Shown piece by piece: positions 1 through 64,000 of a stretch of 64,000 nucleotides of DNA. Both the position numbers and the translations under genes were made by a program. Location: positions 1,116,001 through 1,180,000 of the forward strand of contig LVKA01000008.1 of NCBI GenBank assembly GCA_001709035.1, in the 5' to 3' direction. A model generated the notes under the pieces. That model saw nothing but the letters and a program-made list of their open reading frames with translations. It did not search any database and was not told where the DNA came from. The stretch comes from Candidatus Thiodiazotropha endoloripes. Its GTDB lineage: Bacteria > Pseudomonadota > Gammaproteobacteria > Chromatiales > Chromatiaceae. Position 1 is the stretch's first letter. Each line of letters opens with the position of its first letter.

Positions 1-1
1 T

Positions 2-253
2 AACTGGACTGCACCGACAACCAGGACTGATGGTTCCTCGTTGAATCTTTCCGACATCAGCGGTTATCAGATCTATGTCGGCACAACCGCGTCCAACCTG
101 CAAATGCATGTCGATCTGAGCCAGGGCGATCTCTCAAGTTACACGCTTGATAATATGGATCTCGGTGACTACTACGTCGCTATTACCGCCTATGATCACA
201 ATGGTAACTCAAGCGATTTGTCAAACATAGTTCAGAAGAGCGTAGTCAATTAA
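2..253 (+). CDS. C-terminal fragment of a fibronectin type III-like secreted protein
   Basis: The reading frame is open from the left edge of the window and ends with TAA at 251-253, so only the last 83 residues are visible. They contain a beta-rich pattern (GYQIYVGTT near the start, then LGDYYVAITAYDHNGNSSDLSN) typical of the F and G strands of a fibronectin type III domain. Proteins ending this way are usually extracellular. The fragment lies upstream of an exosortase-type ATPase and a PEP-CTERM-type protein, which fits an envelope or exopolysaccharide locus. The full domain layout and export signal are outside the window. A strong terminator follows at 309. Confidence 0.6.
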   Translation, partial: NWTAPTTRTDGSSLNLSDISGYQIYVGTTASNLQMHVDLSQGDLSSYTLDNMDLGDYYVAITAYDHNGNSSDLSNIVQKSVVN

Positions 254-308
254 TTGAGGATTCGTGTTATTCAGCCATTTGGTTAAATAACAGTTATCTG
301 GAACGCGT

Positions 309-359
309 AATCCTGAGGATTGATGGTTACTCATCAATCCTCAGGATTTTTGTCTTTTT
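309..359 (+). terminator. Rho-independent terminator after the fibronectin-like gene
   Basis: A perfect 17-bp stem (309-325 pairing with 332-348) with a 6-nt loop is followed by a T-rich tract. It should end transcripts of the gene stopping at 253. The rest of the 350-base gap up to 604 shows no credible gene or other structure; the promoter of the next gene is presumably there but I could not pick clear boxes. Confidence 0.85.
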
Positions 360-603
360 AGGGAATTTCAAATGGCTTAGGGATAGTCAATTCACTATTT
401 TGAGTGCTGTAATTCAGAAGTTCACACACCATCCTCGGTTTGTGAATATCGATCAGAAGTAGTGGAAATAGGGTAATTTCAATCACATTCTCACTGGTTG
501 TCGTTGGCCGTGAGCTTCCTTACGGTTCGATTATGTGTTTTGATGCCCTATAGTAATCAGAGGGATTTCTGAATGATGGACCATGAGAGGGATAACGGCG
601 GCT

Positions 604-2925
604 ATGTATGAGTCGTTTTTTGGATTCAAGGACACGCCATTTCGCCTGAGTGCGGACGAAAAGTTTCGCTACGCACATAACAACTATCTCCGGGCATCCG
701 CCTATCTGGCTTATGCGCTGCAGCAGAGCGAAGGCTTTGTGATGATCACCGGGCAACCCGGTTCCGGTAAAACGACGCTGGTCAGAGACGTAATCTCCGA
801 GATCGACAACTCTAAATTCAACGCACTCAATCTGGTAACCAGTCAGCTCCAGGCGGAAGAGCTATTGAGAAAGGTTGCGCTTGAGTACGGTTTGCCTGCC
901 GAGTCTTATAACAAGGCAACTTTGTTGACCAGTATCAGCAAACATCTTTCTGACCTCTATGATCGTGGACAACGCTCAATTCTTTTTCTGGATGAGGCTC
1001 AGAATCTATCGGCCAATGGTCTTGAAGAGTTGCGATTGCTTTCGAATCTGCAAAAGGGAAACTGCTCTTTGCTTCAGATTGTGTTGATCGGTCATGATGA
1101 GTTAAGGGAGCTGGTCCTTAACCCAAAAATGGAACACATACAGCAGCGCCTCATTGCAACCTGCCAAATCAAACCCATGTCGGCGGAGCAGAGTCGTGAA
1201 TACATAATTCACCGGATGGGCATCGTCGGCTGGCAACAGGATCCACAATTGGCTGATGAAGTCTATGGATTGGTGCACCAGGCCGCACAGGGCGTGCCAA
1301 GAAAAATCAATCATCTGATGAGTCGACTGTTGCTCTTCGCCTCTCTGGAAGAGAAGCATTCGTTAACAGATGAAGATGTCCTGGTGATCCTCGAAGAGCT
1401 TGTGGATGAGCGACGTATCACCTTGGCAGAGAATGAGTCCTTCACAGACTTTGCCGAGCGATATCGAATCGAGAAACAGCAGCATTCGATGGAGCAGCAG
1501 GCTGCTGTGCAAAAGGCAGTTGTGCACGACATTTTTGAAAACCGTCCTCTGCAGGAACAGTACTTCAATGAAGACGAGGCCGATAAGCGTCAGGAGTTGA
1601 TTGCCAGTACCAATCAGATCACTACAAATCTGCTTTCAGCCATTGATGATGCCGGTCAGAATATTGAGGAAGCCTGGGATCTTCCAGACTCCGATTGGGG
1701 ATCCTGGGAGAGTGATCTGAGCGTAAAAAGACCGCTGCAGACACCAGACCTGGAGTTGAGCCACGCCTCGTTATTCGAAAACAGTGAGTTTGAGGAAGAG
1801 AGTGCTGATGAGAGTGCAACCGATAACGAGCTGTCCGTTGAGTTTCCAAGTGCGGATGAGATATGGAATAGCGATTTGGACAGGAACGCTCTGGATAGTT
1901 TGATTTCGGAGCAACAAAAGCAACGCAATATCAGCACATCTCAGGTTGAGCAGACGCCAAAACATCAAAATTCAAAGCGGATGGATGATGAGCATCGCTG
2001 GGGCGGTGTATGGTGGATGTCGAGTGGAAGAAGTGACAGTTCATCAGCCGCGACCAACAACAGCCAGATAGAAAAAAACAGTAACGCTGTCATTCAATCC
2101 TCTCTGCCCTCAGATAAGGTGGTCAATCGAATCAGTGTTGAAGAGAACCTGAGTATGCCCTCCATGTGGGTCGACGCATGTCCGGATGTGGCGATAGCAG
2201 GTGTCTCCACGCAACAGTTCGCCAAACCACCTCAACGTAAATTGGGTCGATTCATCTTCCGCTTGGTATCCTGGCTGGGCATCATTTTGTTGATGGCCTT
2301 GTTCTATGGTCTGTTTGCCAAGCAGATCAATCAATCATTGAGTGATTTGCAGGAGCGGATAGCTGGCGTGGAGGCTGTGGATCAGCAGACCGCCAAAGTA
2401 TTGGAAAATGAAGCATTGGTTGGGGCGCAACCGGATGATTCGAATCAACTGACGATACAACCAGTTACTGAAGAGAGCGGTGGGGACCCCGCGCAACAAG
2501 GTGCCGATGAGCCTTCGAATCTACAGCAGAGTGATATCAGTCACTATCCTCAGGATCTCTCCGGTGAGGTTTCAGAAACAATTGAATTAGCGACACGCTA
2601 TGCAGTCTATTTTGAGTTTAACAAAGCCTCGATACCGACTGAATACATCGCATTATTAAAAGCGGTTCAATACAAGATGCTGACTGAAGAGTCGACCTTT
2701 CTCAGGATTATCGGATATGCGGATACCCAGGGCGACAAGCAATATAACTATCAGCTCTCTTTAAAGCGAGCGGATGAGGTAAAACAGTATTTTATCAAAC
2801 GTGGCATCTCCGGCAGCCGCCTGCATGTGGCTGCAGTGGGAACCGCAGAGGATGAGATTGAAGTTTTGACGCTAAGTCAATCTGCGAAGCGAAGACGGGT
2901 TGAGATGATACTGTTTCCGAATTGA
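604..2925 (+). CDS. ExeA/XrtA-type AAA ATPase fused to a C-terminal OmpA domain
   Basis: This 773-residue protein starts with MYESFFGF, the usual opening of ExeA-like and exosortase (XrtA)-associated ATPases, so I chose the ATG at 604 over the one at 583. The N-terminal ~280 residues are an AAA domain with Walker A GQPGSGKT (residues 50-57) and Walker B LFLDEAQN (about 127-134). A long acidic, low-complexity linker follows, then one membrane helix near residues 549-572 and an OmpA-like peptidoglycan-binding domain at about 660-770 (GYADTQGD, then LSLKRADEV). The protein is therefore probably a cytoplasmic ATPase anchored in the inner membrane and gripping the cell wall. ExeA/GspA proteins carry another type of wall-binding domain in that place. 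The nearby PEP-CTERM-type gene supports a role in an exosortase/exopolysaccharide locus, but the function is inferred. Confidence 0.8.
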   Translation: MYESFFGFKDTPFRLSADEKFRYAHNNYLRASAYLAYALQQSEGFVMITGQPGSGKTTLVRDVISEIDNSKFNALNLVTSQLQAEELLRKVALEYGLPAESYNKATLLTSISKHLSDLYDRGQRSILFLDEAQNLSANGLEELRLLSNLQKGNCSLLQIVLIGHDELRELVLNPKMEHIQQRLIATCQIKPMSAEQSREYIIHRMGIVGWQQDPQLADEVYGLVHQAAQGVPRKINHLMSRLLLFASLEEKHSLTDEDVLVILEELVDERRITLAENESFTDFAERYRIEKQQHSMEQQAAVQKAVVHDIFENRPLQEQYFNEDEADKRQELIASTNQITTNLLSAIDDAGQNIEEAWDLPDSDWGSWESDLSVKRPLQTPDLELSHASLFENSEFEEESADESATDNELSVEFPSADEIWNSDLDRNALDSLISEQQKQRNISTSQVEQTPKHQNSKRMDDEHRWGGVWWMSSGRSDSSSAATNNSQIEKNSNAVIQSSLPSDKVVNRISVEENLSMPSMWVDACPDVAIAGVSTQQFAKPPQRKLGRFIFRLVSWLGIILLMALFYGLFAKQINQSLSDLQERIAGVEAVDQQTAKVLENEALVGAQPDDSNQLTIQPVTEESGGDPAQQGADEPSNLQQSDISHYPQDLSGEVSETIELATRYAVYFEFNKASIPTEYIALLKAVQYKMLTEESTFLRIIGYADTQGDKQYNYQLSLKRADEVKQYFIKRGISGSRLHVAAVGTAEDEIEVLTLSQSAKRRRVEMILFPN

Positions 2926-3122
2926 GCCTGATATGAACATTGAATATTGTTTAATTAAAAAACCTCTTACTGATGCCTAACTGATGATTTGTAACCTGCT
3001 TTGCAAAAGCCCAAGGTATGGGAATTTACTTATTGTTTAGAACCAATATAAGTGATAGCGTCGTAAGTAGATGCATGGGAAGAAATTGCATCTAGTTCAA
3101 CAATCATTTAAGGATGAAGATA

Positions 3123-3596
3123 ATGAAGAAGTTACTTATACGTTCAATTGCCTTGGTTGCCTTTCTGGCATTTTCAACGGTAGGTGCTCAGGCGGCGTCG
3201 TATGATGCAGGTGTTTTTTCCGATCATGGGGATAGCTATGCAACTCCTCAACCGAACGGAAATTTTCTTGATTCCTACAGTCTGACTGTGGATTCTGCAT
3301 CACTTGATATTACGGTTGCCGGTACTCATGAAGGTATGTTTGGCGATGACCTGTTATTAACCAACATCACCACAAATGAGCAGTATCACCTGGGTACCTC
3401 ATTTTCCGAGACTCTGAGTCTTGGTGCCGGAGACTATATCTTTACCATTTCCGGTTTTGCGCTTAATGCAATCGACACCAAAATAAGCTCAGACTATGAT
3501 CTGACCATGAGTGCAGTACCGCTTCCAGGTGCTGCTTGGTTGTTTGGTTCTGCTCTCCTCGGCTTCGTCTCATACAGCAGACGTCGTAAAGTATAA
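3123..3596 (+). CDS. Small exported PEP-CTERM-type sorting protein
   Basis: A 157-residue protein with a Sec signal peptide (MKKLLIRSIALVAFLAF, probable cleavage after AQA) and a C-terminal sorting signal: VPLPGAAWLF, a hydrophobic helix, then the basic tail SRRRKV. VPLP is the common gammaproteobacterial variant of the PEP motif recognised by exosortases. The middle is beta-rich and resembles FxDxF-type PEP-CTERM proteins (FSDHGDSY, SFSETLSL). The ATG at 3123 is preferred over 3114 because the AAGG Shine-Dalgarno lies 9 nt before it but touches the earlier ATG. No exosortase gene is visible, so the processing enzyme must be elsewhere. Such proteins usually end up at the cell surface or in the matrix. 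Confidence 0.85.
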   Translation: MKKLLIRSIALVAFLAFSTVGAQAASYDAGVFSDHGDSYATPQPNGNFLDSYSLTVDSASLDITVAGTHEGMFGDDLLLTNITTNEQYHLGTSFSETLSLGAGDYIFTISGFALNAIDTKISSDYDLTMSAVPLPGAAWLFGSALLGFVSYSRRRKV

Positions 3597-3627
3597 GAAA
3601 TACCGAAATTCATAGCATTTCGGCAAG

Positions 3628-3658
3628 GCCATGGAGGGTCTTCCTCCATGGCTTTTTT
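3628..3658 (+). terminator. Terminator of the PEP-CTERM gene
   Basis: A 10-bp stem (3628-3637 with 3643-3652) with a 5-nt loop is followed by six Ts. The T run reaches the stop codon of the convergent permease gene. Confidence 0.85.
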
Positions 3659-4871
3659 ATATCTCCCTGAGACCTTCCGATGGCTCTATGTGAGCCGCCT
3701 TGTATCCAGCCAGGGATGCGGCAAAGATGGCGGATCCCAGGGTCAGTAAAAGGGCTATCGCCAAATGTTCCGGCAGCAGGTGGCAGATTTTCTCGCTGTT
3801 ATTGAGTTGAGAGGCGAACATCTGATTGATCGTGATGCTGACACCAAAATAGATCAGGCTGGCACACAGCCAGCCGAGTATGGCAGTGAAGCTCGATTGT
3901 AAAACCGGGAACCAGACGATCTCAGCGGTGCGGAAGCCAACCAACCGCAACACACTCAACTCTTTGCGTTTGCGATCCACATTGGCCCACAGGCTGGCCC
4001 CCAGGGAGAGGGAGAATCCAAACAGACCGATGATTGCAATCAACCAGAATACCAGGCTCAAATTACGGTCCATGTTACGTACGATCTCGATATCCGCCGC
4101 ACGTGTTCTGACCTCGATGCCGATTTTATCCAGCGCATCACTGATCCGGCCCACATTGTAGATCGAATCTGTATAGAGGCGAAAACTTGGGTACTTACGG
4201 CTGCCTGGATCCACCTGGTTGCCTTGCCAGCCGAATTCATCGACAGCTCGTCCATCTCTGAAATCCTCTGCACTTTCGACCAGGCCGACCGGGGCAAAAG
4301 CGCCATCTCTGGCGAAGCTGGCAGTCGATGCTATATCCACGACTTTGAGCTTCAGGTGAACCCGTTCACTGCGTCCTTTGAAACGCCGCGCCAGGCTGCC
4401 AGTGATCTCGTCACCGACTTTTACATTCAGCTTTTTTGCTGCGTTGCTGGAGAGAACCAGTTCGGTAGCAGACGCTGGAATTTGCTTGTGTTTCAGCAAA
4501 GGATCACCGTTGCCTGTCGGAATCATCTCGACCGAAATGATGCGTTTCGCAGTTTCACTTTTCAGATCGATGGTGGCGGCAATGGCTCTTGTTCTCGGGA
4601 CGACAAACTGAACTTCAGGCCGCTCATTCAGCTGCTCGATCCAGGCTTGGTCATAACGACCGCTGCCGATGGGTCGAATCTCCCGGTTACGGGGATCCTC
4701 GATCAGATTGTTGAGCATGCTGCCGACGATGCCGAATTTAAGGGCGAACAGAATCAGCATCGGTCCGAGCACGGCCGCAAGTGCAAGAATGAAGAAGCCG
4801 GACATCTGCCACTCGTTGCGGTAGTCCTTGCTGGCCAGCCAGATAATATCTTTGAGTCGATGTCGCATCAT
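3657..4871 (-). CDS. ABC transporter permease, FtsX/MacB-like
   Basis: A 404-residue membrane protein with one N-terminal helix (about residues 24-48), a large extracytoplasmic region (about 50-260) and three C-terminal helices (about 270-395), the topology of MacB/FtsX/LolCE permeases. Such transporters generally perform mechanotransmission or lipoprotein release instead of moving a solute through a pore. The start codon overlaps the stop of the upstream ATPase gene (ATGA), indicating coupled translation of the pair. With the upstream VWA gene it resembles the TagS/TagT permease-ATPase pair found beside PpkA in some type VI secretion loci; that link is an inference from gene order and domain types. 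Confidence 0.8.
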   Translation of the reverse strand: MMRHRLKDIIWLASKDYRNEWQMSGFFILALAAVLGPMLILFALKFGIVGSMLNNLIEDPRNREIRPIGSGRYDQAWIEQLNERPEVQFVVPRTRAIAATIDLKSETAKRIISVEMIPTGNGDPLLKHKQIPASATELVLSSNAAKKLNVKVGDEITGSLARRFKGRSERVHLKLKVVDIASTASFARDGAFAPVGLVESAEDFRDGRAVDEFGWQGNQVDPGSRKYPSFRLYTDSIYNVGRISDALDKIGIEVRTRAADIEIVRNMDRNLSLVFWLIAIIGLFGFSLSLGASLWANVDRKRKELSVLRLVGFRTAEIVWFPVLQSSFTAILGWLCASLIYFGVSITINQMFASQLNNSEKICHLLPEHLAIALLLTLGSAIFAASLAGYKAAHIEPSEGLREI

Positions 4872-5641
4872 CCGCTTACCACGGTTTCTGTCATGGATCC
4901 ATCCTCTTTACGCTCCGTATGGTGTTCCAGATGTCGCAGACCCAGTCGGTTGATGTGACGCCAGGCATGACTGGCCAGGATGACAGTGATATGTAACTCA
5001 TCCACCAGCTCGATAAACAGCGACATGATCCGTTCAGCGGCTATGGGATCAAGTGAGGCTGTCGGTTCATCGGCGATCACGATGGAGGGTCGATGAGCCA
5101 ATGCTCGACCGATGGCGACCCGCTGGCGTTCGCCGACAGAGAGTTTGTGGGGTAGCTTATCCAGGTGTTGCCGGATGCCCAGGTCCTTGGTCAGCTCCTC
5201 AACCAGGCCATCGTCATTCATATCGAGTAATCGGCGGGAAAGGTTGATATTCTCCCGCACCGTGAGATAGGGCAACAGACCACCGGTCTGCATTACATAA
5301 CCAATACGCTGACGACGCAGATCACCCAACTGGTTCAGGCGTCTTTTCTGCCACAACTTGGTGATATCCACCGGCTCTGCGCCCTGTTCTGGGCGAAAGC
5401 GAAACGAGCCGATTTCGGTTGGGCGCAACACCATCGACAACATGTCGAGCAGGGTGCTTTTACCGCAGCCGCTTTCGCCGATCAGTGCAATCTTCTCTCC
5501 CAGCGCAATCTGCAAGCTGGGCACGCGAAGACGAAAGGCGGTGCCTTCGGCCTCACGGGTTTTGATTACATCACGCAAGTGGTAGATAAGGATGCGATCA
5601 CCTGTCAGGCTCGCTCCTGCTTGAGCTTCAGGATTTACCAT
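4868..5641 (-). CDS. ABC transporter ATP-binding protein, LolD/MacB-like
   Basis: A 257-residue ABC ATPase with Walker A GESGCGKST, a Q-loop region, a signature motif in the form LSVGERQRV, Walker B IVIADEPTASLD and an H-loop (ILASH). The signature LSVGE replaces the common LSGGQ. The N-terminal ~25 residues are an extra leader compared with LolD. It is the partner of the permease that overlaps its 3' end, and it follows the VWA gene with a 21-bp gap, so the three are likely co-transcribed. It would power an envelope process at the inner membrane; the substrate or signal cannot be read from sequence. Confidence 0.9.
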   Translation of the reverse strand: MVNPEAQAGASLTGDRILIYHLRDVIKTREAEGTAFRLRVPSLQIALGEKIALIGESGCGKSTLLDMLSMVLRPTEIGSFRFRPEQGAEPVDITKLWQKRRLNQLGDLRRQRIGYVMQTGGLLPYLTVRENINLSRRLLDMNDDGLVEELTKDLGIRQHLDKLPHKLSVGERQRVAIGRALAHRPSIVIADEPTASLDPIAAERIMSLFIELVDELHITVILASHAWRHINRLGLRHLEHHTERKEDGSMTETVVSG

Positions 5642-5662
5642 TTCTATTCGTGTTGAGAGGCC

Positions 5663-7675
5663 CTAGGGCAACATTTCCAGACCGATTGGAAATACAGAGT
5701 CTCCAGAGACCGGGCCGCCATCCAGCGAGACCCAGAGATCGGTATGGTCATGCAGAACCTGGTAGTAGTTGATCTTCTCTTCCAGTCGATTGATAAATTC
5801 AATCTGGTCTTTGGCTGGCCAGTCCTGCCAGTGTTCAAGGGAGAGGTTCATCACTTCGCCGGTGTAGGGAAGGTCTTCAATATACTCCCGCATGAAACCC
5901 ATATCAGCCAGATTTCCTTCTCTGGCGCCGGTAGCCCGAGTGGTTGTGCCGAGTTGATCGGGATCACGGGCGATGGTTGCGGCAAGACTCTTCAGGTCGT
6001 TGAGAAAGCTGCGTGGTGAGAGCAATCCCTCTTCAGCGGTTATCAGTACCTGCCGCATGATGCTGTGCAGGTCACTGAGCTGATCACGGGTCAGTAGTAC
6101 TCTGATATCCAGGGTTTGGCGTTGCGGGTTCTGGATATCCCGATCTACTAACCAGGCATTGAAAATGCTGGGAATCTGCTGCTTTTCATCCTGTTGCAGG
6201 TAGCGCATTCTCAGCGCATATCCGAGCTTGGCCACTTTTGCCTGAAACTGCGCCAGTTGATCATTGTTGGCGTCGGCCTTTTCTGTCTCTGCCTGTTTTG
6301 CCTGGCGCTCTTCAGCAAGCATTTTGCCGGCTGCAGCCATGGCCGCTAATTTGACCTGCTCAGTGATCTGCTGGGCCAGTGCATCAAGCACCCGGCCAAA
6401 GCGTTCAACGTTGCCTGTCTCGACGCCAAAATAGAAACTGCCGATACCGGGATAGTAGGAGAGGTCCCGATAGGTCTCTTCCGCATCGGCATGATCCGCC
6501 ATCACGCTGGGGGTCAACAGATGCAGTACAGACAGGGCGATACCTTTGTTCTGCGCCAGACTTCTCAATGCACTGCTCGATAAACCGGTTCCAGAGAGTG
6601 GGTCACCAGCTTCACGGGGACCCGCGTCGGTGACCAATACCACGTATCGGGCATCCTGATTCTGCCAATCGATTCCGGCGATGGCTTCGTTGACACCGGC
6701 ATAACTATCCTCTTTGAAATCCCGACTGGAGACCGTGGCCGCTTTCAGGGTTGAGACCTGAGAGAAAAAACTGTCGGCATTCTGGCCCTGTTCAAGATCC
6801 ACGTAGGTTTCAGTCAGATACTCCAGCCCCGGTGCAGCGTTCGGATTGTCTCGGAAGGCAACCAGTCCGAAGCTCACATCACCGGTCAGATCCTCTTTGG
6901 TTATGGTGTCGTATATTTTTCTGACGGCTTCCCGGGTTCGATCGATATAGGGGTCCATTGAGAGTGTTGAGTCGATCACGAACACCACGGCAGAGCGAAA
7001 GGCTTGCCGTTTGGGTTCGCTCTTGTTGGCTGCTTCCTTGTTTTTGGCTGGCTGCTGCTCGATCGGCTGAAGCGGCACACTGGAGATTTGCAGCATTCTT
7101 GCCTGCTCGCTACCAATATAGATATCTTCGTGGTCACGGATAGGGACCAGGTAAAAGTCCTTGAGAATATCGATATGAGTTCTGGGCTGGATCGCAACCA
7201 CCGGAGAATCCGCTGTCAGATTACCGGCTTCCGCCGCGGTATAGAGCTCACTGTAGTTGGATGAATTCTGATCCTCGATGATCGCTTTCAGGGCCTGCTT
7301 TTCATTGAACAGAAGTACCCGGTCACTTCCCAGCGGGTCCCTGAATGCAACGGTGAGGCCCTGATTCCAGGGTATGGTGTCAACTTCAGGCATCCAGCCC
7401 TCAATCGCCCCGTGGCGGCTTAATCCAACCTGTATCCAATCGGAACCCTGCTGTTGTTTTCGATCGTAGACGTAGTAGACGGAAAACGGAGCCGTTGCGG
7501 AGCCACTACCCTGTTGGATCTGGCTGAAAATCTGTGCACCCGGTTTACTCAGTACCCGTTGATAGAGTGACTGTTTCCCGTCCATCAGGAGCGGCCGTGT
7601 CTGGGGAGCGGCAAGGGTGGTTGCAGAGAAGAGTATCGCTGCAATGATGATTGATACCGATTTAAACCATGACAT
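5663..7675 (-). CDS. Exported von Willebrand factor A domain protein
   Basis: This 670-residue protein begins with a Sec signal peptide (MSWFKSVSIIIAAILFS, cleavage after LAA). An SH3-like N-terminal region (SLYQRVLSKPGA, WIQVGL, GWMPEVD) is followed by a VWA domain from about residue 225 with a MIDAS-type metal site, DSTLSM, and a C-terminal helical region. I chose the ATG at 7675 because AGGA lies 9 nt upstream, while the ATG at 7684 has no spacing. The VWA part resembles the extracytoplasmic tail of type VI secretion PpkA kinases (VIDSTLSM followed by PYIDRTREAV), but no kinase domain is present here. Its place directly upstream of an ABC ATPase/permease pair suggests a periplasmic sensor or ligand-binding subunit for that system. 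Confidence 0.8.
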   Translation of the reverse strand: MSWFKSVSIIIAAILFSATTLAAPQTRPLLMDGKQSLYQRVLSKPGAQIFSQIQQGSGSATAPFSVYYVYDRKQQQGSDWIQVGLSRHGAIEGWMPEVDTIPWNQGLTVAFRDPLGSDRVLLFNEKQALKAIIEDQNSSNYSELYTAAEAGNLTADSPVVAIQPRTHIDILKDFYLVPIRDHEDIYIGSEQARMLQISSVPLQPIEQQPAKNKEAANKSEPKRQAFRSAVVFVIDSTLSMDPYIDRTREAVRKIYDTITKEDLTGDVSFGLVAFRDNPNAAPGLEYLTETYVDLEQGQNADSFFSQVSTLKAATVSSRDFKEDSYAGVNEAIAGIDWQNQDARYVVLVTDAGPREAGDPLSGTGLSSSALRSLAQNKGIALSVLHLLTPSVMADHADAEETYRDLSYYPGIGSFYFGVETGNVERFGRVLDALAQQITEQVKLAAMAAAGKMLAEERQAKQAETEKADANNDQLAQFQAKVAKLGYALRMRYLQQDEKQQIPSIFNAWLVDRDIQNPQRQTLDIRVLLTRDQLSDLHSIMRQVLITAEEGLLSPRSFLNDLKSLAATIARDPDQLGTTTRATGAREGNLADMGFMREYIEDLPYTGEVMNLSLEHWQDWPAKDQIEFINRLEEKINYYQVLHDHTDLWVSLDGGPVSGDSVFPIGLEMLP

Positions 7676-7699
7676 CGGAAGCATCCTGAATAGTGTGGA

Positions 7700-8461
7700 T
7701 TATTGCCAGTTCAATAACAGTCGCTGGGCAGCCGGATCTCCTGCTTCTGCCTGCTTTTCAGTCTCATTACGCAGTCTGTCGAGACGAAGCTGGGCATCCG
7801 GAATCTGTTGTTTCGCGGCTTTGCTATACCATTTGTAGGCCTGGAAAACATCCGCTTTCTCCAGTAAGGCGCTGCCGGGTTGAAAGTATTTCGGATCATA
7901 AAGACTGGCCAGTGCAAAAGCGGCCTGACCATCACCTTCCCGGGCGGCATAGAATAGAAGCAGGTAGGTGTCAGTATATCGTCCCTGCTGACTGAACAGC
8001 TCAGATTTTTCAATAATTTCAGCGGAACTTAGCACCAGTTCACCATGGCGTATTTCCGAGATCATCTGGCGTGCGTCGGGTTGTGACTGAGTTATGGTGG
8101 CAGGTTCCACAGTTTCTGCAGCCGGGGGTGCGGTGGGGGCTGACAACTCAGAACTTTGTGGCTCATCAGGCAGGGTTCCTGCAGGGGTTTCCTCAACTGC
8201 GGGCTGTTCAGACAGGATCTCCTCGGCGCTTTGATCTGTTTTAGCAGCCTCAATCCGGTCACGAATCACCGGATCGATCTGAGTCTCATCGATCGGTGGC
8301 GCCAATTCGATGGTTTCTTCCGGTGCGAAAAGATAGTAGATACCAACCAGTATCATTGCAGCAATGGCAATCTCAATGGCTACCCTGAGATGGCCGGAGG
8401 TATTGGTCACCTCCAGATCGTCCGGGGTAGTTTCAGGTTGTGTTGAATCCGAATTGGTCAT
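7700..8461 (-). CDS. Membrane-anchored Sel1/TPR-like repeat protein
   Basis: A 253-residue protein with a short cytoplasmic N-terminus, one membrane helix (about residues 26-46, IAIAAMILVGIYYLF), a long proline- and glutamate-rich linker (about 50-130), and a helical repeat region near the C-terminus (AAFALASLYDP, AYKWYSKAAKQ) that reads as Sel1/TPR-like repeats. It is the first gene of the minus-strand operon with the VWA protein and the ABC pair (15-25 bp gaps), so it probably acts as a scaffold for them in the periplasm. I do not recognise a named family. Confidence 0.7.
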   Translation of the reverse strand: MTNSDSTQPETTPDDLEVTNTSGHLRVAIEIAIAAMILVGIYYLFAPEETIELAPPIDETQIDPVIRDRIEAAKTDQSAEEILSEQPAVEETPAGTLPDEPQSSELSAPTAPPAAETVEPATITQSQPDARQMISEIRHGELVLSSAEIIEKSELFSQQGRYTDTYLLLFYAAREGDGQAAFALASLYDPKYFQPGSALLEKADVFQAYKWYSKAAKQQIPDAQLRLDRLRNETEKQAEAGDPAAQRLLLNWQ

Positions 8462-8741
8462 ACTGCCGTGTTTTTTTAGGGTTCTGGCTGCCGAGCCTCA
8501 CCGGTGGTTGATGAGTACCTGAACTGCACATTTCACCAGAACGGAGATTTAAAATCTACTCAGGCGATGAAACAACCAGGACTCAAACCGGCGCTTAGGG
8601 CCTAAGCTGATGAGCAGCGATTCGTGGAGATGATGCGTGTTCAGTAAAATCAACACCCGGGAGAGATCTGGCTTACGGCAGACTGGCCGAAGCGGTGCGG
8701 AGTAAACCTGACCTAAGCGTTTGTCCCGGCTGGGAAAGGAG
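8462..8741. other. Intergenic stretch before tRNA-Leu, no gene seen
   Basis: No credible ORF. It holds a perfect 15-base palindrome-like element at 8593-8607 (7-bp arms around one G). On the minus strand the adjacent sequence carries a T-arm-like GGTTTGAGTCC, but it does not fold as a tRNA. The promoter of the minus-strand Sel1/VWA/ABC operon should lie in the left part. Confidence 0.4.
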
Positions 8742-8828
8742 TGGTACCAGAGGCCGGACTCGAACCGGCACGCCCGTGAAGGCAACGGATTTTGAATCCG
8801 TCATGTCTACCAATTTCATCACTCTGGC
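8742..8828 (-). tRNA. tRNA-Leu (anticodon CAA)
   Basis: The reverse complement folds as an 87-nt class II tRNA including an encoded CCA: acceptor arm GCCAGAG/CTCTGGT, D-loop AAATTGGTAGACA, anticodon loop TTCAAAA (CAA), long variable arm and T-arm CCGGTTCGAGTCCGG. CAA reads UUG leucine codons. The first acceptor pair is a G-U wobble instead of the usual G-C. Discriminator base A fits leucine identity. Confidence 0.95.
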
Positions 8829-8941
8829 ATACAGCGAATATTACCATTTTGGCCTGGCCAGCCAAAACACAAGGGCTACATAAGCCGTTGATTTTAGGTG
8901 GTTGCGCCTGGAAGCGGCACAGTATACCTGGAAATCATGGC

Positions 8942-11182
8942 TCATGCAGAAAAATTTAAGGGGTTTTTATAGTCCTGTTTTGCAGAAATCTCTCCCTTCG
9001 GTTTGCCGAAATAGTATCCCTGGCCATAGCGGAATCCAAGCTGTCTCAACTGGGTTGCGGCAGATCGGGTTTCGATCCCTTCTGCCACCAGCAGGTGCCC
9101 CGATTCGTTGATCATCTGCGCCAGATGATCGAGGATGGGATTGGACTCCGGCTCATCCAGTAACCTGGTCAGGGTGATATCAAACTTGACTACATCCACC
9201 GGCATCGTGCCGAGGTAGCGGATTGAGGAGTAGCCGCTGCCAAAGTCATCCAGCGCGATGCGGAATCCCATTGATCTCAGTTTGTTGAGGTTTTTTCGTG
9301 CCGTTTCAAGTTGCGTGATCAGTGCGGTTTCAGTGACCTCGATCAGCAGTTTGTACTGACCTGTGTAGGGGATCAATGTTTCCAGCCAGTTGGTTAAATC
9401 GCTATCGACGATGGTGGGAGCGGAGAGATTGATCGATACACCGGAACCGTCGGGTATTTTGTCCGCCTTCAGATCTGCACAGATTTTCCGGATTACCTGG
9501 CGGTCCAGGTCGAGCTCGAGGCTTCTTGCTTCCACCAGCGGGAAGATGTGGGACGGCATGATCAGCTGATCTTCATGCGAGATGCGCACCAGGGCCTCAT
9601 AATACTCGGCTTGCCCGGTTTCCAGATTGACAATGGGTTGATAGAACAGCACCAATCCACTGCCGTTGTCTATGGCATCGAAAACGACGCTTTGGGTACG
9701 ATTGGAAAACAGTCCCTGGGCATGTTGCGCCAGCTCTGCTGAAAAACTGACAATATTCGAATAACCGGGACGTTTTGCAAAGTGGACTGCCACATCTGCT
9801 TGCCAGAGCAACGTATTGAGATTTGAATCATCTTCAGTCGAGCTTTGAGCCAGACCGATACTCATTCGTACAGGCTCCAGGATCCCCAGCTTTTCAAACG
9901 GGTAGTTTGAAATCGCCAGGTGGCACTGTTTGGCAAGTTGCATCGCCTTACGGTGATTGTCTCCAATCAAAATGGTCACAAACTCATCGCCGCCCAAGCG
10001 AAACAGCTGTTCACGTCCTCGCAACATACTGTTGATGAGTTGAGCGATGGTGATCAGCACATCATCACCAGCCTGATGACCATAGCTGTCATTGAGTGCC
10101 TTGAAGTGATTGATATCAAACAGCATCAGGAAAGTTTGCAGTTTCTTGCTACCGGTCAGCTGGCTGATCTCGTTCCAGTAATCGTCGAACGCACTGCGGT
10201 TGAGTACCCCGGTCAGGTTATCCCGCTGGGTCAGATGCTGCAGTTGCTGATTTCTTTCATCGAGAGTGGTATTCACCTGGTTCAACTGATTGTGATAACT
10301 GTCGAGGGATTGTCGGATGGTATCCAGTTCGGTAATCAACAAAGGTGCATCCTTGACTGGGTCGAACTTCTTATAAGGATATTGCTTCAGCTCGTTGATG
10401 TGATGTGTGATTGCCATGATCGGGCGGCTCACAAGCCACGCGGCCAAGGGGAAAATCAGCAGTGTGAGAATTGCTGTGATAGCGGCAAGCCTCAGCAGAA
10501 AATCGGCCAACTCGGACTGAATGGCTTGACTGTATGGAGTGCTGATCAAACGGTAGTGCAGATGTTGTTTGAATTGCTCACTCGACAGATTTTCCGATTG
10601 TTCGATGTCGATGTTGAGTGTTGCCGGATCAGCATTGCTGAAGTGATGGGATTCGATGATCGGCATCAATTGATTGAGTGTGGAAATATAGCCCAGTAGC
10701 TGGTTGGTATGCCGATTAACAACGGGTTTGATAACGGTTACAAACGGCTGGTGTTCACTGATTTTTATTGTTTGACCCAACTGATCGTTCTCAATGTGAT
10801 CAGGCAACAGCGAGGTATCGATCGACGCCAGCACATTACCCTCGACATCATAGAGGGCCAGATCGAGGATGTAGTCAGAGGTAAAACGGTTTTGTTTTGC
10901 TCGGTGACGGTACCAGTAGGTGTAGTAAGTTGGTTGTTGTAGCTGCTGAACGACCTCTTCCCAGCGAGCCAGTTGGTGTGTTTTCTTACTGATTGTGTTC
11001 AGGGATTCAGTCAATGCTGAAGTGATCTCCTGGTCTCCCAACTGTTGGTTGGCATTGTGGAAACGGTCGTTCAGCTTTTCAATTTCCAGGTAGGTAAGGC
11101 GCCCTAGACTGAACAGCAGGAGCAAGAAGATGGCAACAAAAAATGTTGTAAAGAGGCTTAATGGTATCGGTCTGAATTGCAT
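8942..11182 (-). CDS. GGDEF-EAL cyclic-di-GMP enzyme with periplasmic sensor
   Basis: A 746-residue inner-membrane protein: an N-terminal helix (about 8-28), a periplasmic sensory region, a second helix near 240-262, then GGDEF (about 330-485) and EAL (about 500-735) domains. The diguanylate cyclase signature is intact (RLGGDEF, about 395-401). The inhibitory RxxD site upstream of it reads RGRE, so product inhibition may be weak or lost. The EAL domain keeps EALVR, INLSAP, EVTETA, DDFGSGYSS and VAEGIET, the residues expected for an active phosphodiesterase. Both activities are therefore possible. It stands alone between tRNA-Leu and a hydrolase gene. Cyclic-di-GMP commonly controls surface attachment and matrix production; the specific signal is unknown. 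Confidence 0.92.
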   Translation of the reverse strand: MQFRPIPLSLFTTFFVAIFLLLLFSLGRLTYLEIEKLNDRFHNANQQLGDQEITSALTESLNTISKKTHQLARWEEVVQQLQQPTYYTYWYRHRAKQNRFTSDYILDLALYDVEGNVLASIDTSLLPDHIENDQLGQTIKISEHQPFVTVIKPVVNRHTNQLLGYISTLNQLMPIIESHHFSNADPATLNIDIEQSENLSSEQFKQHLHYRLISTPYSQAIQSELADFLLRLAAITAILTLLIFPLAAWLVSRPIMAITHHINELKQYPYKKFDPVKDAPLLITELDTIRQSLDSYHNQLNQVNTTLDERNQQLQHLTQRDNLTGVLNRSAFDDYWNEISQLTGSKKLQTFLMLFDINHFKALNDSYGHQAGDDVLITIAQLINSMLRGREQLFRLGGDEFVTILIGDNHRKAMQLAKQCHLAISNYPFEKLGILEPVRMSIGLAQSSTEDDSNLNTLLWQADVAVHFAKRPGYSNIVSFSAELAQHAQGLFSNRTQSVVFDAIDNGSGLVLFYQPIVNLETGQAEYYEALVRISHEDQLIMPSHIFPLVEARSLELDLDRQVIRKICADLKADKIPDGSGVSINLSAPTIVDSDLTNWLETLIPYTGQYKLLIEVTETALITQLETARKNLNKLRSMGFRIALDDFGSGYSSIRYLGTMPVDVVKFDITLTRLLDEPESNPILDHLAQMINESGHLLVAEGIETRSAATQLRQLGFRYGQGYYFGKPKGEISAKQDYKNPLNFSA

Positions 11183-11214
11183 GCCTATGACAACTTACTG
11201 ATCATTTTTTCCAA

Positions 11215-12084
11215 TCAAAGCATCTGAATGATGCTGTCGAATAGATCAAATTCATGTGAGTGATCAAAAAAATGGTTGGCGCCTTCGATCTCGATAACGT
11301 TGGCTTTTAAGTCCATGAGTATCGGTTTCCATTCCGGGCTAAGACGATTGTCTCTGTTACCTAAGATAATACTCGGTTTTTTTGATAAACCAAGTAAGGC
11401 ACGACTGGCCCGGGTCTGATCCCAGTTGAGGTAGGATAGGTAGTGGTCAGGTCGAGATGGATAGCGGTCACAAAAAGCCAGTCGATAGTTATATATACGA
11501 TTTGGATCCATTGACAGGTCTTGTTCCGCACGCTGTTTATCCGTTGAGTTTTCTTTTGCTATCGGGCCCTGTGCGAATGCGATAAGACTGATTAAAAACG
11601 CTTGATTGATGGATTCCTGGTCAGGCTGCGAATCGAGATAGGCCAATAGTGTCAAACTGCCCATGCTGTGACCGATCAGGGTGACTGGTTTTGAACTTTT
11701 TTCATACAGCCAGCGGACCCAAAGGGCTACCTCGTCCCGGTCCTGCTCCATGCTGTGGGTATGTATCGCTTCACAGGGCAGGCTCTGATCACGCTGATCA
11801 ATGCCCAAGGAGAGATTGGGTAACAGAACACTATACCCTTCATCGTGCAATGCATCGGCTATCCGCCGTACGGTGAAAAAGTCACGGGTCTGTAGAAAAC
11901 CGTGCAAAATCAGGATTGGCGATTTTTTATCTCCCGCATCAAGATAGTCTGCTGTGGCGAGTAGGCCGTTCTGCATGCGCAGTTGGATGGTCTCCGCAGC
12001 GCAGTAGTGACTGACCAGCAGCAGGAGGCTCAAAAGCAGTTTTGGTCGTGGTCGGATTATGGGGTTGAGCATCTGGGTAAGCAT
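11215..12084 (-). CDS. Exported alpha/beta hydrolase
   Basis: A 289-residue protein with a Sec signal peptide ending near CAAETI. The alpha/beta hydrolase fold shows the oxyanion region LILHGFLQTRDF, the nucleophile elbow GHSMGS (Ser about residue 140), a candidate acid in GNRDNRLSP and the catalytic His in GANHFFDHS. The start at 12084 has GGAGG 6 nt upstream. It lies 32 bp downstream of nothing on its strand and 32 bp before the start of the GGDEF-EAL gene, so the two could share a transcript. The substrate is unknown; a periplasmic esterase or peptidase-like role is possible. Confidence 0.8.
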   Translation of the reverse strand: MLTQMLNPIIRPRPKLLLSLLLLVSHYCAAETIQLRMQNGLLATADYLDAGDKKSPILILHGFLQTRDFFTVRRIADALHDEGYSVLLPNLSLGIDQRDQSLPCEAIHTHSMEQDRDEVALWVRWLYEKSSKPVTLIGHSMGSLTLLAYLDSQPDQESINQAFLISLIAFAQGPIAKENSTDKQRAEQDLSMDPNRIYNYRLAFCDRYPSRPDHYLSYLNWDQTRASRALLGLSKKPSIILGNRDNRLSPEWKPILMDLKANVIEIEGANHFFDHSHEFDLFDSIIQML

Positions 12085-12247
12085 CCTGTACCTCCGGTCT
12101 TTTTCCTTTATTTATAGGCAATTGTCAATTATCTCGGTAAGCAGTTATATGCGTGAGGTCAATAAATCAGGGAAAGGCTTAAGCTGGTCGTTATGACGAG
12201 CCGATAATCAATACATCAAACGCTGCACGTGGTAACATCCGCGCCCT

Positions 12248-13288
12248 ATGCGTTTGTCAGACTTCGATTACTTTCTACCGGATGAGCTGATCGCCCAATA
12301 TCCTCCAGAGGAGCGTGGGTCGAGTCGCTTGTTGGTGCTTCCACCAAACCAGTTGTCACCTGAGGATCGGCAGTTTTCCGATCTGCCTGACTTGCTCTGT
12401 GCTGGCGATCTGCTGATTTTCAACGATACCCGGGTGATGAAAGCCAGGTTGCACGGCAAAAAAGAGACCGGTGGGCGGCTCGAAGTGCTGATTGAGCGGA
12501 TTACGGAACCGACCCGGGCACTCGCTCAGGTACGGGCGAGTAAATCACCCAAAATCAACAGCAAAATCCTCTTGGGTGAAGATGATGCACGGGTTGAAGT
12601 GATCGGTAGGGAAGGTGAGTTCTTTCAGCTGCGTGCCGTAGATCGGGATTTCCATGCCTTGATGGATCAGCAGGGTCATATGCCGCTACCTCCCTACATA
12701 ACCCGTCAGGACGAAGGGGTGGATGAGAGCCGATATCAGACTGTATATGCCGAGAAGACAGGTGCGGTCGCCGCTCCCACGGCAGGTCTCCACTTCTCCA
12801 ATGAGATGTTGGCTGAACTGGCGGAAAAGGGCGTCAATCAGGCAAGAGTGACCCTGCATGTGGGAGCTGGCACATTTCAACCGGTACGGGTGGATGACCT
12901 GGACCAGCATGTGATGCATCGGGAGTATGCGGAGGTTGATCAGGCTGTTTGTGATCTCATCACCAAGACAAAACAACAAAATGGGCGGGTGATTGCGGTT
13001 GGTACAACCAGTGTGCGAAGCCTGGAGTCGGCAGCTCAAACTGGTGTTCTGCAACCCTTTCGGGGCGATACCCGGCTGTTTATCCGTCCGGGCTTTCAAT
13101 TCAATGTGGTTGACGCCATGATCACCAATTTTCACCTGCCCCAGTCGACCCTGATGATGCTGGTCTCTGCATTTGCCGGATATGAGAGACTGATGGGTGC
13201 CTATCGGCATGCTGTTGAACAGCGTTATCGTTTCTTCAGCTACGGGGATGCGATGTTTCTCACGCCAGGGGCATCTTCTGCGGCATAA
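12248..13288 (+). CDS. queA: S-adenosylmethionine:tRNA ribosyltransferase-isomerase QueA
   Basis: A 346-residue cytoplasmic enzyme that transfers and isomerises the ribose of SAM onto preQ1 at tRNA position 34, giving epoxyqueuosine. Family hallmarks are the opening MRLSDFDYFLPDELIAQYP, the stretch VAAPTAGLHF, VTLHVGAGTFQPV and TNFHLPQSTL. Length matches E. coli QueA. It precedes tgt by 288 bp, the conserved order of queuosine genes, but that gap is longer than usual and contains other elements. Confidence 0.97.
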   Translation: MRLSDFDYFLPDELIAQYPPEERGSSRLLVLPPNQLSPEDRQFSDLPDLLCAGDLLIFNDTRVMKARLHGKKETGGRLEVLIERITEPTRALAQVRASKSPKINSKILLGEDDARVEVIGREGEFFQLRAVDRDFHALMDQQGHMPLPPYITRQDEGVDESRYQTVYAEKTGAVAAPTAGLHFSNEMLAELAEKGVNQARVTLHVGAGTFQPVRVDDLDQHVMHREYAEVDQAVCDLITKTKQQNGRVIAVGTTSVRSLESAAQTGVLQPFRGDTRLFIRPGFQFNVVDAMITNFHLPQSTLMMLVSAFAGYERLMGAYRHAVEQRYRFFSYGDAMFLTPGASSAA

Positions 13289-13340
13289 ATGTTCCGGGCA
13301 TCAGTTGACAGCGAGTTGAGCAAGACTCTGAACTCAGGGC

Positions 13341-13428
13341 AAAAAAAAGCGCGGCAGGGGTGCCGCGCTGAAATATTCCACCAAAGGAGGATGGAGGAGT
13401 GTGTGCTGATGCATAATGATCAGCACAT
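13341..13428 (-). ncRNA. Candidate C-rich small RNA antisense in the queA-tgt gap
   Basis: On the minus strand a 9-bp hairpin (stem TGTGCTGAT/ATCAGCACA, 13402-13427) is followed by an unpaired pyrimidine-rich stretch with three CTCC units, including CATCCTCCTTTGG, and then a strong intrinsic terminator: 8-bp stem 13349-13356/13361-13368, a CCCC loop and eight Ts (13341-13348). A possible promoter lies upstream on the same strand: TTGACT at 13462-13457 and TAGAAA about 16 nt on. No minus-strand gene is nearby that would need this terminator. The CCTCCTT stretch resembles the anti-Shine-Dalgarno of 16S rRNA, so it could pair with ribosome binding sites, as C-rich-loop small RNAs do. Start and function are inferred. 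Confidence 0.5.
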
Positions 13429-13468
13429 AGGTATTTTCTAATATTATGAGAGTCAAAGTCAAGAAATA

Positions 13469-13484
13469 TTAGGGATTTCCCTAA
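13469..13484. promoter_or_regulatory. Palindrome TTAGGGATTTCCCTAA upstream of tgt
   Basis: A 7-bp inverted repeat with a 2-nt centre, about 90 bp before the tgt start and next to the putative small RNA promoter on the other strand. The GGG-N4-CCC core is like sites of some NarL/FixJ-type response regulators. The binding protein is a guess. Confidence 0.35.
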
Positions 13485-13555
13485 TGCGAGTTCACAGAAA
13501 ATGACATTTCCTAGGATTTTGCCTGATCATGCCTTGCATGGTTGGTCGATGATAG

Positions 13556-14683
<1,128 letters not shown>

Positions 14684-14758
14684 GGCCTGTTAACACGAAT
14701 CCAACAAGTCCTGCTGGGCGCAAAAAAAAACCTGAATGGTGGTTACTCTAACCCTATT

Positions 14759-14820
14759 TGGTGGGGCATGGCCCCACCCTACACCTTAAAATCAATGTAG
14801 GGTGGGGCCATGCCCCACCA
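14759..14820. repeat. 25-bp perfect inverted repeat (GGTGGGGC element), copy 1
   Basis: Arms 14759-14783 and 14796-14820 are exact reverse complements with a 12-nt loop; each arm also contains its own small palindrome around GGGGC/GCCCC. A related element is at 43634-43729, just before yajC. It sits directly between tgt and the convergent apbE gene and could also form a bidirectional transcript-end hairpin. Confidence 0.9.
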
Positions 14821-14826
14821 AAGACG

Positions 14827-15807
14827 CTAATGCTTATCCAGACTATCCAGTCCTGAGGAGGTCAACAGCTCTCTCTGCTGGTTGATGATAATCGCCTCCA
14901 CATCGTCAAGACGATTGATCAGGACCAGGCCGGCCTCGGCCCCCAGGACAAAAATACTGGTTGATAGGGCATCGGTACGCAGTGCGTTTGCACCGAGAAT
15001 GGTGACGCTCTGAACGTCCTTCGCGGAGTGGCCAGTCTTCGGACTGATGATGTGGTGATATCTGACTCCATCGGTCTCAAAAAAACGCTCATAATCACCA
15101 GAGGTTGAAACCGCACTGTCGGTGAGAGGAAGCACGGCAGCCATGGCCTGCTTTTTCCTCGGCGCCTGAATGCCGATATGCCAGGGCCTGCCCCGATGGT
15201 CACCGATCAACCGGCTGTCACCGCCGGCACTGATCAGGGCATGTTCGATCGCTCTTTCACGTAGCAGTGCGATGCCCCGGTCAACGGCATAGCCTTTGGC
15301 GATTCCCCCCAGATCGATCTTCACCCCCTTGCGCAGGAAGCGGACCGTGTTGTGCTTGGGGTCGAGCTCAATGTGTCGATAGTCGATGAGCGGCAGGGTT
15401 TGCCGGGTGCGTTGCTGATCGGGCTTTTGGCCTGTTCGGTAGTCGTATTGGTGACCGATCGAGGCGAAGGTGATATCAAATGCACCGCCAGTCAATTCAG
15501 CATATTTGCGGGATTCCTGCAGTAGATAAAACAACTCAGCGGAAATGTCGATGGCTGACTCTGCAGCCAGCCGGTTGACCAGGGAGAGTTCACTGTCGCT
15601 TTTGTAGGGGCTCAGTTTTCTATCCAGTCGTTTGAACTCATCGAATACAGCGGTAATCGCCAACTCACCCAGCGTCGTGTCTTCATGCCACAGTTCGACG
15701 CTTATCCGGGTGCCCATGATGTCGGCCTGCTGACTGAGCCATTCAGCCTGGCTCAATGCCGGTAGCAGCAGCCACAGCAGAAGCAGACCTAATGCTATCC
15801 TAATCAT
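14827..15807 (-). CDS. apbE: FAD:protein FMN transferase ApbE
   Basis: A 326-residue exported protein with a Sec signal peptide (ending near LSQAEW). It carries ApbE hallmarks: IMGTRISVELW, KIDLGGIAKGYAVD, ISAGGDSRLIG and DALSTSIFVLG near the C-terminus. ApbE uses FAD to attach FMN covalently to a Ser/Thr in a short target motif, often S/T-G-A-T/S. It is the last gene of the motor operon, 40 bp after the AgmX/TonB-like gene, whose linker contains SGAT. It is not a lipoprotein, unlike many ApbE proteins, since no lipobox Cys is present. Known electron-transport partners such as nqr or rnf genes are not in the window. Confidence 0.93.
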   Translation of the reverse strand: MIRIALGLLLLWLLLPALSQAEWLSQQADIMGTRISVELWHEDTTLGELAITAVFDEFKRLDRKLSPYKSDSELSLVNRLAAESAIDISAELFYLLQESRKYAELTGGAFDITFASIGHQYDYRTGQKPDQQRTRQTLPLIDYRHIELDPKHNTVRFLRKGVKIDLGGIAKGYAVDRGIALLRERAIEHALISAGGDSRLIGDHRGRPWHIGIQAPRKKQAMAAVLPLTDSAVSTSGDYERFFETDGVRYHHIISPKTGHSAKDVQSVTILGANALRTDALSTSIFVLGAEAGLVLINRLDDVEAIIINQQRELLTSSGLDSLDKH

Positions 15808-15847
15808 GGTTTAGCCGTTGTGCTGTGAGCCGAGCAACCGGATTGAC

Positions 15848-16819
15848 TTAAGAGGGCAGGAAGTCGATCGGATAGGATACAACGGCGGTCTCCACATCCT
15901 TGCTGGCAAACTTGAACAGTTTGATGCGTGAGACCAACTTGCGTTCCAGTTTCGGATTGTTAAGTTCCGAAGAGATGATCCGGCAATTGCTCACCTTACC
16001 CGCAGGGGTGATGGTCAACTCGAGGACGACTTTGCCACGTAACGAGGGATCTTTACGCAACGCCCGATTGTAGAGGGCGTAGACCGCCCCCTTGTTCTGG
16101 TCAAACACCAGTTGAATCTCTTCCCGGGTACGATTGCCTTTGTGGTTCTTACCCTTGGCTCCGCGATTGTTTGCCGCAGCCTCACTGCCCTGGGTGATAT
16201 CCTTGCTCTCCACTTGAGTGGTGGCACGGTTACTCAGACCACTGCCCCCTGTCTCACGACTGAGTGCTGCGGTATTGATACCGCCACTGCCTTTGGTTGC
16301 GCCAGAGGAGATGATCGAGCGTTGACTGGTGTAGGTCTTGCGTCCCTCTTTGGAGAGTTTCTGAGCACCACGGACACTCGATACCACCGGATCTTCCCGC
16401 AGATCGGCCAGTTGATCGGCGAATGCCAGCAAGCCTGAGCTGGCCGCTTTTTTACGCACCTCTTCTGCCGAGGGTTTTTTCTTCGCGATTTTCTCAACCG
16501 GTTTCTTCTCCGGTTCAGGTTTTTTCTTGACCTCCGGCTTCTTCTCCTTCTTAGGCTTCGGTTTGGGCAGCTCCTTTTTGACAATCTTTTTCGGTTTTGG
16601 TGGTGGTGCCTGTTTCTGTTCCAGTATCAACCTTGCCAGACGGGGTGGCAGGGTCTGTTTCTTGAAGCGCTCCTTTTCCGGTAGCTGAATCATGGGAACC
16701 AACAGCCCCAGGATCATCGCAATCATCAGAGCAGATACAATAATCAGATGAAATCGACGTTCATCTGCACTGGTATTGTTCCAGGGTAGATTAGAGGAAT
16801 GTCGGTAAGAGACGCTCAC
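15848..16819 (-). CDS. AgmX/PglI- and TonB-like energy transducer
   Basis: A 323-residue protein with one N-terminal helix (about residues 24-45), a long lysine/proline-rich spacer (about 60-120) typical of TonB-type proteins that span the periplasm, and a C-terminal AgmX/PglI-type domain (about 225-323: LRGKVVLELTITPAGKVSNC, ending YPIDFLPS). It would be driven by the ExbB/TolQ and ExbD proteins encoded upstream. Its start overlaps the ExbD stop by 4 bp. The spacer contains SGAT at residues 172-175, a possible FMN attachment site given the adjacent apbE, although the Asp three residues ahead in the classic motif is missing. AgmX-type proteins occur in the Myxococcus gliding (Agl/Glt) machine. 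Confidence 0.82.
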   Translation of the reverse strand: MSVSYRHSSNLPWNNTSADERRFHLIIVSALMIAMILGLLVPMIQLPEKERFKKQTLPPRLARLILEQKQAPPPKPKKIVKKELPKPKPKKEKKPEVKKKPEPEKKPVEKIAKKKPSAEEVRKKAASSGLLAFADQLADLREDPVVSSVRGAQKLSKEGRKTYTSQRSIISSGATKGSGGINTAALSRETGGSGLSNRATTQVESKDITQGSEAAANNRGAKGKNHKGNRTREEIQLVFDQNKGAVYALYNRALRKDPSLRGKVVLELTITPAGKVSNCRIISSELNNPKLERKLVSRIKLFKFASKDVETAVVSYPIDFLPS

Positions 16820-17328
16820 AGGGGCTGCCCTCCCTTTTGCTGCTCTGCTTTTCTAAGCACAGCCAGGGAGACACGGGGATACTCGGATTGTGCACAGGTG
16901 GCCATGACCCGCTTCAGTAAAGCGTAGGGAATACCTTTATCACCCATGATGGTGATTGCCCCTTTGAAGGATTCAATGCTACTGCTTTTGGAACGCTCGG
17001 CATGACGCTGCAGTTCATTCTGCAAGGCCGGAAGCAGGTTACCTTCCGGTAGTGGCTGGGAGAGGTCGATGACCCGATGTCCCTGCACCAGTATCTCTCG
17101 TTGATTGACCATCACCACCAGGTTTTCCTTGGGTTTCACATCCGCCAGTGATTCAGGCAGACTCAGGGCCTTGGCATTGGGCAATACTTGTACCTCGCCG
17201 GAATTGACCAGCAGAAAGAACACCAGGATGGTGAAGATATCCATCAGTGAGACCAGGTTCAGTACCGCTGATCCTTTATTCCTTCGGTGGTGGCGATCCA
17301 TGCGTTTAGCACGACGCGACATCTTCAT
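16816..17328 (-). CDS. ExbD/TolR-family protein (second copy)
   Basis: A 170-residue protein with a basic N-terminus, one membrane helix (about 22-42: LVSLMDIFTILVFFLLV) containing the proton-path Asp of ExbD/TolR, and a periplasmic domain. It overlaps both neighbours by 4 bp. Together with the first copy and the TolQ-like gene it makes a motor with two different ExbD subunits, as in Myxococcus AglR-AglQ-AglS. Confidence 0.88.
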   Translation of the reverse strand: MKMSRRAKRMDRHHRRNKGSAVLNLVSLMDIFTILVFFLLVNSGEVQVLPNAKALSLPESLADVKPKENLVVMVNQREILVQGHRVIDLSQPLPEGNLLPALQNELQRHAERSKSSSIESFKGAITIMGDKGIPYALLKRVMATCAQSEYPRVSLAVLRKAEQQKGGQPL

Positions 17329-17843
17329 GAGGCGTTACCTTCATCCATTTTCGGAGCTTGGCTGGGTGGTGCGTCTCCCAGAGAGATCTCTGGAAAAAGC
17401 TCATATTGGATCACCGATCCAGACTCGACATTTTCAGTCATGCGTACAGCATCCATGACTTGAACCATGGTTTCGTAGTTGGTTTCCGGTTCAGAGAGAA
17501 TGAACACACTGCGTTTGTCCTGAAAACGGACTTTGATCTGTACCAGCAATTCATTCAGCGCCTTTACATCATACCCATCCGCACTATTCGGGATACGACG
17601 GATCAAGCCTCCCTGTCGATCGGCAACTTCCAGACTCTCTTTTCGAATGATCACTTCCAGCTGAAGCTCTTTGATCTGTTTCAGTGTGCCTTCACTGGCA
17701 GGCGGCAGATAGAGCTCAATAATGGAAAAGCGGGAAAACGCCGCCGTGATCAGCAGAAAAGGAATCAGGATCACCATCAGGTTAAGAAAAGCGGTGATAT
17801 TCAGTTCCGCTTCTTTGTGATGGTGGCGAAACCGGCCTCTCAT
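17325..17843 (-). CDS. ExbD/TolR-family protein (first copy)
   Basis: A 172-residue ExbD-like protein: short N-terminus rich in His/Arg, one helix (about 15-38, ITAFLNLMVILIPFLLITAAF) and a periplasmic domain. The helix has Asn (FLNLMV) where the proton-carrying Asp normally is (the second copy keeps D in SLMDIF), so this copy may have a structural role. It overlaps the TolQ-like gene and the second ExbD by 4 bp each, indicating tight stoichiometric coupling. Confidence 0.87.
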   Translation of the reverse strand: MRGRFRHHHKEAELNITAFLNLMVILIPFLLITAAFSRFSIIELYLPPASEGTLKQIKELQLEVIIRKESLEVADRQGGLIRRIPNSADGYDVKALNELLVQIKVRFQDKRSVFILSEPETNYETMVQVMDAVRMTENVESGSVIQYELFPEISLGDAPPSQAPKMDEGNAS

Positions 17844-18490
17844 GCCTTACTCCTGGAGTAGGCCTTCTCGTTAAAGATGTTGAGGAATTTTACTGAGGCC
17901 ATCTCCAGACTGTCGACGATCGCTGTGGTTTTACTCTGCAGCAGGGCGTAGACCAGCAGTAGCGGAATCGCTGCCATCAGGCCGAAGGCGGTGGTGTTCA
18001 TGGCCACCGAAATACTGGCGGACAACAGGTCGGCCTTCTCGGCTGGGTCGGCATTGGAGACCGCGGTAAAGGCCTGGATCAGCCCGATAATGGTGCCCAG
18101 CAGTCCGAGCAGGGTGGCAATATTGGCGAGGGTGCTCAGATAGTGAGTGCGCTTCTCCATGCGAGGAATGGCTTCCATCAGCCCCTCTTCCATAGCGACT
18201 TCCACATCATCCCGGCGGCGGGCCGTGCGTGCCCTGGCCAGACCATAAGTGAGCATGGTGCCAATCGCTGTCTTTGATTTGTTTGCCGTCTCCATGGCTG
18301 TTTTGAAATCCCCGTCATTGAGATGAGGCAGTACCTGCTTCCAGGTGCGTTTGTTACTGCCGGTCGCCAGCGTCAGGTATATCCAACGCTCTATGGCAAT
18401 CGCAATGCCACCTGCAAATATCAGCATTATCGGGTACATAAAGAGTCCGCCTTCCTGGAAGAAACGGATGATTGTGTCGATGAGTTCCAT
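17840..18490 (-). CDS. MotA/TolQ/ExbB proton channel protein
   Basis: A 216-residue inner-membrane protein with three helices: about 15-35, about 118-140 (LANIATLLGLLGTIIGLIQAF) and about 160-185 (ISVAMNTTAFGLMAAIPLLL). The conserved GLLGTIxG and TTxxGLxxAIP motifs place it in the TolQ/ExbB/MotA family, the ion-conducting stator of TonB- and Tol-type motors. It precedes two exbD-like genes by 4-bp overlaps. No tolA, tolB, tolR or pal is present nearby, so this is not the Tol-Pal system. Confidence 0.93.
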   Translation of the reverse strand: MELIDTIIRFFQEGGLFMYPIMLIFAGGIAIAIERWIYLTLATGSNKRTWKQVLPHLNDGDFKTAMETANKSKTAIGTMLTYGLARARTARRRDDVEVAMEEGLMEAIPRMEKRTHYLSTLANIATLLGLLGTIIGLIQAFTAVSNADPAEKADLLSASISVAMNTTAFGLMAAIPLLLVYALLQSKTTAIVDSLEMASVKFLNIFNEKAYSRSKA

Positions 18491-18588
18491 AGGGTTCTCC
18501 GTTAGTATTCGACGAGGTTTATAAGACCTGGTGACAGGTCATAACAAAATCTGGGTTGTTTGCCATAGGGCGCTCGCAGTCAAAATCT

Positions 18589-18873
18589 TTAGGGCTTTTC
18601 ACCATATCTCTGATACCAATCGATCTGTCTGCGAAACACATCACGATCCAGCGGAGAGAGCAGTTCATCCCGCCGACCGGTTTCCGGTGGCATCATGCCG
18701 GTCAAACGTTTTGCGGATCGCCAGGGTACTACATAGAGGACGTTGGGCGACTCCTTGTTACCGAAAATCGCGGTGCCGTCCAAATCGAGCCGCTGTTCTG
18801 CAAAGCACCAGGGGCTGAGCATCAGCAGGCTCAGCAGCAGAGCGATCAAGCTTGTATGTTTTTTCATCAGCAT
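18589..18873 (-). CDS. Small exported protein of the motor operon
   Basis: A 94-residue protein with a signal peptide (MKKHTSLIALLLSLLMLSP, cleavage after CFA). The mature part is about 70 residues (LDGTAIFGNKESPNVLYVVP, DRDVFRRQIDWYQRYG) and matches no family I know. The ATG at 18873 has AGAGG about 8 nt upstream; a GTG at 18882 is also possible. It lies between the TPR lipoprotein and the TolQ-like gene, and so probably works with the motor in the periplasm. The phrase NVLYVVPW is typical of conserved companions of such operons, but the role is unknown. Confidence 0.72.
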   Translation of the reverse strand: MLMKKHTSLIALLLSLLMLSPWCFAEQRLDLDGTAIFGNKESPNVLYVVPWRSAKRLTGMMPPETGRRDELLSPLDRDVFRRQIDWYQRYGEKP

Positions 18874-18884
18874 CCCGGTCACCT

Positions 18885-19505
18885 CTATTTACCGACCCTG
18901 CGTTGCAAGTCGATGATCCAGTTTTCCATCTCTTTGTCTTTGCTGCCCAGCATGGTTTGATACTGCTGATAATGCTGTAAAGCCTGCTTCGGTTTAGCCA
19001 GATAGAGATCGTAGAGTATTCCAAGATTACGGTGGGCAAGCAGGTAGTCGGGTTGATGGGTGAGGGCGGCCTGATAGGCTTGTTCCGCCTGTTTGAATTT
19101 GCCCTGCATTCTCAACGCAATCCCAAGCAGATTGTGCGCAGTTGAACTCTCTGCATCAATCGCCAGGGCGGCATTAAAGGATTGCTCTGCTGCCTGTGGC
19201 GCCTGTTCATCGAGTTGAATGATACCCAGATCGATATGCGGGGCAGTCTGCTTCGGGTACTCTTCTATCAACGCCTGAAGTTCCTGTTTGGCCTGCTCCA
19301 GTTTGTTCTTCTTGTAGAGGCGGTGGACCGACTGCAGCGACTTGGTCAGTTGCGGATCCTTGCTTTCACTGGGCTGAGCAGTGGCGGCTACGCTGGTGTT
19401 GTTGCCCTCATCACTTTGTTGCTGTTGAGGTGTGGTCATACTGCTGCAACCGACTGTCAGCAGAATCAATCCAAGTGCAGTCAGTTGGGTGTTAATTGAT
19501 CGCAT
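18885..19505 (-). CDS. TPR lipoprotein of the motor operon
   Basis: A 206-residue protein starting MRSINTQLTAL with a lipobox (LLTVGC) giving a lipidated Cys near residue 20. Three or so TPR units follow (PHIDLGIIQLDEQAPQAA, AHNLLGIALRMQGKFKQA, AHRNLGILYDL). I prefer the ATG at 19505, which gives a clean lipoprotein signal; an upstream ATG at 19538 adds a charged extension. The start overlaps the upstream TPR gene by 14 bp. Likely anchored to the outer membrane as an assembly factor for the motor, comparable in type to GltE/PilF-like TPR proteins; the comparison is by domain only. Confidence 0.83.
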   Translation of the reverse strand: MRSINTQLTALGLILLTVGCSSMTTPQQQQSDEGNNTSVAATAQPSESKDPQLTKSLQSVHRLYKKNKLEQAKQELQALIEEYPKQTAPHIDLGIIQLDEQAPQAAEQSFNAALAIDAESSTAHNLLGIALRMQGKFKQAEQAYQAALTHQPDYLLAHRNLGILYDLYLAKPKQALQHYQQYQTMLGSKDKEMENWIIDLQRRVGK

Positions 19506-22320
19506 CGATCCACCCCTCCCACTTTTCCTGCTTGGCATATCGACCAGGAATCAACTTGGCAAGTTCTGCGAAACTCTTTTTCACCCACTCGTCATAGATG
19601 CCTTGAGGCGCTCTTTCGATATTCGACTCATACAGGGTGATCGCCTTCTCTTCGAAGGGGTAGGCCTGCTCTTCCAGTAGAATCTCATACTGTTCGAGCT
19701 CTTCCGCATTCAGCCCTTTGGGGCGTTCGGATGTCATCAATGCGGCACCGAACTGCTGGTAGATTTCACCGATTCGATGGGTCGCCGCCGTGGTCACTTC
19801 AGCCACACCATACTCGGCGGCTCTCTTGTAGGCATTGATCGCTTCCTGCATTTTGCTTTTCTTCGATTTCAGGCTCTTTTCGATCGGAGCCTTGAGTTTA
19901 ACCTTACGGAATGCACGACGCGGTGGATCGGCCAACTGAATGCTTGAGGTTGCCGCCAGATAGCGGCTTCGGTCGGTGCGCTGCTTACCGGCCTTGGCGT
20001 CGACTTTGATGATCTGCCTCATCCACCATTCCCGTTTACCCCATTCCCCCGTCTTTTCATAGAGTTCTACCAGACGCTGTCGCGCCTCAAGGGCGGGATC
20101 ATAGGGGTTGGGAAAACGTTTTACGTAGCTTTTGTAGGCGCTGATGGCCTGCTTGTTTTTGCCTGCTTTGTCATACAGCTCAGCGGACTGCCAACCAGCT
20201 TCCCGCTGCAACTGTTTATCGCCGCTCTGTTTCGAGAGCAGGGCGAGTTGGGAAGCAGCCTTCAGGGACTGCCCGGACTCGATGTAGGCAACCGCCAGTT
20301 TGCTGTCCACTTCCGGAATCAACTCACTTTTCGGGTAGCGTTTCTTGTAGGATTCAAGAATGGTGACTGCACCGGCCCAGTCACCCGCCGCGATCAGGCT
20401 GGCGGCGGCATCATACTCAGCGGTTGCGAGGATAGTGGATGCCGGTGCCAGTGCGGCGATACGCAGAAATTGTTTGGCGGCGCCACTGTGGTCCCCTATG
20501 GCTCGCTGGTCCGATCCCTGTTGATAGATACTGGCAGCCAAACGCTCTTCGAGCTTGCCGCGCTGTTTGTCTTTAGCGGAGGTCAGGGAAAGCGCCTGTT
20601 GATAGGCCTGTTCGGCTGCCTTGAAATCCTTCTGCTCAAAGGCGGCATGGGCGGCGATGATCCAGGCGGTACGACGCAGTTTTTTCTCTGCTGCCGGTTT
20701 CAGATTGGCGACCTGAAGGGCGGCTCCCCGGGCACGACCCAGGTCCTTCAGATCGAGCAGTTGATCGGCCGCTTCGGTCAGCACCCTGGCGCGACGTGAA
20801 TCCTGTGGAAAGGTATCGCAAAATTTCAGCGCGCTCTCAACGCCCTGCTTACGCCAGACGTCATCAGGATCTTTAGCGAGCTGCTTCTGTCGTGCCGCAT
20901 AGGCGAGGAGGGCGGCATAACCCGCTTCAGCACGTTTCTCATGGTTTGGCAGTTGATAGGCGCTCTGTTCGTAGGCGGTCACCGCGTGTGGGTAGTTTTT
21001 CAGCTCAAACAGCAGTTCGCCCAGTAAAAAACTGATATTGCCCGCTTTGGGATCCGTCGGAAAATTATCCAGATAGAGCCGATACCAATGGGCCGCCTGT
21101 TGACCCTGCTTGGCCTGCTCAGCGGTAATTGCCTTACTCTTTTTATTACGGTTTTTCTGTGCCAGTGCGTGGTGGTATTCCGCCAGATCCTTGAGGTAGA
21201 CCCGCAACTGCTCATTCAGCCAGGTCTGATCCTCGGAACCGAGTTTTTGCCAGGTGTCACCGGCAACGGCGTAGTGTTGTGTGAAGGCTTTTTTGCTTTC
21301 GATGGCCTTGGCTGGGAATCCGTTTTTGGTATAGATCTCCACCACCTCCACTGACAGTCTTGGAGACTGGGGGTGGGCGGGGTTGAGGTTGACGAAAGCC
21401 TGGTAGGCATCGGCCGCATCCTGGATTCGTTCCTGTTTCAGATAGAGGTTACCCAGGCCCTGGTAGATCATATATTCATAATTGCGATGACCGTGGCGAT
21501 CGAAGTACTGGCTGATCCGCTGGGCGCCCCCCAGTTCGGAAAAGGTCAGGCTGATGACTCTGAGAGTCTCTTTCAGCAGCTCCTGGTCCGCTGGTGAGAG
21601 TGTACTGGTATCGATGGCTTGCGTGTCACCCAGATTTCTGTCGAGCAGCAGGGTGAAGGAGTCAAGGCCCTGTTCCACCTTACGCTGTTTGAAGAGTGAC
21701 CAGCCATGCTTAAACAGTGAACGGTCATAGTAGGGGGTCTGCTGCTGCTGTTTTAGGATCTCCCCATAGGCCTGTTCTGCGTTGCTGAATCGCTGCTCAA
21801 CAAAGAAACGTTCGCCCTGTCTGAAACGGGCCTCCTGCCAATACTCACTTTGTGGGTATTTTCTGATCAGGGTGTCCAGAGACTGCATCATCGCTGGCAT
21901 CTCACCCTGTAGCTCATAGGCTCTGGCCAATTGATAGAGCACCAGATCACTGGCGTTGTAGTCGGGATCGTTGTCCAGCAGTTCCTGATAGAGTTTGATT
22001 GACTGATCCAGCTCTTCACTGCTTGGAGCAGGCTCATCCTCGCTCAGTAGTTTGGTCTCGCTGCGTTCCAGTTCCAGATCGGCAAGACGGCGGGTGGCTT
22101 CACTGTGCAGACGCTGATCCGGATTGAGTTTCAGCAGTGCCCGATAGTTTTCAATCACATCGTCCCGCTCAGATGGGGCGATGGCGCTCTGTTCAATCTT
22201 GACCGGCTCTGCTTCCAGGTCCGCCAGCGTAGCTTCATTGGGGCCTCCCCCCTTCAACACCGGGGAGGAGCAGCCGTAAGCTGTCAGACTCAACAGGCCG
22301 AGGTAGAGAGCGGGTTTCAC
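19492..22320 (-). CDS. Large TPR repeat protein of the motor operon
   Basis: A 942-residue protein with an N-terminal lipoprotein-like signal (LSLTAYGCSS; the lipobox is imperfect). Nearly the whole length is made of TPR-like helical repeats, for example YDRSLFKHGWSLFKQRKVEQ, AEQAYGEILKQ and SAELYDKAGKNKQAISAYK. Such proteins form long superhelical scaffolds in the periplasm. It overlaps the preceding TPR gene by 4 bp and the next lipoprotein gene by 14 bp. Its counterpart in domain type is GltI/AglT-like TPR proteins of the Myxococcus gliding complex, an inference from operon composition. Confidence 0.82.
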   Translation of the reverse strand: MKPALYLGLLSLTAYGCSSPVLKGGGPNEATLADLEAEPVKIEQSAIAPSERDDVIENYRALLKLNPDQRLHSEATRRLADLELERSETKLLSEDEPAPSSEELDQSIKLYQELLDNDPDYNASDLVLYQLARAYELQGEMPAMMQSLDTLIRKYPQSEYWQEARFRQGERFFVEQRFSNAEQAYGEILKQQQQTPYYDRSLFKHGWSLFKQRKVEQGLDSFTLLLDRNLGDTQAIDTSTLSPADQELLKETLRVISLTFSELGGAQRISQYFDRHGHRNYEYMIYQGLGNLYLKQERIQDAADAYQAFVNLNPAHPQSPRLSVEVVEIYTKNGFPAKAIESKKAFTQHYAVAGDTWQKLGSEDQTWLNEQLRVYLKDLAEYHHALAQKNRNKKSKAITAEQAKQGQQAAHWYRLYLDNFPTDPKAGNISFLLGELLFELKNYPHAVTAYEQSAYQLPNHEKRAEAGYAALLAYAARQKQLAKDPDDVWRKQGVESALKFCDTFPQDSRRARVLTEAADQLLDLKDLGRARGAALQVANLKPAAEKKLRRTAWIIAAHAAFEQKDFKAAEQAYQQALSLTSAKDKQRGKLEERLAASIYQQGSDQRAIGDHSGAAKQFLRIAALAPASTILATAEYDAAASLIAAGDWAGAVTILESYKKRYPKSELIPEVDSKLAVAYIESGQSLKAASQLALLSKQSGDKQLQREAGWQSAELYDKAGKNKQAISAYKSYVKRFPNPYDPALEARQRLVELYEKTGEWGKREWWMRQIIKVDAKAGKQRTDRSRYLAATSSIQLADPPRRAFRKVKLKAPIEKSLKSKKSKMQEAINAYKRAAEYGVAEVTTAATHRIGEIYQQFGAALMTSERPKGLNAEELEQYEILLEEQAYPFEEKAITLYESNIERAPQGIYDEWVKKSFAELAKLIPGRYAKQEKWEGWIDAIN

Positions 22321-24155
22321 TGCTGCTGTACCCCTCTGTCCGTACTGATGTCGAGCAGACTGGCAACCCCGAAGCGTGCCTGGATCAGGTAGTTGTTAAC
22401 CAGTGTTTTGCGTTGTTCCAGCCTGGCCAATGCCATCTCCTGAAGGTGTTTTGCCTGTTGTTTACGTAGCACCGTAACCTGCTCCAGCAATTCGGGAATT
22501 CTCTCCTGCAGGCTGTCTATGCGTGCTGACAGATCACCGAATCTGTTCTCTGACTGCTCTCTTGAGGCAGCCAGCTCTGTCTGCTGGACTTTTACCGACT
22601 CGATGTTCTGGGTCAGTGCCTTCATCTGTTTTTTCAGATTCCAGACACGGGCCGGGTGTTCCGTCACGGTTCGCCAGATCAGGATCCCCTCCATCAGTTG
22701 GGCAATCTCCTTTTGCACCTGGAACTGTTCTGGGGAGGCGGATTCATTGATCAGACTCTCGATACGCTGCATACGTTCGATTAACGTCTTCTCCTCACCC
22801 GTTGCCAGAATAAAGGCCGGTTCTTCCTCCGACACCGCGATGTTGTAGTGCGCGTCCAGCTCCGCGTGCTGCTCCTGCAGTTGCTTCAGCTTGTCGCCCC
22901 TGAGGAAGGCTTCCACCCGGGGTAGCTGTTCTTTATAGGTCTGCTGCTGATTGTCGAGCATGGTGAGATAGGCGGTGATCTTGGTCTGCCACTCCTGTAG
23001 GTTATTTTCCAGTTCCTGTAAGTCCCGGTAGTCCTGAAGTCGCTCTTGAAAACTGTTGCCTGTGAGCAGAAAGGGCAGCAGGGTATGCAGTTTTTGCTTA
23101 TCCTCCTGGTTTTCCACCATCAGGCTGTCGGGGAAACCGCCCTGGTTGATCTGTTGAATGATCTGATCGACCGAGCCGAGGGTTTGATCGTAGGTTGTGA
23201 TGGCGTTCTGATAGGCGTCCAGGGATTGCTGTTCGGCTTTCAGCTGTGCCAGTACATAGGGTATCGCCAGCTTGGCCTCCAGAACAGCTGGATCGCTTGG
23301 ATTCCGCCCGGCAAGTAGTTGCCAGGGAGCGAGTGCCTGCTGCTCCTTGCCCTGCTGCAACGATGCCCAGCCAAGCCCAAGCAGGGCCTGGTTGCTTGAG
23401 GCTCCTTTCAGACGTACTTTTTGCAGGGAGTCCTTGGCGGGTTGCGGCTGTTCTGCCTCCAACAGCAGATACCCCCGGGTGAGATTCGCCCGGTCCCGTA
23501 TCGCTTTGAGCTCTTCGTTATCCTGCTCGCTATGGTCATCACCGATGGTTTTGAGGATCTCCAGAGCTGAACTGGACTGATCACTCTGCAGCAGCGCCAA
23601 TGCCCGGTTGAAATCACCATACAGCGACCACTCACTGTCACCGGAGATTTCCGTCAGCGACTCAACTGCATCCGATGGCTTGTTCCGTTTCAGTGCGATC
23701 AGTCCTTCAAGGTGCTGTTTTTCATCTTTCGCATCGGTCGGTTGTTCAGCTCCGATCTGACTCAACGCCTTGGCCGCTGCGGGATCCTCTCCCCGGCGAA
23801 AACGGGATTTGCCCAGCTGCAGCCAGGCCTTGTTCTGTATTTCGGGGGTGGCGCTTGTCTTCAGAACCCGGTTGAACAGTTGTTCCGCCGTATCCGGCAT
23901 GCCATAGGCCAGATAGAGTCCGCCAAGCAGCAGCTCGGGTTCATCCGCGTAGTTCTGCATCAGTCCCTGCTTTCTTGCTGAGAGCAGACGCACAATGGCA
24001 GGGAAGTAAGCCTCCTGGTAGAGCTGGAAGAGCGCCTCACCATAGTGCAGATCACGTAATTCCTGTGGCTCTCCCGATTTTATCTCCGCGCTTGCGGTGA
24101 TCGGGAGGGCCAGGCTGATCGTGAGGAGCAGACGGGGTATCAGACCGTGTGACAC
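22317..24155 (-). CDS. TPR and coiled-coil exported protein of the motor operon
   Basis: A 612-residue protein with a Sec signal peptide (ending ITASAEI). The N-terminal half has TPR-like repeats (GEALFQLYQEAYFPAIVRLL, AYGMPDTAEQLFNRVL, AWLQLGKSRFRRGEDP); the C-terminal half is rich in Gln, Glu and Leu heptads, predicted coiled coil (about 330-590). It overlaps the following TPR gene by 4 bp and starts 5 bp after the operon's first gene. Probably a periplasmic structural component of the same machine. Confidence 0.8.
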   Translation of the reverse strand: MSHGLIPRLLLTISLALPITASAEIKSGEPQELRDLHYGEALFQLYQEAYFPAIVRLLSARKQGLMQNYADEPELLLGGLYLAYGMPDTAEQLFNRVLKTSATPEIQNKAWLQLGKSRFRRGEDPAAAKALSQIGAEQPTDAKDEKQHLEGLIALKRNKPSDAVESLTEISGDSEWSLYGDFNRALALLQSDQSSSALEILKTIGDDHSEQDNEELKAIRDRANLTRGYLLLEAEQPQPAKDSLQKVRLKGASSNQALLGLGWASLQQGKEQQALAPWQLLAGRNPSDPAVLEAKLAIPYVLAQLKAEQQSLDAYQNAITTYDQTLGSVDQIIQQINQGGFPDSLMVENQEDKQKLHTLLPFLLTGNSFQERLQDYRDLQELENNLQEWQTKITAYLTMLDNQQQTYKEQLPRVEAFLRGDKLKQLQEQHAELDAHYNIAVSEEEPAFILATGEEKTLIERMQRIESLINESASPEQFQVQKEIAQLMEGILIWRTVTEHPARVWNLKKQMKALTQNIESVKVQQTELAASREQSENRFGDLSARIDSLQERIPELLEQVTVLRKQQAKHLQEMALARLEQRKTLVNNYLIQARFGVASLLDISTDRGVQQQ

Positions 24156-24160
24156 CTATC

Positions 24161-24688
24161 TCACTCCCACTCCCGGATCTCGAAATCCGGTTGCTGCAGT
24201 GCCGCGCTATCGACGATCTTAAGTTCCAGGTACTTGGGTCCCAGGCCTTTCTCGAAGCTGACCGTCGCGCCTCGCTTGTAATCCCGGCCTTTGGGGCCAA
24301 CGCCGGTAAAGAAGGCAACCAGTTCATGGGTGCCCGCTTTCAGATTTCCCAGATAGATCCGCTGTACACCACCCCGTTGCAGCGCTTTCAGTTCACGTTC
24401 TGTATAGAGGTGGTTGGAGAGCTCCTTGTTATCGATCTGCACTTGTACGGAATCGAGTTTGAAGTAGGTGCCGATGTCCAGGGAGAGAAATACCGAGACC
24501 TGGGTATTCCCCGGAAACAGCAGCTCTTCCTCAAGGATAAAGAGTTCTCGGTTCAACTCGATCACTGCCTTTTTCAAGCTCTCGACCTGTTTGTCCAGCC
24601 CTTGGTCAGCCTGGGCAGGATCAGCGGCCCAGGAGGGCAGACTGAGGCAGCAGGCGAGGAGAAATAGCGTGCGGAATAAGATCTTCAA
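24161..24688 (-). CDS. Exported protein, first gene of the motor operon
   Basis: A 175-residue protein with a signal peptide (FLLACCLSLPSWAADP). After a short heptad region (QVESLKKAVIELNRELFILE) comes a beta-rich domain (VSVFLSLDIGTYFKLDSVQV, LKAGTHELVAFFTGVGPKG) ending in an acidic tail. Homologues are often mis-named as AraC-type regulators, but there is no DNA-binding motif. The beta-rich domain looks like a PEGA-like or immunoglobulin-like fold. It heads the operon, 5 bp before the TPR/coiled-coil gene. Confidence 0.72.
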   Translation of the reverse strand: MKILFRTLFLLACCLSLPSWAADPAQADQGLDKQVESLKKAVIELNRELFILEEELLFPGNTQVSVFLSLDIGTYFKLDSVQVQIDNKELSNHLYTERELKALQRGGVQRIYLGNLKAGTHELVAFFTGVGPKGRDYKRGATVSFEKGLGPKYLELKIVDSAALQQPDFEIREWE

Positions 24689-25082
24689 GATGTCATTTCC
24701 CGGGTCATGAATAAAACTGTGTAATGAAGAAACAAATCTATATGAATTAGTGTGTTGCGTTTGCGATCATAGTCACAGGTTGATCTTGGAAGTTGGTAAA
24801 AAATGCCCAAACAAGCAAATCATATGTGATGTTGCCGGTAATCGCTACGATTTGCTGATGATTCGGGTTTGCAACTGAAACTGGCTTAGGGCCCTGTGCA
24901 ATCTTAACTGATCGCGATTACACAAGTATTGGTTGAATTTATTATAAAAACTAGGGTCATAGCCGTTACGTAGTTTGTGATTGTATGCAATAGTTAGCAG
25001 ACAGTCGCATATGAATAAGAACTAACTCCTTGTCGATCGCCGTCGTGTTGATCGGCCAGCACAATGTCTGTTGCATTGCTTC
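24689..25082. other. Divergent intergenic region, no gene seen
   Basis: About 390 bases of lower GC content between the minus-strand motor operon and the plus-strand DUF3187-type gene. It must hold both promoters. AT-rich stretches around 24935-24960 (TTTATTATAAAA) could be part of one. No ORF, repeat or hairpin with a T run was seen. Confidence 0.4.
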
Positions 25083-26120
25083 ATGGTTAAAACTAACCGG
25101 TTCTGTCAGTCCTGGGAAGAAAATTCCCTTTTGTTGATCATTTTTTGGTCAATCTTGCTGCTTTGTTCGACAATGACCGGGGTGGCTCAGGCCAGCCAGC
25201 CGGAGCCTTTTCATGTGCGCAACATGAATCCCTTCACCCTGTTGCATGGTCTTCCGGTGGCCACACCCTCCGAATTGCTTGGTGATCAACAAAACAGCCT
25301 CAGCCTGCAGTTGGATGTGGCCAACACCTCGATGGAGACCGTTGAGGAGAGTGAGCAGGTGACGCTGGATGGGGAGACCTACCGGCTGGCCCTGACCTGG
25401 CAACGGGGCATAGGTTCCGGATGGCAGGTGGGTGTCGAAGTGCCCTACCTCTCTCATCGGGGAGGCGGCCTGGACAGCCTGATCGAAAACTGGCACGACC
25501 TGTTTGGTTTTTCCAATTCGGACCGGGATGACTGGCAGCAGAATCAGTTGCGTTATCTCTATATCCGGGATGGTGTGACTGAAGTCGATATCCAGGAGAA
25601 GGTCAGTGGTATCGGCGATATACAGTTTCACCTCTCCCGGGAACTGAGTCTGGCGGATGAAGAGATGAGAGCTTCCGTACATATGGGCTTGAAGCTGCCT
25701 AGCGGGGATGAGGAGTCACTGCTGGGGAGCGGTGCACCTGACCTGTCGATCTGGCTTACGGGTTCCGATCGCAAATTACTTCCCGGTTGGCCCTTTGGCG
25801 GGTATGGCCATATGGGTGTGTTGTTGATGGGTAAGGCGGAGGTCCTTGAGGAGGATCAGCGAGAGTTTGTGTTGTTCGGAACCCTGGGAATCAACTGGCG
25901 GGTCTATCAATGGTTGGACCTGAAGGCCCAGGTCGATGCCCATACCCCGTTTTATCACAGCAGCTCGGATCAGCTGGGCGGCTCAGCGGTAATGCTGACA
26001 TTCGGCGGAACCATTCCTTTGGAGGGTGGTGATCATATCGATCTCTCGCTGGGGGAGAACATGACCACCGATATGGTGCCGGACCTGATTTTCAACATCC
26101 GCTATGAAGCCAGGTTCTAA
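25083..26120 (+). CDS. DUF3187-like outer-membrane protein
   Basis: A 345-residue protein with an N-terminal hydrophobic signal (LLLIIFWSILLLCSTMTGVAQA). The mature part begins with the recognisable pattern FHVRNMNPFTLLHGLP and alternates beta strands, ending in an aromatic residue (YEARF), as expected for an outer-membrane barrel. DUF3187 proteins are of unknown function. The ATG at 25083 is taken over a TTG at 25071; neither has a strong Shine-Dalgarno. Monocistronic, convergent with lgt. Confidence 0.75.
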   Translation: MVKTNRFCQSWEENSLLLIIFWSILLLCSTMTGVAQASQPEPFHVRNMNPFTLLHGLPVATPSELLGDQQNSLSLQLDVANTSMETVEESEQVTLDGETYRLALTWQRGIGSGWQVGVEVPYLSHRGGGLDSLIENWHDLFGFSNSDRDDWQQNQLRYLYIRDGVTEVDIQEKVSGIGDIQFHLSRELSLADEEMRASVHMGLKLPSGDEESLLGSGAPDLSIWLTGSDRKLLPGWPFGGYGHMGVLLMGKAEVLEEDQREFVLFGTLGINWRVYQWLDLKAQVDAHTPFYHSSSDQLGGSAVMLTFGGTIPLEGGDHIDLSLGENMTTDMVPDLIFNIRYEARF

Positions 26121-26142
26121 ACCGGAATAGCGTTTACTGCCG

Positions 26143-26961
26143 TCAGTCTGCCTGCTGATCTGTTTTGTCTCGGCTTCTTCGGAGCGCCAATATGATCAAT
26201 ACAACACCGGCGGCGATAAAGGGCAGGCTGAGAATCTGTCCTGTGCTCAACATGACATCGGTGGTGTAAGCGGCTTGTTTGGATTTAACAAATTCAACCA
26301 GAAACCGGGTGGTGAAAACGCCAATCAGAAACATCCCGAAGATCAGTCCATCCTCAATCTTCAGGCGCATGCGTCGGTAGAACAGCATCAGTACGACAAA
26401 GATCAGCCCATAGCCTATCGCCTCATAGAGCTGTGCCGGGTGGCGGGGAATCTGGTCGATTCGCTCGAAGATAAAGGCCCAGGGGAGATTGGTCGGGGTG
26501 CCGTAGATTTCCGAATTAAACAGATTTCCCAGACGAATCAGCATGCCCACCAGCGCAGTTGGTATGGCAAAGCGGTCGAGTAGCCAGAGAAAAGTCTCAC
26601 CGGACTGGCGTTTGTGGATGTAGAGCGCGAGGATTACCCCGAGCCCTCCGCCATGACTGGCTAACCCCCCCTCCCAGAAGGCGAGTATCTTCCACGGATT
26701 AGCCAGAAAATAGGCTGGATCATAAAGCAGGCAGTGGCCCAGCCTGGCACCGGCAATCGTCGCAATCACCAGATAGATGGAGAGGCGTTCCAGGTGCGCG
26801 GCATCCCGCCCATCATTTTGATAGATCCAATAGATGGTCTGATAGCCCAGAAGATAGGCCAGTGCGAAGAGCGCGCCGTACCAGCGAATCTCCAGCCCGG
26901 CAAAGGCAATCAGTGTGGGATCGGTATTCCAAACGATGAAATCGAGGGCTTGTTGCTCCAT
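26143..26961 (-). CDS. lgt: Prolipoprotein diacylglyceryl transferase Lgt
   Basis: A 272-residue, seven-helix inner-membrane enzyme that transfers diacylglycerol from phosphatidylglycerol to the Cys of prolipoproteins. Hallmarks are EIRWYGALFALAY, the FWEGGLASHGGGLG motif, RLGNLFNSEIYG and PRHPAQLYEA. It matters here because many window proteins are predicted lipoproteins. It lies 42 bp after the spermidine-synthase-like gene and likely ends the pcm-speE-like-lgt operon. Confidence 0.96.
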   Translation of the reverse strand: MEQQALDFIVWNTDPTLIAFAGLEIRWYGALFALAYLLGYQTIYWIYQNDGRDAAHLERLSIYLVIATIAGARLGHCLLYDPAYFLANPWKILAFWEGGLASHGGGLGVILALYIHKRQSGETFLWLLDRFAIPTALVGMLIRLGNLFNSEIYGTPTNLPWAFIFERIDQIPRHPAQLYEAIGYGLIFVVLMLFYRRMRLKIEDGLIFGMFLIGVFTTRFLVEFVKSKQAAYTTDVMLSTGQILSLPFIAAGVVLIILALRRSRDKTDQQAD

Positions 26962-27003
26962 CTTGGGATCTTCCTGGGGGATAACTGCAGGGGTGAATTC
27001 TAA

Positions 27004-29454
27004 TCAATCGCAGGCTGGATTGGCAGCTGTTTTACCCGGAAATGTCATCAGTGTTGTCAGATAGAGCAGAATCGCACAGAGTAAAACGATTTTGAAGCCA
27101 AACTGGATGGCGATCACTGTGGAGAGCCCGGCGCTGATCACCGAAGCATAGCCATTGATTCCCCAGGCCCAGGGTATCTGATCTGCCCGGTTCTGCTTCA
27201 TGGCTGCGATCGCCAGTGGAAAAGGCATCCCCATGCAGATTGCCATCGGCGCAATCAGCAGAATGGTTATCGCGATTTTTATTGCCATCGGGAGGTGGAT
27301 GAGGGCGTCAAACAGGTCAGGGAGCATCAGCAGATATCCCAGACCGATTGCGCACAGGACGAGTATCGCCTTGCCGGCGCTCTGTTTGTAGCGCTGGTTT
27401 TCGGAAAGTCGTTCGCTTAGATAGCTGCCCAAGCCTGAAAAACACAAAAAAGCTGTCAGGGATGCGGCGATGGCGTAGATCGGGTGATGCAGAAACAGCT
27501 GGAATTTTTGAATGGTGCCGATCTCAATCAGCAGAAACGCCAGACCGATGGCGCCGAAATAACCGATGACGGATCCGTTCAGGTTGTTGCGGTCGGATGG
27601 CGATGGGTTTTTTGGCATCAACAGCAGTGGTAGCAGGATCAGCAAACCGCTAAGCAGACCAGTGATCCCCAGACTGAGCAGTAACACCACATAACCCCAC
27701 TCAATCAACGGCATGCCCCCACTGCCGCGTAGCTCCAAGGCTTCGATAAAACTCTGCCATTTAAAGAAGTGATTGAAGTAGGGACGATCATCTGTAGCGG
27801 GTCGCAATTCAAATTTATAGTTGTCGATCAGATTCTCCAGCTCACCCGAGGCAATTTGTTGGGTCGCCTGATAGAAACTGGCTTCGCTGAGCAGGTTGTA
27901 GCGATTGCTCTGCTCCGCTTTTAGTTGGTGGTGGTAAGCCTGGTCAAACAGACGCGTACGGCAGAACTGTTGCGTTTTCTCCAGCTCCTGGTTTGTGAAC
28001 AGACCGTTCTTGATCAGTAGAGTACTGGTCTGCCAGTTACGAATCATCAGCAGACGTTTTTCGATGTTATCAAGTTGCCTCATCTGGAGAGCCTGGTGAG
28101 CGGTTGCAAACAGCTTCAGGCTGTCCCTGGGAGGCAGTTTGATCCAGCGGGTGATCGACAGAATACCGTCCGGACGCAACTTGGAGAGATAGAGTTGTAT
28201 CGCCTCTCGGGTGTAGAGATAACTCTCATTGAGTGCATAAAGCCCTGATGAAGAGGCGCTGGCACCCTCGGTCAATGAGAGTTTGATCAGGTCATATTGC
28301 TGTTGATTCTCAAGCAGATAATCCCTGGCCTCTTTGATATGCAGCTGAGTGAACGGGTTGTCGTACACCGGTCCGGCAAAGGATCTGTAATCGCGGTTGA
28401 CCAACTCTATGATCTGCGGGTTGAGTTCCAGGGCATCGATCGATTCAATCCGGTGGTAGTGAGCCTGCAACAGGTCTGAACCGGTACCGCTGCCGATCAC
28501 CAGCAGCTTGTCAGGAGTTTTAAGATGATAGGCCAGCGCCGAGGTGGTCTGGTCGAGATAACTCAGCTCCTCGAGACGTTGAGGATAGCGGGTGATGGCA
28601 CTCTGATTGTCCCCATCGATGAACAGACCGATCTGCTCTAGAGGTTCAGCCGTATTGAGCAGGCTCAGTCCTGGCGCATGCCGGAATGGTATCTGGGGAT
28701 TGGTCACCAGGGTCAGATGGCCGAGCGGGCTGGTCCGTTGATCGATGATGCTGGCGCCTTTGACATTCAGGGTCTGGGCCAGCGCTTTGTAGGGCGAATA
28801 GTTGAGTTTGATCTCAGGGAGGATTGTGAAAAACAGTGCTGTGATCGTAACGGTCAGCAGCTGCAGGATCGCTTTAGGCTTGATCGCCGTTTCCCAAATC
28901 GCGATGAGTGAGGCAAGCACACCGGTCAGACTCAGGCTGACCAGCAAATATTGAGGCATCACGTAATAGATTGCGATCAAAGTGATGATTGCGCCCAGGC
29001 CGGCGCCGATCAGATCAGCCGCATAGAGTTTTGAGACTGTGCTGCGCGGATAGTACATGAACGTCATACAGATGGCTGAGGCGGCAAAGGCAAAAGGCAG
29101 GGCCAATAGCAGAAAGATCAGAATCAGTCTGAGTATCTGGGCTGGATTCCAAAACAACTCTTCGATATTGAAGCTGATCGATTGTGCGAGCATGAATCCG
29201 CTGATGCTGCTCAAGGCAAACAGCAGAAGGGCGAGAGCATAGAGCTGACTGAAGCGGCGTATTACGATGGCTGGCCTGAGGTAGAGCAGGCTGCCGCTGA
29301 TACCGTAACCCAGCAGCGCCAGAGCGATCACCAGGTAGGCGAAATGGTGCCATTGAATGATCGAAAAGAGGCGCATCAGCAACAGTTCATAACCCAGTGC
29401 CGATGCGGAGAGCAGCATCAGTGAGAGATAGGGTGGCGAGCTTTTGCCGGTCAC
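27004..29454 (-). CDS. Membrane protein with an embedded spermidine-synthase-like domain
   Basis: An 816-residue protein in three parts: an N-terminal membrane region of about six helices (residues 8-215), a central soluble SAM-binding Rossmann domain (about 300-480) with LLVIGSGTGSDLL and IDALELNPQIIELVN, and a C-terminal membrane region (about 590-800). This is the architecture of the large membrane spermine/spermidine-synthase-like proteins. Whether it makes polyamines is not established; the catalytic Asp pair of SpeE is not clear in this reading. The start overlaps the pcm stop by 4 bp, so the methyltransferase and this protein are translationally coupled. Confidence 0.82.
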   Translation of the reverse strand: MTGKSSPPYLSLMLLSASALGYELLLMRLFSIIQWHHFAYLVIALALLGYGISGSLLYLRPAIVIRRFSQLYALALLLFALSSISGFMLAQSISFNIEELFWNPAQILRLILIFLLLALPFAFAASAICMTFMYYPRSTVSKLYAADLIGAGLGAIITLIAIYYVMPQYLLVSLSLTGVLASLIAIWETAIKPKAILQLLTVTITALFFTILPEIKLNYSPYKALAQTLNVKGASIIDQRTSPLGHLTLVTNPQIPFRHAPGLSLLNTAEPLEQIGLFIDGDNQSAITRYPQRLEELSYLDQTTSALAYHLKTPDKLLVIGSGTGSDLLQAHYHRIESIDALELNPQIIELVNRDYRSFAGPVYDNPFTQLHIKEARDYLLENQQQYDLIKLSLTEGASASSSGLYALNESYLYTREAIQLYLSKLRPDGILSITRWIKLPPRDSLKLFATAHQALQMRQLDNIEKRLLMIRNWQTSTLLIKNGLFTNQELEKTQQFCRTRLFDQAYHHQLKAEQSNRYNLLSEASFYQATQQIASGELENLIDNYKFELRPATDDRPYFNHFFKWQSFIEALELRGSGGMPLIEWGYVVLLLSLGITGLLSGLLILLPLLLMPKNPSPSDRNNLNGSVIGYFGAIGLAFLLIEIGTIQKFQLFLHHPIYAIAASLTAFLCFSGLGSYLSERLSENQRYKQSAGKAILVLCAIGLGYLLMLPDLFDALIHLPMAIKIAITILLIAPMAICMGMPFPLAIAAMKQNRADQIPWAWGINGYASVISAGLSTVIAIQFGFKIVLLCAILLYLTTLMTFPGKTAANPACD

Positions 29455-30197
29455 AACTCGGACTTGTTGATCAGCGGTACGAAGCGAACCGGCAGAACCT
29501 GCCGTACGGTCACTTCATTCTGCTGGTCCTTGTTCACCAATAGCAGTTGTTGGGTCATGAAACGGCTGCCCACCGGTATGATCATTTTGCCGCCGGGTTT
29601 CAGTTGTTCGATCAGTGGGGGTGGGATATGACTGGCTGCGGCAGTAACGATGATGATGTCGAAAGGTGCCTCTGAAGCCCATCCGTGATAGCCGTCCTCG
29701 ATGGCCACCTCGACATTCCGGTAACCAAGCTTCTGCAGTCGAGCTTTAGCAAGCTGGCCTAATGGTTCGACGATCTCCATGGAGAAAACCTGTTTCACAA
29801 GCGGTGACATCACTGCAGCCTGATAGCCGGAACCGGTTCCGATTTCCAAGGCCTTATGTTGCGCTTGCGGCGCGATCAGATCGGTCATGATGGCAACGAT
29901 GTAGGGTTGTGAAATGGTCTGTCCGTAGCCGATCGGCAAGGGTCTGTTTTGATAGGCTGAATGGCGTTGTGATTCTGGTACAAAAAGATGCCGGGGAACC
30001 GTTTTCAAGGCTTCGATGACCCGCTCATCAAGCTGTTTCTTCTCCAGGTGGTCACTGGTTTGACGCACCTCCCGCTGAATTGTTTGCACCATTCTCTGCC
30101 TTTCTTCAGTGTAACCCTGGTCCGTTTGCTGAGCTGTTAAGCCGGTGGCCACCAGGCTTATCAGCAGCGCTGTGAAGAGTTGTCGAGTCGTCAACAT
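29451..30197 (-). CDS. pcm: Protein-L-isoaspartate O-methyltransferase family, with signal peptide
   Basis: A 248-residue protein whose core matches Pcm: VPRHLFVPES, PLPIGYGQTISQPYIVA, the SAM-binding LEIGTGSGYQAAV, DIIIVTAAASHIPPPLI and LKPGGKMIIPVG. It would methylate isoaspartyl residues in damaged proteins. Unusually, the first ~22 residues (LFTALLISLVATGLTA) form a Sec-type signal, predicting export, although SAM is cytoplasmic. The hydrophobic stretch could instead act as a membrane anchor. It heads an operon with the spermidine-synthase-like protein (4-bp overlap) and lgt. Confidence 0.88.
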   Translation of the reverse strand: MLTTRQLFTALLISLVATGLTAQQTDQGYTEERQRMVQTIQREVRQTSDHLEKKQLDERVIEALKTVPRHLFVPESQRHSAYQNRPLPIGYGQTISQPYIVAIMTDLIAPQAQHKALEIGTGSGYQAAVMSPLVKQVFSMEIVEPLGQLAKARLQKLGYRNVEVAIEDGYHGWASEAPFDIIIVTAAASHIPPPLIEQLKPGGKMIIPVGSRFMTQQLLLVNKDQQNEVTVRQVLPVRFVPLINKSEL

Positions 30198-30286
30198 GAG
30201 CAGCTCCTACAGGCCCTAAGACCTTGAAGTTGTCTGATTCAGACGGATTGGAATAGATTGAGAAATCCTCTGGTCATTTCATTTTT

Positions 30287-30327
30287 CGTCATCCTGGCAT
30301 ATGCCGGGTTCCAGGAAATCCGGCACA
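30287..30327. repeat. Degenerate CGTCATCC palindromic repeat, copy A
   Basis: CGTCATCCTGGCATATGCCGG followed by TTCCAGG resembles the dispersed CGTCATTCC...GGAATCCAG repeats common in proteobacterial intergenic regions. The GGCATATGCC core is a perfect palindrome. A similar but weaker copy is at 62137. The rest of this 233-base gap shows no gene. Confidence 0.4.
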
Positions 30328-30430
30328 TAACTTTTCGATCTAACCGAAATGTGCAATCCTGATAACTTAAATATAGCTCGAAGTGAATCTGTGCAGTAAA
30401 TTCGTCTCAACAGGCCTTGGCAGTTGGGCG

Positions 30431-31786
30431 CTATTGGTAAGCGCAGTTGGCGCCGTTGGGCAGGGTTTCCGATCTGAGCCAGGCGATGGCGCAATCTTCA
30501 GGATCATAATCACTACTTTGCTCGACCCGTCGCAACAGCTCATCCATCGATGCCGCAGTGCCGACATTGGCAAGGAAGAATTCTCTGAGGATTTGATCGA
30601 GCAGATCCACACCCAGTGAAAATTCCAAGTGTCTGAAGAAGAACGCCCCCTTCATGTAGGGGGCTGTACCGAACAGCCCATCCTGCAGAATATCGATCTG
30701 CTGGCATCCGGCCGGCCAGGCGATTTTGTTGCCACTGCTCTGTTGCAGTTGGGCCAGTCTCGCTGCATAAGATGCCCAGACCTGTTCACCAGATGCCTCA
30801 CCGGCGATCGCACTGACGGCTCGTGCCGTTAGGTATGAGGCAAGGCCTTCAGAGAGCACGAAATCCTCCCAGCAGGCGATGCGCACACCGTTGCCAAACC
30901 AGCCATGTGCGGCTTCATGAACATGCACCCATGGATCGGATATCGAGCTTGAGGCGATATGCCAGAAGGGGTGGTGCTCCATGCCGCCGAACTGGCCTGG
31001 ACCCCAATCGACCGAGACACTGGCAACAGCCTGACCGAACGGGTAGGGACCATAGGTCTGTTCATACCAGTCAAACGCATCACGCAGATAGCGACTACCG
31101 TCGAGCGCCTGCTGTTGCAGGTCCGCTGGATAGTAGACGCCTACCTCAGTACCGGCTGCGGTCGTTCCCAGATTGCTGAAGGTATAATCGCCTACCGACC
31201 AGGCCAACATGTAAGCCGGTGCATCGCTGATTACCGATGCCGGGTAGATCGCTTCAGAACCCGTTGGCGCGCCATTGATCTGCAGTTCATAGCCGCTTCC
31301 CTCTGCCGGTTCGGACTTGCATGGGAACAGATTGCCGCAGTAGTAGGGCCAGGTGAAACTCATGCCGCCATCCAGTAAACCGTTAAAATTACTCTGCAGG
31401 TTGAGGCTGTAATCGATGGAGAGTGTCACTTCAGCAGACGATGGGGGGACGCCGATATGCAGACTGCCGTTTTCGTTTCGGTAGTTGAGCTGGCGGCCGT
31501 TCGCCGTGACCTGTGCAATGATCAGATCGCCCGCCTCAAAGGAGGCGCCACTGGAGGTGGTTGAGCCCGCCAGCAGGATGTCCGCACTGCCTTGCATCGC
31601 ATCGAGGTCGATGGTCAGGCTGGTGAGTAGGATATCCCGTTGCCAATCCTCTGTTGCCTGTGGTGTGGTGCTGTTCCCCGAGTCATCACCGCCACCACAG
31701 GCGGACAGCCACAATGCGAGGCTAACGGTTGCCGGGTAGAGTAGTCGTTGTCTGTTATCCGAGGTAGAACGCTTGGCCTTATCCAC
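30431..31786 (-). CDS. M1-family metallopeptidase-like lipoprotein
   Basis: A 451-residue protein with a lipobox (LWLSAC, lipidated Cys followed by GGGDD). The catalytic zinc motif is complete: HEAAHGWFGN with the third ligand Glu in LSEGLASYL, eighteen residues after the second His. The usual GAMEN substrate-binding motif is replaced by GGMEH. The N-terminal beta domain precedes the catalytic part (about 230-450), but the large C-terminal helical domain of classical aminopeptidase N is mostly missing, so it is a short form. Likely attached to a membrane facing the periplasm or outside. Stands alone between the pcm operon and the Tat-protein cluster. Confidence 0.87.
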   Translation of the reverse strand: MDKAKRSTSDNRQRLLYPATVSLALWLSACGGGDDSGNSTTPQATEDWQRDILLTSLTIDLDAMQGSADILLAGSTTSSGASFEAGDLIIAQVTANGRQLNYRNENGSLHIGVPPSSAEVTLSIDYSLNLQSNFNGLLDGGMSFTWPYYCGNLFPCKSEPAEGSGYELQINGAPTGSEAIYPASVISDAPAYMLAWSVGDYTFSNLGTTAAGTEVGVYYPADLQQQALDGSRYLRDAFDWYEQTYGPYPFGQAVASVSVDWGPGQFGGMEHHPFWHIASSSISDPWVHVHEAAHGWFGNGVRIACWEDFVLSEGLASYLTARAVSAIAGEASGEQVWASYAARLAQLQQSSGNKIAWPAGCQQIDILQDGLFGTAPYMKGAFFFRHLEFSLGVDLLDQILREFFLANVGTAASMDELLRRVEQSSDYDPEDCAIAWLRSETLPNGANCAYQ

Positions 31787-31968
31787 TGGCAGCTCTCTGA
31801 AATCAACACGCCAGCATTAATGATACTTGTTTATGAGAATAAAACCGCAAATGAGTGCCATTCACTGCGAAAAGCGCTAGCGATAAGGCTTCTTATTGCG
31901 GTGATTGGAATTGCGTTAACAGGCCCATATTTGCAGTTAATCTTTAAATAAAGGCCTGCCGCGCCACA

Positions 31969-33540
31969 CTACATAATCGGATTGAAAGCGGTCAGACTGT
32001 CGAGCATGGTTGCATTCCCCAGACTGGTGCCAAACAGGGAGCTGAACTGACCCTGTTCACCATGCAGCGCGAGGTAGTTGAGCGCAACGCTCAAGACCAG
32101 CTGATTGACATTGTTGGCCGCCGGGCTTGAGCCGTTGTCCACCGCACCATCGGCGGTGAAATAGCCGATCTGCTGATGGCGCAGCTGCTCATCGGCGCTG
32201 GCGCCTGCCAGTGTGGGTTGGCCGGCCGGGTTGAACACTAGGAAGAAGGAGGCGGCGGTGGATTGATTATCACCGGTCCAGACTCCCTTGCCGCGACCGT
32301 CGGCCGAGTTGTCCAAGGTGCCGTTACTGGAGACTGAGCCGTCACTGAAGACATACAGCATCAACGGGGTGCCGATACGGGCGGCATACTCGATACAGGC
32401 CCCCATGCAGCGACCGGCTCGAAGATCCCGAATCTCCCCAACCGCACGGTCACCGGTGTGGTAGTCGTAGCCACCCATGGTGATGGTGCCGGCGCCGGCA
32501 TAACCGTTGATGACCAGTTTCATGACTGAGGCGGTTTTGCGGAATTCACCGTCACCGTCGAACTCCTCCTGAGTGAAGATCGGGCCGATGATGTCCGGGT
32601 CTGCGGTGACATCCAGCGCCGCCGGATCGCCATAACGATCCACCAGGTCGGCACTCTTTACATAGCCGCAACGGACCAGCTCTTTGACGATCTGGTCGGT
32701 GGAGATGCCGGTGTTGACACTGTCCAGCTTCATATCGGAGATCCGCTGGATCGCCTCCATAACCGCAACCGCATCGGACTGGTCGAGCATGCCGACCAGC
32801 TTGCCGGTGTCCACCAGGCCGGTGGTGTCACTGGGACGATCGACTTTGGTAGGCCGCACGGCAGGATCGATCTGATCCGCCGGCGCCAGGGAGTTGCCAC
32901 CCGAGTCCGAACTGCGGGAACCGATCAATGTCAGCAGTTCCCCATCGGCGCCGCAACGGTTGATCGCATACATCGGATTGTGGGGATTGTTGCCGGTATC
33001 GTTTTCCGAGCGGGCCGGAATGATCGCGCCATTGATATTGGCCCGATTGCCCACCGAGACCTTTTCCAGAATACCCCGCAGAAAAGCACTGTCAGAGTGA
33101 AAGGCCAGCCCCAGCTCACTGTTGATGAAGTCGTTCAGATTGGTATCAGGGTTGACGATCGAAGGCACCATGTCACCCGGCAGCCCAAGCCGGTTGTATC
33201 CCGCGGTGGTGAGGAAGTCGAGCTGACCTCCCTGGCGTCCGGCCAGGACGTTGGAACCGGCGATATTCGCACCGCCCGCCAGATCGAAACAGATGAACGG
33301 TATCTTACCGCCACCCAGGGTATCGATACCGCAGCTGTTCTTGAGAGTCTCAAGGTCCGGCGAGAGAGCGGCCCTGGCTTCACCGGGATTGGCAAACAAC
33401 CCGAACAGGGAGGGGGTGGTGACCGCACCGAGACCGGCCATCATGCCCTGACGGATAAAATCCCTGCGGCTGACCGGGCGAGGGTGATCCGGGTGGAGCA
33501 GGGGGGCGTCCGGCGATAGGTTTTTCACTTTTCTACGCAT
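31969..33540 (-). CDS. Tat-exported protein, DUF1501-like
   Basis: A 523-residue protein with a twin-arginine signal (SRRDFIRQG, Arg 25-26, hydrophobic stretch GMMAGLGAVTTPSLFGLF, cleavage near AARA). The mature part includes FICFDLAGGANIAGSN, GGYDYHTGDR and PLMLYVFSDGSVSS, which recall DUF1501 (alkaline-phosphatase-like) proteins though it is divergent. Tat export means folding, possibly with a cofactor, before transport. It is the last gene of a three-gene minus-strand operon with two haem-motif proteins (22-bp gap); DUF1501 proteins often accompany such cytochrome genes in other bacteria. Confidence 0.72.
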   Translation of the reverse strand: MRRKVKNLSPDAPLLHPDHPRPVSRRDFIRQGMMAGLGAVTTPSLFGLFANPGEARAALSPDLETLKNSCGIDTLGGGKIPFICFDLAGGANIAGSNVLAGRQGGQLDFLTTAGYNRLGLPGDMVPSIVNPDTNLNDFINSELGLAFHSDSAFLRGILEKVSVGNRANINGAIIPARSENDTGNNPHNPMYAINRCGADGELLTLIGSRSSDSGGNSLAPADQIDPAVRPTKVDRPSDTTGLVDTGKLVGMLDQSDAVAVMEAIQRISDMKLDSVNTGISTDQIVKELVRCGYVKSADLVDRYGDPAALDVTADPDIIGPIFTQEEFDGDGEFRKTASVMKLVINGYAGAGTITMGGYDYHTGDRAVGEIRDLRAGRCMGACIEYAARIGTPLMLYVFSDGSVSSNGTLDNSADGRGKGVWTGDNQSTAASFFLVFNPAGQPTLAGASADEQLRHQQIGYFTADGAVDNGSSPAANNVNQLVLSVALNYLALHGEQGQFSSLFGTSLGNATMLDSLTAFNPIM

Positions 33541-33562
33541 CTTTATCTTTCCGTCTGGGTTT

Positions 33563-36040
33563 CTATTGCAGTAGCACTATGGCACTGCCCAGCAGTGAGG
33601 CACAGGCTGCCTTGGTTGCCTTTTCAGTTCGGTCCGCGGCACATTGACCGCTACAGCGGGCCAGTCCGACACTGCCGGTAAGCAGGCTCATCAATTCGCT
33701 CTCGACCATTGCAGGATCGGGTTGGGTGGTGAGATTCTCACCCATGAAATTGACGATCAGTGGGGATACCACCTGACTCTGCCAGGTCGCTGCAGCGATG
33801 TCGTTGGCGTTGACATTGAAATCGAATCCGGGGAAGAAGCCCGTTCTCAATGTGGTGTCGTCAACCATCGCGCTGCAGTATTCGATCGCCAGTTGCGAAA
33901 CAGCCACCTGATGGGATGAGAGAAAGCCGTTGATCGCTTCCGCTGAGGGCAGTTGTTGCTTGATGGTGGTATAGGTGGTCTGTACCGCTTCAAGGGTCTG
34001 ACTGACACCGGTGAGGGATGCCATGGTGGCGTTGATCTCATCGAAGGTGCGCAAGCCGACTGAGGAAGCCGGTTCACCATCAGACGGCTCTGCCGGGGGC
34101 AGTGCTTCAGGCTCTATGAAGACATTGGTGTGTTCACCCAGTCGCTCGAAGGTGAGGAAGAACTGATCGTTTTCCGAACCCTTCTCGGTGGCGATGGTGG
34201 TGCCGATGTTCGACAGCAACTGACCATTGAGCGTGTATTCCGAGTCGTTGATGGTGGTATCGAGGGTGGCATAGGCCTGACCAATGGCGGCCTCTTTACC
34301 ATTGATACCGATACGCATCCCCTGAATCGGAATCGAGCCCGGCAGCACGCTCTCATCCAGGCTGATGAACTTCGGCTGACGGAACAGGTAGCTGTAGTTA
34401 TCGAACTGGCTGACCTCGATCATCACATAGCTTTGAGGCAGGTTGAGCAGGCTGCTGACATTGAACAGCAGGAAGTACTTTTCACCAACACCCGCTTCGA
34501 AATTCTGTTGGATCTGTGCGGCATTCAATGCGCGGTTGTGGATTGCCAGCAGTCGCACCTTGCCCGCCCAGGGGCGATCGCCTGAGGCCTCATTTCCCAG
34601 TACCAGCGCGTAGGTGTCGTCCCAGTCGTTAAGATTGCCCGCTGCGGTCTCATCCAGGTCATCGGTGTGGATGCCGTTGACATAGACTTGGCGTCCATTC
34701 TCCGGGTCGAAAGTGACCACCACATGTTGCTCGGTGGCCTGCAGATCCTCGTCATCATCCGAAGTAGAGTGGGCTGGCTCACCGTTGCCGTCCGTGGTGC
34801 TGGAACGGTGCAGGAAGTTGTAGTTGTAGAGAGTCTGTCCCAGGGTGAAGTTGCGATCATCGGTACCTGCAGAGTAACTGATGATTCTGGCCGGACCCTC
34901 CTGGGTGACGTTGCTTGGCACTACCCAGGCCTCCACCGTATATTCACCGGTTGCCTGGATCAGCTGGCTGAGCTTGCGGCTGTCGCTGGTACTGCCTTGG
35001 GCCTTACCGGTTCTGAACTCCAGTCCCCAGCCTTCCACCCAGGTGGTGTCCCCACTCAGGGTCAGATTGATTGACGGATCCACACCGCTGGTGTCGTAGG
35101 CGGTGTTACCGCTGCCGGTTTTGAACTCATACAGTGCGATGACATCGTTCTCCTGGCGACTGCCGCCACTCGCCACCGTACCTTCCGGCAGGGTCAGCGC
35201 CCGACTCACCACCAGATCCGGGTCAACCGGAGTCGGCGAAATGCCGCTGGCCATGTCGTCGATCGCGGTCTCCATCTCCTGGGCATTGCTCGGGCAGTCA
35301 TCCCAGCAGTTGTGCAGCTCGATCAGACGTTGAACCAGACGGGAGTTGGATGGGGTATCGAGATCAATCGAAGTCTTGACAGCCGCATAGGCGGTCTCCA
35401 CATCCGCTGCGGCAAAATAGGGGGATTGGGGCGCAGCCGCATCATCAACGTGACATTCAGTGCAGTAGTCGGTCAGTAGCGGGTGGACATGACTGGCGAA
35501 CAGGCTTGAATCGTCCGGGAAGACCTTGCTTTCCCCAACCACGTTTTCCGGCGGGGCTTCCAGTTCGATCTGTCGGCCCGCATTGGCGCCACCACCAACC
35601 CAGGACTCGATGTAGTTGGCGATGATGGTGGCACAGGCGCTATCGCTGGCCTCCCAGCAGTTGTGTCCAGCAGCGACCTTGGTGACCAGGGAAGACTCAT
35701 CCGGTTCGCTGCGGTTGATAAAGGGATTGGCCGCCTCATAGGCCTGATTGACATCATCCTCGCGGACGAACAACGGTGCCTGACCACCGGCGTTGTGACA
35801 GGCGCCACATCGATTCTGTGCCCTCAAAGGCTCCCACACACTGACCCTGAACCCCTGTATATCACTGGTTCGGGCGGCCGGTCCGCTGTAGGTGCTGGAG
35901 GTGACCGTGGTCTCCTGCTGCGAATCGTTGGAGACCCCATCCTGGCACGCCTGCAGGCCGAACAGTGAGAGTGCCGTTAACAGCAGCCAGGTAGATCCGT
36001 TGATTCCCCGATGGTTTTTATATCCGTTTAACATGTTCAC
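33563..36040 (-). CDS. Lipoprotein with two CxxCH haem motifs and a LamG domain
   Basis: An 825-residue protein with a lipobox (LFGLQAC). Two c-type haem motifs lie in the N-terminal part: CGACH (about residue 79) and CTECH (about 194), each in a small helical unit resembling planctomycete-type cytochrome domains. A LamG/concanavalin-like jellyroll follows at about 330-530 (YTVEAWVVPSNVT, VYVNGIHTDDL, VRLLAIHNRALNAAQI). The C-terminal ~280 residues are of unknown type. Other Cys pairs (HNCWEASDSAC, HNCWDDC) may form disulfides. It is 3 bp from the preceding cytochrome gene. Probably an outer-membrane or surface electron carrier that also binds a polymer or protein ligand. Confidence 0.82.
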   Translation of the reverse strand: MNMLNGYKNHRGINGSTWLLLTALSLFGLQACQDGVSNDSQQETTVTSSTYSGPAARTSDIQGFRVSVWEPLRAQNRCGACHNAGGQAPLFVREDDVNQAYEAANPFINRSEPDESSLVTKVAAGHNCWEASDSACATIIANYIESWVGGGANAGRQIELEAPPENVVGESKVFPDDSSLFASHVHPLLTDYCTECHVDDAAAPQSPYFAAADVETAYAAVKTSIDLDTPSNSRLVQRLIELHNCWDDCPSNAQEMETAIDDMASGISPTPVDPDLVVSRALTLPEGTVASGGSRQENDVIALYEFKTGSGNTAYDTSGVDPSINLTLSGDTTWVEGWGLEFRTGKAQGSTSDSRKLSQLIQATGEYTVEAWVVPSNVTQEGPARIISYSAGTDDRNFTLGQTLYNYNFLHRSSTTDGNGEPAHSTSDDDEDLQATEQHVVVTFDPENGRQVYVNGIHTDDLDETAAGNLNDWDDTYALVLGNEASGDRPWAGKVRLLAIHNRALNAAQIQQNFEAGVGEKYFLLFNVSSLLNLPQSYVMIEVSQFDNYSYLFRQPKFISLDESVLPGSIPIQGMRIGINGKEAAIGQAYATLDTTINDSEYTLNGQLLSNIGTTIATEKGSENDQFFLTFERLGEHTNVFIEPEALPPAEPSDGEPASSVGLRTFDEINATMASLTGVSQTLEAVQTTYTTIKQQLPSAEAINGFLSSHQVAVSQLAIEYCSAMVDDTTLRTGFFPGFDFNVNANDIAAATWQSQVVSPLIVNFMGENLTTQPDPAMVESELMSLLTGSVGLARCSGQCAADRTEKATKAACASLLGSAIVLLQ

Positions 36041-36043
36041 TGA

Positions 36044-37237
36044 TCACTCTCCCGCACAATGGACGGCCGCTTGTGCGAACACGCTCTTCATGTTGTAACC
36101 GGATTTGAAACTGCTGGTAATTTCGGCGATCTTGCTGCGGTCCGCACTGTCCACCGGTGCACGCAGACAGACCGCCTGAAATGCCTTGGTGACCTGGCAC
36201 TCGGCAAACGCGTCGCTGTTGGCCAGCTCCTCGCCCATCGACTTGGCGCCGAAACCGGTACCCGGCAGGCTGCTGTCCCAGCCCAGGCTGGCATTTGGCC
36301 CCTCCCGCCAGTAGTTATCCCAGCGATCGTCCGGTGTGGCATAACCATCTTTGAATACTGAGCTGTTGATCAGAAACTTAGGCTGAACGCTGCCCGGGGT
36401 ATAGGCCAGAGCGCCGGTCTCCGGATCATCGGTATATTCAAAGTTGTAGTAGGCGTAGGCCTGTCCGAGGGGTTCCATACCGGCGTGGCAGCCGACACAG
36501 TTGTTAAAATAGACGCGGCTGTCACCACCTGGACTGCGCGATGCGTCCTGGCGTACACGGTCACTGGGGCGAGTTGGATCCTTGATCAGCTCCAGGTCCT
36601 TGCACAGATGGTTGAGCATGGTGAAGCGGAACATGCCCCGGTTGGTGCCATCGATGAAAAAGGCTCGCGCCGAGGCGCGGGTAGTGGTCACCCCAGCGGT
36701 GCCTTCAGGCGGCAGACCGGTGACACTCGATTGGGTGTTTTGCTGTAACACCTGTTTCAGATCGAGGCCCTGGTTTTCCATCGTCTCATAGTGATCGTTG
36801 TTACTGTTGGAGTAGGCTGGGGAGTTGCTGCCTGTGTAGATGATGTCCGCAGAGAGCAGCTGATTGAACGGTACCTCGTCGCGTACCATGCCGATCACGG
36901 TCGCCGTGTAGTCATTCAGGGGAGCAAAAGGGGTCTGGTCCTCATTGGTCCAGGGGGTCGCCCAGTTTTTCAGGGTAACGTTATAAAAACCCGGGTGTTC
37001 AATCGCCAACATGGCGGCGGCGAGCGGATCGTTGTTGTTATCGATCTCGTCGACCATTTGTGCCAGGGTATCGGCACTCGGGGGAACCCCGGCGATGCGA
37101 TCATGCATACGCTTTGCCTGTTCCCTGGGGCCGGAGACTGCCGGCATCATCGTGCTTAGCGTCAGAATCAACGCAACCACCTTTACCGATGTTGTTGTAA
37201 AGTTTTTTCGAGCCGCAGATGGGTGTGTTTCCGACAT
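36044..37237 (-). CDS. Exported single-haem cytochrome-like protein
   Basis: A 397-residue protein with an N-terminal hydrophobic signal (VVALILTLSTMMPAVSG). It has one haem-binding motif, CVGCHAGMEPLG (about residue 246), whose distal Met may be the second ligand; this form is seen in DUF1588/DUF1592-type planctomycete cytochrome proteins. First gene of the minus-strand operon (gap 3 bp to the LamG lipoprotein). It faces the divergent HzsA-like operon across a 288-bp promoter region, suggesting joint control. Confidence 0.78.
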   Translation of the reverse strand: MSETHPSAARKNFTTTSVKVVALILTLSTMMPAVSGPREQAKRMHDRIAGVPPSADTLAQMVDEIDNNNDPLAAAMLAIEHPGFYNVTLKNWATPWTNEDQTPFAPLNDYTATVIGMVRDEVPFNQLLSADIIYTGSNSPAYSNSNNDHYETMENQGLDLKQVLQQNTQSSVTGLPPEGTAGVTTTRASARAFFIDGTNRGMFRFTMLNHLCKDLELIKDPTRPSDRVRQDASRSPGGDSRVYFNNCVGCHAGMEPLGQAYAYYNFEYTDDPETGALAYTPGSVQPKFLINSSVFKDGYATPDDRWDNYWREGPNASLGWDSSLPGTGFGAKSMGEELANSDAFAECQVTKAFQAVCLRAPVDSADRSKIAEITSSFKSGYNMKSVFAQAAVHCAGE

Positions 37238-37525
37238 ATTGACTTGCCCCTAAATCCCTATTCTCTACACCGACGGCTGAATGCTCGGTCGGCTGAATGC
37301 AACGCTTTCCCTTCCTTCTATATCAGGGGCTGTTTTTGTCAATCCTAAGTCGCGGATTCGTGAACACTGTTTCTCCAGGTTGTGAACTTGAGCACTGATT
37401 GGGGTTTTCGATGAGGTAGACTCTCAAGTCCATGATTTTATTAGTCGATAGCAGAATTCAACTCTATCCAAAAGAGACCTCTGTCCGAGCTGCGACAATC
37501 ATTTTTTAAGGGAACGGACTGTTTA
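37238..37525. promoter_or_regulatory. Divergent promoter region between the two haem-protein operons
   Basis: 288 bases separate two divergent operons of exported redox proteins. It contains an 11-bp direct repeat, CGGCTGAATGC, at 37274-37284 and 37290-37300, a 16-bp period that could be a regulator binding site on one face of the helix and a half. No clear -35/-10 pair was identified. No ORF. Confidence 0.4.
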
Positions 37526-40165
37526 ATGAGACCAGTGAAATCCAAGCGGCTATTGAGTCCTCTGTTAGTGCTCTCAATGGTCATTTTGCTGTTCGGTTGC
37601 GGTGGCGGTGACAGTCAGGATCCAGACCCGGTGGTGGTCGACTATCCGGTCGCCTACGTCAAACGGCCGATCACGGAGGAGAGCACAACCGATATCCGGC
37701 TCAGTCAGGCCACCGAGACGGGTGGGGATCTCTACCTGAAAGACAATGCCTCTGCCGGGGCGGATGAGATCAATCTGACCGGAAATGTGACCGGCGGTGA
37801 AGGGGATGTACGGGATGTCTCGGTCTCATTTGATGGCATGAAACTGCTGTTCTCCCTGAGACTGCCGTTGATTGAGGATGCGGAGCCTGAGGATCAGCCC
37901 ACCTGGAATGTCTGGGAGTACGATATCCCGGCGGCACAACTGAGACGGGTGATTGTCTCCGATATCACGGCAGAGGATGGGCACGACCGTTTTCCCCACT
38001 ACCTGCCCGACGGACGCATCGTCTTCTCCTCGACCCGTCAGCGGCAGGCCAAGGCGCGTCTGCTGGATGAGGGCAAGCCACAATATCTGGCGATGGAACG
38101 GGCGGTGAATGAGCCGGCGATGGTGCTGCATGTGATGAATGCTGACGGTACCGACATCAACCAGATCTCATTCAACCGCAGTCATGACTTCTCACCCACG
38201 GTGATCTCCAGCGGCAAGATCGTATTCAGTCGTTGGGACAATGCGGACGGCAACAATGCGATTCACCTCTATCGCATCAACCCGGATGGTACCGAGCTGG
38301 AACTGCTGTATGGTCTGAACAGTCACGACACCGGTACCGACGGCAGCACCATTCAGTTCATGCGCCCCCAGGAGATGCCGGATGGCCGGATCCTTACGCT
38401 GATCCAACCTTTCGACGGAACCCAGGAGGGTGGGGCGCTGATCTTCATCGATGCCGAGACCTATATCGATAACGAACAGCCAACCTGGGACAACCAGGGG
38501 ATGACCGGGCCTGCCCAGAGCAATGCCACAAACCACGAAATTCCCACCGATGGTACGATCACCATGGGCGGACAGCTACGCAGTGCCCACCCCTTGTTCG
38601 ACAACACCGACCGGTTGCTGATCAGCTGGAGCCCCTGCCGTGTGATCGAGGATGAACGCATCGTTCCCTGCAACGATGAACGATTGGCCGATCCGGCCGT
38701 TGAGCAGGCGCCTCCCCTCTACAGCCTGTTCATCTACGATCCGTCGAAACAGACCCAACTGCCGATCGTGAAACCTCAGGAAGGGGTTATCTACAGCGAC
38801 GTGGTTGTGGCGGTTGAGCGTTCCGAGCCGCTGATCATCCATGACAAGACAGCCGGTATCGATCTGGATCCGACTCTGGTATCTGAGAAGGCGGGTCTAT
38901 TACGTATCCGCAGTGTTTATGACCTGGATGGTGTGGATAGCGCAGAGCCGGATATCGCTACCCTGTCCGACCCCACGCTGACCAGTGCCGACAATCGGCC
39001 GGCCCGCTTTCTGCGCCTGATCAAGCAGGTTACCCTGCCAGACGACGATGTGCTTGAGTTCTCCAACTCCGCCTTCGGCGCCACGGCTCAGTTCGGCATG
39101 CGTGAAGTGCTGGGCTATGCACCGATCGATCCCGATGGGTCGGTACAGGTCAAAGTCCCGGCCAATGTACCGGTCAGCTTCAGCGTACTCGACGCAGACG
39201 GTCGGCGTACCGGCGAGGTGCACAGTTTCTGGTTGCAGTTCAGGCCAGGTGAGGTGATCGAATGCGGCGGTTGCCATGCCGGCGACAGTCCACTGGCTCA
39301 TGGTCGTCTGACGGCGGCGCCACCCAGTGTGAACAGCGGCAGCCTGGAGACCGGACAGCCCTTCCCCAATACCAATCCGGAACTCTGGACCGATGTGGGC
39401 GAGACCATGGCTCAGACCCGCAATCGTCTGCAGTGTAGGGCCGGCTCCTGTGATCCGGAGTTGGATCTGGTGTTTGAGGATGTCTGGAGTGATCCTGCGA
39501 TGCGCCAGCCCGATTCGCCATTCACCTATCGGTACGCCGATCTGGACACTCCGAATCCACTCAATGATGCGCTCTGCACCTCCAGTTGGAATGAGCTGTG
39601 CCGTGCCATGATCCATTATGAGCGGCACATCCATCCGCTCTGGTCTCTATCCCGGCTGATACTGGACAATGAAGGGAATACCCTTGAGGATCGTACCTGC
39701 AATGTCTGTCACGATACGGACGATGCCGGCGAAACCGTGGTGCCCGATGCCCAGCTCGATCTGAGTGACGGCCCATCTGAAGATGAACCGGAACACTTCA
39801 GTGCCTATCGGGAGCTGCTGTTTGCCGATAACATGCAGGAGGTCGTGGATGGCCTGCTGGTGGATATATTGGTGCCTGCGGTGGACGAGAACGGAAATCA
39901 GCTGTTTGAAACGGATGAAAACGGGGAGCTGGTTCTTGATGGTGAGGGAAATCCGATCCCTCTGCCCGATGTTCCGGTGCCGGTGCCTGGCGGGGCCTCG
40001 ATGGTTGCGGGTTCTGCCAACGACAGCCGCTTTACCGAGGTTTTTGAAGTGGGTGGCGCGCATGCGGGCTATCTCACGGATGCGGAACTGAAACTGATCT
40101 ATGAGTGGCTGGATATCGGTGCGCAGTACTTCAATGATCCATTCCTTGCACCTGCGGATGACTGA
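37526..40165 (+). CDS. HzsA-like lipoprotein with beta-propeller and two haem motifs
   Basis: An 879-residue lipoprotein (lipobox ILLFGC followed by GGGDSQ). The N-terminal part has TolB/PD40-like propeller repeats (HYLPDGRIVFSSTRQ, GKIVFSRWDN, MRPQEMPDGRILTLIQPF). C-terminal CxxCH motifs are CGGCH (residue 580) and CNVCH (residue 725). Order and spacing match the alpha subunit of hydrazine synthase and its widespread relatives. There is no hydrazine synthase beta/gamma gene nearby, so anammox chemistry is not implied. It heads a plus-strand operon with two beta-barrels, a TlpA-like protein and DUF4266/DUF3570-type proteins, and probably donates or accepts electrons at the cell surface. Start ATG 37526 follows AAGGGAAC about 12 nt upstream. 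Confidence 0.8.
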   Translation: MRPVKSKRLLSPLLVLSMVILLFGCGGGDSQDPDPVVVDYPVAYVKRPITEESTTDIRLSQATETGGDLYLKDNASAGADEINLTGNVTGGEGDVRDVSVSFDGMKLLFSLRLPLIEDAEPEDQPTWNVWEYDIPAAQLRRVIVSDITAEDGHDRFPHYLPDGRIVFSSTRQRQAKARLLDEGKPQYLAMERAVNEPAMVLHVMNADGTDINQISFNRSHDFSPTVISSGKIVFSRWDNADGNNAIHLYRINPDGTELELLYGLNSHDTGTDGSTIQFMRPQEMPDGRILTLIQPFDGTQEGGALIFIDAETYIDNEQPTWDNQGMTGPAQSNATNHEIPTDGTITMGGQLRSAHPLFDNTDRLLISWSPCRVIEDERIVPCNDERLADPAVEQAPPLYSLFIYDPSKQTQLPIVKPQEGVIYSDVVVAVERSEPLIIHDKTAGIDLDPTLVSEKAGLLRIRSVYDLDGVDSAEPDIATLSDPTLTSADNRPARFLRLIKQVTLPDDDVLEFSNSAFGATAQFGMREVLGYAPIDPDGSVQVKVPANVPVSFSVLDADGRRTGEVHSFWLQFRPGEVIECGGCHAGDSPLAHGRLTAAPPSVNSGSLETGQPFPNTNPELWTDVGETMAQTRNRLQCRAGSCDPELDLVFEDVWSDPAMRQPDSPFTYRYADLDTPNPLNDALCTSSWNELCRAMIHYERHIHPLWSLSRLILDNEGNTLEDRTCNVCHDTDDAGETVVPDAQLDLSDGPSEDEPEHFSAYRELLFADNMQEVVDGLLVDILVPAVDENGNQLFETDENGELVLDGEGNPIPLPDVPVPVPGGASMVAGSANDSRFTEVFEVGGAHAGYLTDAELKLIYEWLDIGAQYFNDPFLAPADD

Positions 40166-40168
40166 CGC

Positions 40169-40924
40169 TTGAGACGGTTTAGTAAAATTCCATTGCGCAT
40201 CGGCGGGCTGCTGCTCGGGCTATTGCTTTCCTGGCCAATGCTGGCGGAAGAGACACCGATGCGGGTACAGGTCTTTGCCCCTTTTATCGAGATGCATACC
40301 GGTCCAGGAGCGGTCTATCCTGTCCACCATGTGGCCGAACGGGATGAGTGGGTGGTGATTCACAAGCGTCGCACCGACTGGTTTCTGGTGGAGACCCGCA
40401 GAGGCAAGCAGGGTTGGGTGGCGATCGATGAGATGCGCCAGACCCGCCTGGAGGATGGTACCCCTTTACCGTTGACGGCCTACTCCGAGAAAGATTTTCG
40501 TGATCGTACCTGGGAGTTCAGTTTCTACGGCGGTGACATGGAAGGTGCGGCCCTGCTGGGACTCTACGCGGGTTATGCCTTTAACGAGAATCTTTCCACC
40601 GAGGTCAGCTTCTCCCAGGCGCTCGGGGACTTCTCCAGTGAGTATCTGTTTGATGTCAATCTGGTGTCCCAGCCCTTTCCGGAGTGGACATTCAGCCCCT
40701 TCTTCACCCTTGGCGGTGGTGTGATCCGCACCAACCCAAACGCTACCCTGGTGGAGACTGAGGACCGTACAGACACTACCGCCCATGTGGGTGCCGGATT
40801 GAAGGTCTATATGACCAGGCGTTTCTTCCTTCGCGGGGAGTTTCGTCACTATGCCGTATTTACCAGTCGTGATGAGAATGAGGATTTTGACCAGTGGAAA
40901 ATCGGACTCGGTTTCTTTTTCTGA
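40169..40924 (+). CDS. SH3 domain plus outer-membrane beta-barrel protein
   Basis: A 251-residue protein starting with TTG three bases after the previous stop, so translation is likely coupled. A signal peptide (IGGLLLGLLLSWPMLAEE) is followed by a bacterial SH3 domain (about 30-85: FIEMHTGPGAVYPV, GKQGWVAI) and an eight-stranded-type beta-barrel (about 110-251) ending in the outer-membrane signature GLGFFF. The SH3 part probably faces the periplasm and the barrel sits in the outer membrane. Confidence 0.8.
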   Translation: MRRFSKIPLRIGGLLLGLLLSWPMLAEETPMRVQVFAPFIEMHTGPGAVYPVHHVAERDEWVVIHKRRTDWFLVETRRGKQGWVAIDEMRQTRLEDGTPLPLTAYSEKDFRDRTWEFSFYGGDMEGAALLGLYAGYAFNENLSTEVSFSQALGDFSSEYLFDVNLVSQPFPEWTFSPFFTLGGGVIRTNPNATLVETEDRTDTTAHVGAGLKVYMTRRFFLRGEFRHYAVFTSRDENEDFDQWKIGLGFFF

Positions 40925-41559
40925 GTACAGCAGCCCTGCTGGGTCTGTTTAACCTCTCTACCGGCCAGGCGGAGGAGCAGCTGCTTGGCGAAAACCTGCG
41001 TGAAGAGTTGCTGGTGGAGCCCGAGATCGCCCGTCGGGAGATCACCGAACCCAATTTCGATGAAGAGGATTTTGAGATCGGAGTGTATGCCGGGCTGATG
41101 AACATCGAGGATTTCGGTACCAGCGCCGCCTATGGTTTGCGGCTCGCCTATCATGGTACGGAGTCGATCTTTCTTGAGGCGGCCATTGGCACTTCCGAAG
41201 CCAACGAAACCAGTTATGAGCAATTGAGCGGCGATGTTCAGCTGCTCACCGACAGTGAGCGTCGCTTTACCTATTACAATCTCTCCGCCGGTTACAATAT
41301 TCTACCCGGAGAGGTATTTCTCGGCGGCAAGTATGCCTATAACAGTCAGTTCTATCTGATTGGCGGGATCGGCACGACACGCTTTGCCGGGGATGATGAA
41401 TTCACTGTGAATGTGGGTGCAGGCTATCGCTTGCTGATTAATGATTGGCTGACCATCCATCTCGATGCCAGGGATCACATGTTCGAATCGGATTTGCTCG
41501 GCGAGAGCAAAACCACCCATAACTTCGAACTCACCGGTAGCCTGAGCTTTTTCTTTTGA
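40894..41559 (+). CDS. Outer-membrane beta-barrel protein
   Basis: A 221-residue protein from a GTG inside the 3' end of the previous gene (31-bp overlap in another frame). No later start would keep the signal peptide (LFLSTAALLGLFNLSTGQAEE). A short acidic linker precedes a beta-barrel of about 160 residues ending SLSFFF. It appears to be a diverged tandem relative of the upstream barrel. The large overlap is unusual and suggests obligate co-expression. Confidence 0.78.
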   Translation: MENRTRFLFLSTAALLGLFNLSTGQAEEQLLGENLREELLVEPEIARREITEPNFDEEDFEIGVYAGLMNIEDFGTSAAYGLRLAYHGTESIFLEAAIGTSEANETSYEQLSGDVQLLTDSERRFTYYNLSAGYNILPGEVFLGGKYAYNSQFYLIGGIGTTRFAGDDEFTVNVGAGYRLLINDWLTIHLDARDHMFESDLLGESKTTHNFELTGSLSFFF

Positions 41560-41571
41560 GGTATAGATAAC

Positions 41572-42090
41572 GTGAAGATGAACTCCTTGCTGTTGAAGCG
41601 AATCTTGAAATCCACCCTGCTGCTTGGTCTGCTGACCAGCTTCACGGTTTCACTCGCCGCCACGGGCGACACCACCCCGGCACCGGACTTCACCCTGAAG
41701 AGCCGTAGTGGGGAGAACATCAAACTGAGTGAACTGCGGGGCAATGTGGTGATGGTCAATTTCTGGGCCTCCTGGTGCGGTCCATGCCGTCAGGAGATGC
41801 CTTTGTTGCAACAGCTCTATGATCGCTACCAGGGGATGGGATTCACCCTGCTTGGGGTCAATGTGGATGAGCAGCCAGCCGCAGCACAGAAGATGCTGAA
41901 AGAGATTCCGGTCGACTTCCCGATCCTCTACGACAGCAGCAACCAAGTGAGTAAACAGTATCAGGTGAAAGCGATGCCCAGCACCTTTATGGTGGACCGG
42001 GATGGCAACATCCGGCATCTGCATCAAGGTTACAAACCTGGATACGAAGATGACTATCAGCAGCAGATCCGGGCATTGCTGAAAGAGTGA
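41572..42090 (+). CDS. TlpA/ResA-like thiol:disulfide protein
   Basis: A 172-residue exported thioredoxin-fold protein: hydrophobic signal (LLGLLTSFTVSLAA), entry motif PAPDFTLKS, the redox site WCGPC, and the cis-Pro region KAMPSTFMVDRDG. A GTG at 41572 has GAGG 10 nt upstream; an ATG at 41578 is the alternative. Periplasmic reductants of this type keep CxxCH cysteines reduced for haem attachment, which fits the haem proteins of this cluster. Its stop overlaps the upstream region of the DUF4266-type gene. Confidence 0.9.
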   Translation: MKMNSLLLKRILKSTLLLGLLTSFTVSLAATGDTTPAPDFTLKSRSGENIKLSELRGNVVMVNFWASWCGPCRQEMPLLQQLYDRYQGMGFTLLGVNVDEQPAAAQKMLKEIPVDFPILYDSSNQVSKQYQVKAMPSTFMVDRDGNIRHLHQGYKPGYEDDYQQQIRALLKE

Positions 42091-42101
42091 GGCAAGTTGT
42101 C

Positions 42102-42326
42102 ATGTTAACCAATCATCGTCTGCTGCCGGTTTTGCTTCTGCTGGCGCTCAGCGGATGCAGTATCGAGCCTTGGGTGCAACCCTATGAACGGGCGCGCCTG
42201 GCGGATCCGATCATGAGCTTCGAGCGGGATCCGGTAGCCAACGGATTCCGTCACCATGTCTACCAGACCAGAGAGGCGGCCCGTGGCGCCGAAGGTGGTG
42301 GAGGAGGCGGCTGTGGCTGTAATTAA
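42102..42326 (+). CDS. DUF4266-like small lipoprotein
   Basis: A 74-residue lipoprotein: signal with lipobox LALSGC, then the conserved WVQPYERARLADPIM and a C-terminal run of glycines ending GCGCN. The ATG at 42102 has GAGG about 9 nt upstream; an upstream GTG at 42087 overlaps the TlpA stop. DUF4266 genes typically sit next to DUF3570 genes, as here. The YERARLADPIMxF pattern is the family core. Function unknown; the Gly/Cys tail may bind metal or take part in disulfides. Confidence 0.82.
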   Translation: MLTNHRLLPVLLLLALSGCSIEPWVQPYERARLADPIMSFERDPVANGFRHHVYQTREAARGAEGGGGGGCGCN

Positions 42327-43497
42327 GCCTCGTGCGCTGACACAAAGGATCGCTTCGCTGCTCTCTTCCGGTCGTCTCTGGCTGCTGCTGATGCTGGTGT
42401 CTCTGCCCGGATTCAGTCTGTTTGCCACGGTCCTGCCGGAGGATCGGGCCGACGTCATGTACCACCGTTACGATGGAGGCGGTGTCGAGGTGGATGGTCC
42501 CTCGATCCTGGTGCGTAAATCGGTGATGGATACGGTTTCATTGAGCGCCAACTACTATGTGGACTCGATCTCCAGTGCCTCTGTGGATGTGGTCTCCACC
42601 GCTTCGCCTTACACCGAAGAGCGCACCGAGAGCAGCCTCTCACTGGACTATCTGCACAACAAAACCCTGATGAGTCTGGCGTTGACCAAAAGTGACGAGA
42701 GCGACTATCTCTCCGAGACCGGCAGCGTCAGCATCAGCCATGACATGTTCGGCGATCTGACCACTGTCTCCCTGGGCTACTCGGTTGGCAATGACGATAT
42801 CAGTCGTAATGGGGATGCGGATTTCGGTGATCAGGTGAAACGCCAGAACTACCGGGTAAGCCTGAGTCAGATCTTGACCAAGAACACGATTCTGGGGGTT
42901 GGTTGGGAGACCATCACCGATGAGGGTTTTCTCAACAACCCCTATCGCTCCTATCGTTATCTGGATCCCCTGGCCGGGAATGGCTTCAGCTATCTGCCGG
43001 AGGTCTATCCACGTACCAGAACCAGCAACGCGCTGGCATTCAGGTTGAAATACTACCTGCCGTATCGGGCGGCTCTGAGCAGTGAGTATCGCTACTTCAA
43101 CGATACCTGGGGTATTGACGCCAACAATTTCGAGCTGGCCTATACCCACCCATTCAGGGAGAAGTGGATCTTCGATATTCGCTACCGCTACTACACACAG
43201 GATGGGGCCGATTTCTACAGTGATCTGTTCTCCCGGCGCGCCCCCCAGACCTACCTGGCGCGGGATAAAGAGTTGAGCAGTTTTCAGAGCCATACCCTGG
43301 GGCTGGCGATGAGCTATGAGATCAAACCGGGCTTCCTGCAGTTCGTCGATCGCGGCACACTCAATCTGGCCTATGACTACATCCGCTTCAACTACGACGA
43401 TTTCCGCGACCTGACCCGGGGTGGGGTAGTCGGCGAAGAGCCCTTCTACTCCTTCTCCGCCAATGTGATCAAGGCTTATGTCTCGATCTGGTACTGA
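42313..43497 (+). CDS. DUF3570-like outer-membrane beta-barrel
   Basis: A 394-residue protein with a signal-like hydrophobic stretch (LWLLLMLVSLPGFSLFA) and a mature part full of alternating aromatic strands (YHRYDGGGVEVDGPSILV at the start; ending FSANVIKAYVSIWY) as in outer-membrane barrels. I place the start at the GTG 42313 with GGAGG 8 nt upstream, overlapping the DUF4266 gene by 14 bp; an ATG at 42256 would add an odd extension. Last gene of the HzsA-like operon. Pairs with the DUF4266-type lipoprotein by family association. Confidence 0.8.
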   Translation: MAVIKPRALTQRIASLLSSGRLWLLLMLVSLPGFSLFATVLPEDRADVMYHRYDGGGVEVDGPSILVRKSVMDTVSLSANYYVDSISSASVDVVSTASPYTEERTESSLSLDYLHNKTLMSLALTKSDESDYLSETGSVSISHDMFGDLTTVSLGYSVGNDDISRNGDADFGDQVKRQNYRVSLSQILTKNTILGVGWETITDEGFLNNPYRSYRYLDPLAGNGFSYLPEVYPRTRTSNALAFRLKYYLPYRAALSSEYRYFNDTWGIDANNFELAYTHPFREKWIFDIRYRYYTQDGADFYSDLFSRRAPQTYLARDKELSSFQSHTLGLAMSYEIKPGFLQFVDRGTLNLAYDYIRFNYDDFRDLTRGGVVGEEPFYSFSANVIKAYVSIWY

Positions 43498-44039
43498 TAC
43501 CTGAATCAATTGGGTGCGGCTCTGCCGCACTTCCAGTCCGGCTTCAGCCACGATCGTTTAAAGGGATTGGCCTACAGTTTGTCAGAGAATAAACCGCAAA
43601 TGAACGCGAATCACCGTAAAATGTCGCGAATAGTCGTAGGGTGGGGCCCTGCCCCACCATGAGAGGCAAAAGAACCGCAAGTTTTTTCCGGTTTTAACCA
43701 TTTCGGTGGGGCTGGGCCCCACCCTACGATTGGGGGAGAGGGCTTTTGATACTGATATCAAGGATGATTGTGAGTAAACGGACCGCAATGATTTGATCCA
43801 GGTTTAACACTGTTATATTCAGCTTACCGGTCTCTGTCGGTTCAATGTAAACACCTCATCATCTGATTCATCAACTTCCCCGCAAGATGAGAGTAGGATC
43901 TGAAAACGGTAATCAAAACCCTGCAACCCCTGATTCTTGCACGCTTCTGTGTCATAATCGGCGGCTGAATTTTTCTGCCCGGTGCAGCCACAACTGAGCT
44001 GGGCTGACTTTTTATATCCCCATTGAGAGGTTGATAGCG
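43498..44039. other. Intergenic region before yajC with repeat element
   Basis: About 540 bases without a credible gene. It holds the second GGTGGGGC palindromic element at 43634-43729. The promoter of yajC-secD-secF should lie in the right part; CATAAT near 43953 is a possible -10 box but no matching -35 stands out. Confidence 0.45.
43634..43729. repeat. GGTGGGGC inverted repeat, copy 2
   Basis: Arms 43634-43658 and 43705-43729 are reverse complements with only one mismatch in 25 bp; the loop is 46 nt. The arm core TAGGGTGGGGCC is shared with the element at 14759-14820, so both belong to one repeat family. Each arm also contains a small internal palindrome. Confidence 0.85.
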
Positions 44040-44372
44040 ATGAGTTTCTTTATTTCCGATGCCATGGCGGAAGCGGCACCCGCCGCCGGTCAGGCTGATG
44101 CGATTACCGGTTTACTGCCATTGGTGATCTTTGGCGCGGTGCTCTATTTCCTGATGATTCGTCCCCAAATCAAACGTCAAAAAGAGCACAAAAAGCTGGT
44201 TGAAAGTCTGTCGAAAGGGGATGAAGTGGTAACCGCTGGCGGCGTAGCCGGAAAGATTTCCGATCTGGGTGAGAACTTTATCCTGGTCGAAATCTCTGAA
44301 GGCACTGAGGTCAAGGTCCGCCGCTCGGCTGTGGAGACCGTAATGCCCAAGGGGTCACTGAAAGAGCTCTAG
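44040..44372 (+). CDS. yajC: Preprotein translocase subunit YajC
   Basis: A 110-residue inner-membrane protein with one helix (LLPLVIFGAVLYFLMIRPQ), the KRQKEHKKLVESL segment and GDEVVTAGGVAGKI. It forms a subcomplex with SecD and SecF. The ATG at 44040 follows GAGAGG about 9 nt upstream and precedes the family's N-terminal pattern; a TTG at 44031 is unlikely. Normally follows tgt directly, but here a large block intervenes. Confidence 0.96.
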   Translation: MSFFISDAMAEAAPAAGQADAITGLLPLVIFGAVLYFLMIRPQIKRQKEHKKLVESLSKGDEVVTAGGVAGKISDLGENFILVEISEGTEVKVRRSAVETVMPKGSLKEL

Positions 44373-44447
44373 TCCTCCTCAGGCAAGCGGGGGCAGCCTC
44401 TGCGGGTTGCCCATTTATTGATGGTTAAACTGAATTAGAAAAACACA

Positions 44448-46301
44448 ATGAACCAATATCCAATTTGGAAGAATCTGATGGTTCTGGTGGTGGTCCTGCT
44501 GGGTGCGCTGTATGCGCTGCCCAACCTGTTCGGTCAGGATCCCTCCATGGAGATCTCGGCAACCCGTGATGCGGTGGTGGACCAAACCACCCAGAGTCGG
44601 ATCGAACAGGCACTGGAGAAGTTGGGCATCAGTGCTAAAGGGATGGAGATGCAGCAGCAGAAACTGCTGGTGCGTTTCAACTCCTCGGAAGATCAGCTGA
44701 AAGCGATGGATCACATCGCCGCAGCTCTGGGTGAAGATTATACTGCAGCGCTGACACTGGCCCCCGATCTGCCCGATTGGCTGATCGGTCTGGGTGCGGA
44801 ACCCATGTATCTGGGTCTCGACCTGCGGGGAGGCATCCACGTGCTGATCGATGTGGATATGGAGTCCGCCATCACCCAGGCGGCAGAGCGTTACAGCAGC
44901 GATATCCGCACCCTGCTGAGGGAAGAGAAGCTGCGCTATGTCCGCATCAGCCGTGAAGATGAACGGGTTGTGGTGAAATTCAATACCGCTGAAAAGCGGG
45001 ATCAGGCGATCGAACTGATCGGTAACGAATTCCGCAATCTGAATGTCAAGGATGTCGACCAGGAGGAGGCCTTCCTGGTGGAGGTCAGCCTCTCCCCGGC
45101 TGAGAAGCAGGAAGTTCAGCGATTTGCCCTGCAGCAGAACATCACCACCCTGCGTAATCGTGTCAATGCCCTGGGTATCTCAGAGCCTTCCATCCAGCAG
45201 CAGGGGGTACGACGTATCGTTGTCCAGCTCCCCGGTGCCCAGGATCCCGGCAAGGTGAAGGAGATCCTCGGTGCCACCGCCACCCTGGAGTATCGTCTGG
45301 CGGATACCGAACACAGTGTCGAGGATGCGGTCAACGGGCGTGTACCGCCAGGCGCCAGCCTCTACTACGAGCGTGATGGCCGGCCGGTATTACTGAAAAA
45401 ACGGGTGATCGTCACCGGTAACCAGATCGTTGACGCCTCCTCAGGCCTGGACCAGCAGAGCGGCTCACCCGCCGTGTTTGTCAGTCTGGATGGGGTGGGC
45501 GCCAAGCGCATGCGGCGCATGACCAATGAAAATGTCGGCCGGCCGATGGCGGTGGTGTTCATCGAGAACCGTACCACCACCCGTATGGTCGACGGCAAGG
45601 CGGTAAAGGTGAAACGCAAGGTGGAGGAGGTCATCTCCATTGCCACCATTCGTGAGCCCTTTGGCCGCCGCTTCCAGACCACCGGACTCGACACCACGGA
45701 AGAGGCCCGGGATCTGGCCCTGTTGCTGCGCGCCGGTGCCCTGGCTGCACCGATCGAAATCGTCGAGGAGCGGACCATCGGACCCAGCCTGGGACAGGAC
45801 AGTATCGATCAGGGCTTCGCCTCTGTGATGATCGGCCTGGCATTGGTGATGGTCTTCATGGCGGTCTACTACCGGGTCTTCGGACTGGTGGCGGATATGG
45901 CCCTGGTGATGAATCTGGTGTTGATCGTGGCCATTCTGTCGCTGTTGCAGGCCACGCTGACGCTGCCGGGTATTGCCGGTATCGTGCTCACCGTCGGTAT
46001 GGCGGTGGATGCCAACGTGCTGATCTTCCAGCGTATCCGTGAGGAGATCGCCAACGGCAATTCACCCCAGGCGAGTATTCAGGCCGGTTATGAGAAGGCG
46101 TTTTCAACCATCATCGATGCCAACATCACCACCCTGATCGCGGCGGTGGTGCTATTCAGTTTCGGTACCGGTCCGATCAAAGGCTTCGCCGTAACCCTGG
46201 CGATCGGTATTTTAACCTCCATGTTTACCGCCATTATCGGCACCCGTGCCGTGATCAACTGGATCTACGGTCGTAAGCGCGTGCAATCCCTGGCGATTTG
46301 A
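44448..46301 (+). CDS. secD: Protein translocase subunit SecD
   Basis: A 617-residue RND-family protein with an N-terminal helix, a large periplasmic domain (P1) and five C-terminal helices. Hallmarks are MYLGLDLRGGIHVLIDVD, RVNALGISEPSIQQQG, LLLRAGALAAPIEI and the GMAVDANVLIFQRIREE motif in helix 4. It uses the proton gradient to help pull exported proteins into the periplasm. It follows yajC by 75 bp and precedes secF by 13 bp. Confidence 0.98.
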   Translation: MNQYPIWKNLMVLVVVLLGALYALPNLFGQDPSMEISATRDAVVDQTTQSRIEQALEKLGISAKGMEMQQQKLLVRFNSSEDQLKAMDHIAAALGEDYTAALTLAPDLPDWLIGLGAEPMYLGLDLRGGIHVLIDVDMESAITQAAERYSSDIRTLLREEKLRYVRISREDERVVVKFNTAEKRDQAIELIGNEFRNLNVKDVDQEEAFLVEVSLSPAEKQEVQRFALQQNITTLRNRVNALGISEPSIQQQGVRRIVVQLPGAQDPGKVKEILGATATLEYRLADTEHSVEDAVNGRVPPGASLYYERDGRPVLLKKRVIVTGNQIVDASSGLDQQSGSPAVFVSLDGVGAKRMRRMTNENVGRPMAVVFIENRTTTRMVDGKAVKVKRKVEEVISIATIREPFGRRFQTTGLDTTEEARDLALLLRAGALAAPIEIVEERTIGPSLGQDSIDQGFASVMIGLALVMVFMAVYYRVFGLVADMALVMNLVLIVAILSLLQATLTLPGIAGIVLTVGMAVDANVLIFQRIREEIANGNSPQASIQAGYEKAFSTIIDANITTLIAAVVLFSFGTGPIKGFAVTLAIGILTSMFTAIIGTRAVINWIYGRKRVQSLAI

Positions 46302-46314
46302 AGAGGCTAAACAG

Positions 46315-47250
46315 ATGCAGATATTGAAAAAAGGCACTTATCTCGATTTGATGGGGAAACGCAAGCTGGCGATCTATTTCTCCTCTGTGCTGCTGCTGAT
46401 CGCACTGGGTGCGATTATCGCGCGGGGGCTCAACCTGGGCATCGATTTCACCGGTGGTACCCTGGTCGAGGTGAAATACCCTGAAGCGATTGAGCTTGCG
46501 GTTGTTCGCGAGGCTTTGAATCAGAATGGTTTCTCGGAAGCGGTGGTGCAGCACTTCGGCACTCCTCAGGAGGTGTTGGTCAGACTGGCTCCCCAGGAAG
46601 GGATGGAGAGTGCTGAGCTGAGTGATCGCGCCTTCCGCGCCATGCAGGGTATTACCTCTGACGCTGAACTGCGACGGGTGGAGTTTGTCGGTCCCCAGGT
46701 GGGTGAAGAGCTTACCGAGCAGGGTGGCCTGGCCATGCTCTACGCCCTGATCGGCATTCTGATCTACGTCGGTTTGCGGTTTGAGTACCGCTTTGCGGTC
46801 GGTTCGGTGATCGCCCTGGTACATGACGTATTGATCACAGTCGGCTTCTTCGCCCTGTTTCATGTGGAGTTCGATCTGCCGGTCCTGGCTGCGGTCCTGG
46901 CGGTGATCGGTTACTCACTCAACGACACCATCGTGGTGTTTGACCGCATCCGTGAGAATTTTCGCAAGATGCGTAAAGGTGAGACGGTCGAGATCATCAA
47001 CACCTCGGTCAATCAGACCCTCTCCAGAACATTGATCACATCCGGTACCACCTTGCTGGTGTTGGTCGCTCTGTTCCTGTTCGGTGGTGAGATCATTCAC
47101 GGTTTCGCTCTGGCCTTGATCGTGGGTGTGGTGGTCGGTACCTATTCTTCCATCTATGTGGCCAGTAGCTCAGTGATATCCATGGGCGTCAGCCGAGCTG
47201 ATCTGATGCCGGTGAAAAAGGATGATGAGGTAGTGGATGAGACGCCCTGA
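46315..47250 (+). CDS. secF: Protein translocase subunit SecF
   Basis: A 311-residue partner of SecD: six helices with LNLGIDFTGGTLVEV in the periplasmic part, LRFEYRFAVGSVIALVHDV, and VIGYSLNDTIVVFDRIREN followed by NQTLSRTLITSGTTLL. Normal length. Starts 13 bp after secD. The C-terminal tail is charged. Confidence 0.98.
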   Translation: MQILKKGTYLDLMGKRKLAIYFSSVLLLIALGAIIARGLNLGIDFTGGTLVEVKYPEAIELAVVREALNQNGFSEAVVQHFGTPQEVLVRLAPQEGMESAELSDRAFRAMQGITSDAELRRVEFVGPQVGEELTEQGGLAMLYALIGILIYVGLRFEYRFAVGSVIALVHDVLITVGFFALFHVEFDLPVLAAVLAVIGYSLNDTIVVFDRIRENFRKMRKGETVEIINTSVNQTLSRTLITSGTTLLVLVALFLFGGEIIHGFALALIVGVVVGTYSSIYVASSSVISMGVSRADLMPVKKDDEVVDETP

Positions 47251-47376
47251 GGGGGCGTAACAGGGAGAGTATCCCACAAGCCGATGCAGACAGATCGGTT
47301 CTTATTGCTGGTTGAAGTTGATCGCGGGCCCATACATGATGGGCCTGCAATAACCAGTCAGAGGTGTGAATCGCTG

Positions 47377-47580
47377 TTACTTCAGCTGCGATTTTTTACC
47401 GCTTCGAATAGCCTCCGTATTCTCGTCCTGTGAGGTCATTAAGATCTCGGCGGATGATGTTTCCAGGCACTCTTTCCCTAACTGCATTGAGACATCCATC
47501 AGTCCACTCATCACATCACGCATGACCAGCTCAAGCGCTCGGTCACTCAGAGTTTTCTTCTTTTTAAGGTCTTCTAGCAT
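47377..47580 (-). CDS. Small hypothetical helical protein
   Basis: A 67-residue ORF between secF and suhB, opposite to secF. The sequence MLEDLKKKKTLSDRALELV looks like a real amphipathic helical protein, but no family is recognised and no strong Shine-Dalgarno precedes either possible start (ATG 47580 or TTG 47586). It may belong to a transcript after suhB, which runs in the same direction. Confidence 0.4.
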   Translation of the reverse strand: MLEDLKKKKTLSDRALELVMRDVMSGLMDVSMQLGKECLETSSAEILMTSQDENTEAIRSGKKSQLK

Positions 47581-47702
47581 CTGCAATTGCCCATCTGGGT
47601 GAGAGATTATCTACACTCCAACTAACGGTTATTTGGGGCAATTCTTGAGCGGCAGATAGACTGCTACCTGCAATCTGTGAACCGGGTTCTTACGCCTGGG
47701 AA

Positions 47703-48500
47703 TTAAGCGGTGAGTTTGTCATTCAGATGGGGGCGGATGCGTCTCAGCATGGCGTTGTGGACCTTCACATTACCGGCAATCACATTCCCGGTCTCCAGGA
47801 AGCGCTCTCCACCACCAATATCGGTGACCAGGCCACCGGCTTCCCTGACCAGTACTGCACCGGCGGCAAAGTCCCATTCACTGAGACCAAGTTCCCAGAA
47901 ACCATCAGTCCGGCCGGCGGCCAGATAGGCGAAATCGAGGGCGGCTGAGCCGGGACGACGGATGCCGGCGCTGTCTTTGATCAGATCGCGCAGCATACCC
48001 ATGTAGTTCTCTTCGAATCGGAAGTCCCGATAGGGGAGTCCGGTGCCCAGCAGGGCGCCATCCAGACTCTTGCGTTTGGAGACCCTGATTTTATGATCGT
48101 TGAGCAGAGCCCCTTCACCACGACTGGCGGTGAACATCTCTTCGCTGATCGGATCGTAGACCACGCCGAGTTCCAGGCGGCCTTTGACCTTCAGTGCAAT
48201 GGAGATGGCAAACTGGGGGAAGCCGTGCAAAAAATTGGTGGTGCCGTCGAGGGGATCGATGATCCACTGATAGTCGTCGCCGGCCTGCAGGCCACTCTCT
48301 TCAGCGAGAATGCCATGGCTGGGAAACTTCTCCCGCAACACATGGATGATCGCGGCTTCCGCATTGCGGTCCACTTCAGTGACGAAGTCGTTACTACCTT
48401 TGTCGGCGATGGTCAGTCGGTCGATCCGATTGAAGTTACGGGTGATCACCTTACTGGCCTCGCGGGCAGCACGTACAGCTATATTTACCATGGGATTCAT
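47703..48500 (-). CDS. suhB: Inositol-1-monophosphatase SuhB
   Basis: A 265-residue Mg-dependent phosphatase starting MNPMVNIAVRAAREA, the N-terminus typical of SuhB. The ORF continues upstream but those 58 residues are unlike the family, so I start at 48500. Motifs: EESG, DPLDGTTNFLHG, and WDFAAGAVLVREAGG. SuhB also acts in rRNA transcription antitermination in E. coli. Divergent from trmJ with a 257-bp gap. Confidence 0.95.
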   Translation of the reverse strand: MNPMVNIAVRAAREASKVITRNFNRIDRLTIADKGSNDFVTEVDRNAEAAIIHVLREKFPSHGILAEESGLQAGDDYQWIIDPLDGTTNFLHGFPQFAISIALKVKGRLELGVVYDPISEEMFTASRGEGALLNDHKIRVSKRKSLDGALLGTGLPYRDFRFEENYMGMLRDLIKDSAGIRRPGSAALDFAYLAAGRTDGFWELGLSEWDFAAGAVLVREAGGLVTDIGGGERFLETGNVIAGNVKVHNAMLRRIRPHLNDKLTA

Positions 48501-48757
48501 GGGCGGCGAGGATACAGCATGTGGCTGGCGGGATAAACACTTTCTTCCGGATCCCAATCGTCCGGCGGTGAAATCTCTCATTTTCAGGGCTTCTGGTCTG
48601 CCCTTACTACCCAATGTGGCTCCTGACCCGTCGAAACCCAATTTCTGCTGGCACGCCTTGCGGTCAGCCCCCAAAAAGAGCTGCTGTTTGGCAGAGACTC
48701 CATGATGGCATAGAGCAGCTACAATCGAATCATCGATTCAGGTACTCTTACCCGGTT

Positions 48758-49483
48758 ATGCTGAACAATATCCGAATCGTGCTGGTCGATACCAGCCACC
48801 CGGGCAATATCGGTGCGGTTGCCAGGGCGATGAAAAACATGTGCCTCTCCCAACTCTATCTGGTCAATCCGCTGCAGTTTCCTGATGCGGAAGCCACTTC
48901 CCGCGCTTCCGGAGCCGATGACCTGCTGGATCGGGCCAAGGTGGTGGAGACGCTGGATCAGGCACTCGATGGCTGCCGTCTGGCGGTTGGCACCAGTGCC
49001 CGGGCCCGAACCGTCAACTGGCCCGTCACATCCCCCAGAGAGTCGGCGCAAAAACTGGTGGCTGAGGCGGCACTGGGGGATGTGGCCTTGGTATTCGGCC
49101 GGGAGCGCTCCGGCCTCACCAACAGCGAACTGGATCGCTGTACTTTTCTGGTACACATTCCCACCAACCAGGAGTACAGCTCTCTCAATCTCGGTATGGC
49201 GGTTCAGGTGTTGAGCTACGAGGTCTATCTGGCGCACTTGCAGAAAACCCCTGCCGAGGCAGAGCCAGCCAGGGATCTGGCCACCGCGGATATGCTGCGG
49301 AGCTTCCATAGTCACCTGGAGCAGGCACTGGATGATATCGGTTTTACCGATACCCGGCAGTCGGAAAAACTGCTCAGACGACTGCGCAGTATGTTTCAAC
49401 GGGCGCGGCTCGACAAAGACGAGGTCAACATCCTGCGGGGTATTTTCAGTGCGATGCAGGGGCGTAAATCGATGCGCCGCTAA
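48758..49483 (+). CDS. trmJ: tRNA (cytidine/uridine-32 2'-O) methyltransferase TrmJ
   Basis: A 241-residue SPOUT-class enzyme starting MLNNIRIVLVDTSHPGNIG. Conserved parts are AVARAMKNM, LVFGRERSGLTNSELDRC and IPTNQEYSSLNLGMAVQV, which form the SAM knot. It methylates the ribose at position 32 of tRNAs. The ORF extends 48 codons upstream without homologous residues, so I start at 48758. The suhB-trmJ-isc order is conserved in enterics. Confidence 0.95.
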   Translation: MLNNIRIVLVDTSHPGNIGAVARAMKNMCLSQLYLVNPLQFPDAEATSRASGADDLLDRAKVVETLDQALDGCRLAVGTSARARTVNWPVTSPRESAQKLVAEAALGDVALVFGRERSGLTNSELDRCTFLVHIPTNQEYSSLNLGMAVQVLSYEVYLAHLQKTPAEAEPARDLATADMLRSFHSHLEQALDDIGFTDTRQSEKLLRRLRSMFQRARLDKDEVNILRGIFSAMQGRKSMRR

Positions 49484-49725
49484 ACGGCTCGGTAATCGCA
49501 CCTTTTCGCTCTTTGGGGTCAAGTTAATATATCTTATAAAAACAAACAGTTAGTTTGTTATCTCATGTCTGGCATGGAACTGGATTGATCAATACCCTAG
49601 TATTTTGTGCGGGATTGTGGATAATCTGCTCCCCTCATGCCACCATTATGCTTATGGAACCTCTGTTTCATACCGAATCCGGCCTGTTCTAAAGACAGCC
49701 CGATTGCACTTTCTGGACGCATAGA

Positions 49726-50592
49726 GTGGCCTCACCGTTAACACAACCAGTCGTAGGTAAGCAGTTGCAAGAATCAGGAGAACGTAAAGTTTCACGCTGG
49801 AAAGAGGATATCCAGAGTGTTTTCGAGCGTGATCCTGCCGCCCGCAATGCCTTTGAGGTGATCACCACCTACCCGGGTGTGCATGCGGTGATCTTTCATC
49901 GCCTCTCACACGGGTTATGGAATATTGGGCTGAAATGGCTGGCGCGGATCATCTCCAATCTTGCCAGATTGCTGACCGGGATTGAGATCCATCCGGGCGC
50001 GGTGATCGGCAGACGGTTTTTTATCGATCACGGCATGGGTGTGGTGATTGGTGAGACAGCGGTGATCGGTGACGATTGCACCCTCTATCATGGCGTGACC
50101 CTCGGTGGCACCAGTTGGGAGAAGGGCAAACGACACCCGACCCTGCACAACGATGTAGTGGTTGGTGCCGGTGCCAAGGTACTCGGCCCCATTGATGTCG
50201 GTGAAGGGGCCAGGATTGGTTCCAATGCGGTGGTGGTGAAAGATGTTCCTGATGGGGCCACGGTTGTGGGTGTCCCCGGTAAGTTGATTACACCGAGCAA
50301 GCCTGAGACCAACGGCCACCGGGAAGAGATCGCCAAAAAGATTGGTTTCGATGCCTATGGCGCAACCAAGGATGCCACCGATCCAGTGGCGCATGCCATC
50401 AATTGCATGCTGGATCATATCCACGTCATGGACAACAAGATGCAGTCGATGTGCGAGGCGATGAAAAAGCTCGGTATCGATGAGGATGGCACCCGGCTGC
50501 CGGATCTGGATTCCTGCGAGATCATCTCCACAGCAGATGAGCTGAAAAAGTTGGATGAGGTCTCCACCGAAGCTGAGAAAACCACCGAATGA
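49726..50592 (+). CDS. cysE: Serine O-acetyltransferase CysE
   Basis: A 288-residue enzyme that makes O-acetylserine, the first step of cysteine synthesis, so it feeds the Cys substrate of IscS. The core starts near [20 protein letters not shown] and includes [12 protein letters not shown], the catalytic region [20 protein letters not shown], and left-handed helix repeats ([28 protein letters not shown]). The GTG at 49726 gives about 20 extra N-terminal residues that are not typical; an AGGAGA exists at about 49775, before a GTT codon, but no proper start codon follows it at the expected place. The C-terminal ~90 residues ([13 protein letters not shown]) are also longer than in E. coli. Confidence 0.93.
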
Positions 50593-50604
50593 TCAGGGTG
50601 GGAT

Positions 50605-50636
50605 AATCTTGACTAATTTGGTTGGGAATGTATATT
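50605..50636 (+). promoter_or_regulatory. iscR promoter with IscR type-1-like site
   Basis: TTGACT (50609-50614) and TATATT (50631-50636) are 16 bp apart, a good sigma-70 promoter. A 25-base window 50605-50629 centred on it matches the type-1 IscR consensus at about 20 positions by my own count, overlapping the -35 box. This would allow [2Fe-2S]-IscR to repress its own operon, as in E. coli. Confidence 0.7.
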
Positions 50637-50667
50637 AGCGTTTGGAAATATTCATGGAGCTGACGAA

Positions 50668-51171
50668 GTGAAGCTGACCACAAAAGGCCGTTATGCGGTA
50701 ACTGCAATGTTGGATCTTTCACTCCACTATGGAGAGGGTCCGATCACCTTGGCGGATATTGCCCAACGGCAGGGTATCTCGCTCTCATATCTGGAGCAGC
50801 TGTTTTCACGCTTACGCAAAAAATCCCTGGTTGCCAGTGTTCGCGGGCCCGGTGGCGGATACAGTCTGGGACGCAATGCAAATGAGATCTTCGTTGGCGA
50901 AGTCATCTCGGCGGTTGATGAGAATATCGACACCACTCGCTGTAACGGCGCCCACAACTGCCAGAACAATGAACGTTGTCTGACCCACGATCTGTGGTCG
51001 GATTTGAGTAATCAGATATACGGCTATCTCAACAAAATAAGCCTTCAGGATTTAATGGACCGTCAGGCGGTTCGTGAAGTTGCCGAGCGACAGGGGCAAC
51101 CGGAGCAGGAAGCGAATCCGGGCATGGATGTTTCAATGACAGATATGTCCAGTGGTCCTGCCGGGGCCTGA
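50668..51171 (+). CDS. iscR: Iron-sulfur cluster regulator IscR
   Basis: A 167-residue Rrf2-family transcription factor with a winged helix-turn-helix ([48 protein letters not shown]) and the three cluster-binding cysteines in [16 protein letters not shown]. Starts with GTG, normal for iscR. It represses the isc operon when clusters are abundant. Precedes iscS by 24 bp. Confidence 0.97.
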
Positions 51172-51195
51172 TCAGTTCTAGAGTCGGAGTTTGAG

Positions 51196-52410
51196 ATGAA
51201 GTTACCCATATACATGGATTATTCGGCAACCACGCCGGTTGATCCCCGTGTTGCGGAATTGATGTACAGCTATCTGACACCGGATGGTGATTTCGGCAAT
51301 CCTGCCTCGCGCTCCCACGCCTTTGGCTGGGCTGCAGACGAGGCGGTTGGCAAAGCCCGGCGACAGGTGGCGGATCTGGTCAATGCCGATCCGAAAGAGA
51401 TCGTCTGGACTTCCGGCGCGACCGAGTCCAACAATCTGGCGATCAAAGGTGTTGCTGAATTCTACGTCAAGAAGGGCCGCCACATCATCACCTGCAAGAC
51501 CGAACATAAAGCGGTACTTGATACCTGCCGACAGCTTGAGCGTCAGGGTTATGAAATCACCTATCTCGATCCTGAGCCGAACGGCCTGATCGATCTGCAG
51601 AAGCTTGAATCGTCCCTGCGGGAAGACACCATTCTGGTCTCCATCATGCACGTCAACAATGAGATCGGTGTGATCCAGAACATCGAAGCGATTGGCGAGA
51701 TAACCCGTGAGCGCAAGATACTGCTGCATGTGGATGCCGCACAGAGTGCCGGTAAGGTGCCGATCGATCTGCAGAACCTGAAGGTCGATCTGATGTCTTT
51801 CTCCGCACATAAAATCTATGGACCCAAAGGCATCGGCGCCCTCTACGTGAGGCGCAAGCCGAGAGTCCGTCTGGAGGCCCAGACCCATGGCGGTGGCCAT
51901 GAGCGGGGGATGCGTTCCGGTACGTTGGCAACCCATCAGATCGTCGGCATGGGTGAGGCTTTTCGCCTGGCTCAGCAGGAGATGGCGGCTGAGAACGAAC
52001 GAATTCTCGGCTTGCGGCAACGACTCTGGGACGGTATCAAGGATATGGAAGAGGTCTATTTGAATGGTGACGAGAGCCATCGGGTGGCCGGTAACCTGAA
52101 CGTCAGTTTTGCGTTTGTCGAGGGGGAATCCCTGATCATGGCGCTTAAGGATCTGGCGGTCTCTTCAGGATCCGCCTGCACCTCAGCCAGCCTGGAGCCA
52201 AGTTATGTACTGCGCGCACTGGGGCGTGAGGATGAGCTGGCGCACAGCTCGATCCGCTTTACCCTGGGACGCTTTTCCACTGTGGATGAGGTGGATTACG
52301 CGATCAACAAGATCCGTAGCGAAGTGGAGCGACTGCGGGAGCTGTCGCCTTTATGGGAGATGTTCAAGGACGGCATCGACCTGAAATCAATTCAATGGGC
52401 TGCGCACTAA
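51196..52410 (+). CDS. iscS: Cysteine desulfurase IscS
   Basis: A 404-residue PLP enzyme that takes sulfur from cysteine as a persulfide. Hallmarks are [13 protein letters not shown], the PLP lysine in [12 protein letters not shown], and the active-site loop [17 protein letters not shown] with the catalytic Cys. C-terminal segment [13 protein letters not shown] is typical of IscS. It supplies sulfur to IscU and other pathways such as tRNA thiolation. Confidence 0.99.
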
Positions 52411-52433
52411 GCGCGTCATTACGAGGTTAGATT

Positions 52434-52817
52434 ATGGCTTACAGTGACAAGGTCCTGGATCATTATGAAAATCCACGTAACGTGGGTGCCTTCGATAAAG
52501 AAGACACTCAAGTCGGTACCGGTATGGTCGGTGCGCCGGCTTGTGGCGATGTGATGCGTCTGCAGATCAAGGTCAATGACGATGGTGTGATCGAAGATGC
52601 CCGGTTCAAAACCTATGGTTGCGGCTCTGCGATCGCATCCAGCAGTCTGCTGACCGAATGGGTCAAGGGCAAAACCCTGGATCAGGCACAGGAGATCAAG
52701 AATTCAGAGATTGCCGAAGAGCTGGCGCTGCCGCCGGTCAAGGTTCACTGCTCGGTTTTGGCGGAAGACGCCATCAAGGCCGCGATCAAGGACTATTCGG
52801 ACAAAAACGAGAAATAA
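52434..52817 (+). CDS. iscU: Iron-sulfur cluster scaffold IscU
   Basis: A 127-residue scaffold with the three conserved ligand cysteines (PACGDVMRLQ, YGCGSAIASS, VHCSVLAEDA), the Asp nearby and the HscA recognition motif LPPVK. Starts 24 bp after iscS. Confidence 0.99.
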   Translation: MAYSDKVLDHYENPRNVGAFDKEDTQVGTGMVGAPACGDVMRLQIKVNDDGVIEDARFKTYGCGSAIASSSLLTEWVKGKTLDQAQEIKNSEIAEELALPPVKVHCSVLAEDAIKAAIKDYSDKNEK

Positions 52818-52856
52818 TTTCGGCACTGTCCACTGCCGATCTGATAGAGTAGAGAC

Positions 52857-53180
52857 ATGGGTATCACGATCACAGAAGCCGCCGCACAGCGTGTACAGAA
52901 CTTCCTCGTCAATCGGGGTAAGGGAATCGGCATACGTCTGGGTGTCCGCACCTCAGGTTGCTCCGGCATGGCTTACGAAATGGAGTTCGTCGATGAAATA
53001 CACGATGATGACCAGGTGTTTGAAGACCGGGGTGTGAAGGTCATCATCGATGAGAAAAGCCTGGTCTATCTGGATGGCACCGAGGTGGATTATGCCCGGG
53101 AGGGGTTGAACGAAGGCTTCAAGTTCAACAATCCCAACGCCAGTGGCGAATGTGGTTGCGGTGAAAGTTTCACGGTTTAG
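52857..53180 (+). CDS. iscA: Iron-sulfur carrier IscA
   Basis: A 107-residue A-type carrier with the three cysteine ligands in [10 protein letters not shown] and GECGCGESF. It passes Fe-S clusters to target proteins. A terminator hairpin lies between this gene and hscB. Confidence 0.98.
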
Positions 53181-53204
53181 AACATCATTAACAAAGGATA
53201 AGGG

Positions 53205-53232
53205 ACGGCTGCCTTAGGGCAGCCGTTTTTTT
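53205..53232 (+). terminator. Intrinsic terminator inside the isc operon before hscB
   Basis: A 9-bp perfect stem (53205-53213 and 53218-53226) with a TTAG loop and seven Ts. Its T run ends 4 nt before the hscB start codon. It should reduce expression of hscB-hscA-fdx-iscX relative to iscR-iscS-iscU-iscA. Confidence 0.85.
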
Positions 53233-53236
53233 CGAT

Positions 53237-53785
53237 ATGCTGGATTTTTCGAAAAATTACTTTGATCTTTTTGGACTGCCTGTGGGCTATATTGTGGATG
53301 CCTCCTCCCTGGCGGATCGCTATCGCGATCTGCAACGGGTGGTGCATCCGGACCGATATGCCAACGGCACTGAACAGGAGCGACGTCTCTCCGTTCAGGG
53401 AGCATCATTGATCAACGAGGCGTTTGAAACCCTCAAGGACCCGGTGGCCCGAGCCGCCTATCTGCTCTCCCTGCATGGTGTGGAGATGGATGCGCAAAAC
53501 GAGTCGACTCAGGACATGGCCTTTCTGATGCAGCAGATGGAGTTAAGGGAAGAGCTGGAGAGCCTGCGGGAACAGGCCGGGCCTTTTGAGACCCTGCTCG
53601 ACCTGAGTGGCAGAATCAACAAACAGATCACTGATCTGGTGGCACAGATAGCGATGCAGTTTGAAACCCCAAATGATGAGCAGCTGCAAGAGGCTCGAGA
53701 GATATTGCGGAAAATGCGCTTTCTACAGAAGCTCCGTTCGGAAACGGAGCGTGTGGAGGCGGAACTTGAAGATCGTTTGAATTGA
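53237..53785 (+). CDS. hscB: Co-chaperone HscB
   Basis: A 182-residue J-type co-chaperone. The J domain carries HPD (VVHPDRYANG) after NYFDLFGLP; the C-terminal helices bind IscU. The start follows the family pattern MLDFSKNYF, but there is no Shine-Dalgarno in front: the terminator T run is only 4 nt away. The nearest SD-like AAGGA is about 40 nt upstream, ahead of the hairpin. Translation may need refolding of the hairpin or read-through. Confidence 0.96.
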   Translation: MLDFSKNYFDLFGLPVGYIVDASSLADRYRDLQRVVHPDRYANGTEQERRLSVQGASLINEAFETLKDPVARAAYLLSLHGVEMDAQNESTQDMAFLMQQMELREELESLREQAGPFETLLDLSGRINKQITDLVAQIAMQFETPNDEQLQEAREILRKMRFLQKLRSETERVEAELEDRLN

Positions 53786-53799
53786 GTGGAATGAGATAG

Positions 53800-55674
53800 A
53801 TGGCACTTCTTCAGATTGCTGAACCCGGTCAGGCCCAGGCCCCCCATCAGCACCGACTCTCTGCGGGGATCGATCTCGGCACCACCAACTCACTGGTTGC
53901 CACCGTTCGCAGCGGTAAGGCCGAAACTCTGCCGGATCCGCAGGGGCGTCATCTGTTACCTTCCGTGGTGCGCTATCGGCAATCCGGTATAGAAGTCGGC
54001 TATGAAGCCAAACAGTCGGAAGTGGACGATCCGCTCAACACCATCTCCTCGGCAAAACGTCTGATCGGTCGTGGTGTTGATGATATCAAGACCCTGGGCA
54101 GCCAGTTGCCCTACGATTTTGTCGGGCAGCAGAGCAGTGTCCCTCGAATCAAAACTGAAGCCGGTGATATCTCCCCGGTGGAGGTCTCAGCCGAAGTGCT
54201 CAGACAGCTCTCGGAACGGGCCGAGGGAACGCTGGGCGGTCCGCTGGAAGGGGTGGTGATCACCGTACCCGCCTATTTCGATGAAGCGCAGCGTCAGGCA
54301 ACCAAGGATGCAGCCAAACTGGCGGGACTGCATGTCTTGCGACTGCTCAATGAACCAACGGCCGCCGCAGTCGCCTATGGTCTCGACAAAGGGGCTGAAG
54401 GGGTGCATGCGATCTATGATCTGGGTGGTGGCACCTTCGATATCTCCATACTCAGACTCAATAAAGGTGTCTTCGAGGTTTTGGCCACCGGTGGCGATTC
54501 GGCACTGGGTGGCGATGATTTCGATCGCTGTGTGGCTGAATGGATTATGCAGCAGGCCGGTCTCGATGAGAATGTCAGTCCGGGGATGGTGAAACGTCTG
54601 ATGCAAGCCGCCTGCACGGCCAAAGAGGCCCTTACTCAGACTGAACAGACAGACATCGAAGTCTCAATCGAGGCCGGTGAGAGCTGGCAGGGTAGTTTGA
54701 GCCGTGAACAGTTCAACTCCCTGGTCGATCCTCTGGTGACCAAAAGCATGATGGCCTGCCGTCGCACCCTGCGAGATGCCGGGGTGAGTGTCGACGAGGT
54801 TCAGGAAGTGGTGATGGTGGGTGGCTCCACCCGGGTACCCCGGGTCCGGGAAAAAGTCGGCGAGCTGTTCAATACCAAACCCCTGGTGGACATCGATCCG
54901 GATCGGGTTGTGGCTGTAGGCGCCGCAATCCAGGCGGACATCCTGGTAGGTAACAAACCCGGTGATGAGATGCTGCTGCTGGATGTTATCCCACTCTCGC
55001 TCGGGATAGAAACCATGGGTGGTCTGAGTGAGAAACTGATCAGCCGAAATACTACAATACCGGTTGCCCGGGCCCAGGAATTCACCACCTTCAAGGATGG
55101 TCAGTCGGCAATAGCGATTCATGTTGTGCAGGGTGAGCGGGAACTGGTTGCGGACTGCCGCTCACTGGCCCGATTCGAACTGCGCGGCATTCCACCGATG
55201 GTCGCCGGCGCAGCACGAATCCGAGTAACCTTTGCAGTCGATGCCGATGGCTTGTTGAGTGTCAGTGCGATTGAGCAGAGCAGTGGTGTTCAAGCCAATA
55301 TCGAGGTGAAGCCCTCATACGGTTTGACCGATCAGGAGATCGAAACCATGCTACGAGACTCCATTGCCCACGCGGATCAAGACAAACAGGCACGTAGCCA
55401 GAGAGAGCAACAGGTCGAAGCGGAACGGGTGATCGAAGCGCTGCAGGCCGCGCTGGCCGAGGATGGGGAAAGGTTGCTGGATGCAAAAGAACGTCAGCAG
55501 GTGGATGCTGCCCTCGAAACCCTGCGTAATGTGAGCAAGGATGGCGATCAGGAGCAGATCAAGAATCAGATAGCCGAACTCGAAAAAAGCTGTGGCTTCT
55601 ACGTGGAGAGACGCATGAATCAGAGCATTCAGCAGGCCATGTCGGGACACAGTGTCGATGAGTTCGAACAATAG
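53800..55674 (+). CDS. hscA: Hsp70-type chaperone HscA
   Basis: A 624-residue Hsp70 specialised for IscU. The nucleotide-binding domain has [28 protein letters not shown] and [15 protein letters not shown]; the substrate domain and helical lid follow (about 390-620). Starts 14 bp after hscB. It helps release the cluster from IscU using the LPPVK motif there. Confidence 0.98.
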
Positions 55675-55708
55675 TTAAACCTAGTTTCCGCAGCTTAAAG
55701 GAAGTCGT

Positions 55709-56047
55709 ATGCCTCAAGTCATCTTTCTACCTCACGAAGAGATCTGTCCCGAAGGGGCGGCGATCGATGTGGAACCGGGAACGACCATCTGCGACGCCGC
55801 ACTGAAGCACGGTATCGAGATCGAGCATGCCTGTGAGAAGTCCTGTGCCTGTACCACCTGCCACGTGATCGTGCGCGAAGGTTTCGACTCTTTGCAGGAG
55901 GCGGAAGAGGTGGAAGAGGATATGCTGGATAAGGCTTGGGGACTCGAACCTGAATCGAGACTCAGCTGCCAGGCAACGGTCGGCGATGAAGACCTGGTGA
56001 TCGAGATACCGAAATACACCATCAATATGGTTTCAGAACATCACTGA
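55709..56047 (+). CDS. fdx: [2Fe-2S] ferredoxin Fdx
   Basis: A 112-residue adrenodoxin-type ferredoxin with cluster cysteines in CEKSCACTTCH and, later, LSCQATV. Provides electrons for cluster assembly by Isc. AAAGGAAG precedes the start. Confidence 0.97.
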   Translation: MPQVIFLPHEEICPEGAAIDVEPGTTICDAALKHGIEIEHACEKSCACTTCHVIVREGFDSLQEAEEVEEDMLDKAWGLEPESRLSCQATVGDEDLVIEIPKYTINMVSEHH

Positions 56048-56060
56048 TTGGGAGATTGTC

Positions 56061-56261
56061 ATGGGCTTGAAATGGGTGGATAGTCTCAACATAGCGATTG
56101 AGCTCGACGAAACCTATCCGGATGTGGATCCACGTACGGTCAACTTTGTTGATCTGCGCAATTGGGTAATCAAACTGGATGAATTCGATGATGACCCGCA
56201 CCACTCCGGTGAGAAAATACTCGAAGCGATCCAGGCCGCATGGATCGAGGAGCGGGAGTAG
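56061..56261 (+). CDS. iscX: IscX (YfhJ) regulator
   Basis: A 66-residue acidic protein matching IscX: MGLKWVDSLNIAIELDETYP, DPRTVNFVDLRNWV and HCSGEKILEAIQAAW-like end. It tunes IscS activity and binds iron weakly. Last gene of the isc operon. Confidence 0.95.
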   Translation: MGLKWVDSLNIAIELDETYPDVDPRTVNFVDLRNWVIKLDEFDDDPHHSGEKILEAIQAAWIEERE

Positions 56262-56307
56262 TCCCGCAAACCTGAAGCACAGGGAAAGGTTGACACAGGA
56301 ATATTCA

Positions 56308-56835
56308 ATGAAACAGGAGAGCTCTGTAAAACCACCTCTGACCCGTCGTCTGCTCAGCTGGGGGTTCCAGTTGGCTGGCCTCTTGCTGGTGCTGTTTCTG
56401 ATCCATCTTTGGCAGACCCGTGATCTTGTGGCGGGTGTGGCACCACCCCTGTCGGCGAACAGCCTGGAAGGGCTTCCCGTCGATCTGGAAACGCTCGGCA
56501 GTGAACCGGTGGTGGTCCATTTCTGGGCAACCTGGTGTCCGGTATGCAAGCTTGAGGCGCCGGCAATCGACGATCTGGCTGATGATCATAAGGTGGTCAC
56601 AGTGGCCATGCAGTCGGGACCGGCCGCAGAAGTCAGCGACTATCTCGAAGCCAATGAGCTTGGCTTTACCACCATCAATGACCCTCAGGGAAAACTCTCT
56701 TCCAGCTGGCGTGTCCGGGGGCTGCCCACCAGCTATATCATCGATGAAAACCGTCAAGTGCGCTTCGTATCGGTAGGCTATACACCGGAGTTGACTCTGC
56801 GGCTGCGACTCTGGCTGCTGGATAACATTCTGTAA
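56308..56835 (+). CDS. Membrane-anchored thioredoxin-like protein (ScsD/DsbE-like)
   Basis: A 175-residue protein with an N-terminal helix (LLSWGFQLAGLLLVLFLI) that anchors it, a thioredoxin fold facing the periplasm with WCPVC, and the cis-Pro RGLPTSYIID. AGGA lies upstream of the ATG at 56308. Starts 46 bp after iscX. It likely handles disulfides in exported proteins; WCPVC is different from the WCGPC of the TlpA-like protein at 41.6 kb. Confidence 0.87.
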   Translation: MKQESSVKPPLTRRLLSWGFQLAGLLLVLFLIHLWQTRDLVAGVAPPLSANSLEGLPVDLETLGSEPVVVHFWATWCPVCKLEAPAIDDLADDHKVVTVAMQSGPAAEVSDYLEANELGFTTINDPQGKLSSSWRVRGLPTSYIIDENRQVRFVSVGYTPELTLRLRLWLLDNIL

Positions 56836-57021
56836 GGTCGATATCGATCGATTTTGCCAGCCCCAGCATCGCAGCCGGTCAAAGGCAATGATATGATGAG
56901 TGGATAACAGAAAATTGGCCCGGTGACTCAGTTTATCGCTTTCAGCCGCCGTGTTGATGAGTGGGTAGAGACTCGATCTGGATGCCCCGCTGATGCTTGG
57001 AACGCCCCGGAGATGTAAGCT

Positions 57022-58413
57022 ATGACGCTTCTAAAAAGATGTGCTTATCTCATTGTTTTGGGAGTGTTGTTTGTCGGTTGTACCACGGCCCCAACCCTCT
57101 CCCAGACCGATGTATTTGAAACCTACGCAGAGATTGCGAGCTTTAGAAAGCGCCTGGCCGAGGATGAGACGAACGGACTCTTCAACCTGGCACCCGAAGG
57201 GTTTCGCAAGGCAGAGAACAAACTGAATCAGGCCATCTCCCTGGGACGATCCAAGAAAGACGAAGCCGTAGCTGAAACGATCCGTGATGGGCGGGTGATT
57301 CTCGACAAGGCGGAAGCCGATGCGATTACCACCAAATCATTGATGCGTGAGGTGCTGGAAGCCCGTCGGTTGGCAATCGCTGCAGAAGCCGACACGATGA
57401 TGGCGGATCAGTTCAAAGCCCTGGATAAGAAGTTGCGTCTGGCGGCTGAACAGGTGGAGCAGGGTGACCTTGAAGCGGCGAAGAAGTGGCGTCCCGAGAT
57501 GCTGGAAGGCTATTCGGAAATTGAACTGGAGGCGCTGAAGCAGGATGCCACCGAGAATGCCCGCTATGACATCTCCCAGGCAATCAAAAGTGAAGCGGAT
57601 GAGTATGCGCCGAAGACCCTGAAACTGGCCCGAGAGGAGCTGGCACTGGCTATCGCGGTGCTTGAGACCAACAGAACCCAGCGCACCAAGGCGAAGAACC
57701 ATGCGCTGGAAGCGAGTAAGCAGGCACGAAGAAGTATCGAGCTTACCGAACTGATCAAAGAGTTTGATAACAGAGAGTACTCTTCGGAAGATGTTCTGCT
57801 TTGGTATCAGAAGCAGTTGGCGCAGATCAACGAATCCACAGATGAACCGCTGCCGTTTGATCTGCCCAATCACGAAGTGGTGAACGTACTGCAGGACAAA
57901 CTGGCCAACTATGCGGAGTTGCGCAAAACTGAACTGGCAACGCGCATCGATCTGCAGACCCGGCTGGCCGCCGTGGAGCGTCAGAACCAGGAAGCTCAGG
58001 CCCGCTTCGATAAGATTCAGGATCTGTTCAGTGCCGAAGAGGCCAACGTCTATCGGCAGGGCCACAACATCCTATTGGAGATGAGAGCCTTCAACTTCCC
58101 CAGCGGCGGTACCGATATCCAGGCTGACAATTTCGAACTGCTGGACAAGATCGTAACGGCAATCAAATCCTTTCCCAGTCCCGATGTGGTGGTCTCCGGG
58201 CATACCGATTCGGTTGGGGGGGATGTGACTAACCGTAAACTCTCGCAACAACGGGCCGAGACGGTGGCCTCATTTCTTGAGAAGGTCGGTGGCGTGGAGC
58301 GAACCCGATTAACGGCAATCGGCTATGGGGAGGCACGCCCGGTGGCCAATAATGAGACTGAGATTGGACGCAAGAGCAATCGCAGAATCGAGGTGCTCAT
58401 CATTAATGAATGA
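57022..58413 (+). CDS. OmpA-family lipoprotein with DUF4398-like N-terminus
   Basis: A 463-residue lipoprotein: lipobox GVLFVGC, then a long helical region (about 25-330; many Glu, Ala, Lys) like DUF4398, and a C-terminal OmpA domain (about 345-460: MRAFNFPSGGTDIQ, GHTDSVGGDVTN, LSQQRAETVASF, GYGEARPVANN). The OmpA part binds peptidoglycan; the lipid holds it in the outer membrane. The last 8 bp overlap the next gene, an unusual pairing. Confidence 0.85.
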   Translation: MTLLKRCAYLIVLGVLFVGCTTAPTLSQTDVFETYAEIASFRKRLAEDETNGLFNLAPEGFRKAENKLNQAISLGRSKKDEAVAETIRDGRVILDKAEADAITTKSLMREVLEARRLAIAAEADTMMADQFKALDKKLRLAAEQVEQGDLEAAKKWRPEMLEGYSEIELEALKQDATENARYDISQAIKSEADEYAPKTLKLAREELALAIAVLETNRTQRTKAKNHALEASKQARRSIELTELIKEFDNREYSSEDVLLWYQKQLAQINESTDEPLPFDLPNHEVVNVLQDKLANYAELRKTELATRIDLQTRLAAVERQNQEAQARFDKIQDLFSAEEANVYRQGHNILLEMRAFNFPSGGTDIQADNFELLDKIVTAIKSFPSPDVVVSGHTDSVGGDVTNRKLSQQRAETVASFLEKVGGVERTRLTAIGYGEARPVANNETEIGRKSNRRIEVLIINE

Positions 58414-60133
58414 TCAACAATCCTCTGCCCTGAGCAAACCCTACTCGGTAGCAATAACCGGTTCAGGCGGAAGTGGTGCGGTGACTGCTGGCCGTATTCT
58501 GCTCGAGGCGGCGGCACATTGTGGTTATCAGGGCTTGATGACCCGTTCCGCAGGTCCTCAGATCCGTGGTGGCGAATCGGCGGCGATGGTCAGGTTCAGT
58601 ACCACCCCGGTGGAGTGTATGGGGGATGAATACGATCTTCTGGTGGCGCTTGACTGGTTGAATATCGAACGCTTTGCCGATGAGATCCTGCTGTCAAACA
58701 AAAGCCTGATACTTTGTGATCCCAAGGCGGGCGAGGTTCCGGCCCTGCTGCGCAGCAATGGCGCAGAAATCCGCGAAATACCCTTTAAGACCTTCGCCTC
58801 CGGCCTGCCGGATGGGCGCATCAATATGGTGGCGTTGGGTGCGGCGGCGGTGGTCTGTGGTCTGCCCCTCGATGCCATGGAAAACAGTGTCCGCCAGGTA
58901 CTGCAAAGCAAGTCCCCTGAGGTGATCGAGAGTGCTTTGCGAGCGCTTGAGCTGGGCTACAATCATGACCGGCGTCCACAGATCAAACAACCACCTCCAG
59001 GCAAGCAGGAAGACCGTTGGAGTATCACCGGCAACCAGGCCTGCGGCCTCGGCGCCCTGCGTGGCGGCATCAGATTTGTCGCCGCTTATCCGATCACCCC
59101 GGCCAGCGAAATCCTTGAATGGTTGGCGCCAAGACTTGAGCAGGTCGGAGGAGCGCTGCTGCAGGCCGAGGATGAGCTTGCCTCGATCAACATGATCATC
59201 GGCTCCTCCTTTGGCGGTGTGCCCTCCCTGACGGCTACCTCAGGGCCGGGACTCAGCCTGATGGTGGAGGGATTGGGTTTGGCGCTGGTCAGTGAAACCC
59301 CGGTGACGGTGGTCAATGTGATGCGTGGCGGGCCCTCCACCGGTATCCCCACCAAGTCCGAACAGTCTGATCTGAATATCGCAGTCTACGGTCTGCATGG
59401 TGATGCCCCGCATCTGGTATTCGCACCGCTCTCCATCCGCGATGCCATCTTCACCACCCAATGGGCGGTGCAACTGGCTGAGCACCTGCAGACGGTTTCG
59501 CTGGTGCTCTCCGATCAATCCCTCGGTCAGTCCCAGGCCATCATAAAAGCCTCAGAGGAGGTTGAACTGCCACTGCAAAGGTCGGTGACAAATGATCCTG
59601 GTGAAGACTATCGACGCTACCAGATCGTGGCGGAAAACATCTCACCAATGAGCCTGCCGGGAACACCCGACGGTATGTATACCGCTGACGGACTGGAACA
59701 TAACGACCGGGGAACCCCCTCCAGCATGGCCAGTGATCATCGTGAACAGCTCAATAAACGGCTGCAGAAACTGAAGCAGTTTGATTACGGCGACTACTGG
59801 GCTGAGGTATCCGGCGACGGTGATACCTGTCTGATTACCTGGGGTTCCAGTACTGGTGCAGTGAAAGAGGCAGCGGATCATCTGAACCATGCAGGTAGCA
59901 AGGTCAGAGTGATCGCACTACGTCTGCTGGCGCCGCTGCAGCGGGATAAGATCCTTCAACTGATCGACGGCACCGCCAAGGTCCTGGTGGTGGAACAGAA
60001 TCACGGTGGTCAACTGTTTCACTATCTGCAGTCGGAGTCGGTACTTCCGGGGAGAGCTCAATCACTGGCCCAGCCCGGTCCGTTGCCACTACGGCCAGGA
60101 AGAATCATCCGCGCCTACCAGGCCCTGGATTGA
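58406..60133 (+). CDS. korA: 2-oxoacid:acceptor oxidoreductase, fused gamma/alpha subunit
   Basis: A 575-residue protein: the N-terminal gamma-type domain (about 12-190; ITGSGGSGAVTAGRILLEAA, RSAGPQIRGGESA) and the alpha-type pyrimidine domain (about 205-575; GNQACGLGALRGGIRFVAAYPITPAS, NVMRGGPSTG). These enzymes oxidise 2-oxoacids such as 2-oxoglutarate with CoA and ferredoxin. A beta subunit (korB), which carries thiamine diphosphate, would be expected just downstream but is not there; a VOC gene abuts on the other strand. The start ATG at 58406 overlaps the OmpA stop by 8 bp. Confidence 0.88.
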   Translation: MNDQQSSALSKPYSVAITGSGGSGAVTAGRILLEAAAHCGYQGLMTRSAGPQIRGGESAAMVRFSTTPVECMGDEYDLLVALDWLNIERFADEILLSNKSLILCDPKAGEVPALLRSNGAEIREIPFKTFASGLPDGRINMVALGAAAVVCGLPLDAMENSVRQVLQSKSPEVIESALRALELGYNHDRRPQIKQPPPGKQEDRWSITGNQACGLGALRGGIRFVAAYPITPASEILEWLAPRLEQVGGALLQAEDELASINMIIGSSFGGVPSLTATSGPGLSLMVEGLGLALVSETPVTVVNVMRGGPSTGIPTKSEQSDLNIAVYGLHGDAPHLVFAPLSIRDAIFTTQWAVQLAEHLQTVSLVLSDQSLGQSQAIIKASEEVELPLQRSVTNDPGEDYRRYQIVAENISPMSLPGTPDGMYTADGLEHNDRGTPSSMASDHREQLNKRLQKLKQFDYGDYWAEVSGDGDTCLITWGSSTGAVKEAADHLNHAGSKVRVIALRLLAPLQRDKILQLIDGTAKVLVVEQNHGGQLFHYLQSESVLPGRAQSLAQPGPLPLRPGRIIRAYQALD

Positions 60134-60499
60134 TTATTTCGCCGCTTCCCACAACTCGATTGGATTGCCCTCAGGGTCCCGGAGTCTGGCAAATCGGCCG
60201 TTCGGGTAATGGGTTTCGTCCACGCTGACCTCAATGCCATGGCGGCGCAGTTGAGCAACCATGCTGTCCAGATCATCCACCCGAAAGTTGATCATCCACT
60301 GTTTTGACGGATCACCAAAATAGTCTGTCTCTTTTTCAAATGGAGCAAACACGGTCGGGCCAGTCTGCTGTATCCAGGGAGATTGGTCGTAGTCGGTCGG
60401 AACTTGAGCAACACCCAGGTGCTGTTCATACCAGGATGAGAGTTTTGCGGGATCCTCGGCGCGAAAAAAAAGCCCGCCAATGCCTGTTACCTTTTCCAT
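60134..60499 (-). CDS. VOC/glyoxalase-family protein
   Basis: A 121-residue protein with the beta-alpha-beta-beta-beta pattern of vicinal oxygen chelate proteins: GGLFFRAEDPAKLSSWYEQHLG, QWMINFRVDDLDSMV, RDPEGNPIELWEAA. Could bind a metal through His and Glu; the substrate is unknown. Its stop codon directly abuts that of korA (60133), so the two genes are perfectly convergent. Confidence 0.85.
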   Translation of the reverse strand: MEKVTGIGGLFFRAEDPAKLSSWYEQHLGVAQVPTDYDQSPWIQQTGPTVFAPFEKETDYFGDPSKQWMINFRVDDLDSMVAQLRRHGIEVSVDETHYPNGRFARLRDPEGNPIELWEAAK

Positions 60500-60551
60500 G
60501 CGATATGCCCTTAACCTGTCATACAGAGAATGTTCATAGCAGCGAAAAGGA

Positions 60552-61940
60552 TCAACCGCCCTTGATCTCTTTGATTGCGTTTAAACCCAGCGAGAGCGTG
60601 CCCGCAAGGAGTACCAGGATTGCCATCAGCTGATACTCAGGGTTAACAAATCGGATCATTACAAAGATCGATGCACCCAGCAGCACAACCACCAGCAAGG
60701 TGACGTTGGTGAGTATCGGAGTCCAGCCAGTGACCTTTTCAACAGGAAACGGGATTGTCGCGAGAGATGGGTAGGATGCACCGGGCTTATGGATGCTGAG
60801 TGGTACAGGTTTCGATGTTGTAGTATTTGTTTGTTCTGTTTCATCCTGAATCTGTTCAATGATGCGCTCATCCCGGGCTATGGCAGAACGAAAGGAGAGA
60901 TAGGGGCCGAATCGATTCTGATAGCCGACCATTCGATGGCTCATGCCACCCTGTTTCAGCTTGTCGGCGGTGCTGAAAAACATCTGATGAAGCGGGAATA
61001 GTGAGGAGAACAGCTTTGTTACACCGCTGAGCATTTCGATCATGCCGCCAGCGGAAGATTGATGAATGAAGTTGTATTCAACGGTTTTATTGGTGGTTGG
61101 TTTTTCCGCGATGGAATCAAAGTGGCTGGTAATATCGTATGGATTGTTCAACAGCGCATCGCCGGGATTACCACAGTGCTCGAAATTAAGAAACCGGGGC
61201 GGCACCTTGGGTACGATGTCATCAGCGATTCTGCTCTGATAGGTGACATCTCCCAGGGTGAGTCTGTCGTGATCCTGTGGCTGGATGCCAGCCGGTGTCT
61301 GGTTGTATTCGGCAGCAAAACCGGACGAGCCGGCCCTTGGGGCGCCGAATGTAAGTACCGCTTCTACTCTATTGAGTTGCTGTTCGGCCAATGCTTTTGC
61401 GGCAATCACACCCATGGCGCCACCCAGTGAGTGGCCAGTGATGACAATGGAAGAGGTGGATGCAGAGACCTGCCTGTACCATTCGAACACCCTGTTTTGC
61501 ATACCTGACCAAGCGTCATGAAAACCGGAATGGAGCTGCTCATTGGTTTTGAAAAAACGAAAATTGGTATCCCAATCATAAGCATCATCGGATCCACGGA
61601 ATACCAGCCAGGCCCGTTGTTGAAAAACAAAGCCCATGCCGACTTTTGAGAAAAGTGCCGTGCGGGCAGGGAGGCCTTTGCCAAACTCAGTAGTAAAACC
61701 TTGAAAAGTGTCAGCGCCTTCAAGTTCCAATAGACGTCTCAGTCCTTCCAGGTTATAGCGATAGATCAGAGCGGAGAGGCCTGCACAAAAACATTGGAGC
61801 TCTCTCAATACCTGGTTACGATCTCCTCGAGTATCGACAGAGGGAGGGGTTGGTGCGATGCCCCCGCAATTAAGTATTGCGAGTTTCGGTGATGGAGGCG
61901 GTTTGCTGCTCTGTGTGGATTGAGCGGACTCGATCAGCAT
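60552..61940 (-). CDS. Class 3 lipase-like protein with C-terminal membrane helices
   Basis: A 462-residue protein: alpha/beta hydrolase core with FRGSDDAYDWDTNF, the nucleophile elbow TGHSLGGAMG, TFGAPRAG, a likely acid Asp in IADDIVPKVP and a possible catalytic His in MSHRMVGY. Near the C-terminus are two membrane helices (about 405-455: LTNVTLLVVVLLGASIFVMI and LMAILVLLAGTLSLGLN). No signal peptide at the start. The layout suggests a membrane-tethered lipase on the cytoplasmic side. No obvious partner gene. Confidence 0.82.
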   Translation of the reverse strand: MLIESAQSTQSSKPPPSPKLAILNCGGIAPTPPSVDTRGDRNQVLRELQCFCAGLSALIYRYNLEGLRRLLELEGADTFQGFTTEFGKGLPARTALFSKVGMGFVFQQRAWLVFRGSDDAYDWDTNFRFFKTNEQLHSGFHDAWSGMQNRVFEWYRQVSASTSSIVITGHSLGGAMGVIAAKALAEQQLNRVEAVLTFGAPRAGSSGFAAEYNQTPAGIQPQDHDRLTLGDVTYQSRIADDIVPKVPPRFLNFEHCGNPGDALLNNPYDITSHFDSIAEKPTTNKTVEYNFIHQSSAGGMIEMLSGVTKLFSSLFPLHQMFFSTADKLKQGGMSHRMVGYQNRFGPYLSFRSAIARDERIIEQIQDETEQTNTTTSKPVPLSIHKPGASYPSLATIPFPVEKVTGWTPILTNVTLLVVVLLGASIFVMIRFVNPEYQLMAILVLLAGTLSLGLNAIKEIKGG

Positions 61941-62234
61941 GAAGATATCCTTTGCTTCAATAGGTGAATGATTTACTCCATCAGCTTAATAACTATAGAT
62001 GATATTTATACTCGCGAGATCAATAACCTTATAAAACCTGGCTGTATGGGAGTCAAAGAATAGGTCGAAGTAGTCGTATTGGGAATGAGCTACAAAGCAT
62101 CACTTCCACAGCGCCTCGCATAAGTTTGTTACTCATCGTCATCCCGGCGAAACTCGGAATCAAGGTACCCCACAACCATCAATGACACACTTCGGGTAAT
62201 CTACTTGCTCAACAGATTCACTATTAGGTATCTG
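61941..62234. other. Intergenic region upstream of the lipase gene
   Basis: 294 bases with no credible gene; it contains a degenerate CGTCATCC repeat at 62137-62165 (CGTCATCCCGGC followed by CGGAATCAAGG) similar to the one at 30287. The lipase promoter presumably lies here. Confidence 0.35.
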
Positions 62235-62552
62235 TTATGTCAAGCAAGCGATCACCAAAGGCAGTGATGAAGAGAATACCAACAAATGCATCATTGCTGC
62301 AGGCGCAAATGAGGAAGCGTGAAAAAACTGGGAACTTAGCCTGAATCGACGAATATCAGAGAGAGCAGATTTGATACTGTTGTGAAAGAAAACCCCAAAT
62401 AGAGCCGCGATCTGCAGCTCAATCATCAACATGAAAATCTCCAAACCGACGGCATCGATAAAAACAGCCAGCCCAACCGTCTCCGGATTGAGTATGAGGA
62501 AAACAACCACGAAGAGTGTGAGAACTTTCCAGATTGTGGGTTTTATCTTCAT
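62235..62552 (-). CDS. Small hydrophobic membrane protein
   Basis: A 105-residue ORF with two or three predicted helices (VLTLFVVVFLILNPETVGLA, IFMLMIELQIAALFGVFF, MHLLVFSSSLPLVIACL). No family is recognised. The composition supports a real integral membrane protein, but there is no operon or clear Shine-Dalgarno evidence. It lies between the lipase and SDR genes. Confidence 0.5.
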   Translation of the reverse strand: MKIKPTIWKVLTLFVVVFLILNPETVGLAVFIDAVGLEIFMLMIELQIAALFGVFFHNSIKSALSDIRRFRLSSQFFHASSFAPAAMMHLLVFSSSLPLVIACLT

Positions 62553-62750
62553 CGTTTCATTTTGATCTTTGCCTTGGTGCCGGGGAGTTTTATTTCACAT
62601 TGGTTAACCCCGGCAAATTGATCCCTGACGGCCAGAAGGCTCCATTTATCGCCCAGGCTAACCATAGCCGAGTCGACAGGACAGACTGAGCGCTTGGTGG
62701 TGCGACGGCATGTGTCGGATTTGACCGCGGCCTAAACCTAGCCTGGTATT

Positions 62751-62810
62751 TACTAACTTGCAATTAACAAGTTAGTACACTAGGATTAAGTTACTTGCAA
62801 AATACAAGTA
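62751..62810. promoter_or_regulatory. Two matching inverted repeats (ACTTG-N7-CAAGT operators)
   Basis: Site 1: 10-bp perfect arms 62751-62760 and 62768-62777 around CAATTAA. Site 2: 6-bp arms 62792-62797 and 62805-62810 around CAAAATA. Both share ACTTG-N7-CAAGT and are 37 bp apart centre to centre. They lie about 90-150 bp before the SDR start. TetR- or HxlR-type regulators bind comparable palindromes; no regulator gene is in the window. The rest of 62553-62900 shows no gene. Confidence 0.6.
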
Positions 62811-62900
62811 TGTATTTTAATCGTTTTCAGTGCAGCGTGATCCTTACTGACAACTGATTATGTCAATACTCAGAAGGTTTCCTCGAGTCAGGAGCATGGT

Positions 62901-63704
62901 ATGGAACCAATTGAAAAGGCGACTGTTTTAGTGACTGGTGCTTCAAAGGGAATTGGCCTTTCAATCGCTGAGGCGTTCGCTGCACATGGACATGACCTGG
63001 TACTGATCGCCCGCGGAGAGAAAGCGCTGCAGCGCGTGGCGGATAGAATCGAGGCGGAGTCCGGAGTGGAGGTTAGGGTGATCAGTGGCGATTTAACTGA
63101 AGCGGGTGTACCCCAGAAGCTCTACAAGCAATTGGAACAGTCCGGTAAGCCCATAGATATTCTGGTCAACAATGCCGGAGTAGGGATGAGTGGTCTGTTT
63201 CTTGAGGGCGATTACTCAAAGCTGAGCAGTATGTTACAACTCAATATGCTGGCATTGACTCAACTGACACATCTGTTTCTACCTCAGATGCTGAACCGCA
63301 AGCGTGGTCGGATACTCAATGTTGGATCACTGGTCTCCTATTTTACTGGGGGACCGAACTGGGCGGCCTATGTGGCAAGTAAACACTATGTGCGTGCCTT
63401 GAGTACAGGATTATCCAAGGAGTTGAAGGGTTCGGGTGTGGCCGTGACTTTGCTCTCGCCTGGGGCAACAGCCACCGATTTTGTAAAGAGTGCTGATACA
63501 AAGGATATGTTGGCCTATCAGGTACCCATTGGGCCATCGCCAGAACAGATCGCCAAGCTTGCCTATCATGCCTGTCAGACCGGAAAGAAGTCGGTAATAC
63601 CAGGAGTGTTCAACAAAATACTTGCCTTTATGGGTGAGTTGCATCCTCGGAACATCGCTTTTGAAGTATTTGGTTTCCTGTCAAACAAAAAAGGTAGTCA
63701 ATAG
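62901..63704 (+). CDS. Short-chain dehydrogenase/reductase
   Basis: A 267-residue Rossmann-fold oxidoreductase. The cofactor motif is TGASKGIG; NNAGVGMSG stabilises the sheet; the catalytic residues are Ser in NVGSLVSY, Tyr and Lys in YVASKHYV. The Arg after the first strand (IARGEKAL) suggests NADP(H). Family members of this type reduce fatty acyl or steroid-like ketones, but the substrate is unknown. It is preceded by two operator-like palindromes and probably induced by a small molecule. Confidence 0.93.
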   Translation: MEPIEKATVLVTGASKGIGLSIAEAFAAHGHDLVLIARGEKALQRVADRIEAESGVEVRVISGDLTEAGVPQKLYKQLEQSGKPIDILVNNAGVGMSGLFLEGDYSKLSSMLQLNMLALTQLTHLFLPQMLNRKRGRILNVGSLVSYFTGGPNWAAYVASKHYVRALSTGLSKELKGSGVAVTLLSPGATATDFVKSADTKDMLAYQVPIGPSPEQIAKLAYHACQTGKKSVIPGVFNKILAFMGELHPRNIAFEVFGFLSNKKGSQ

Positions 63705-63969
63705 GTATATGTCTGATTGAACTTGGCAGACTGATGTACTCTGAAATTTTCAAGATAAATAGGTTAAAGCAATCTCCTATCCTGATGGCGGCTATGTATT
63801 CTTATTAACCAACCCAAAAGTGGCCCTAACTATAAATAATAGTGCGTGAATGTAATTTACTTGTCAGCGGGTTGATGAATATTTGCTGTTCTCAAGTGCT
63901 GATGAAGTTTTACACCCGACTATCGCTGGCGCTTCGTGGATCAACTTGTCTCTCTCCAAGGCATCAATC

Positions 63970-64000
63970 ATGAAAAGTGCAAAATCGATACGACGTGTGA
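63970..64000 (+). CDS. Possible start of a gene cut by the window edge
   Basis: An ATG at 63970 follows AAGG at a 9-nt spacing and opens MKSAKSIRRV with no stop before the edge. Only ten codons are visible, so this is a weak call. Nothing else is seen between 63705 and 63969. Confidence 0.25.
   Translation, partial: MKSAKSIRRV

What the first reader, a model, noticed from the sequence alone, without database searches (positions are those of the whole stretch)
14684..44039. A 29-kb block splits tgt from yajC and is bounded by related palindromic repeats
In most gammaproteobacteria queA-tgt-yajC-secD-secF are adjacent. Here tgt ends at 14683 and yajC starts at 44040. The repeat at 14759-14820 lies just inside the left end, and a related repeat with the shared core TAGGGTGGGGCC lies at 43634-43729 near the right end. 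No other copy of this repeat was noticed in the window. The two copies bracket the block, which suggests insertion or rearrangement by recombination between repeats. The block carries the motor operon, the haem/beta-barrel cluster and lgt.
Basis: partly seen in the sequence, partly recalled or inferred. Interest (0 to 1): 0.7.

Follow-up and report, generated by a model that had tools for sequence, protein, structure and literature searches.

The report
Motor-plus-haem gene block in clam symbionts
The 29-kb stretch is a real insertion, shared by a whole genus of clam symbionts and unrelated to the two repeats beside it; most of it is a recurring gene set that pairs a proton-driven cell-envelope motor (related to the one Myxococcus uses for gliding) with haem and redox proteins of the cell surface.

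Summary
The 29-kb block between tgt and yajC is real, and so are both palindromes. All 12 genomes of the genus (Candidatus Thiodiazotropha, inferred) with tgt and yajC on one contig carry the block there in the same gene order. In six other genera of the family the two genes touch. So the block was gained before the genus radiated.

The palindromes are not its ends. Their core occurs 67 times in the genome as REP doublets, with a REP-associated transposase; neither edge has one in 7 of the 12 genomes.

The block's conserved part is 16 genes: an Agl/Glt-type motor (ExbB, two ExbD, TonB-like, three TPR proteins), ApbE, thioredoxin, three outer-membrane barrels, haem proteins and a Tat protein. 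Outside the genus 6 of 15 loci read hold all 16. Of 275 gammaproteobacterial genomes, 41 have the HzsA-like gene; 40 of these also have the large TPR gene, within 19 kb in 28. Where the motor genes are missing beside it, 4 of 5 genomes carry a second complete motor locus. Papers of 2011 and 2013 give this motor no known function in gammaproteobacteria. A powered surface redox machine is my inference.

The parts
12248..14683 (+). queA (12248-13288) and tgt (13577-14683): left flank
   Evidence: Pfam PF02547, PF01702
14757..14822 (.). left REP doublet (REPIN-like); later arrival, not a block end
   Evidence: two REP hairpins here, one in G008 and G011, none in G002
14827..15807 (-). apbE, FAD:protein FMN transferase
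   Evidence: PF02424, 282.7 bits
15848..16819 (-). tonB/GltG-like energy transducer with AgmX/PglI C-terminal domain
   Evidence: NF033768 73.4 bits, cut-off 40; PF03544 21.4, below cut-off 24.6
16816..17843 (-). two ExbD genes (16816-17328, 17325-17843), AglQ/AglS-like
   Evidence: PF02472
17840..18490 (-). exbB (MotA/TolQ/ExbB channel), AglR-like
   Evidence: PF01618
18885..24155 (-). three TPR genes: tprA (18885-19538, GltE-like), tprB (19492-22320, called GltD-like here), tprC (22317-24155, called GltC-like here)
   Evidence: TPR families; NF033758 GltE 43.1 bits, cut-off 225. The GltD and GltC labels rest on size, order and context.
25071..26961 (.). duf3187 (25071-26120 +) and lgt2 (26143-26961 -), a second Lgt: genus-specific filling
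   Evidence: PF11383, PF01790; not found in 15 loci outside the genus
27004..31786 (-). spermine-synthase-like membrane protein, PCMT, M1 peptidase lipoprotein: subclade insert
   Evidence: in 4 of 12 genus members read
31969..33540 (-). orf523, Tat-exported protein of unknown family
   Evidence: no Pfam match; twin-arginine motif in 9 of 9 homologues
33563..36040 (-). lamG lipoprotein with two CXXCH haem motifs
   Evidence: PF13385; both motifs in 10 of 10
36044..37237 (-). orf397, one CXXCH
   Evidence: motif in 10 of 10; weak PSD2/PSCyt2 similarity below cut-off
37526..40165 (+). hzsA-like lipoprotein: beta-propeller, HZS-alpha middle domain, two CXXCH
   Evidence: PF18582 55.3 bits; PDB 5c2v 4.7e-08
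40169..41559 (+). two outer-membrane barrels (omp 40169-40924, orf221 40894-41559)
   Evidence: TIGR04565: orf221 167.8 bits over cut-off 60; omp 41.6 below it
41572..42090 (+). tlpA, thioredoxin-like
   Evidence: PF00578
42256..43497 (+). duf3570 outer-membrane barrel, motor-linked subtype
   Evidence: PF12094; model pLDDT 72.9, barrel
43634..43729 (.). right REP doublet (REPIN-like); later arrival, not a block end
   Evidence: matching repeat in G011 and G013, absent in G002 and G008
44040..47250 (+). yajC, secD, secF: right flank
   Evidence: PF02699, PF02355

Best explanation
The block is a set of genes gained once, between tgt and yajC, by the ancestor of the genus, and kept there since. 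Its core is a recurring 16-gene envelope system. A proton-driven Agl/Glt-type motor (ExbB, two ExbD, a TonB/GltG-like arm) in the inner membrane pushes or assembles, through TPR proteins of the periplasm and outer membrane, an outer-membrane and surface complex made of three barrels (duf3570, omp, orf221), haem-bearing lipoproteins (HzsA-like, LamG), orf397 and a Tat-exported protein, with TlpA and ApbE as redox partners. Shown: gene content, synteny, recurrence with the motor's TPR gene, haem motifs, the genus-wide insertion. Inferred: physical coupling, energy transfer to the surface module, and a redox task at the surface. The two palindromes are REP doublets that landed later in the two long intergenic gaps.
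For: Genus-wide block: 12 of 12 genomes with both flanks on one contig; of the other ten, six link tgt to tprB and yajC to hzsA on separate contigs, one shows the yajC side only, three are uninformative. Uninterrupted flanks in other genera. One unit in G048, another family, with its own intact tgt-yajC. Complete 16-gene set in 6 of 15 loci read outside the genus. Of 275 genomes, 41 have hzsA and 67 have tprB at 400 bits or more; 40 have both, and in 28 they share a contig 5.3-18.8 kb apart, in 21 families. The low-scoring DUF3570 subtype lies within 25 kb of tprB in 32 of 50 cases, the high-scoring type in 0 of 49. Haem motifs conserved. In 4 of 5 genomes without motor genes at the redox locus, a second complete motor locus exists, which fits the shared AglRQS motor reported for Glt and Nfs (PMC3858216).
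Against: No experiment. Nine of 15 loci are incomplete: five lack exbB, both exbD, tonB and apbE in the neighbourhood read, two lack orf523, lamG and orf397, G051 lacks hzsA and others, L093 is a short contig. G090 has neither motor genes within the 12 kb or so read nor a second strong tprB locus. Twelve genomes have hzsA and tprB on different contigs and G068 has hzsA alone. 22 of 67 tprB genomes lack the DUF3570 subtype, so the motor has other uses. The flavinylation motif is absent in strict form from 14 of 16 DUF3570. Two other genomes of the family also have tgt and yajC apart inside contigs (G027, G023), so separation alone is not rare.
Confidence: 0.6

Rival explanations
1. The block was inserted or moved by recombination between the two palindromic repeats.
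For: Repeats lie near both edges in G000 and G011.
Against: Same block without a repeat at either edge in 7 of 12 genomes; repeat dispersed at 39 sites; empty left site in G002, whose block is otherwise alike.
Confidence: 0.03
2. The system is ancestral to the family, was lost in the other genera, and was moved next to tgt in this genus.
For: Part of the motor operon (tprB, tprA, exbB, exbD) lies on a short contig of G029 in the same family.
Against: The HzsA-like gene has no close match in the 13 other-genus genomes of the family; G026 and G032 match only weakly over a propeller stretch.
Confidence: 0.25
3. The motor and the redox genes are functionally unrelated and merely often neighbours, for example as co-transferred cargo.
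For: Five of 15 loci lack the channel genes, and gene order varies. The motor core occurs without the redox genes in many genomes.
Against: 40 of 41 hzsA genomes have tprB (not corrected for relatedness). TPR genes stay at the redox locus even where the channel genes are elsewhere.
Confidence: 0.2
4. A gliding-motility machine like that of Myxococcus.
For: AgmX/PglI domain and TIGR04565 barrels.
Against: [quoted passage not shown] The partners here are haem and redox proteins.
Confidence: 0.07

Closest known systems
Agl/Glt (and Nfs) core complex, PMC3169522 and PMC3858216
   Same: ExbB-like channel, two ExbD, TonB-like arm, TPR proteins in one cluster; standalone in gammaproteobacteria; one motor serving two assemblies (one search is compatible).
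   Different: The window's TonB-like protein has no FHA match, whereas the paper's table gives M. xanthus GltG one; haem, flavin and thioredoxin partners and barrels are added. The passages I read do not mention these partners.
DUF3570-ApbE-thioredoxin flavinylation clusters, PMC8238504
   Same: ApbE, DUF3570 and a thioredoxin-like protein together.
   Different: A low-scoring DUF3570 subtype with Ser in place of the motif Gly; no DUF4266 seen; linked to the Glt-type motor. 'ExbB', 'LamG' and 'hydrazine synthase' do not occur in that paper's main text.
Hydrazine synthase alpha (NF052339, PDB 5c2v)
   Same: Middle domain and a CXXCH.
   Different: 46.8 bits against a cut-off of 800; no other HZS subunit seen in the block.
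REPIN/RAYT elements, PMC3116915 (abstract and outline seen)
   Same: Inverted REP doublets outside genes, and a RAYT gene flanked by REPs.
   Different: Nothing notable; new family members.

Membership tests
REPIN/RAYT | short palindromes as inverted doublets, dispersed | tested here: met
   67 core matches, most in inverted pairs about 28 nt apart
REPIN/RAYT | outside genes | tested here: met
   none of the 30 matches examined (of 67) lies in an ATG ORF of 100 aa or more
REPIN/RAYT | cognate RAYT next to REPs | tested here: met
   NF047646 194.5 bits, cut-off 80; REPs on both sides. Across relatives, REP number does not follow close RAYT copies strictly
Agl/Glt core complex | one MotA/TolQ/ExbB channel and two ExbD proteins | tested here: met
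Agl/Glt core complex | GltG-type TonB-like protein | tested here: met
   AgmX/PglI domain NF033768 over cut-off in the window and in 3 of 3 other loci scanned; the GltG equivalog itself is below its cut-off (42.4 of 650)
Agl/Glt core complex | GltC, GltD, GltE TPR proteins | tested here: inconclusive
   three TPR proteins; GltE 43.1 of 225 bits; no GltC or GltD model match seen
Agl/Glt core complex | grouping with Agl/Glt in gene trees | not tested
   no Myxococcus sequences compared
ApbE/DUF3570 flavinylation system | ApbE, DUF3570 and thioredoxin-like protein together | tested here: met
   window and 8 of 15 other loci have all three
ApbE/DUF3570 flavinylation system | [ST]GA[ST] motif in DUF3570 | tested here: not met
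   2 of 16 in the motor-linked type (window lacks it); 17 of 20 in the high-scoring type
ApbE/DUF3570 flavinylation system | DUF4266 protein | tested here: inconclusive
   none in the block ORFs scanned; ORFs under 100 aa were not scanned
Hydrazine synthase alpha | equivalog score | tested here: not met
   46.8 of 800 bits

The most novel reading that the evidence does not exclude
The standalone Agl/Glt core complex of gammaproteobacteria, without known function since 2011, is in a large part of its carriers the power source of a surface redox machine: proton-driven, haem- and perhaps flavin-bearing, with a motor that can be shared between two assemblies in one cell. It would be an undescribed class of energised envelope system.
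Probability: 0.4. Interest if true: 0.8.

Novelty: new variant of a known kind. Interest (0 to 1): 0.55.

Why it matters
[quoted passage not shown] A conserved partner set of haem, thioredoxin, ApbE and outer-membrane proteins gives that question testable candidates. For the genus, it shows that a clam-symbiont lineage gained and kept such a system next to the Sec genes. It also shows that two repeats at the edges of a block need not be its cause.

Tried and rejected
Repeat-mediated insertion: rejected. Genomic island by integrase at a tRNA: no tRNA or Rfam match near the edges (one tRNA-Leu at 8742-8828) and no integrase or transposase among the block ORFs scanned. GC content is no guide: block 54.8%, left 50.6%, right 54.0%. 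Plasmid carriage: no plasmid record covers 80% of the HzsA-like protein; four match about half of it at 23-25% identity. The fold of orf523: model unusable, mean pLDDT 37.6. DUF3570 fold search: outer-membrane barrels of many kinds, TM-scores below 0.5 for the query in the 50 listed matches, so no specific function. In one search I took the wrong side of tgt for G009 and G013, and the wrong side of yajC for G009; those rows are disregarded. Rows dropped before counts: four weak HzsA-like genomes of 45 (G100, G142, G228, G255; best hits 24-37 bits); tprB hits under 400 bits (253 of 275 genomes have some hit, mostly generic TPR; four lower fragments were kept as neighbours); 18 DUF3570 rows under 47 bits; secondary fragments of HzsA-like genes. 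The 400-bit and 160-bit thresholds were set after seeing the lists. Gene lists were copied by hand. The hypergeometric value ignores relatedness.
Full report
What is there. tgt ends at 14683 and yajC starts at 44040; between them lie two runs of envelope genes and a middle part. Both palindromes exist as described.

Is the block an insertion? I compared tgt and yajC in 56 genomes. In the genus (22 genomes with this one), 12 have both genes on one contig, and all 12 show a gap of 23.8-29.7 kb. Six more (G001, G007, G009, G013, G017, G021) link tgt to tprB and yajC to hzsA on separate contigs, G018 shows the yajC side only, and G006, G012 and G015 are uninformative. In the other genera of the family ten genomes have both genes found: six have them 0.09-0.18 kb apart (G024, G028, G029, G030, G031, G032), G027 has them about 218 kb apart on one contig, and G023, G025 and G034 on different contigs. 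In the class outside the family, 16 of 19 genomes with both have them under 0.5 kb apart; G044 has 5.2 kb between them, G037 and G050 different contigs. I read five of the adjacent genera further: queA-tgt-yajC-secD-secF is uninterrupted in G024, G030, G031 and G032, and tgt-yajC-secD-secF in G028; in G024, G030 and G031 the order also continues downstream as in the window. Upstream of queA the window's neighbours are not conserved there.

Same content across the genus. The 12 contiguous genomes share one order: tgt, apbE, tonB, exbD1, exbD2, exbB, tprA, tprB, tprC, duf3187, (lgt2), (spdS, pcmt, m1pep), orf523, lamG, orf397, hzsA, omp, orf221, tlpA, duf3570, yajC. spdS-pcmt-m1pep occur in 4 of 12 (G000, G002, G008, G011). 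The second lgt is missing from G005 and G014 here, and from G015 and G018 by genome search.

The repeats. The core occurs 67 times in the genome, with 0 to 100 copies in genus relatives. Most form inverted doublets. One group flanks a REP-associated tyrosine transposase. None of the 30 matches examined lies in an ATG ORF of 100 aa or more. In the 12 genomes, the 8-base core is absent from both edges in 7 (G002, G003, G004, G005, G010, G014, G020), and present at both only in G000 and G011. In the alignment of close relatives the left site is empty in G002, a single REP in G008 and G011, and a doublet here; the right one is found in G000, G011 and G013, not in G002 or G008. So these are later arrivals in long intergenic gaps.

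What the conserved part is. In G048, of another family, all 16 core genes lie in one 21.6-kb run while tgt-yajC is intact elsewhere. In the class, 275 genomes were searched. tprB at 400 bits or more: 86 loci in 67 genomes. The HzsA-like gene: 41 genomes after dropping four weak ones. 40 of 41 have both; 28 have them on one contig, 5.3-18.8 kb apart, in 21 families; 12 have them on different contigs, where contig ends and true separation were not told apart; G068 lacks tprB. DUF3570 falls in two score groups: 50 low-scoring, of which 32 lie within 25 kb of tprB, and 49 high-scoring, of which none do. Of 42 HzsA-like loci, 37 have a low-scoring DUF3570 within 10 kb. Reading 15 loci (14 genomes and the contig L093): omp, orf221 and duf3570 are in 15, hzsA in 14, tlpA in 14, tprB and tprC in 14, exbB-exbD-exbD-tonB in 9, lamG and orf523 in 9, orf397 in 10, apbE in 8; the complete 16 in 6. 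In five (G158, G225, G090, G231, G114) the channel genes are missing beside the TPR genes. Four of these five have a second tprB locus with exbB, both exbD and tonB; G090 does not. That recalls Myxococcus, where AglRQS serves both Glt and Nfs (PMC3858216: sections 7 and 20 and the outline read).

Chemistry. HzsA-like: the first CXXCH is kept in 15 of 15, the second in 14 of 15 (L093 has two extra residues inside it). LamG: both in 10 of 10. orf397: one in 10 of 10. orf523: a twin-arginine motif in 9 of 9. TprA, tprB, lamG, hzsA and m1pep have lipobox-like N-termini (my reading), which may explain a second lgt. DUF3570 is a predicted barrel. PMC8238504 (passages read) shows DUF3570 flavinylated at [ST]GA[ST]. 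The motor-linked type mostly has Ser where that motif has Gly, with the acceptor Ser/Thr kept; whether it is flavinylated is open.

Mechanism. I infer an inner-membrane proton-driven motor acting through TPR proteins on a haem-bearing outer-membrane and surface complex. The substrate and the direction of electron flow are unknown.

Is it in print? Ten paper searches were made: eight bear on the system or the genus, one found the Glt evolution paper and one the REPIN papers. None listed a paper that joins the Agl/Glt core with DUF3570 or HzsA-like proteins. The library lacks most subscription papers, and supplementary tables (for example the gene-cluster lists of PMC8238504) could not be opened.

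Noticed in passing
26143-26961: A second, divergent Lgt inside the block; the ordinary-looking lgt is elsewhere (G000:C10:403427). The block copy is in 18 of 22 genus genomes.
   Followed up: partly
27004-31786: spdS-pcmt-m1pep, a smaller insert in the block of 4 of 12 genus genomes (the four closest).
   Followed up: partly
G000:C18:212484-213734 (L132): A high-scoring DUF3570 with an SGAS motif elsewhere in the genome; a REP doublet lies about 2.4 kb away.
   Followed up: no
G158, G225, G231, G114 (L162-L166): Second motor loci in genomes whose redox-linked TPR set lacks motor genes.
   Followed up: yes
G055, G053, G041 (L094-L101): Motor core loci in genomes where no DUF3570 or HzsA-like gene was found; other partners probably exist.
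   Followed up: no
genus genomes: REP copy number varies from 0 to 100 between species and does not follow close RAYT copies strictly (G016, G019 and G021 have many REPs but no close RAYT).
   Followed up: partly
G027 and G023 (L071, L072, L076, L077): tgt and yajC also lie apart in two other genera, apparently independently.
   Followed up: no
L093: A contig titled Rhodospirillales carries the HzsA-like to DUF3570 genes.
   Followed up: no
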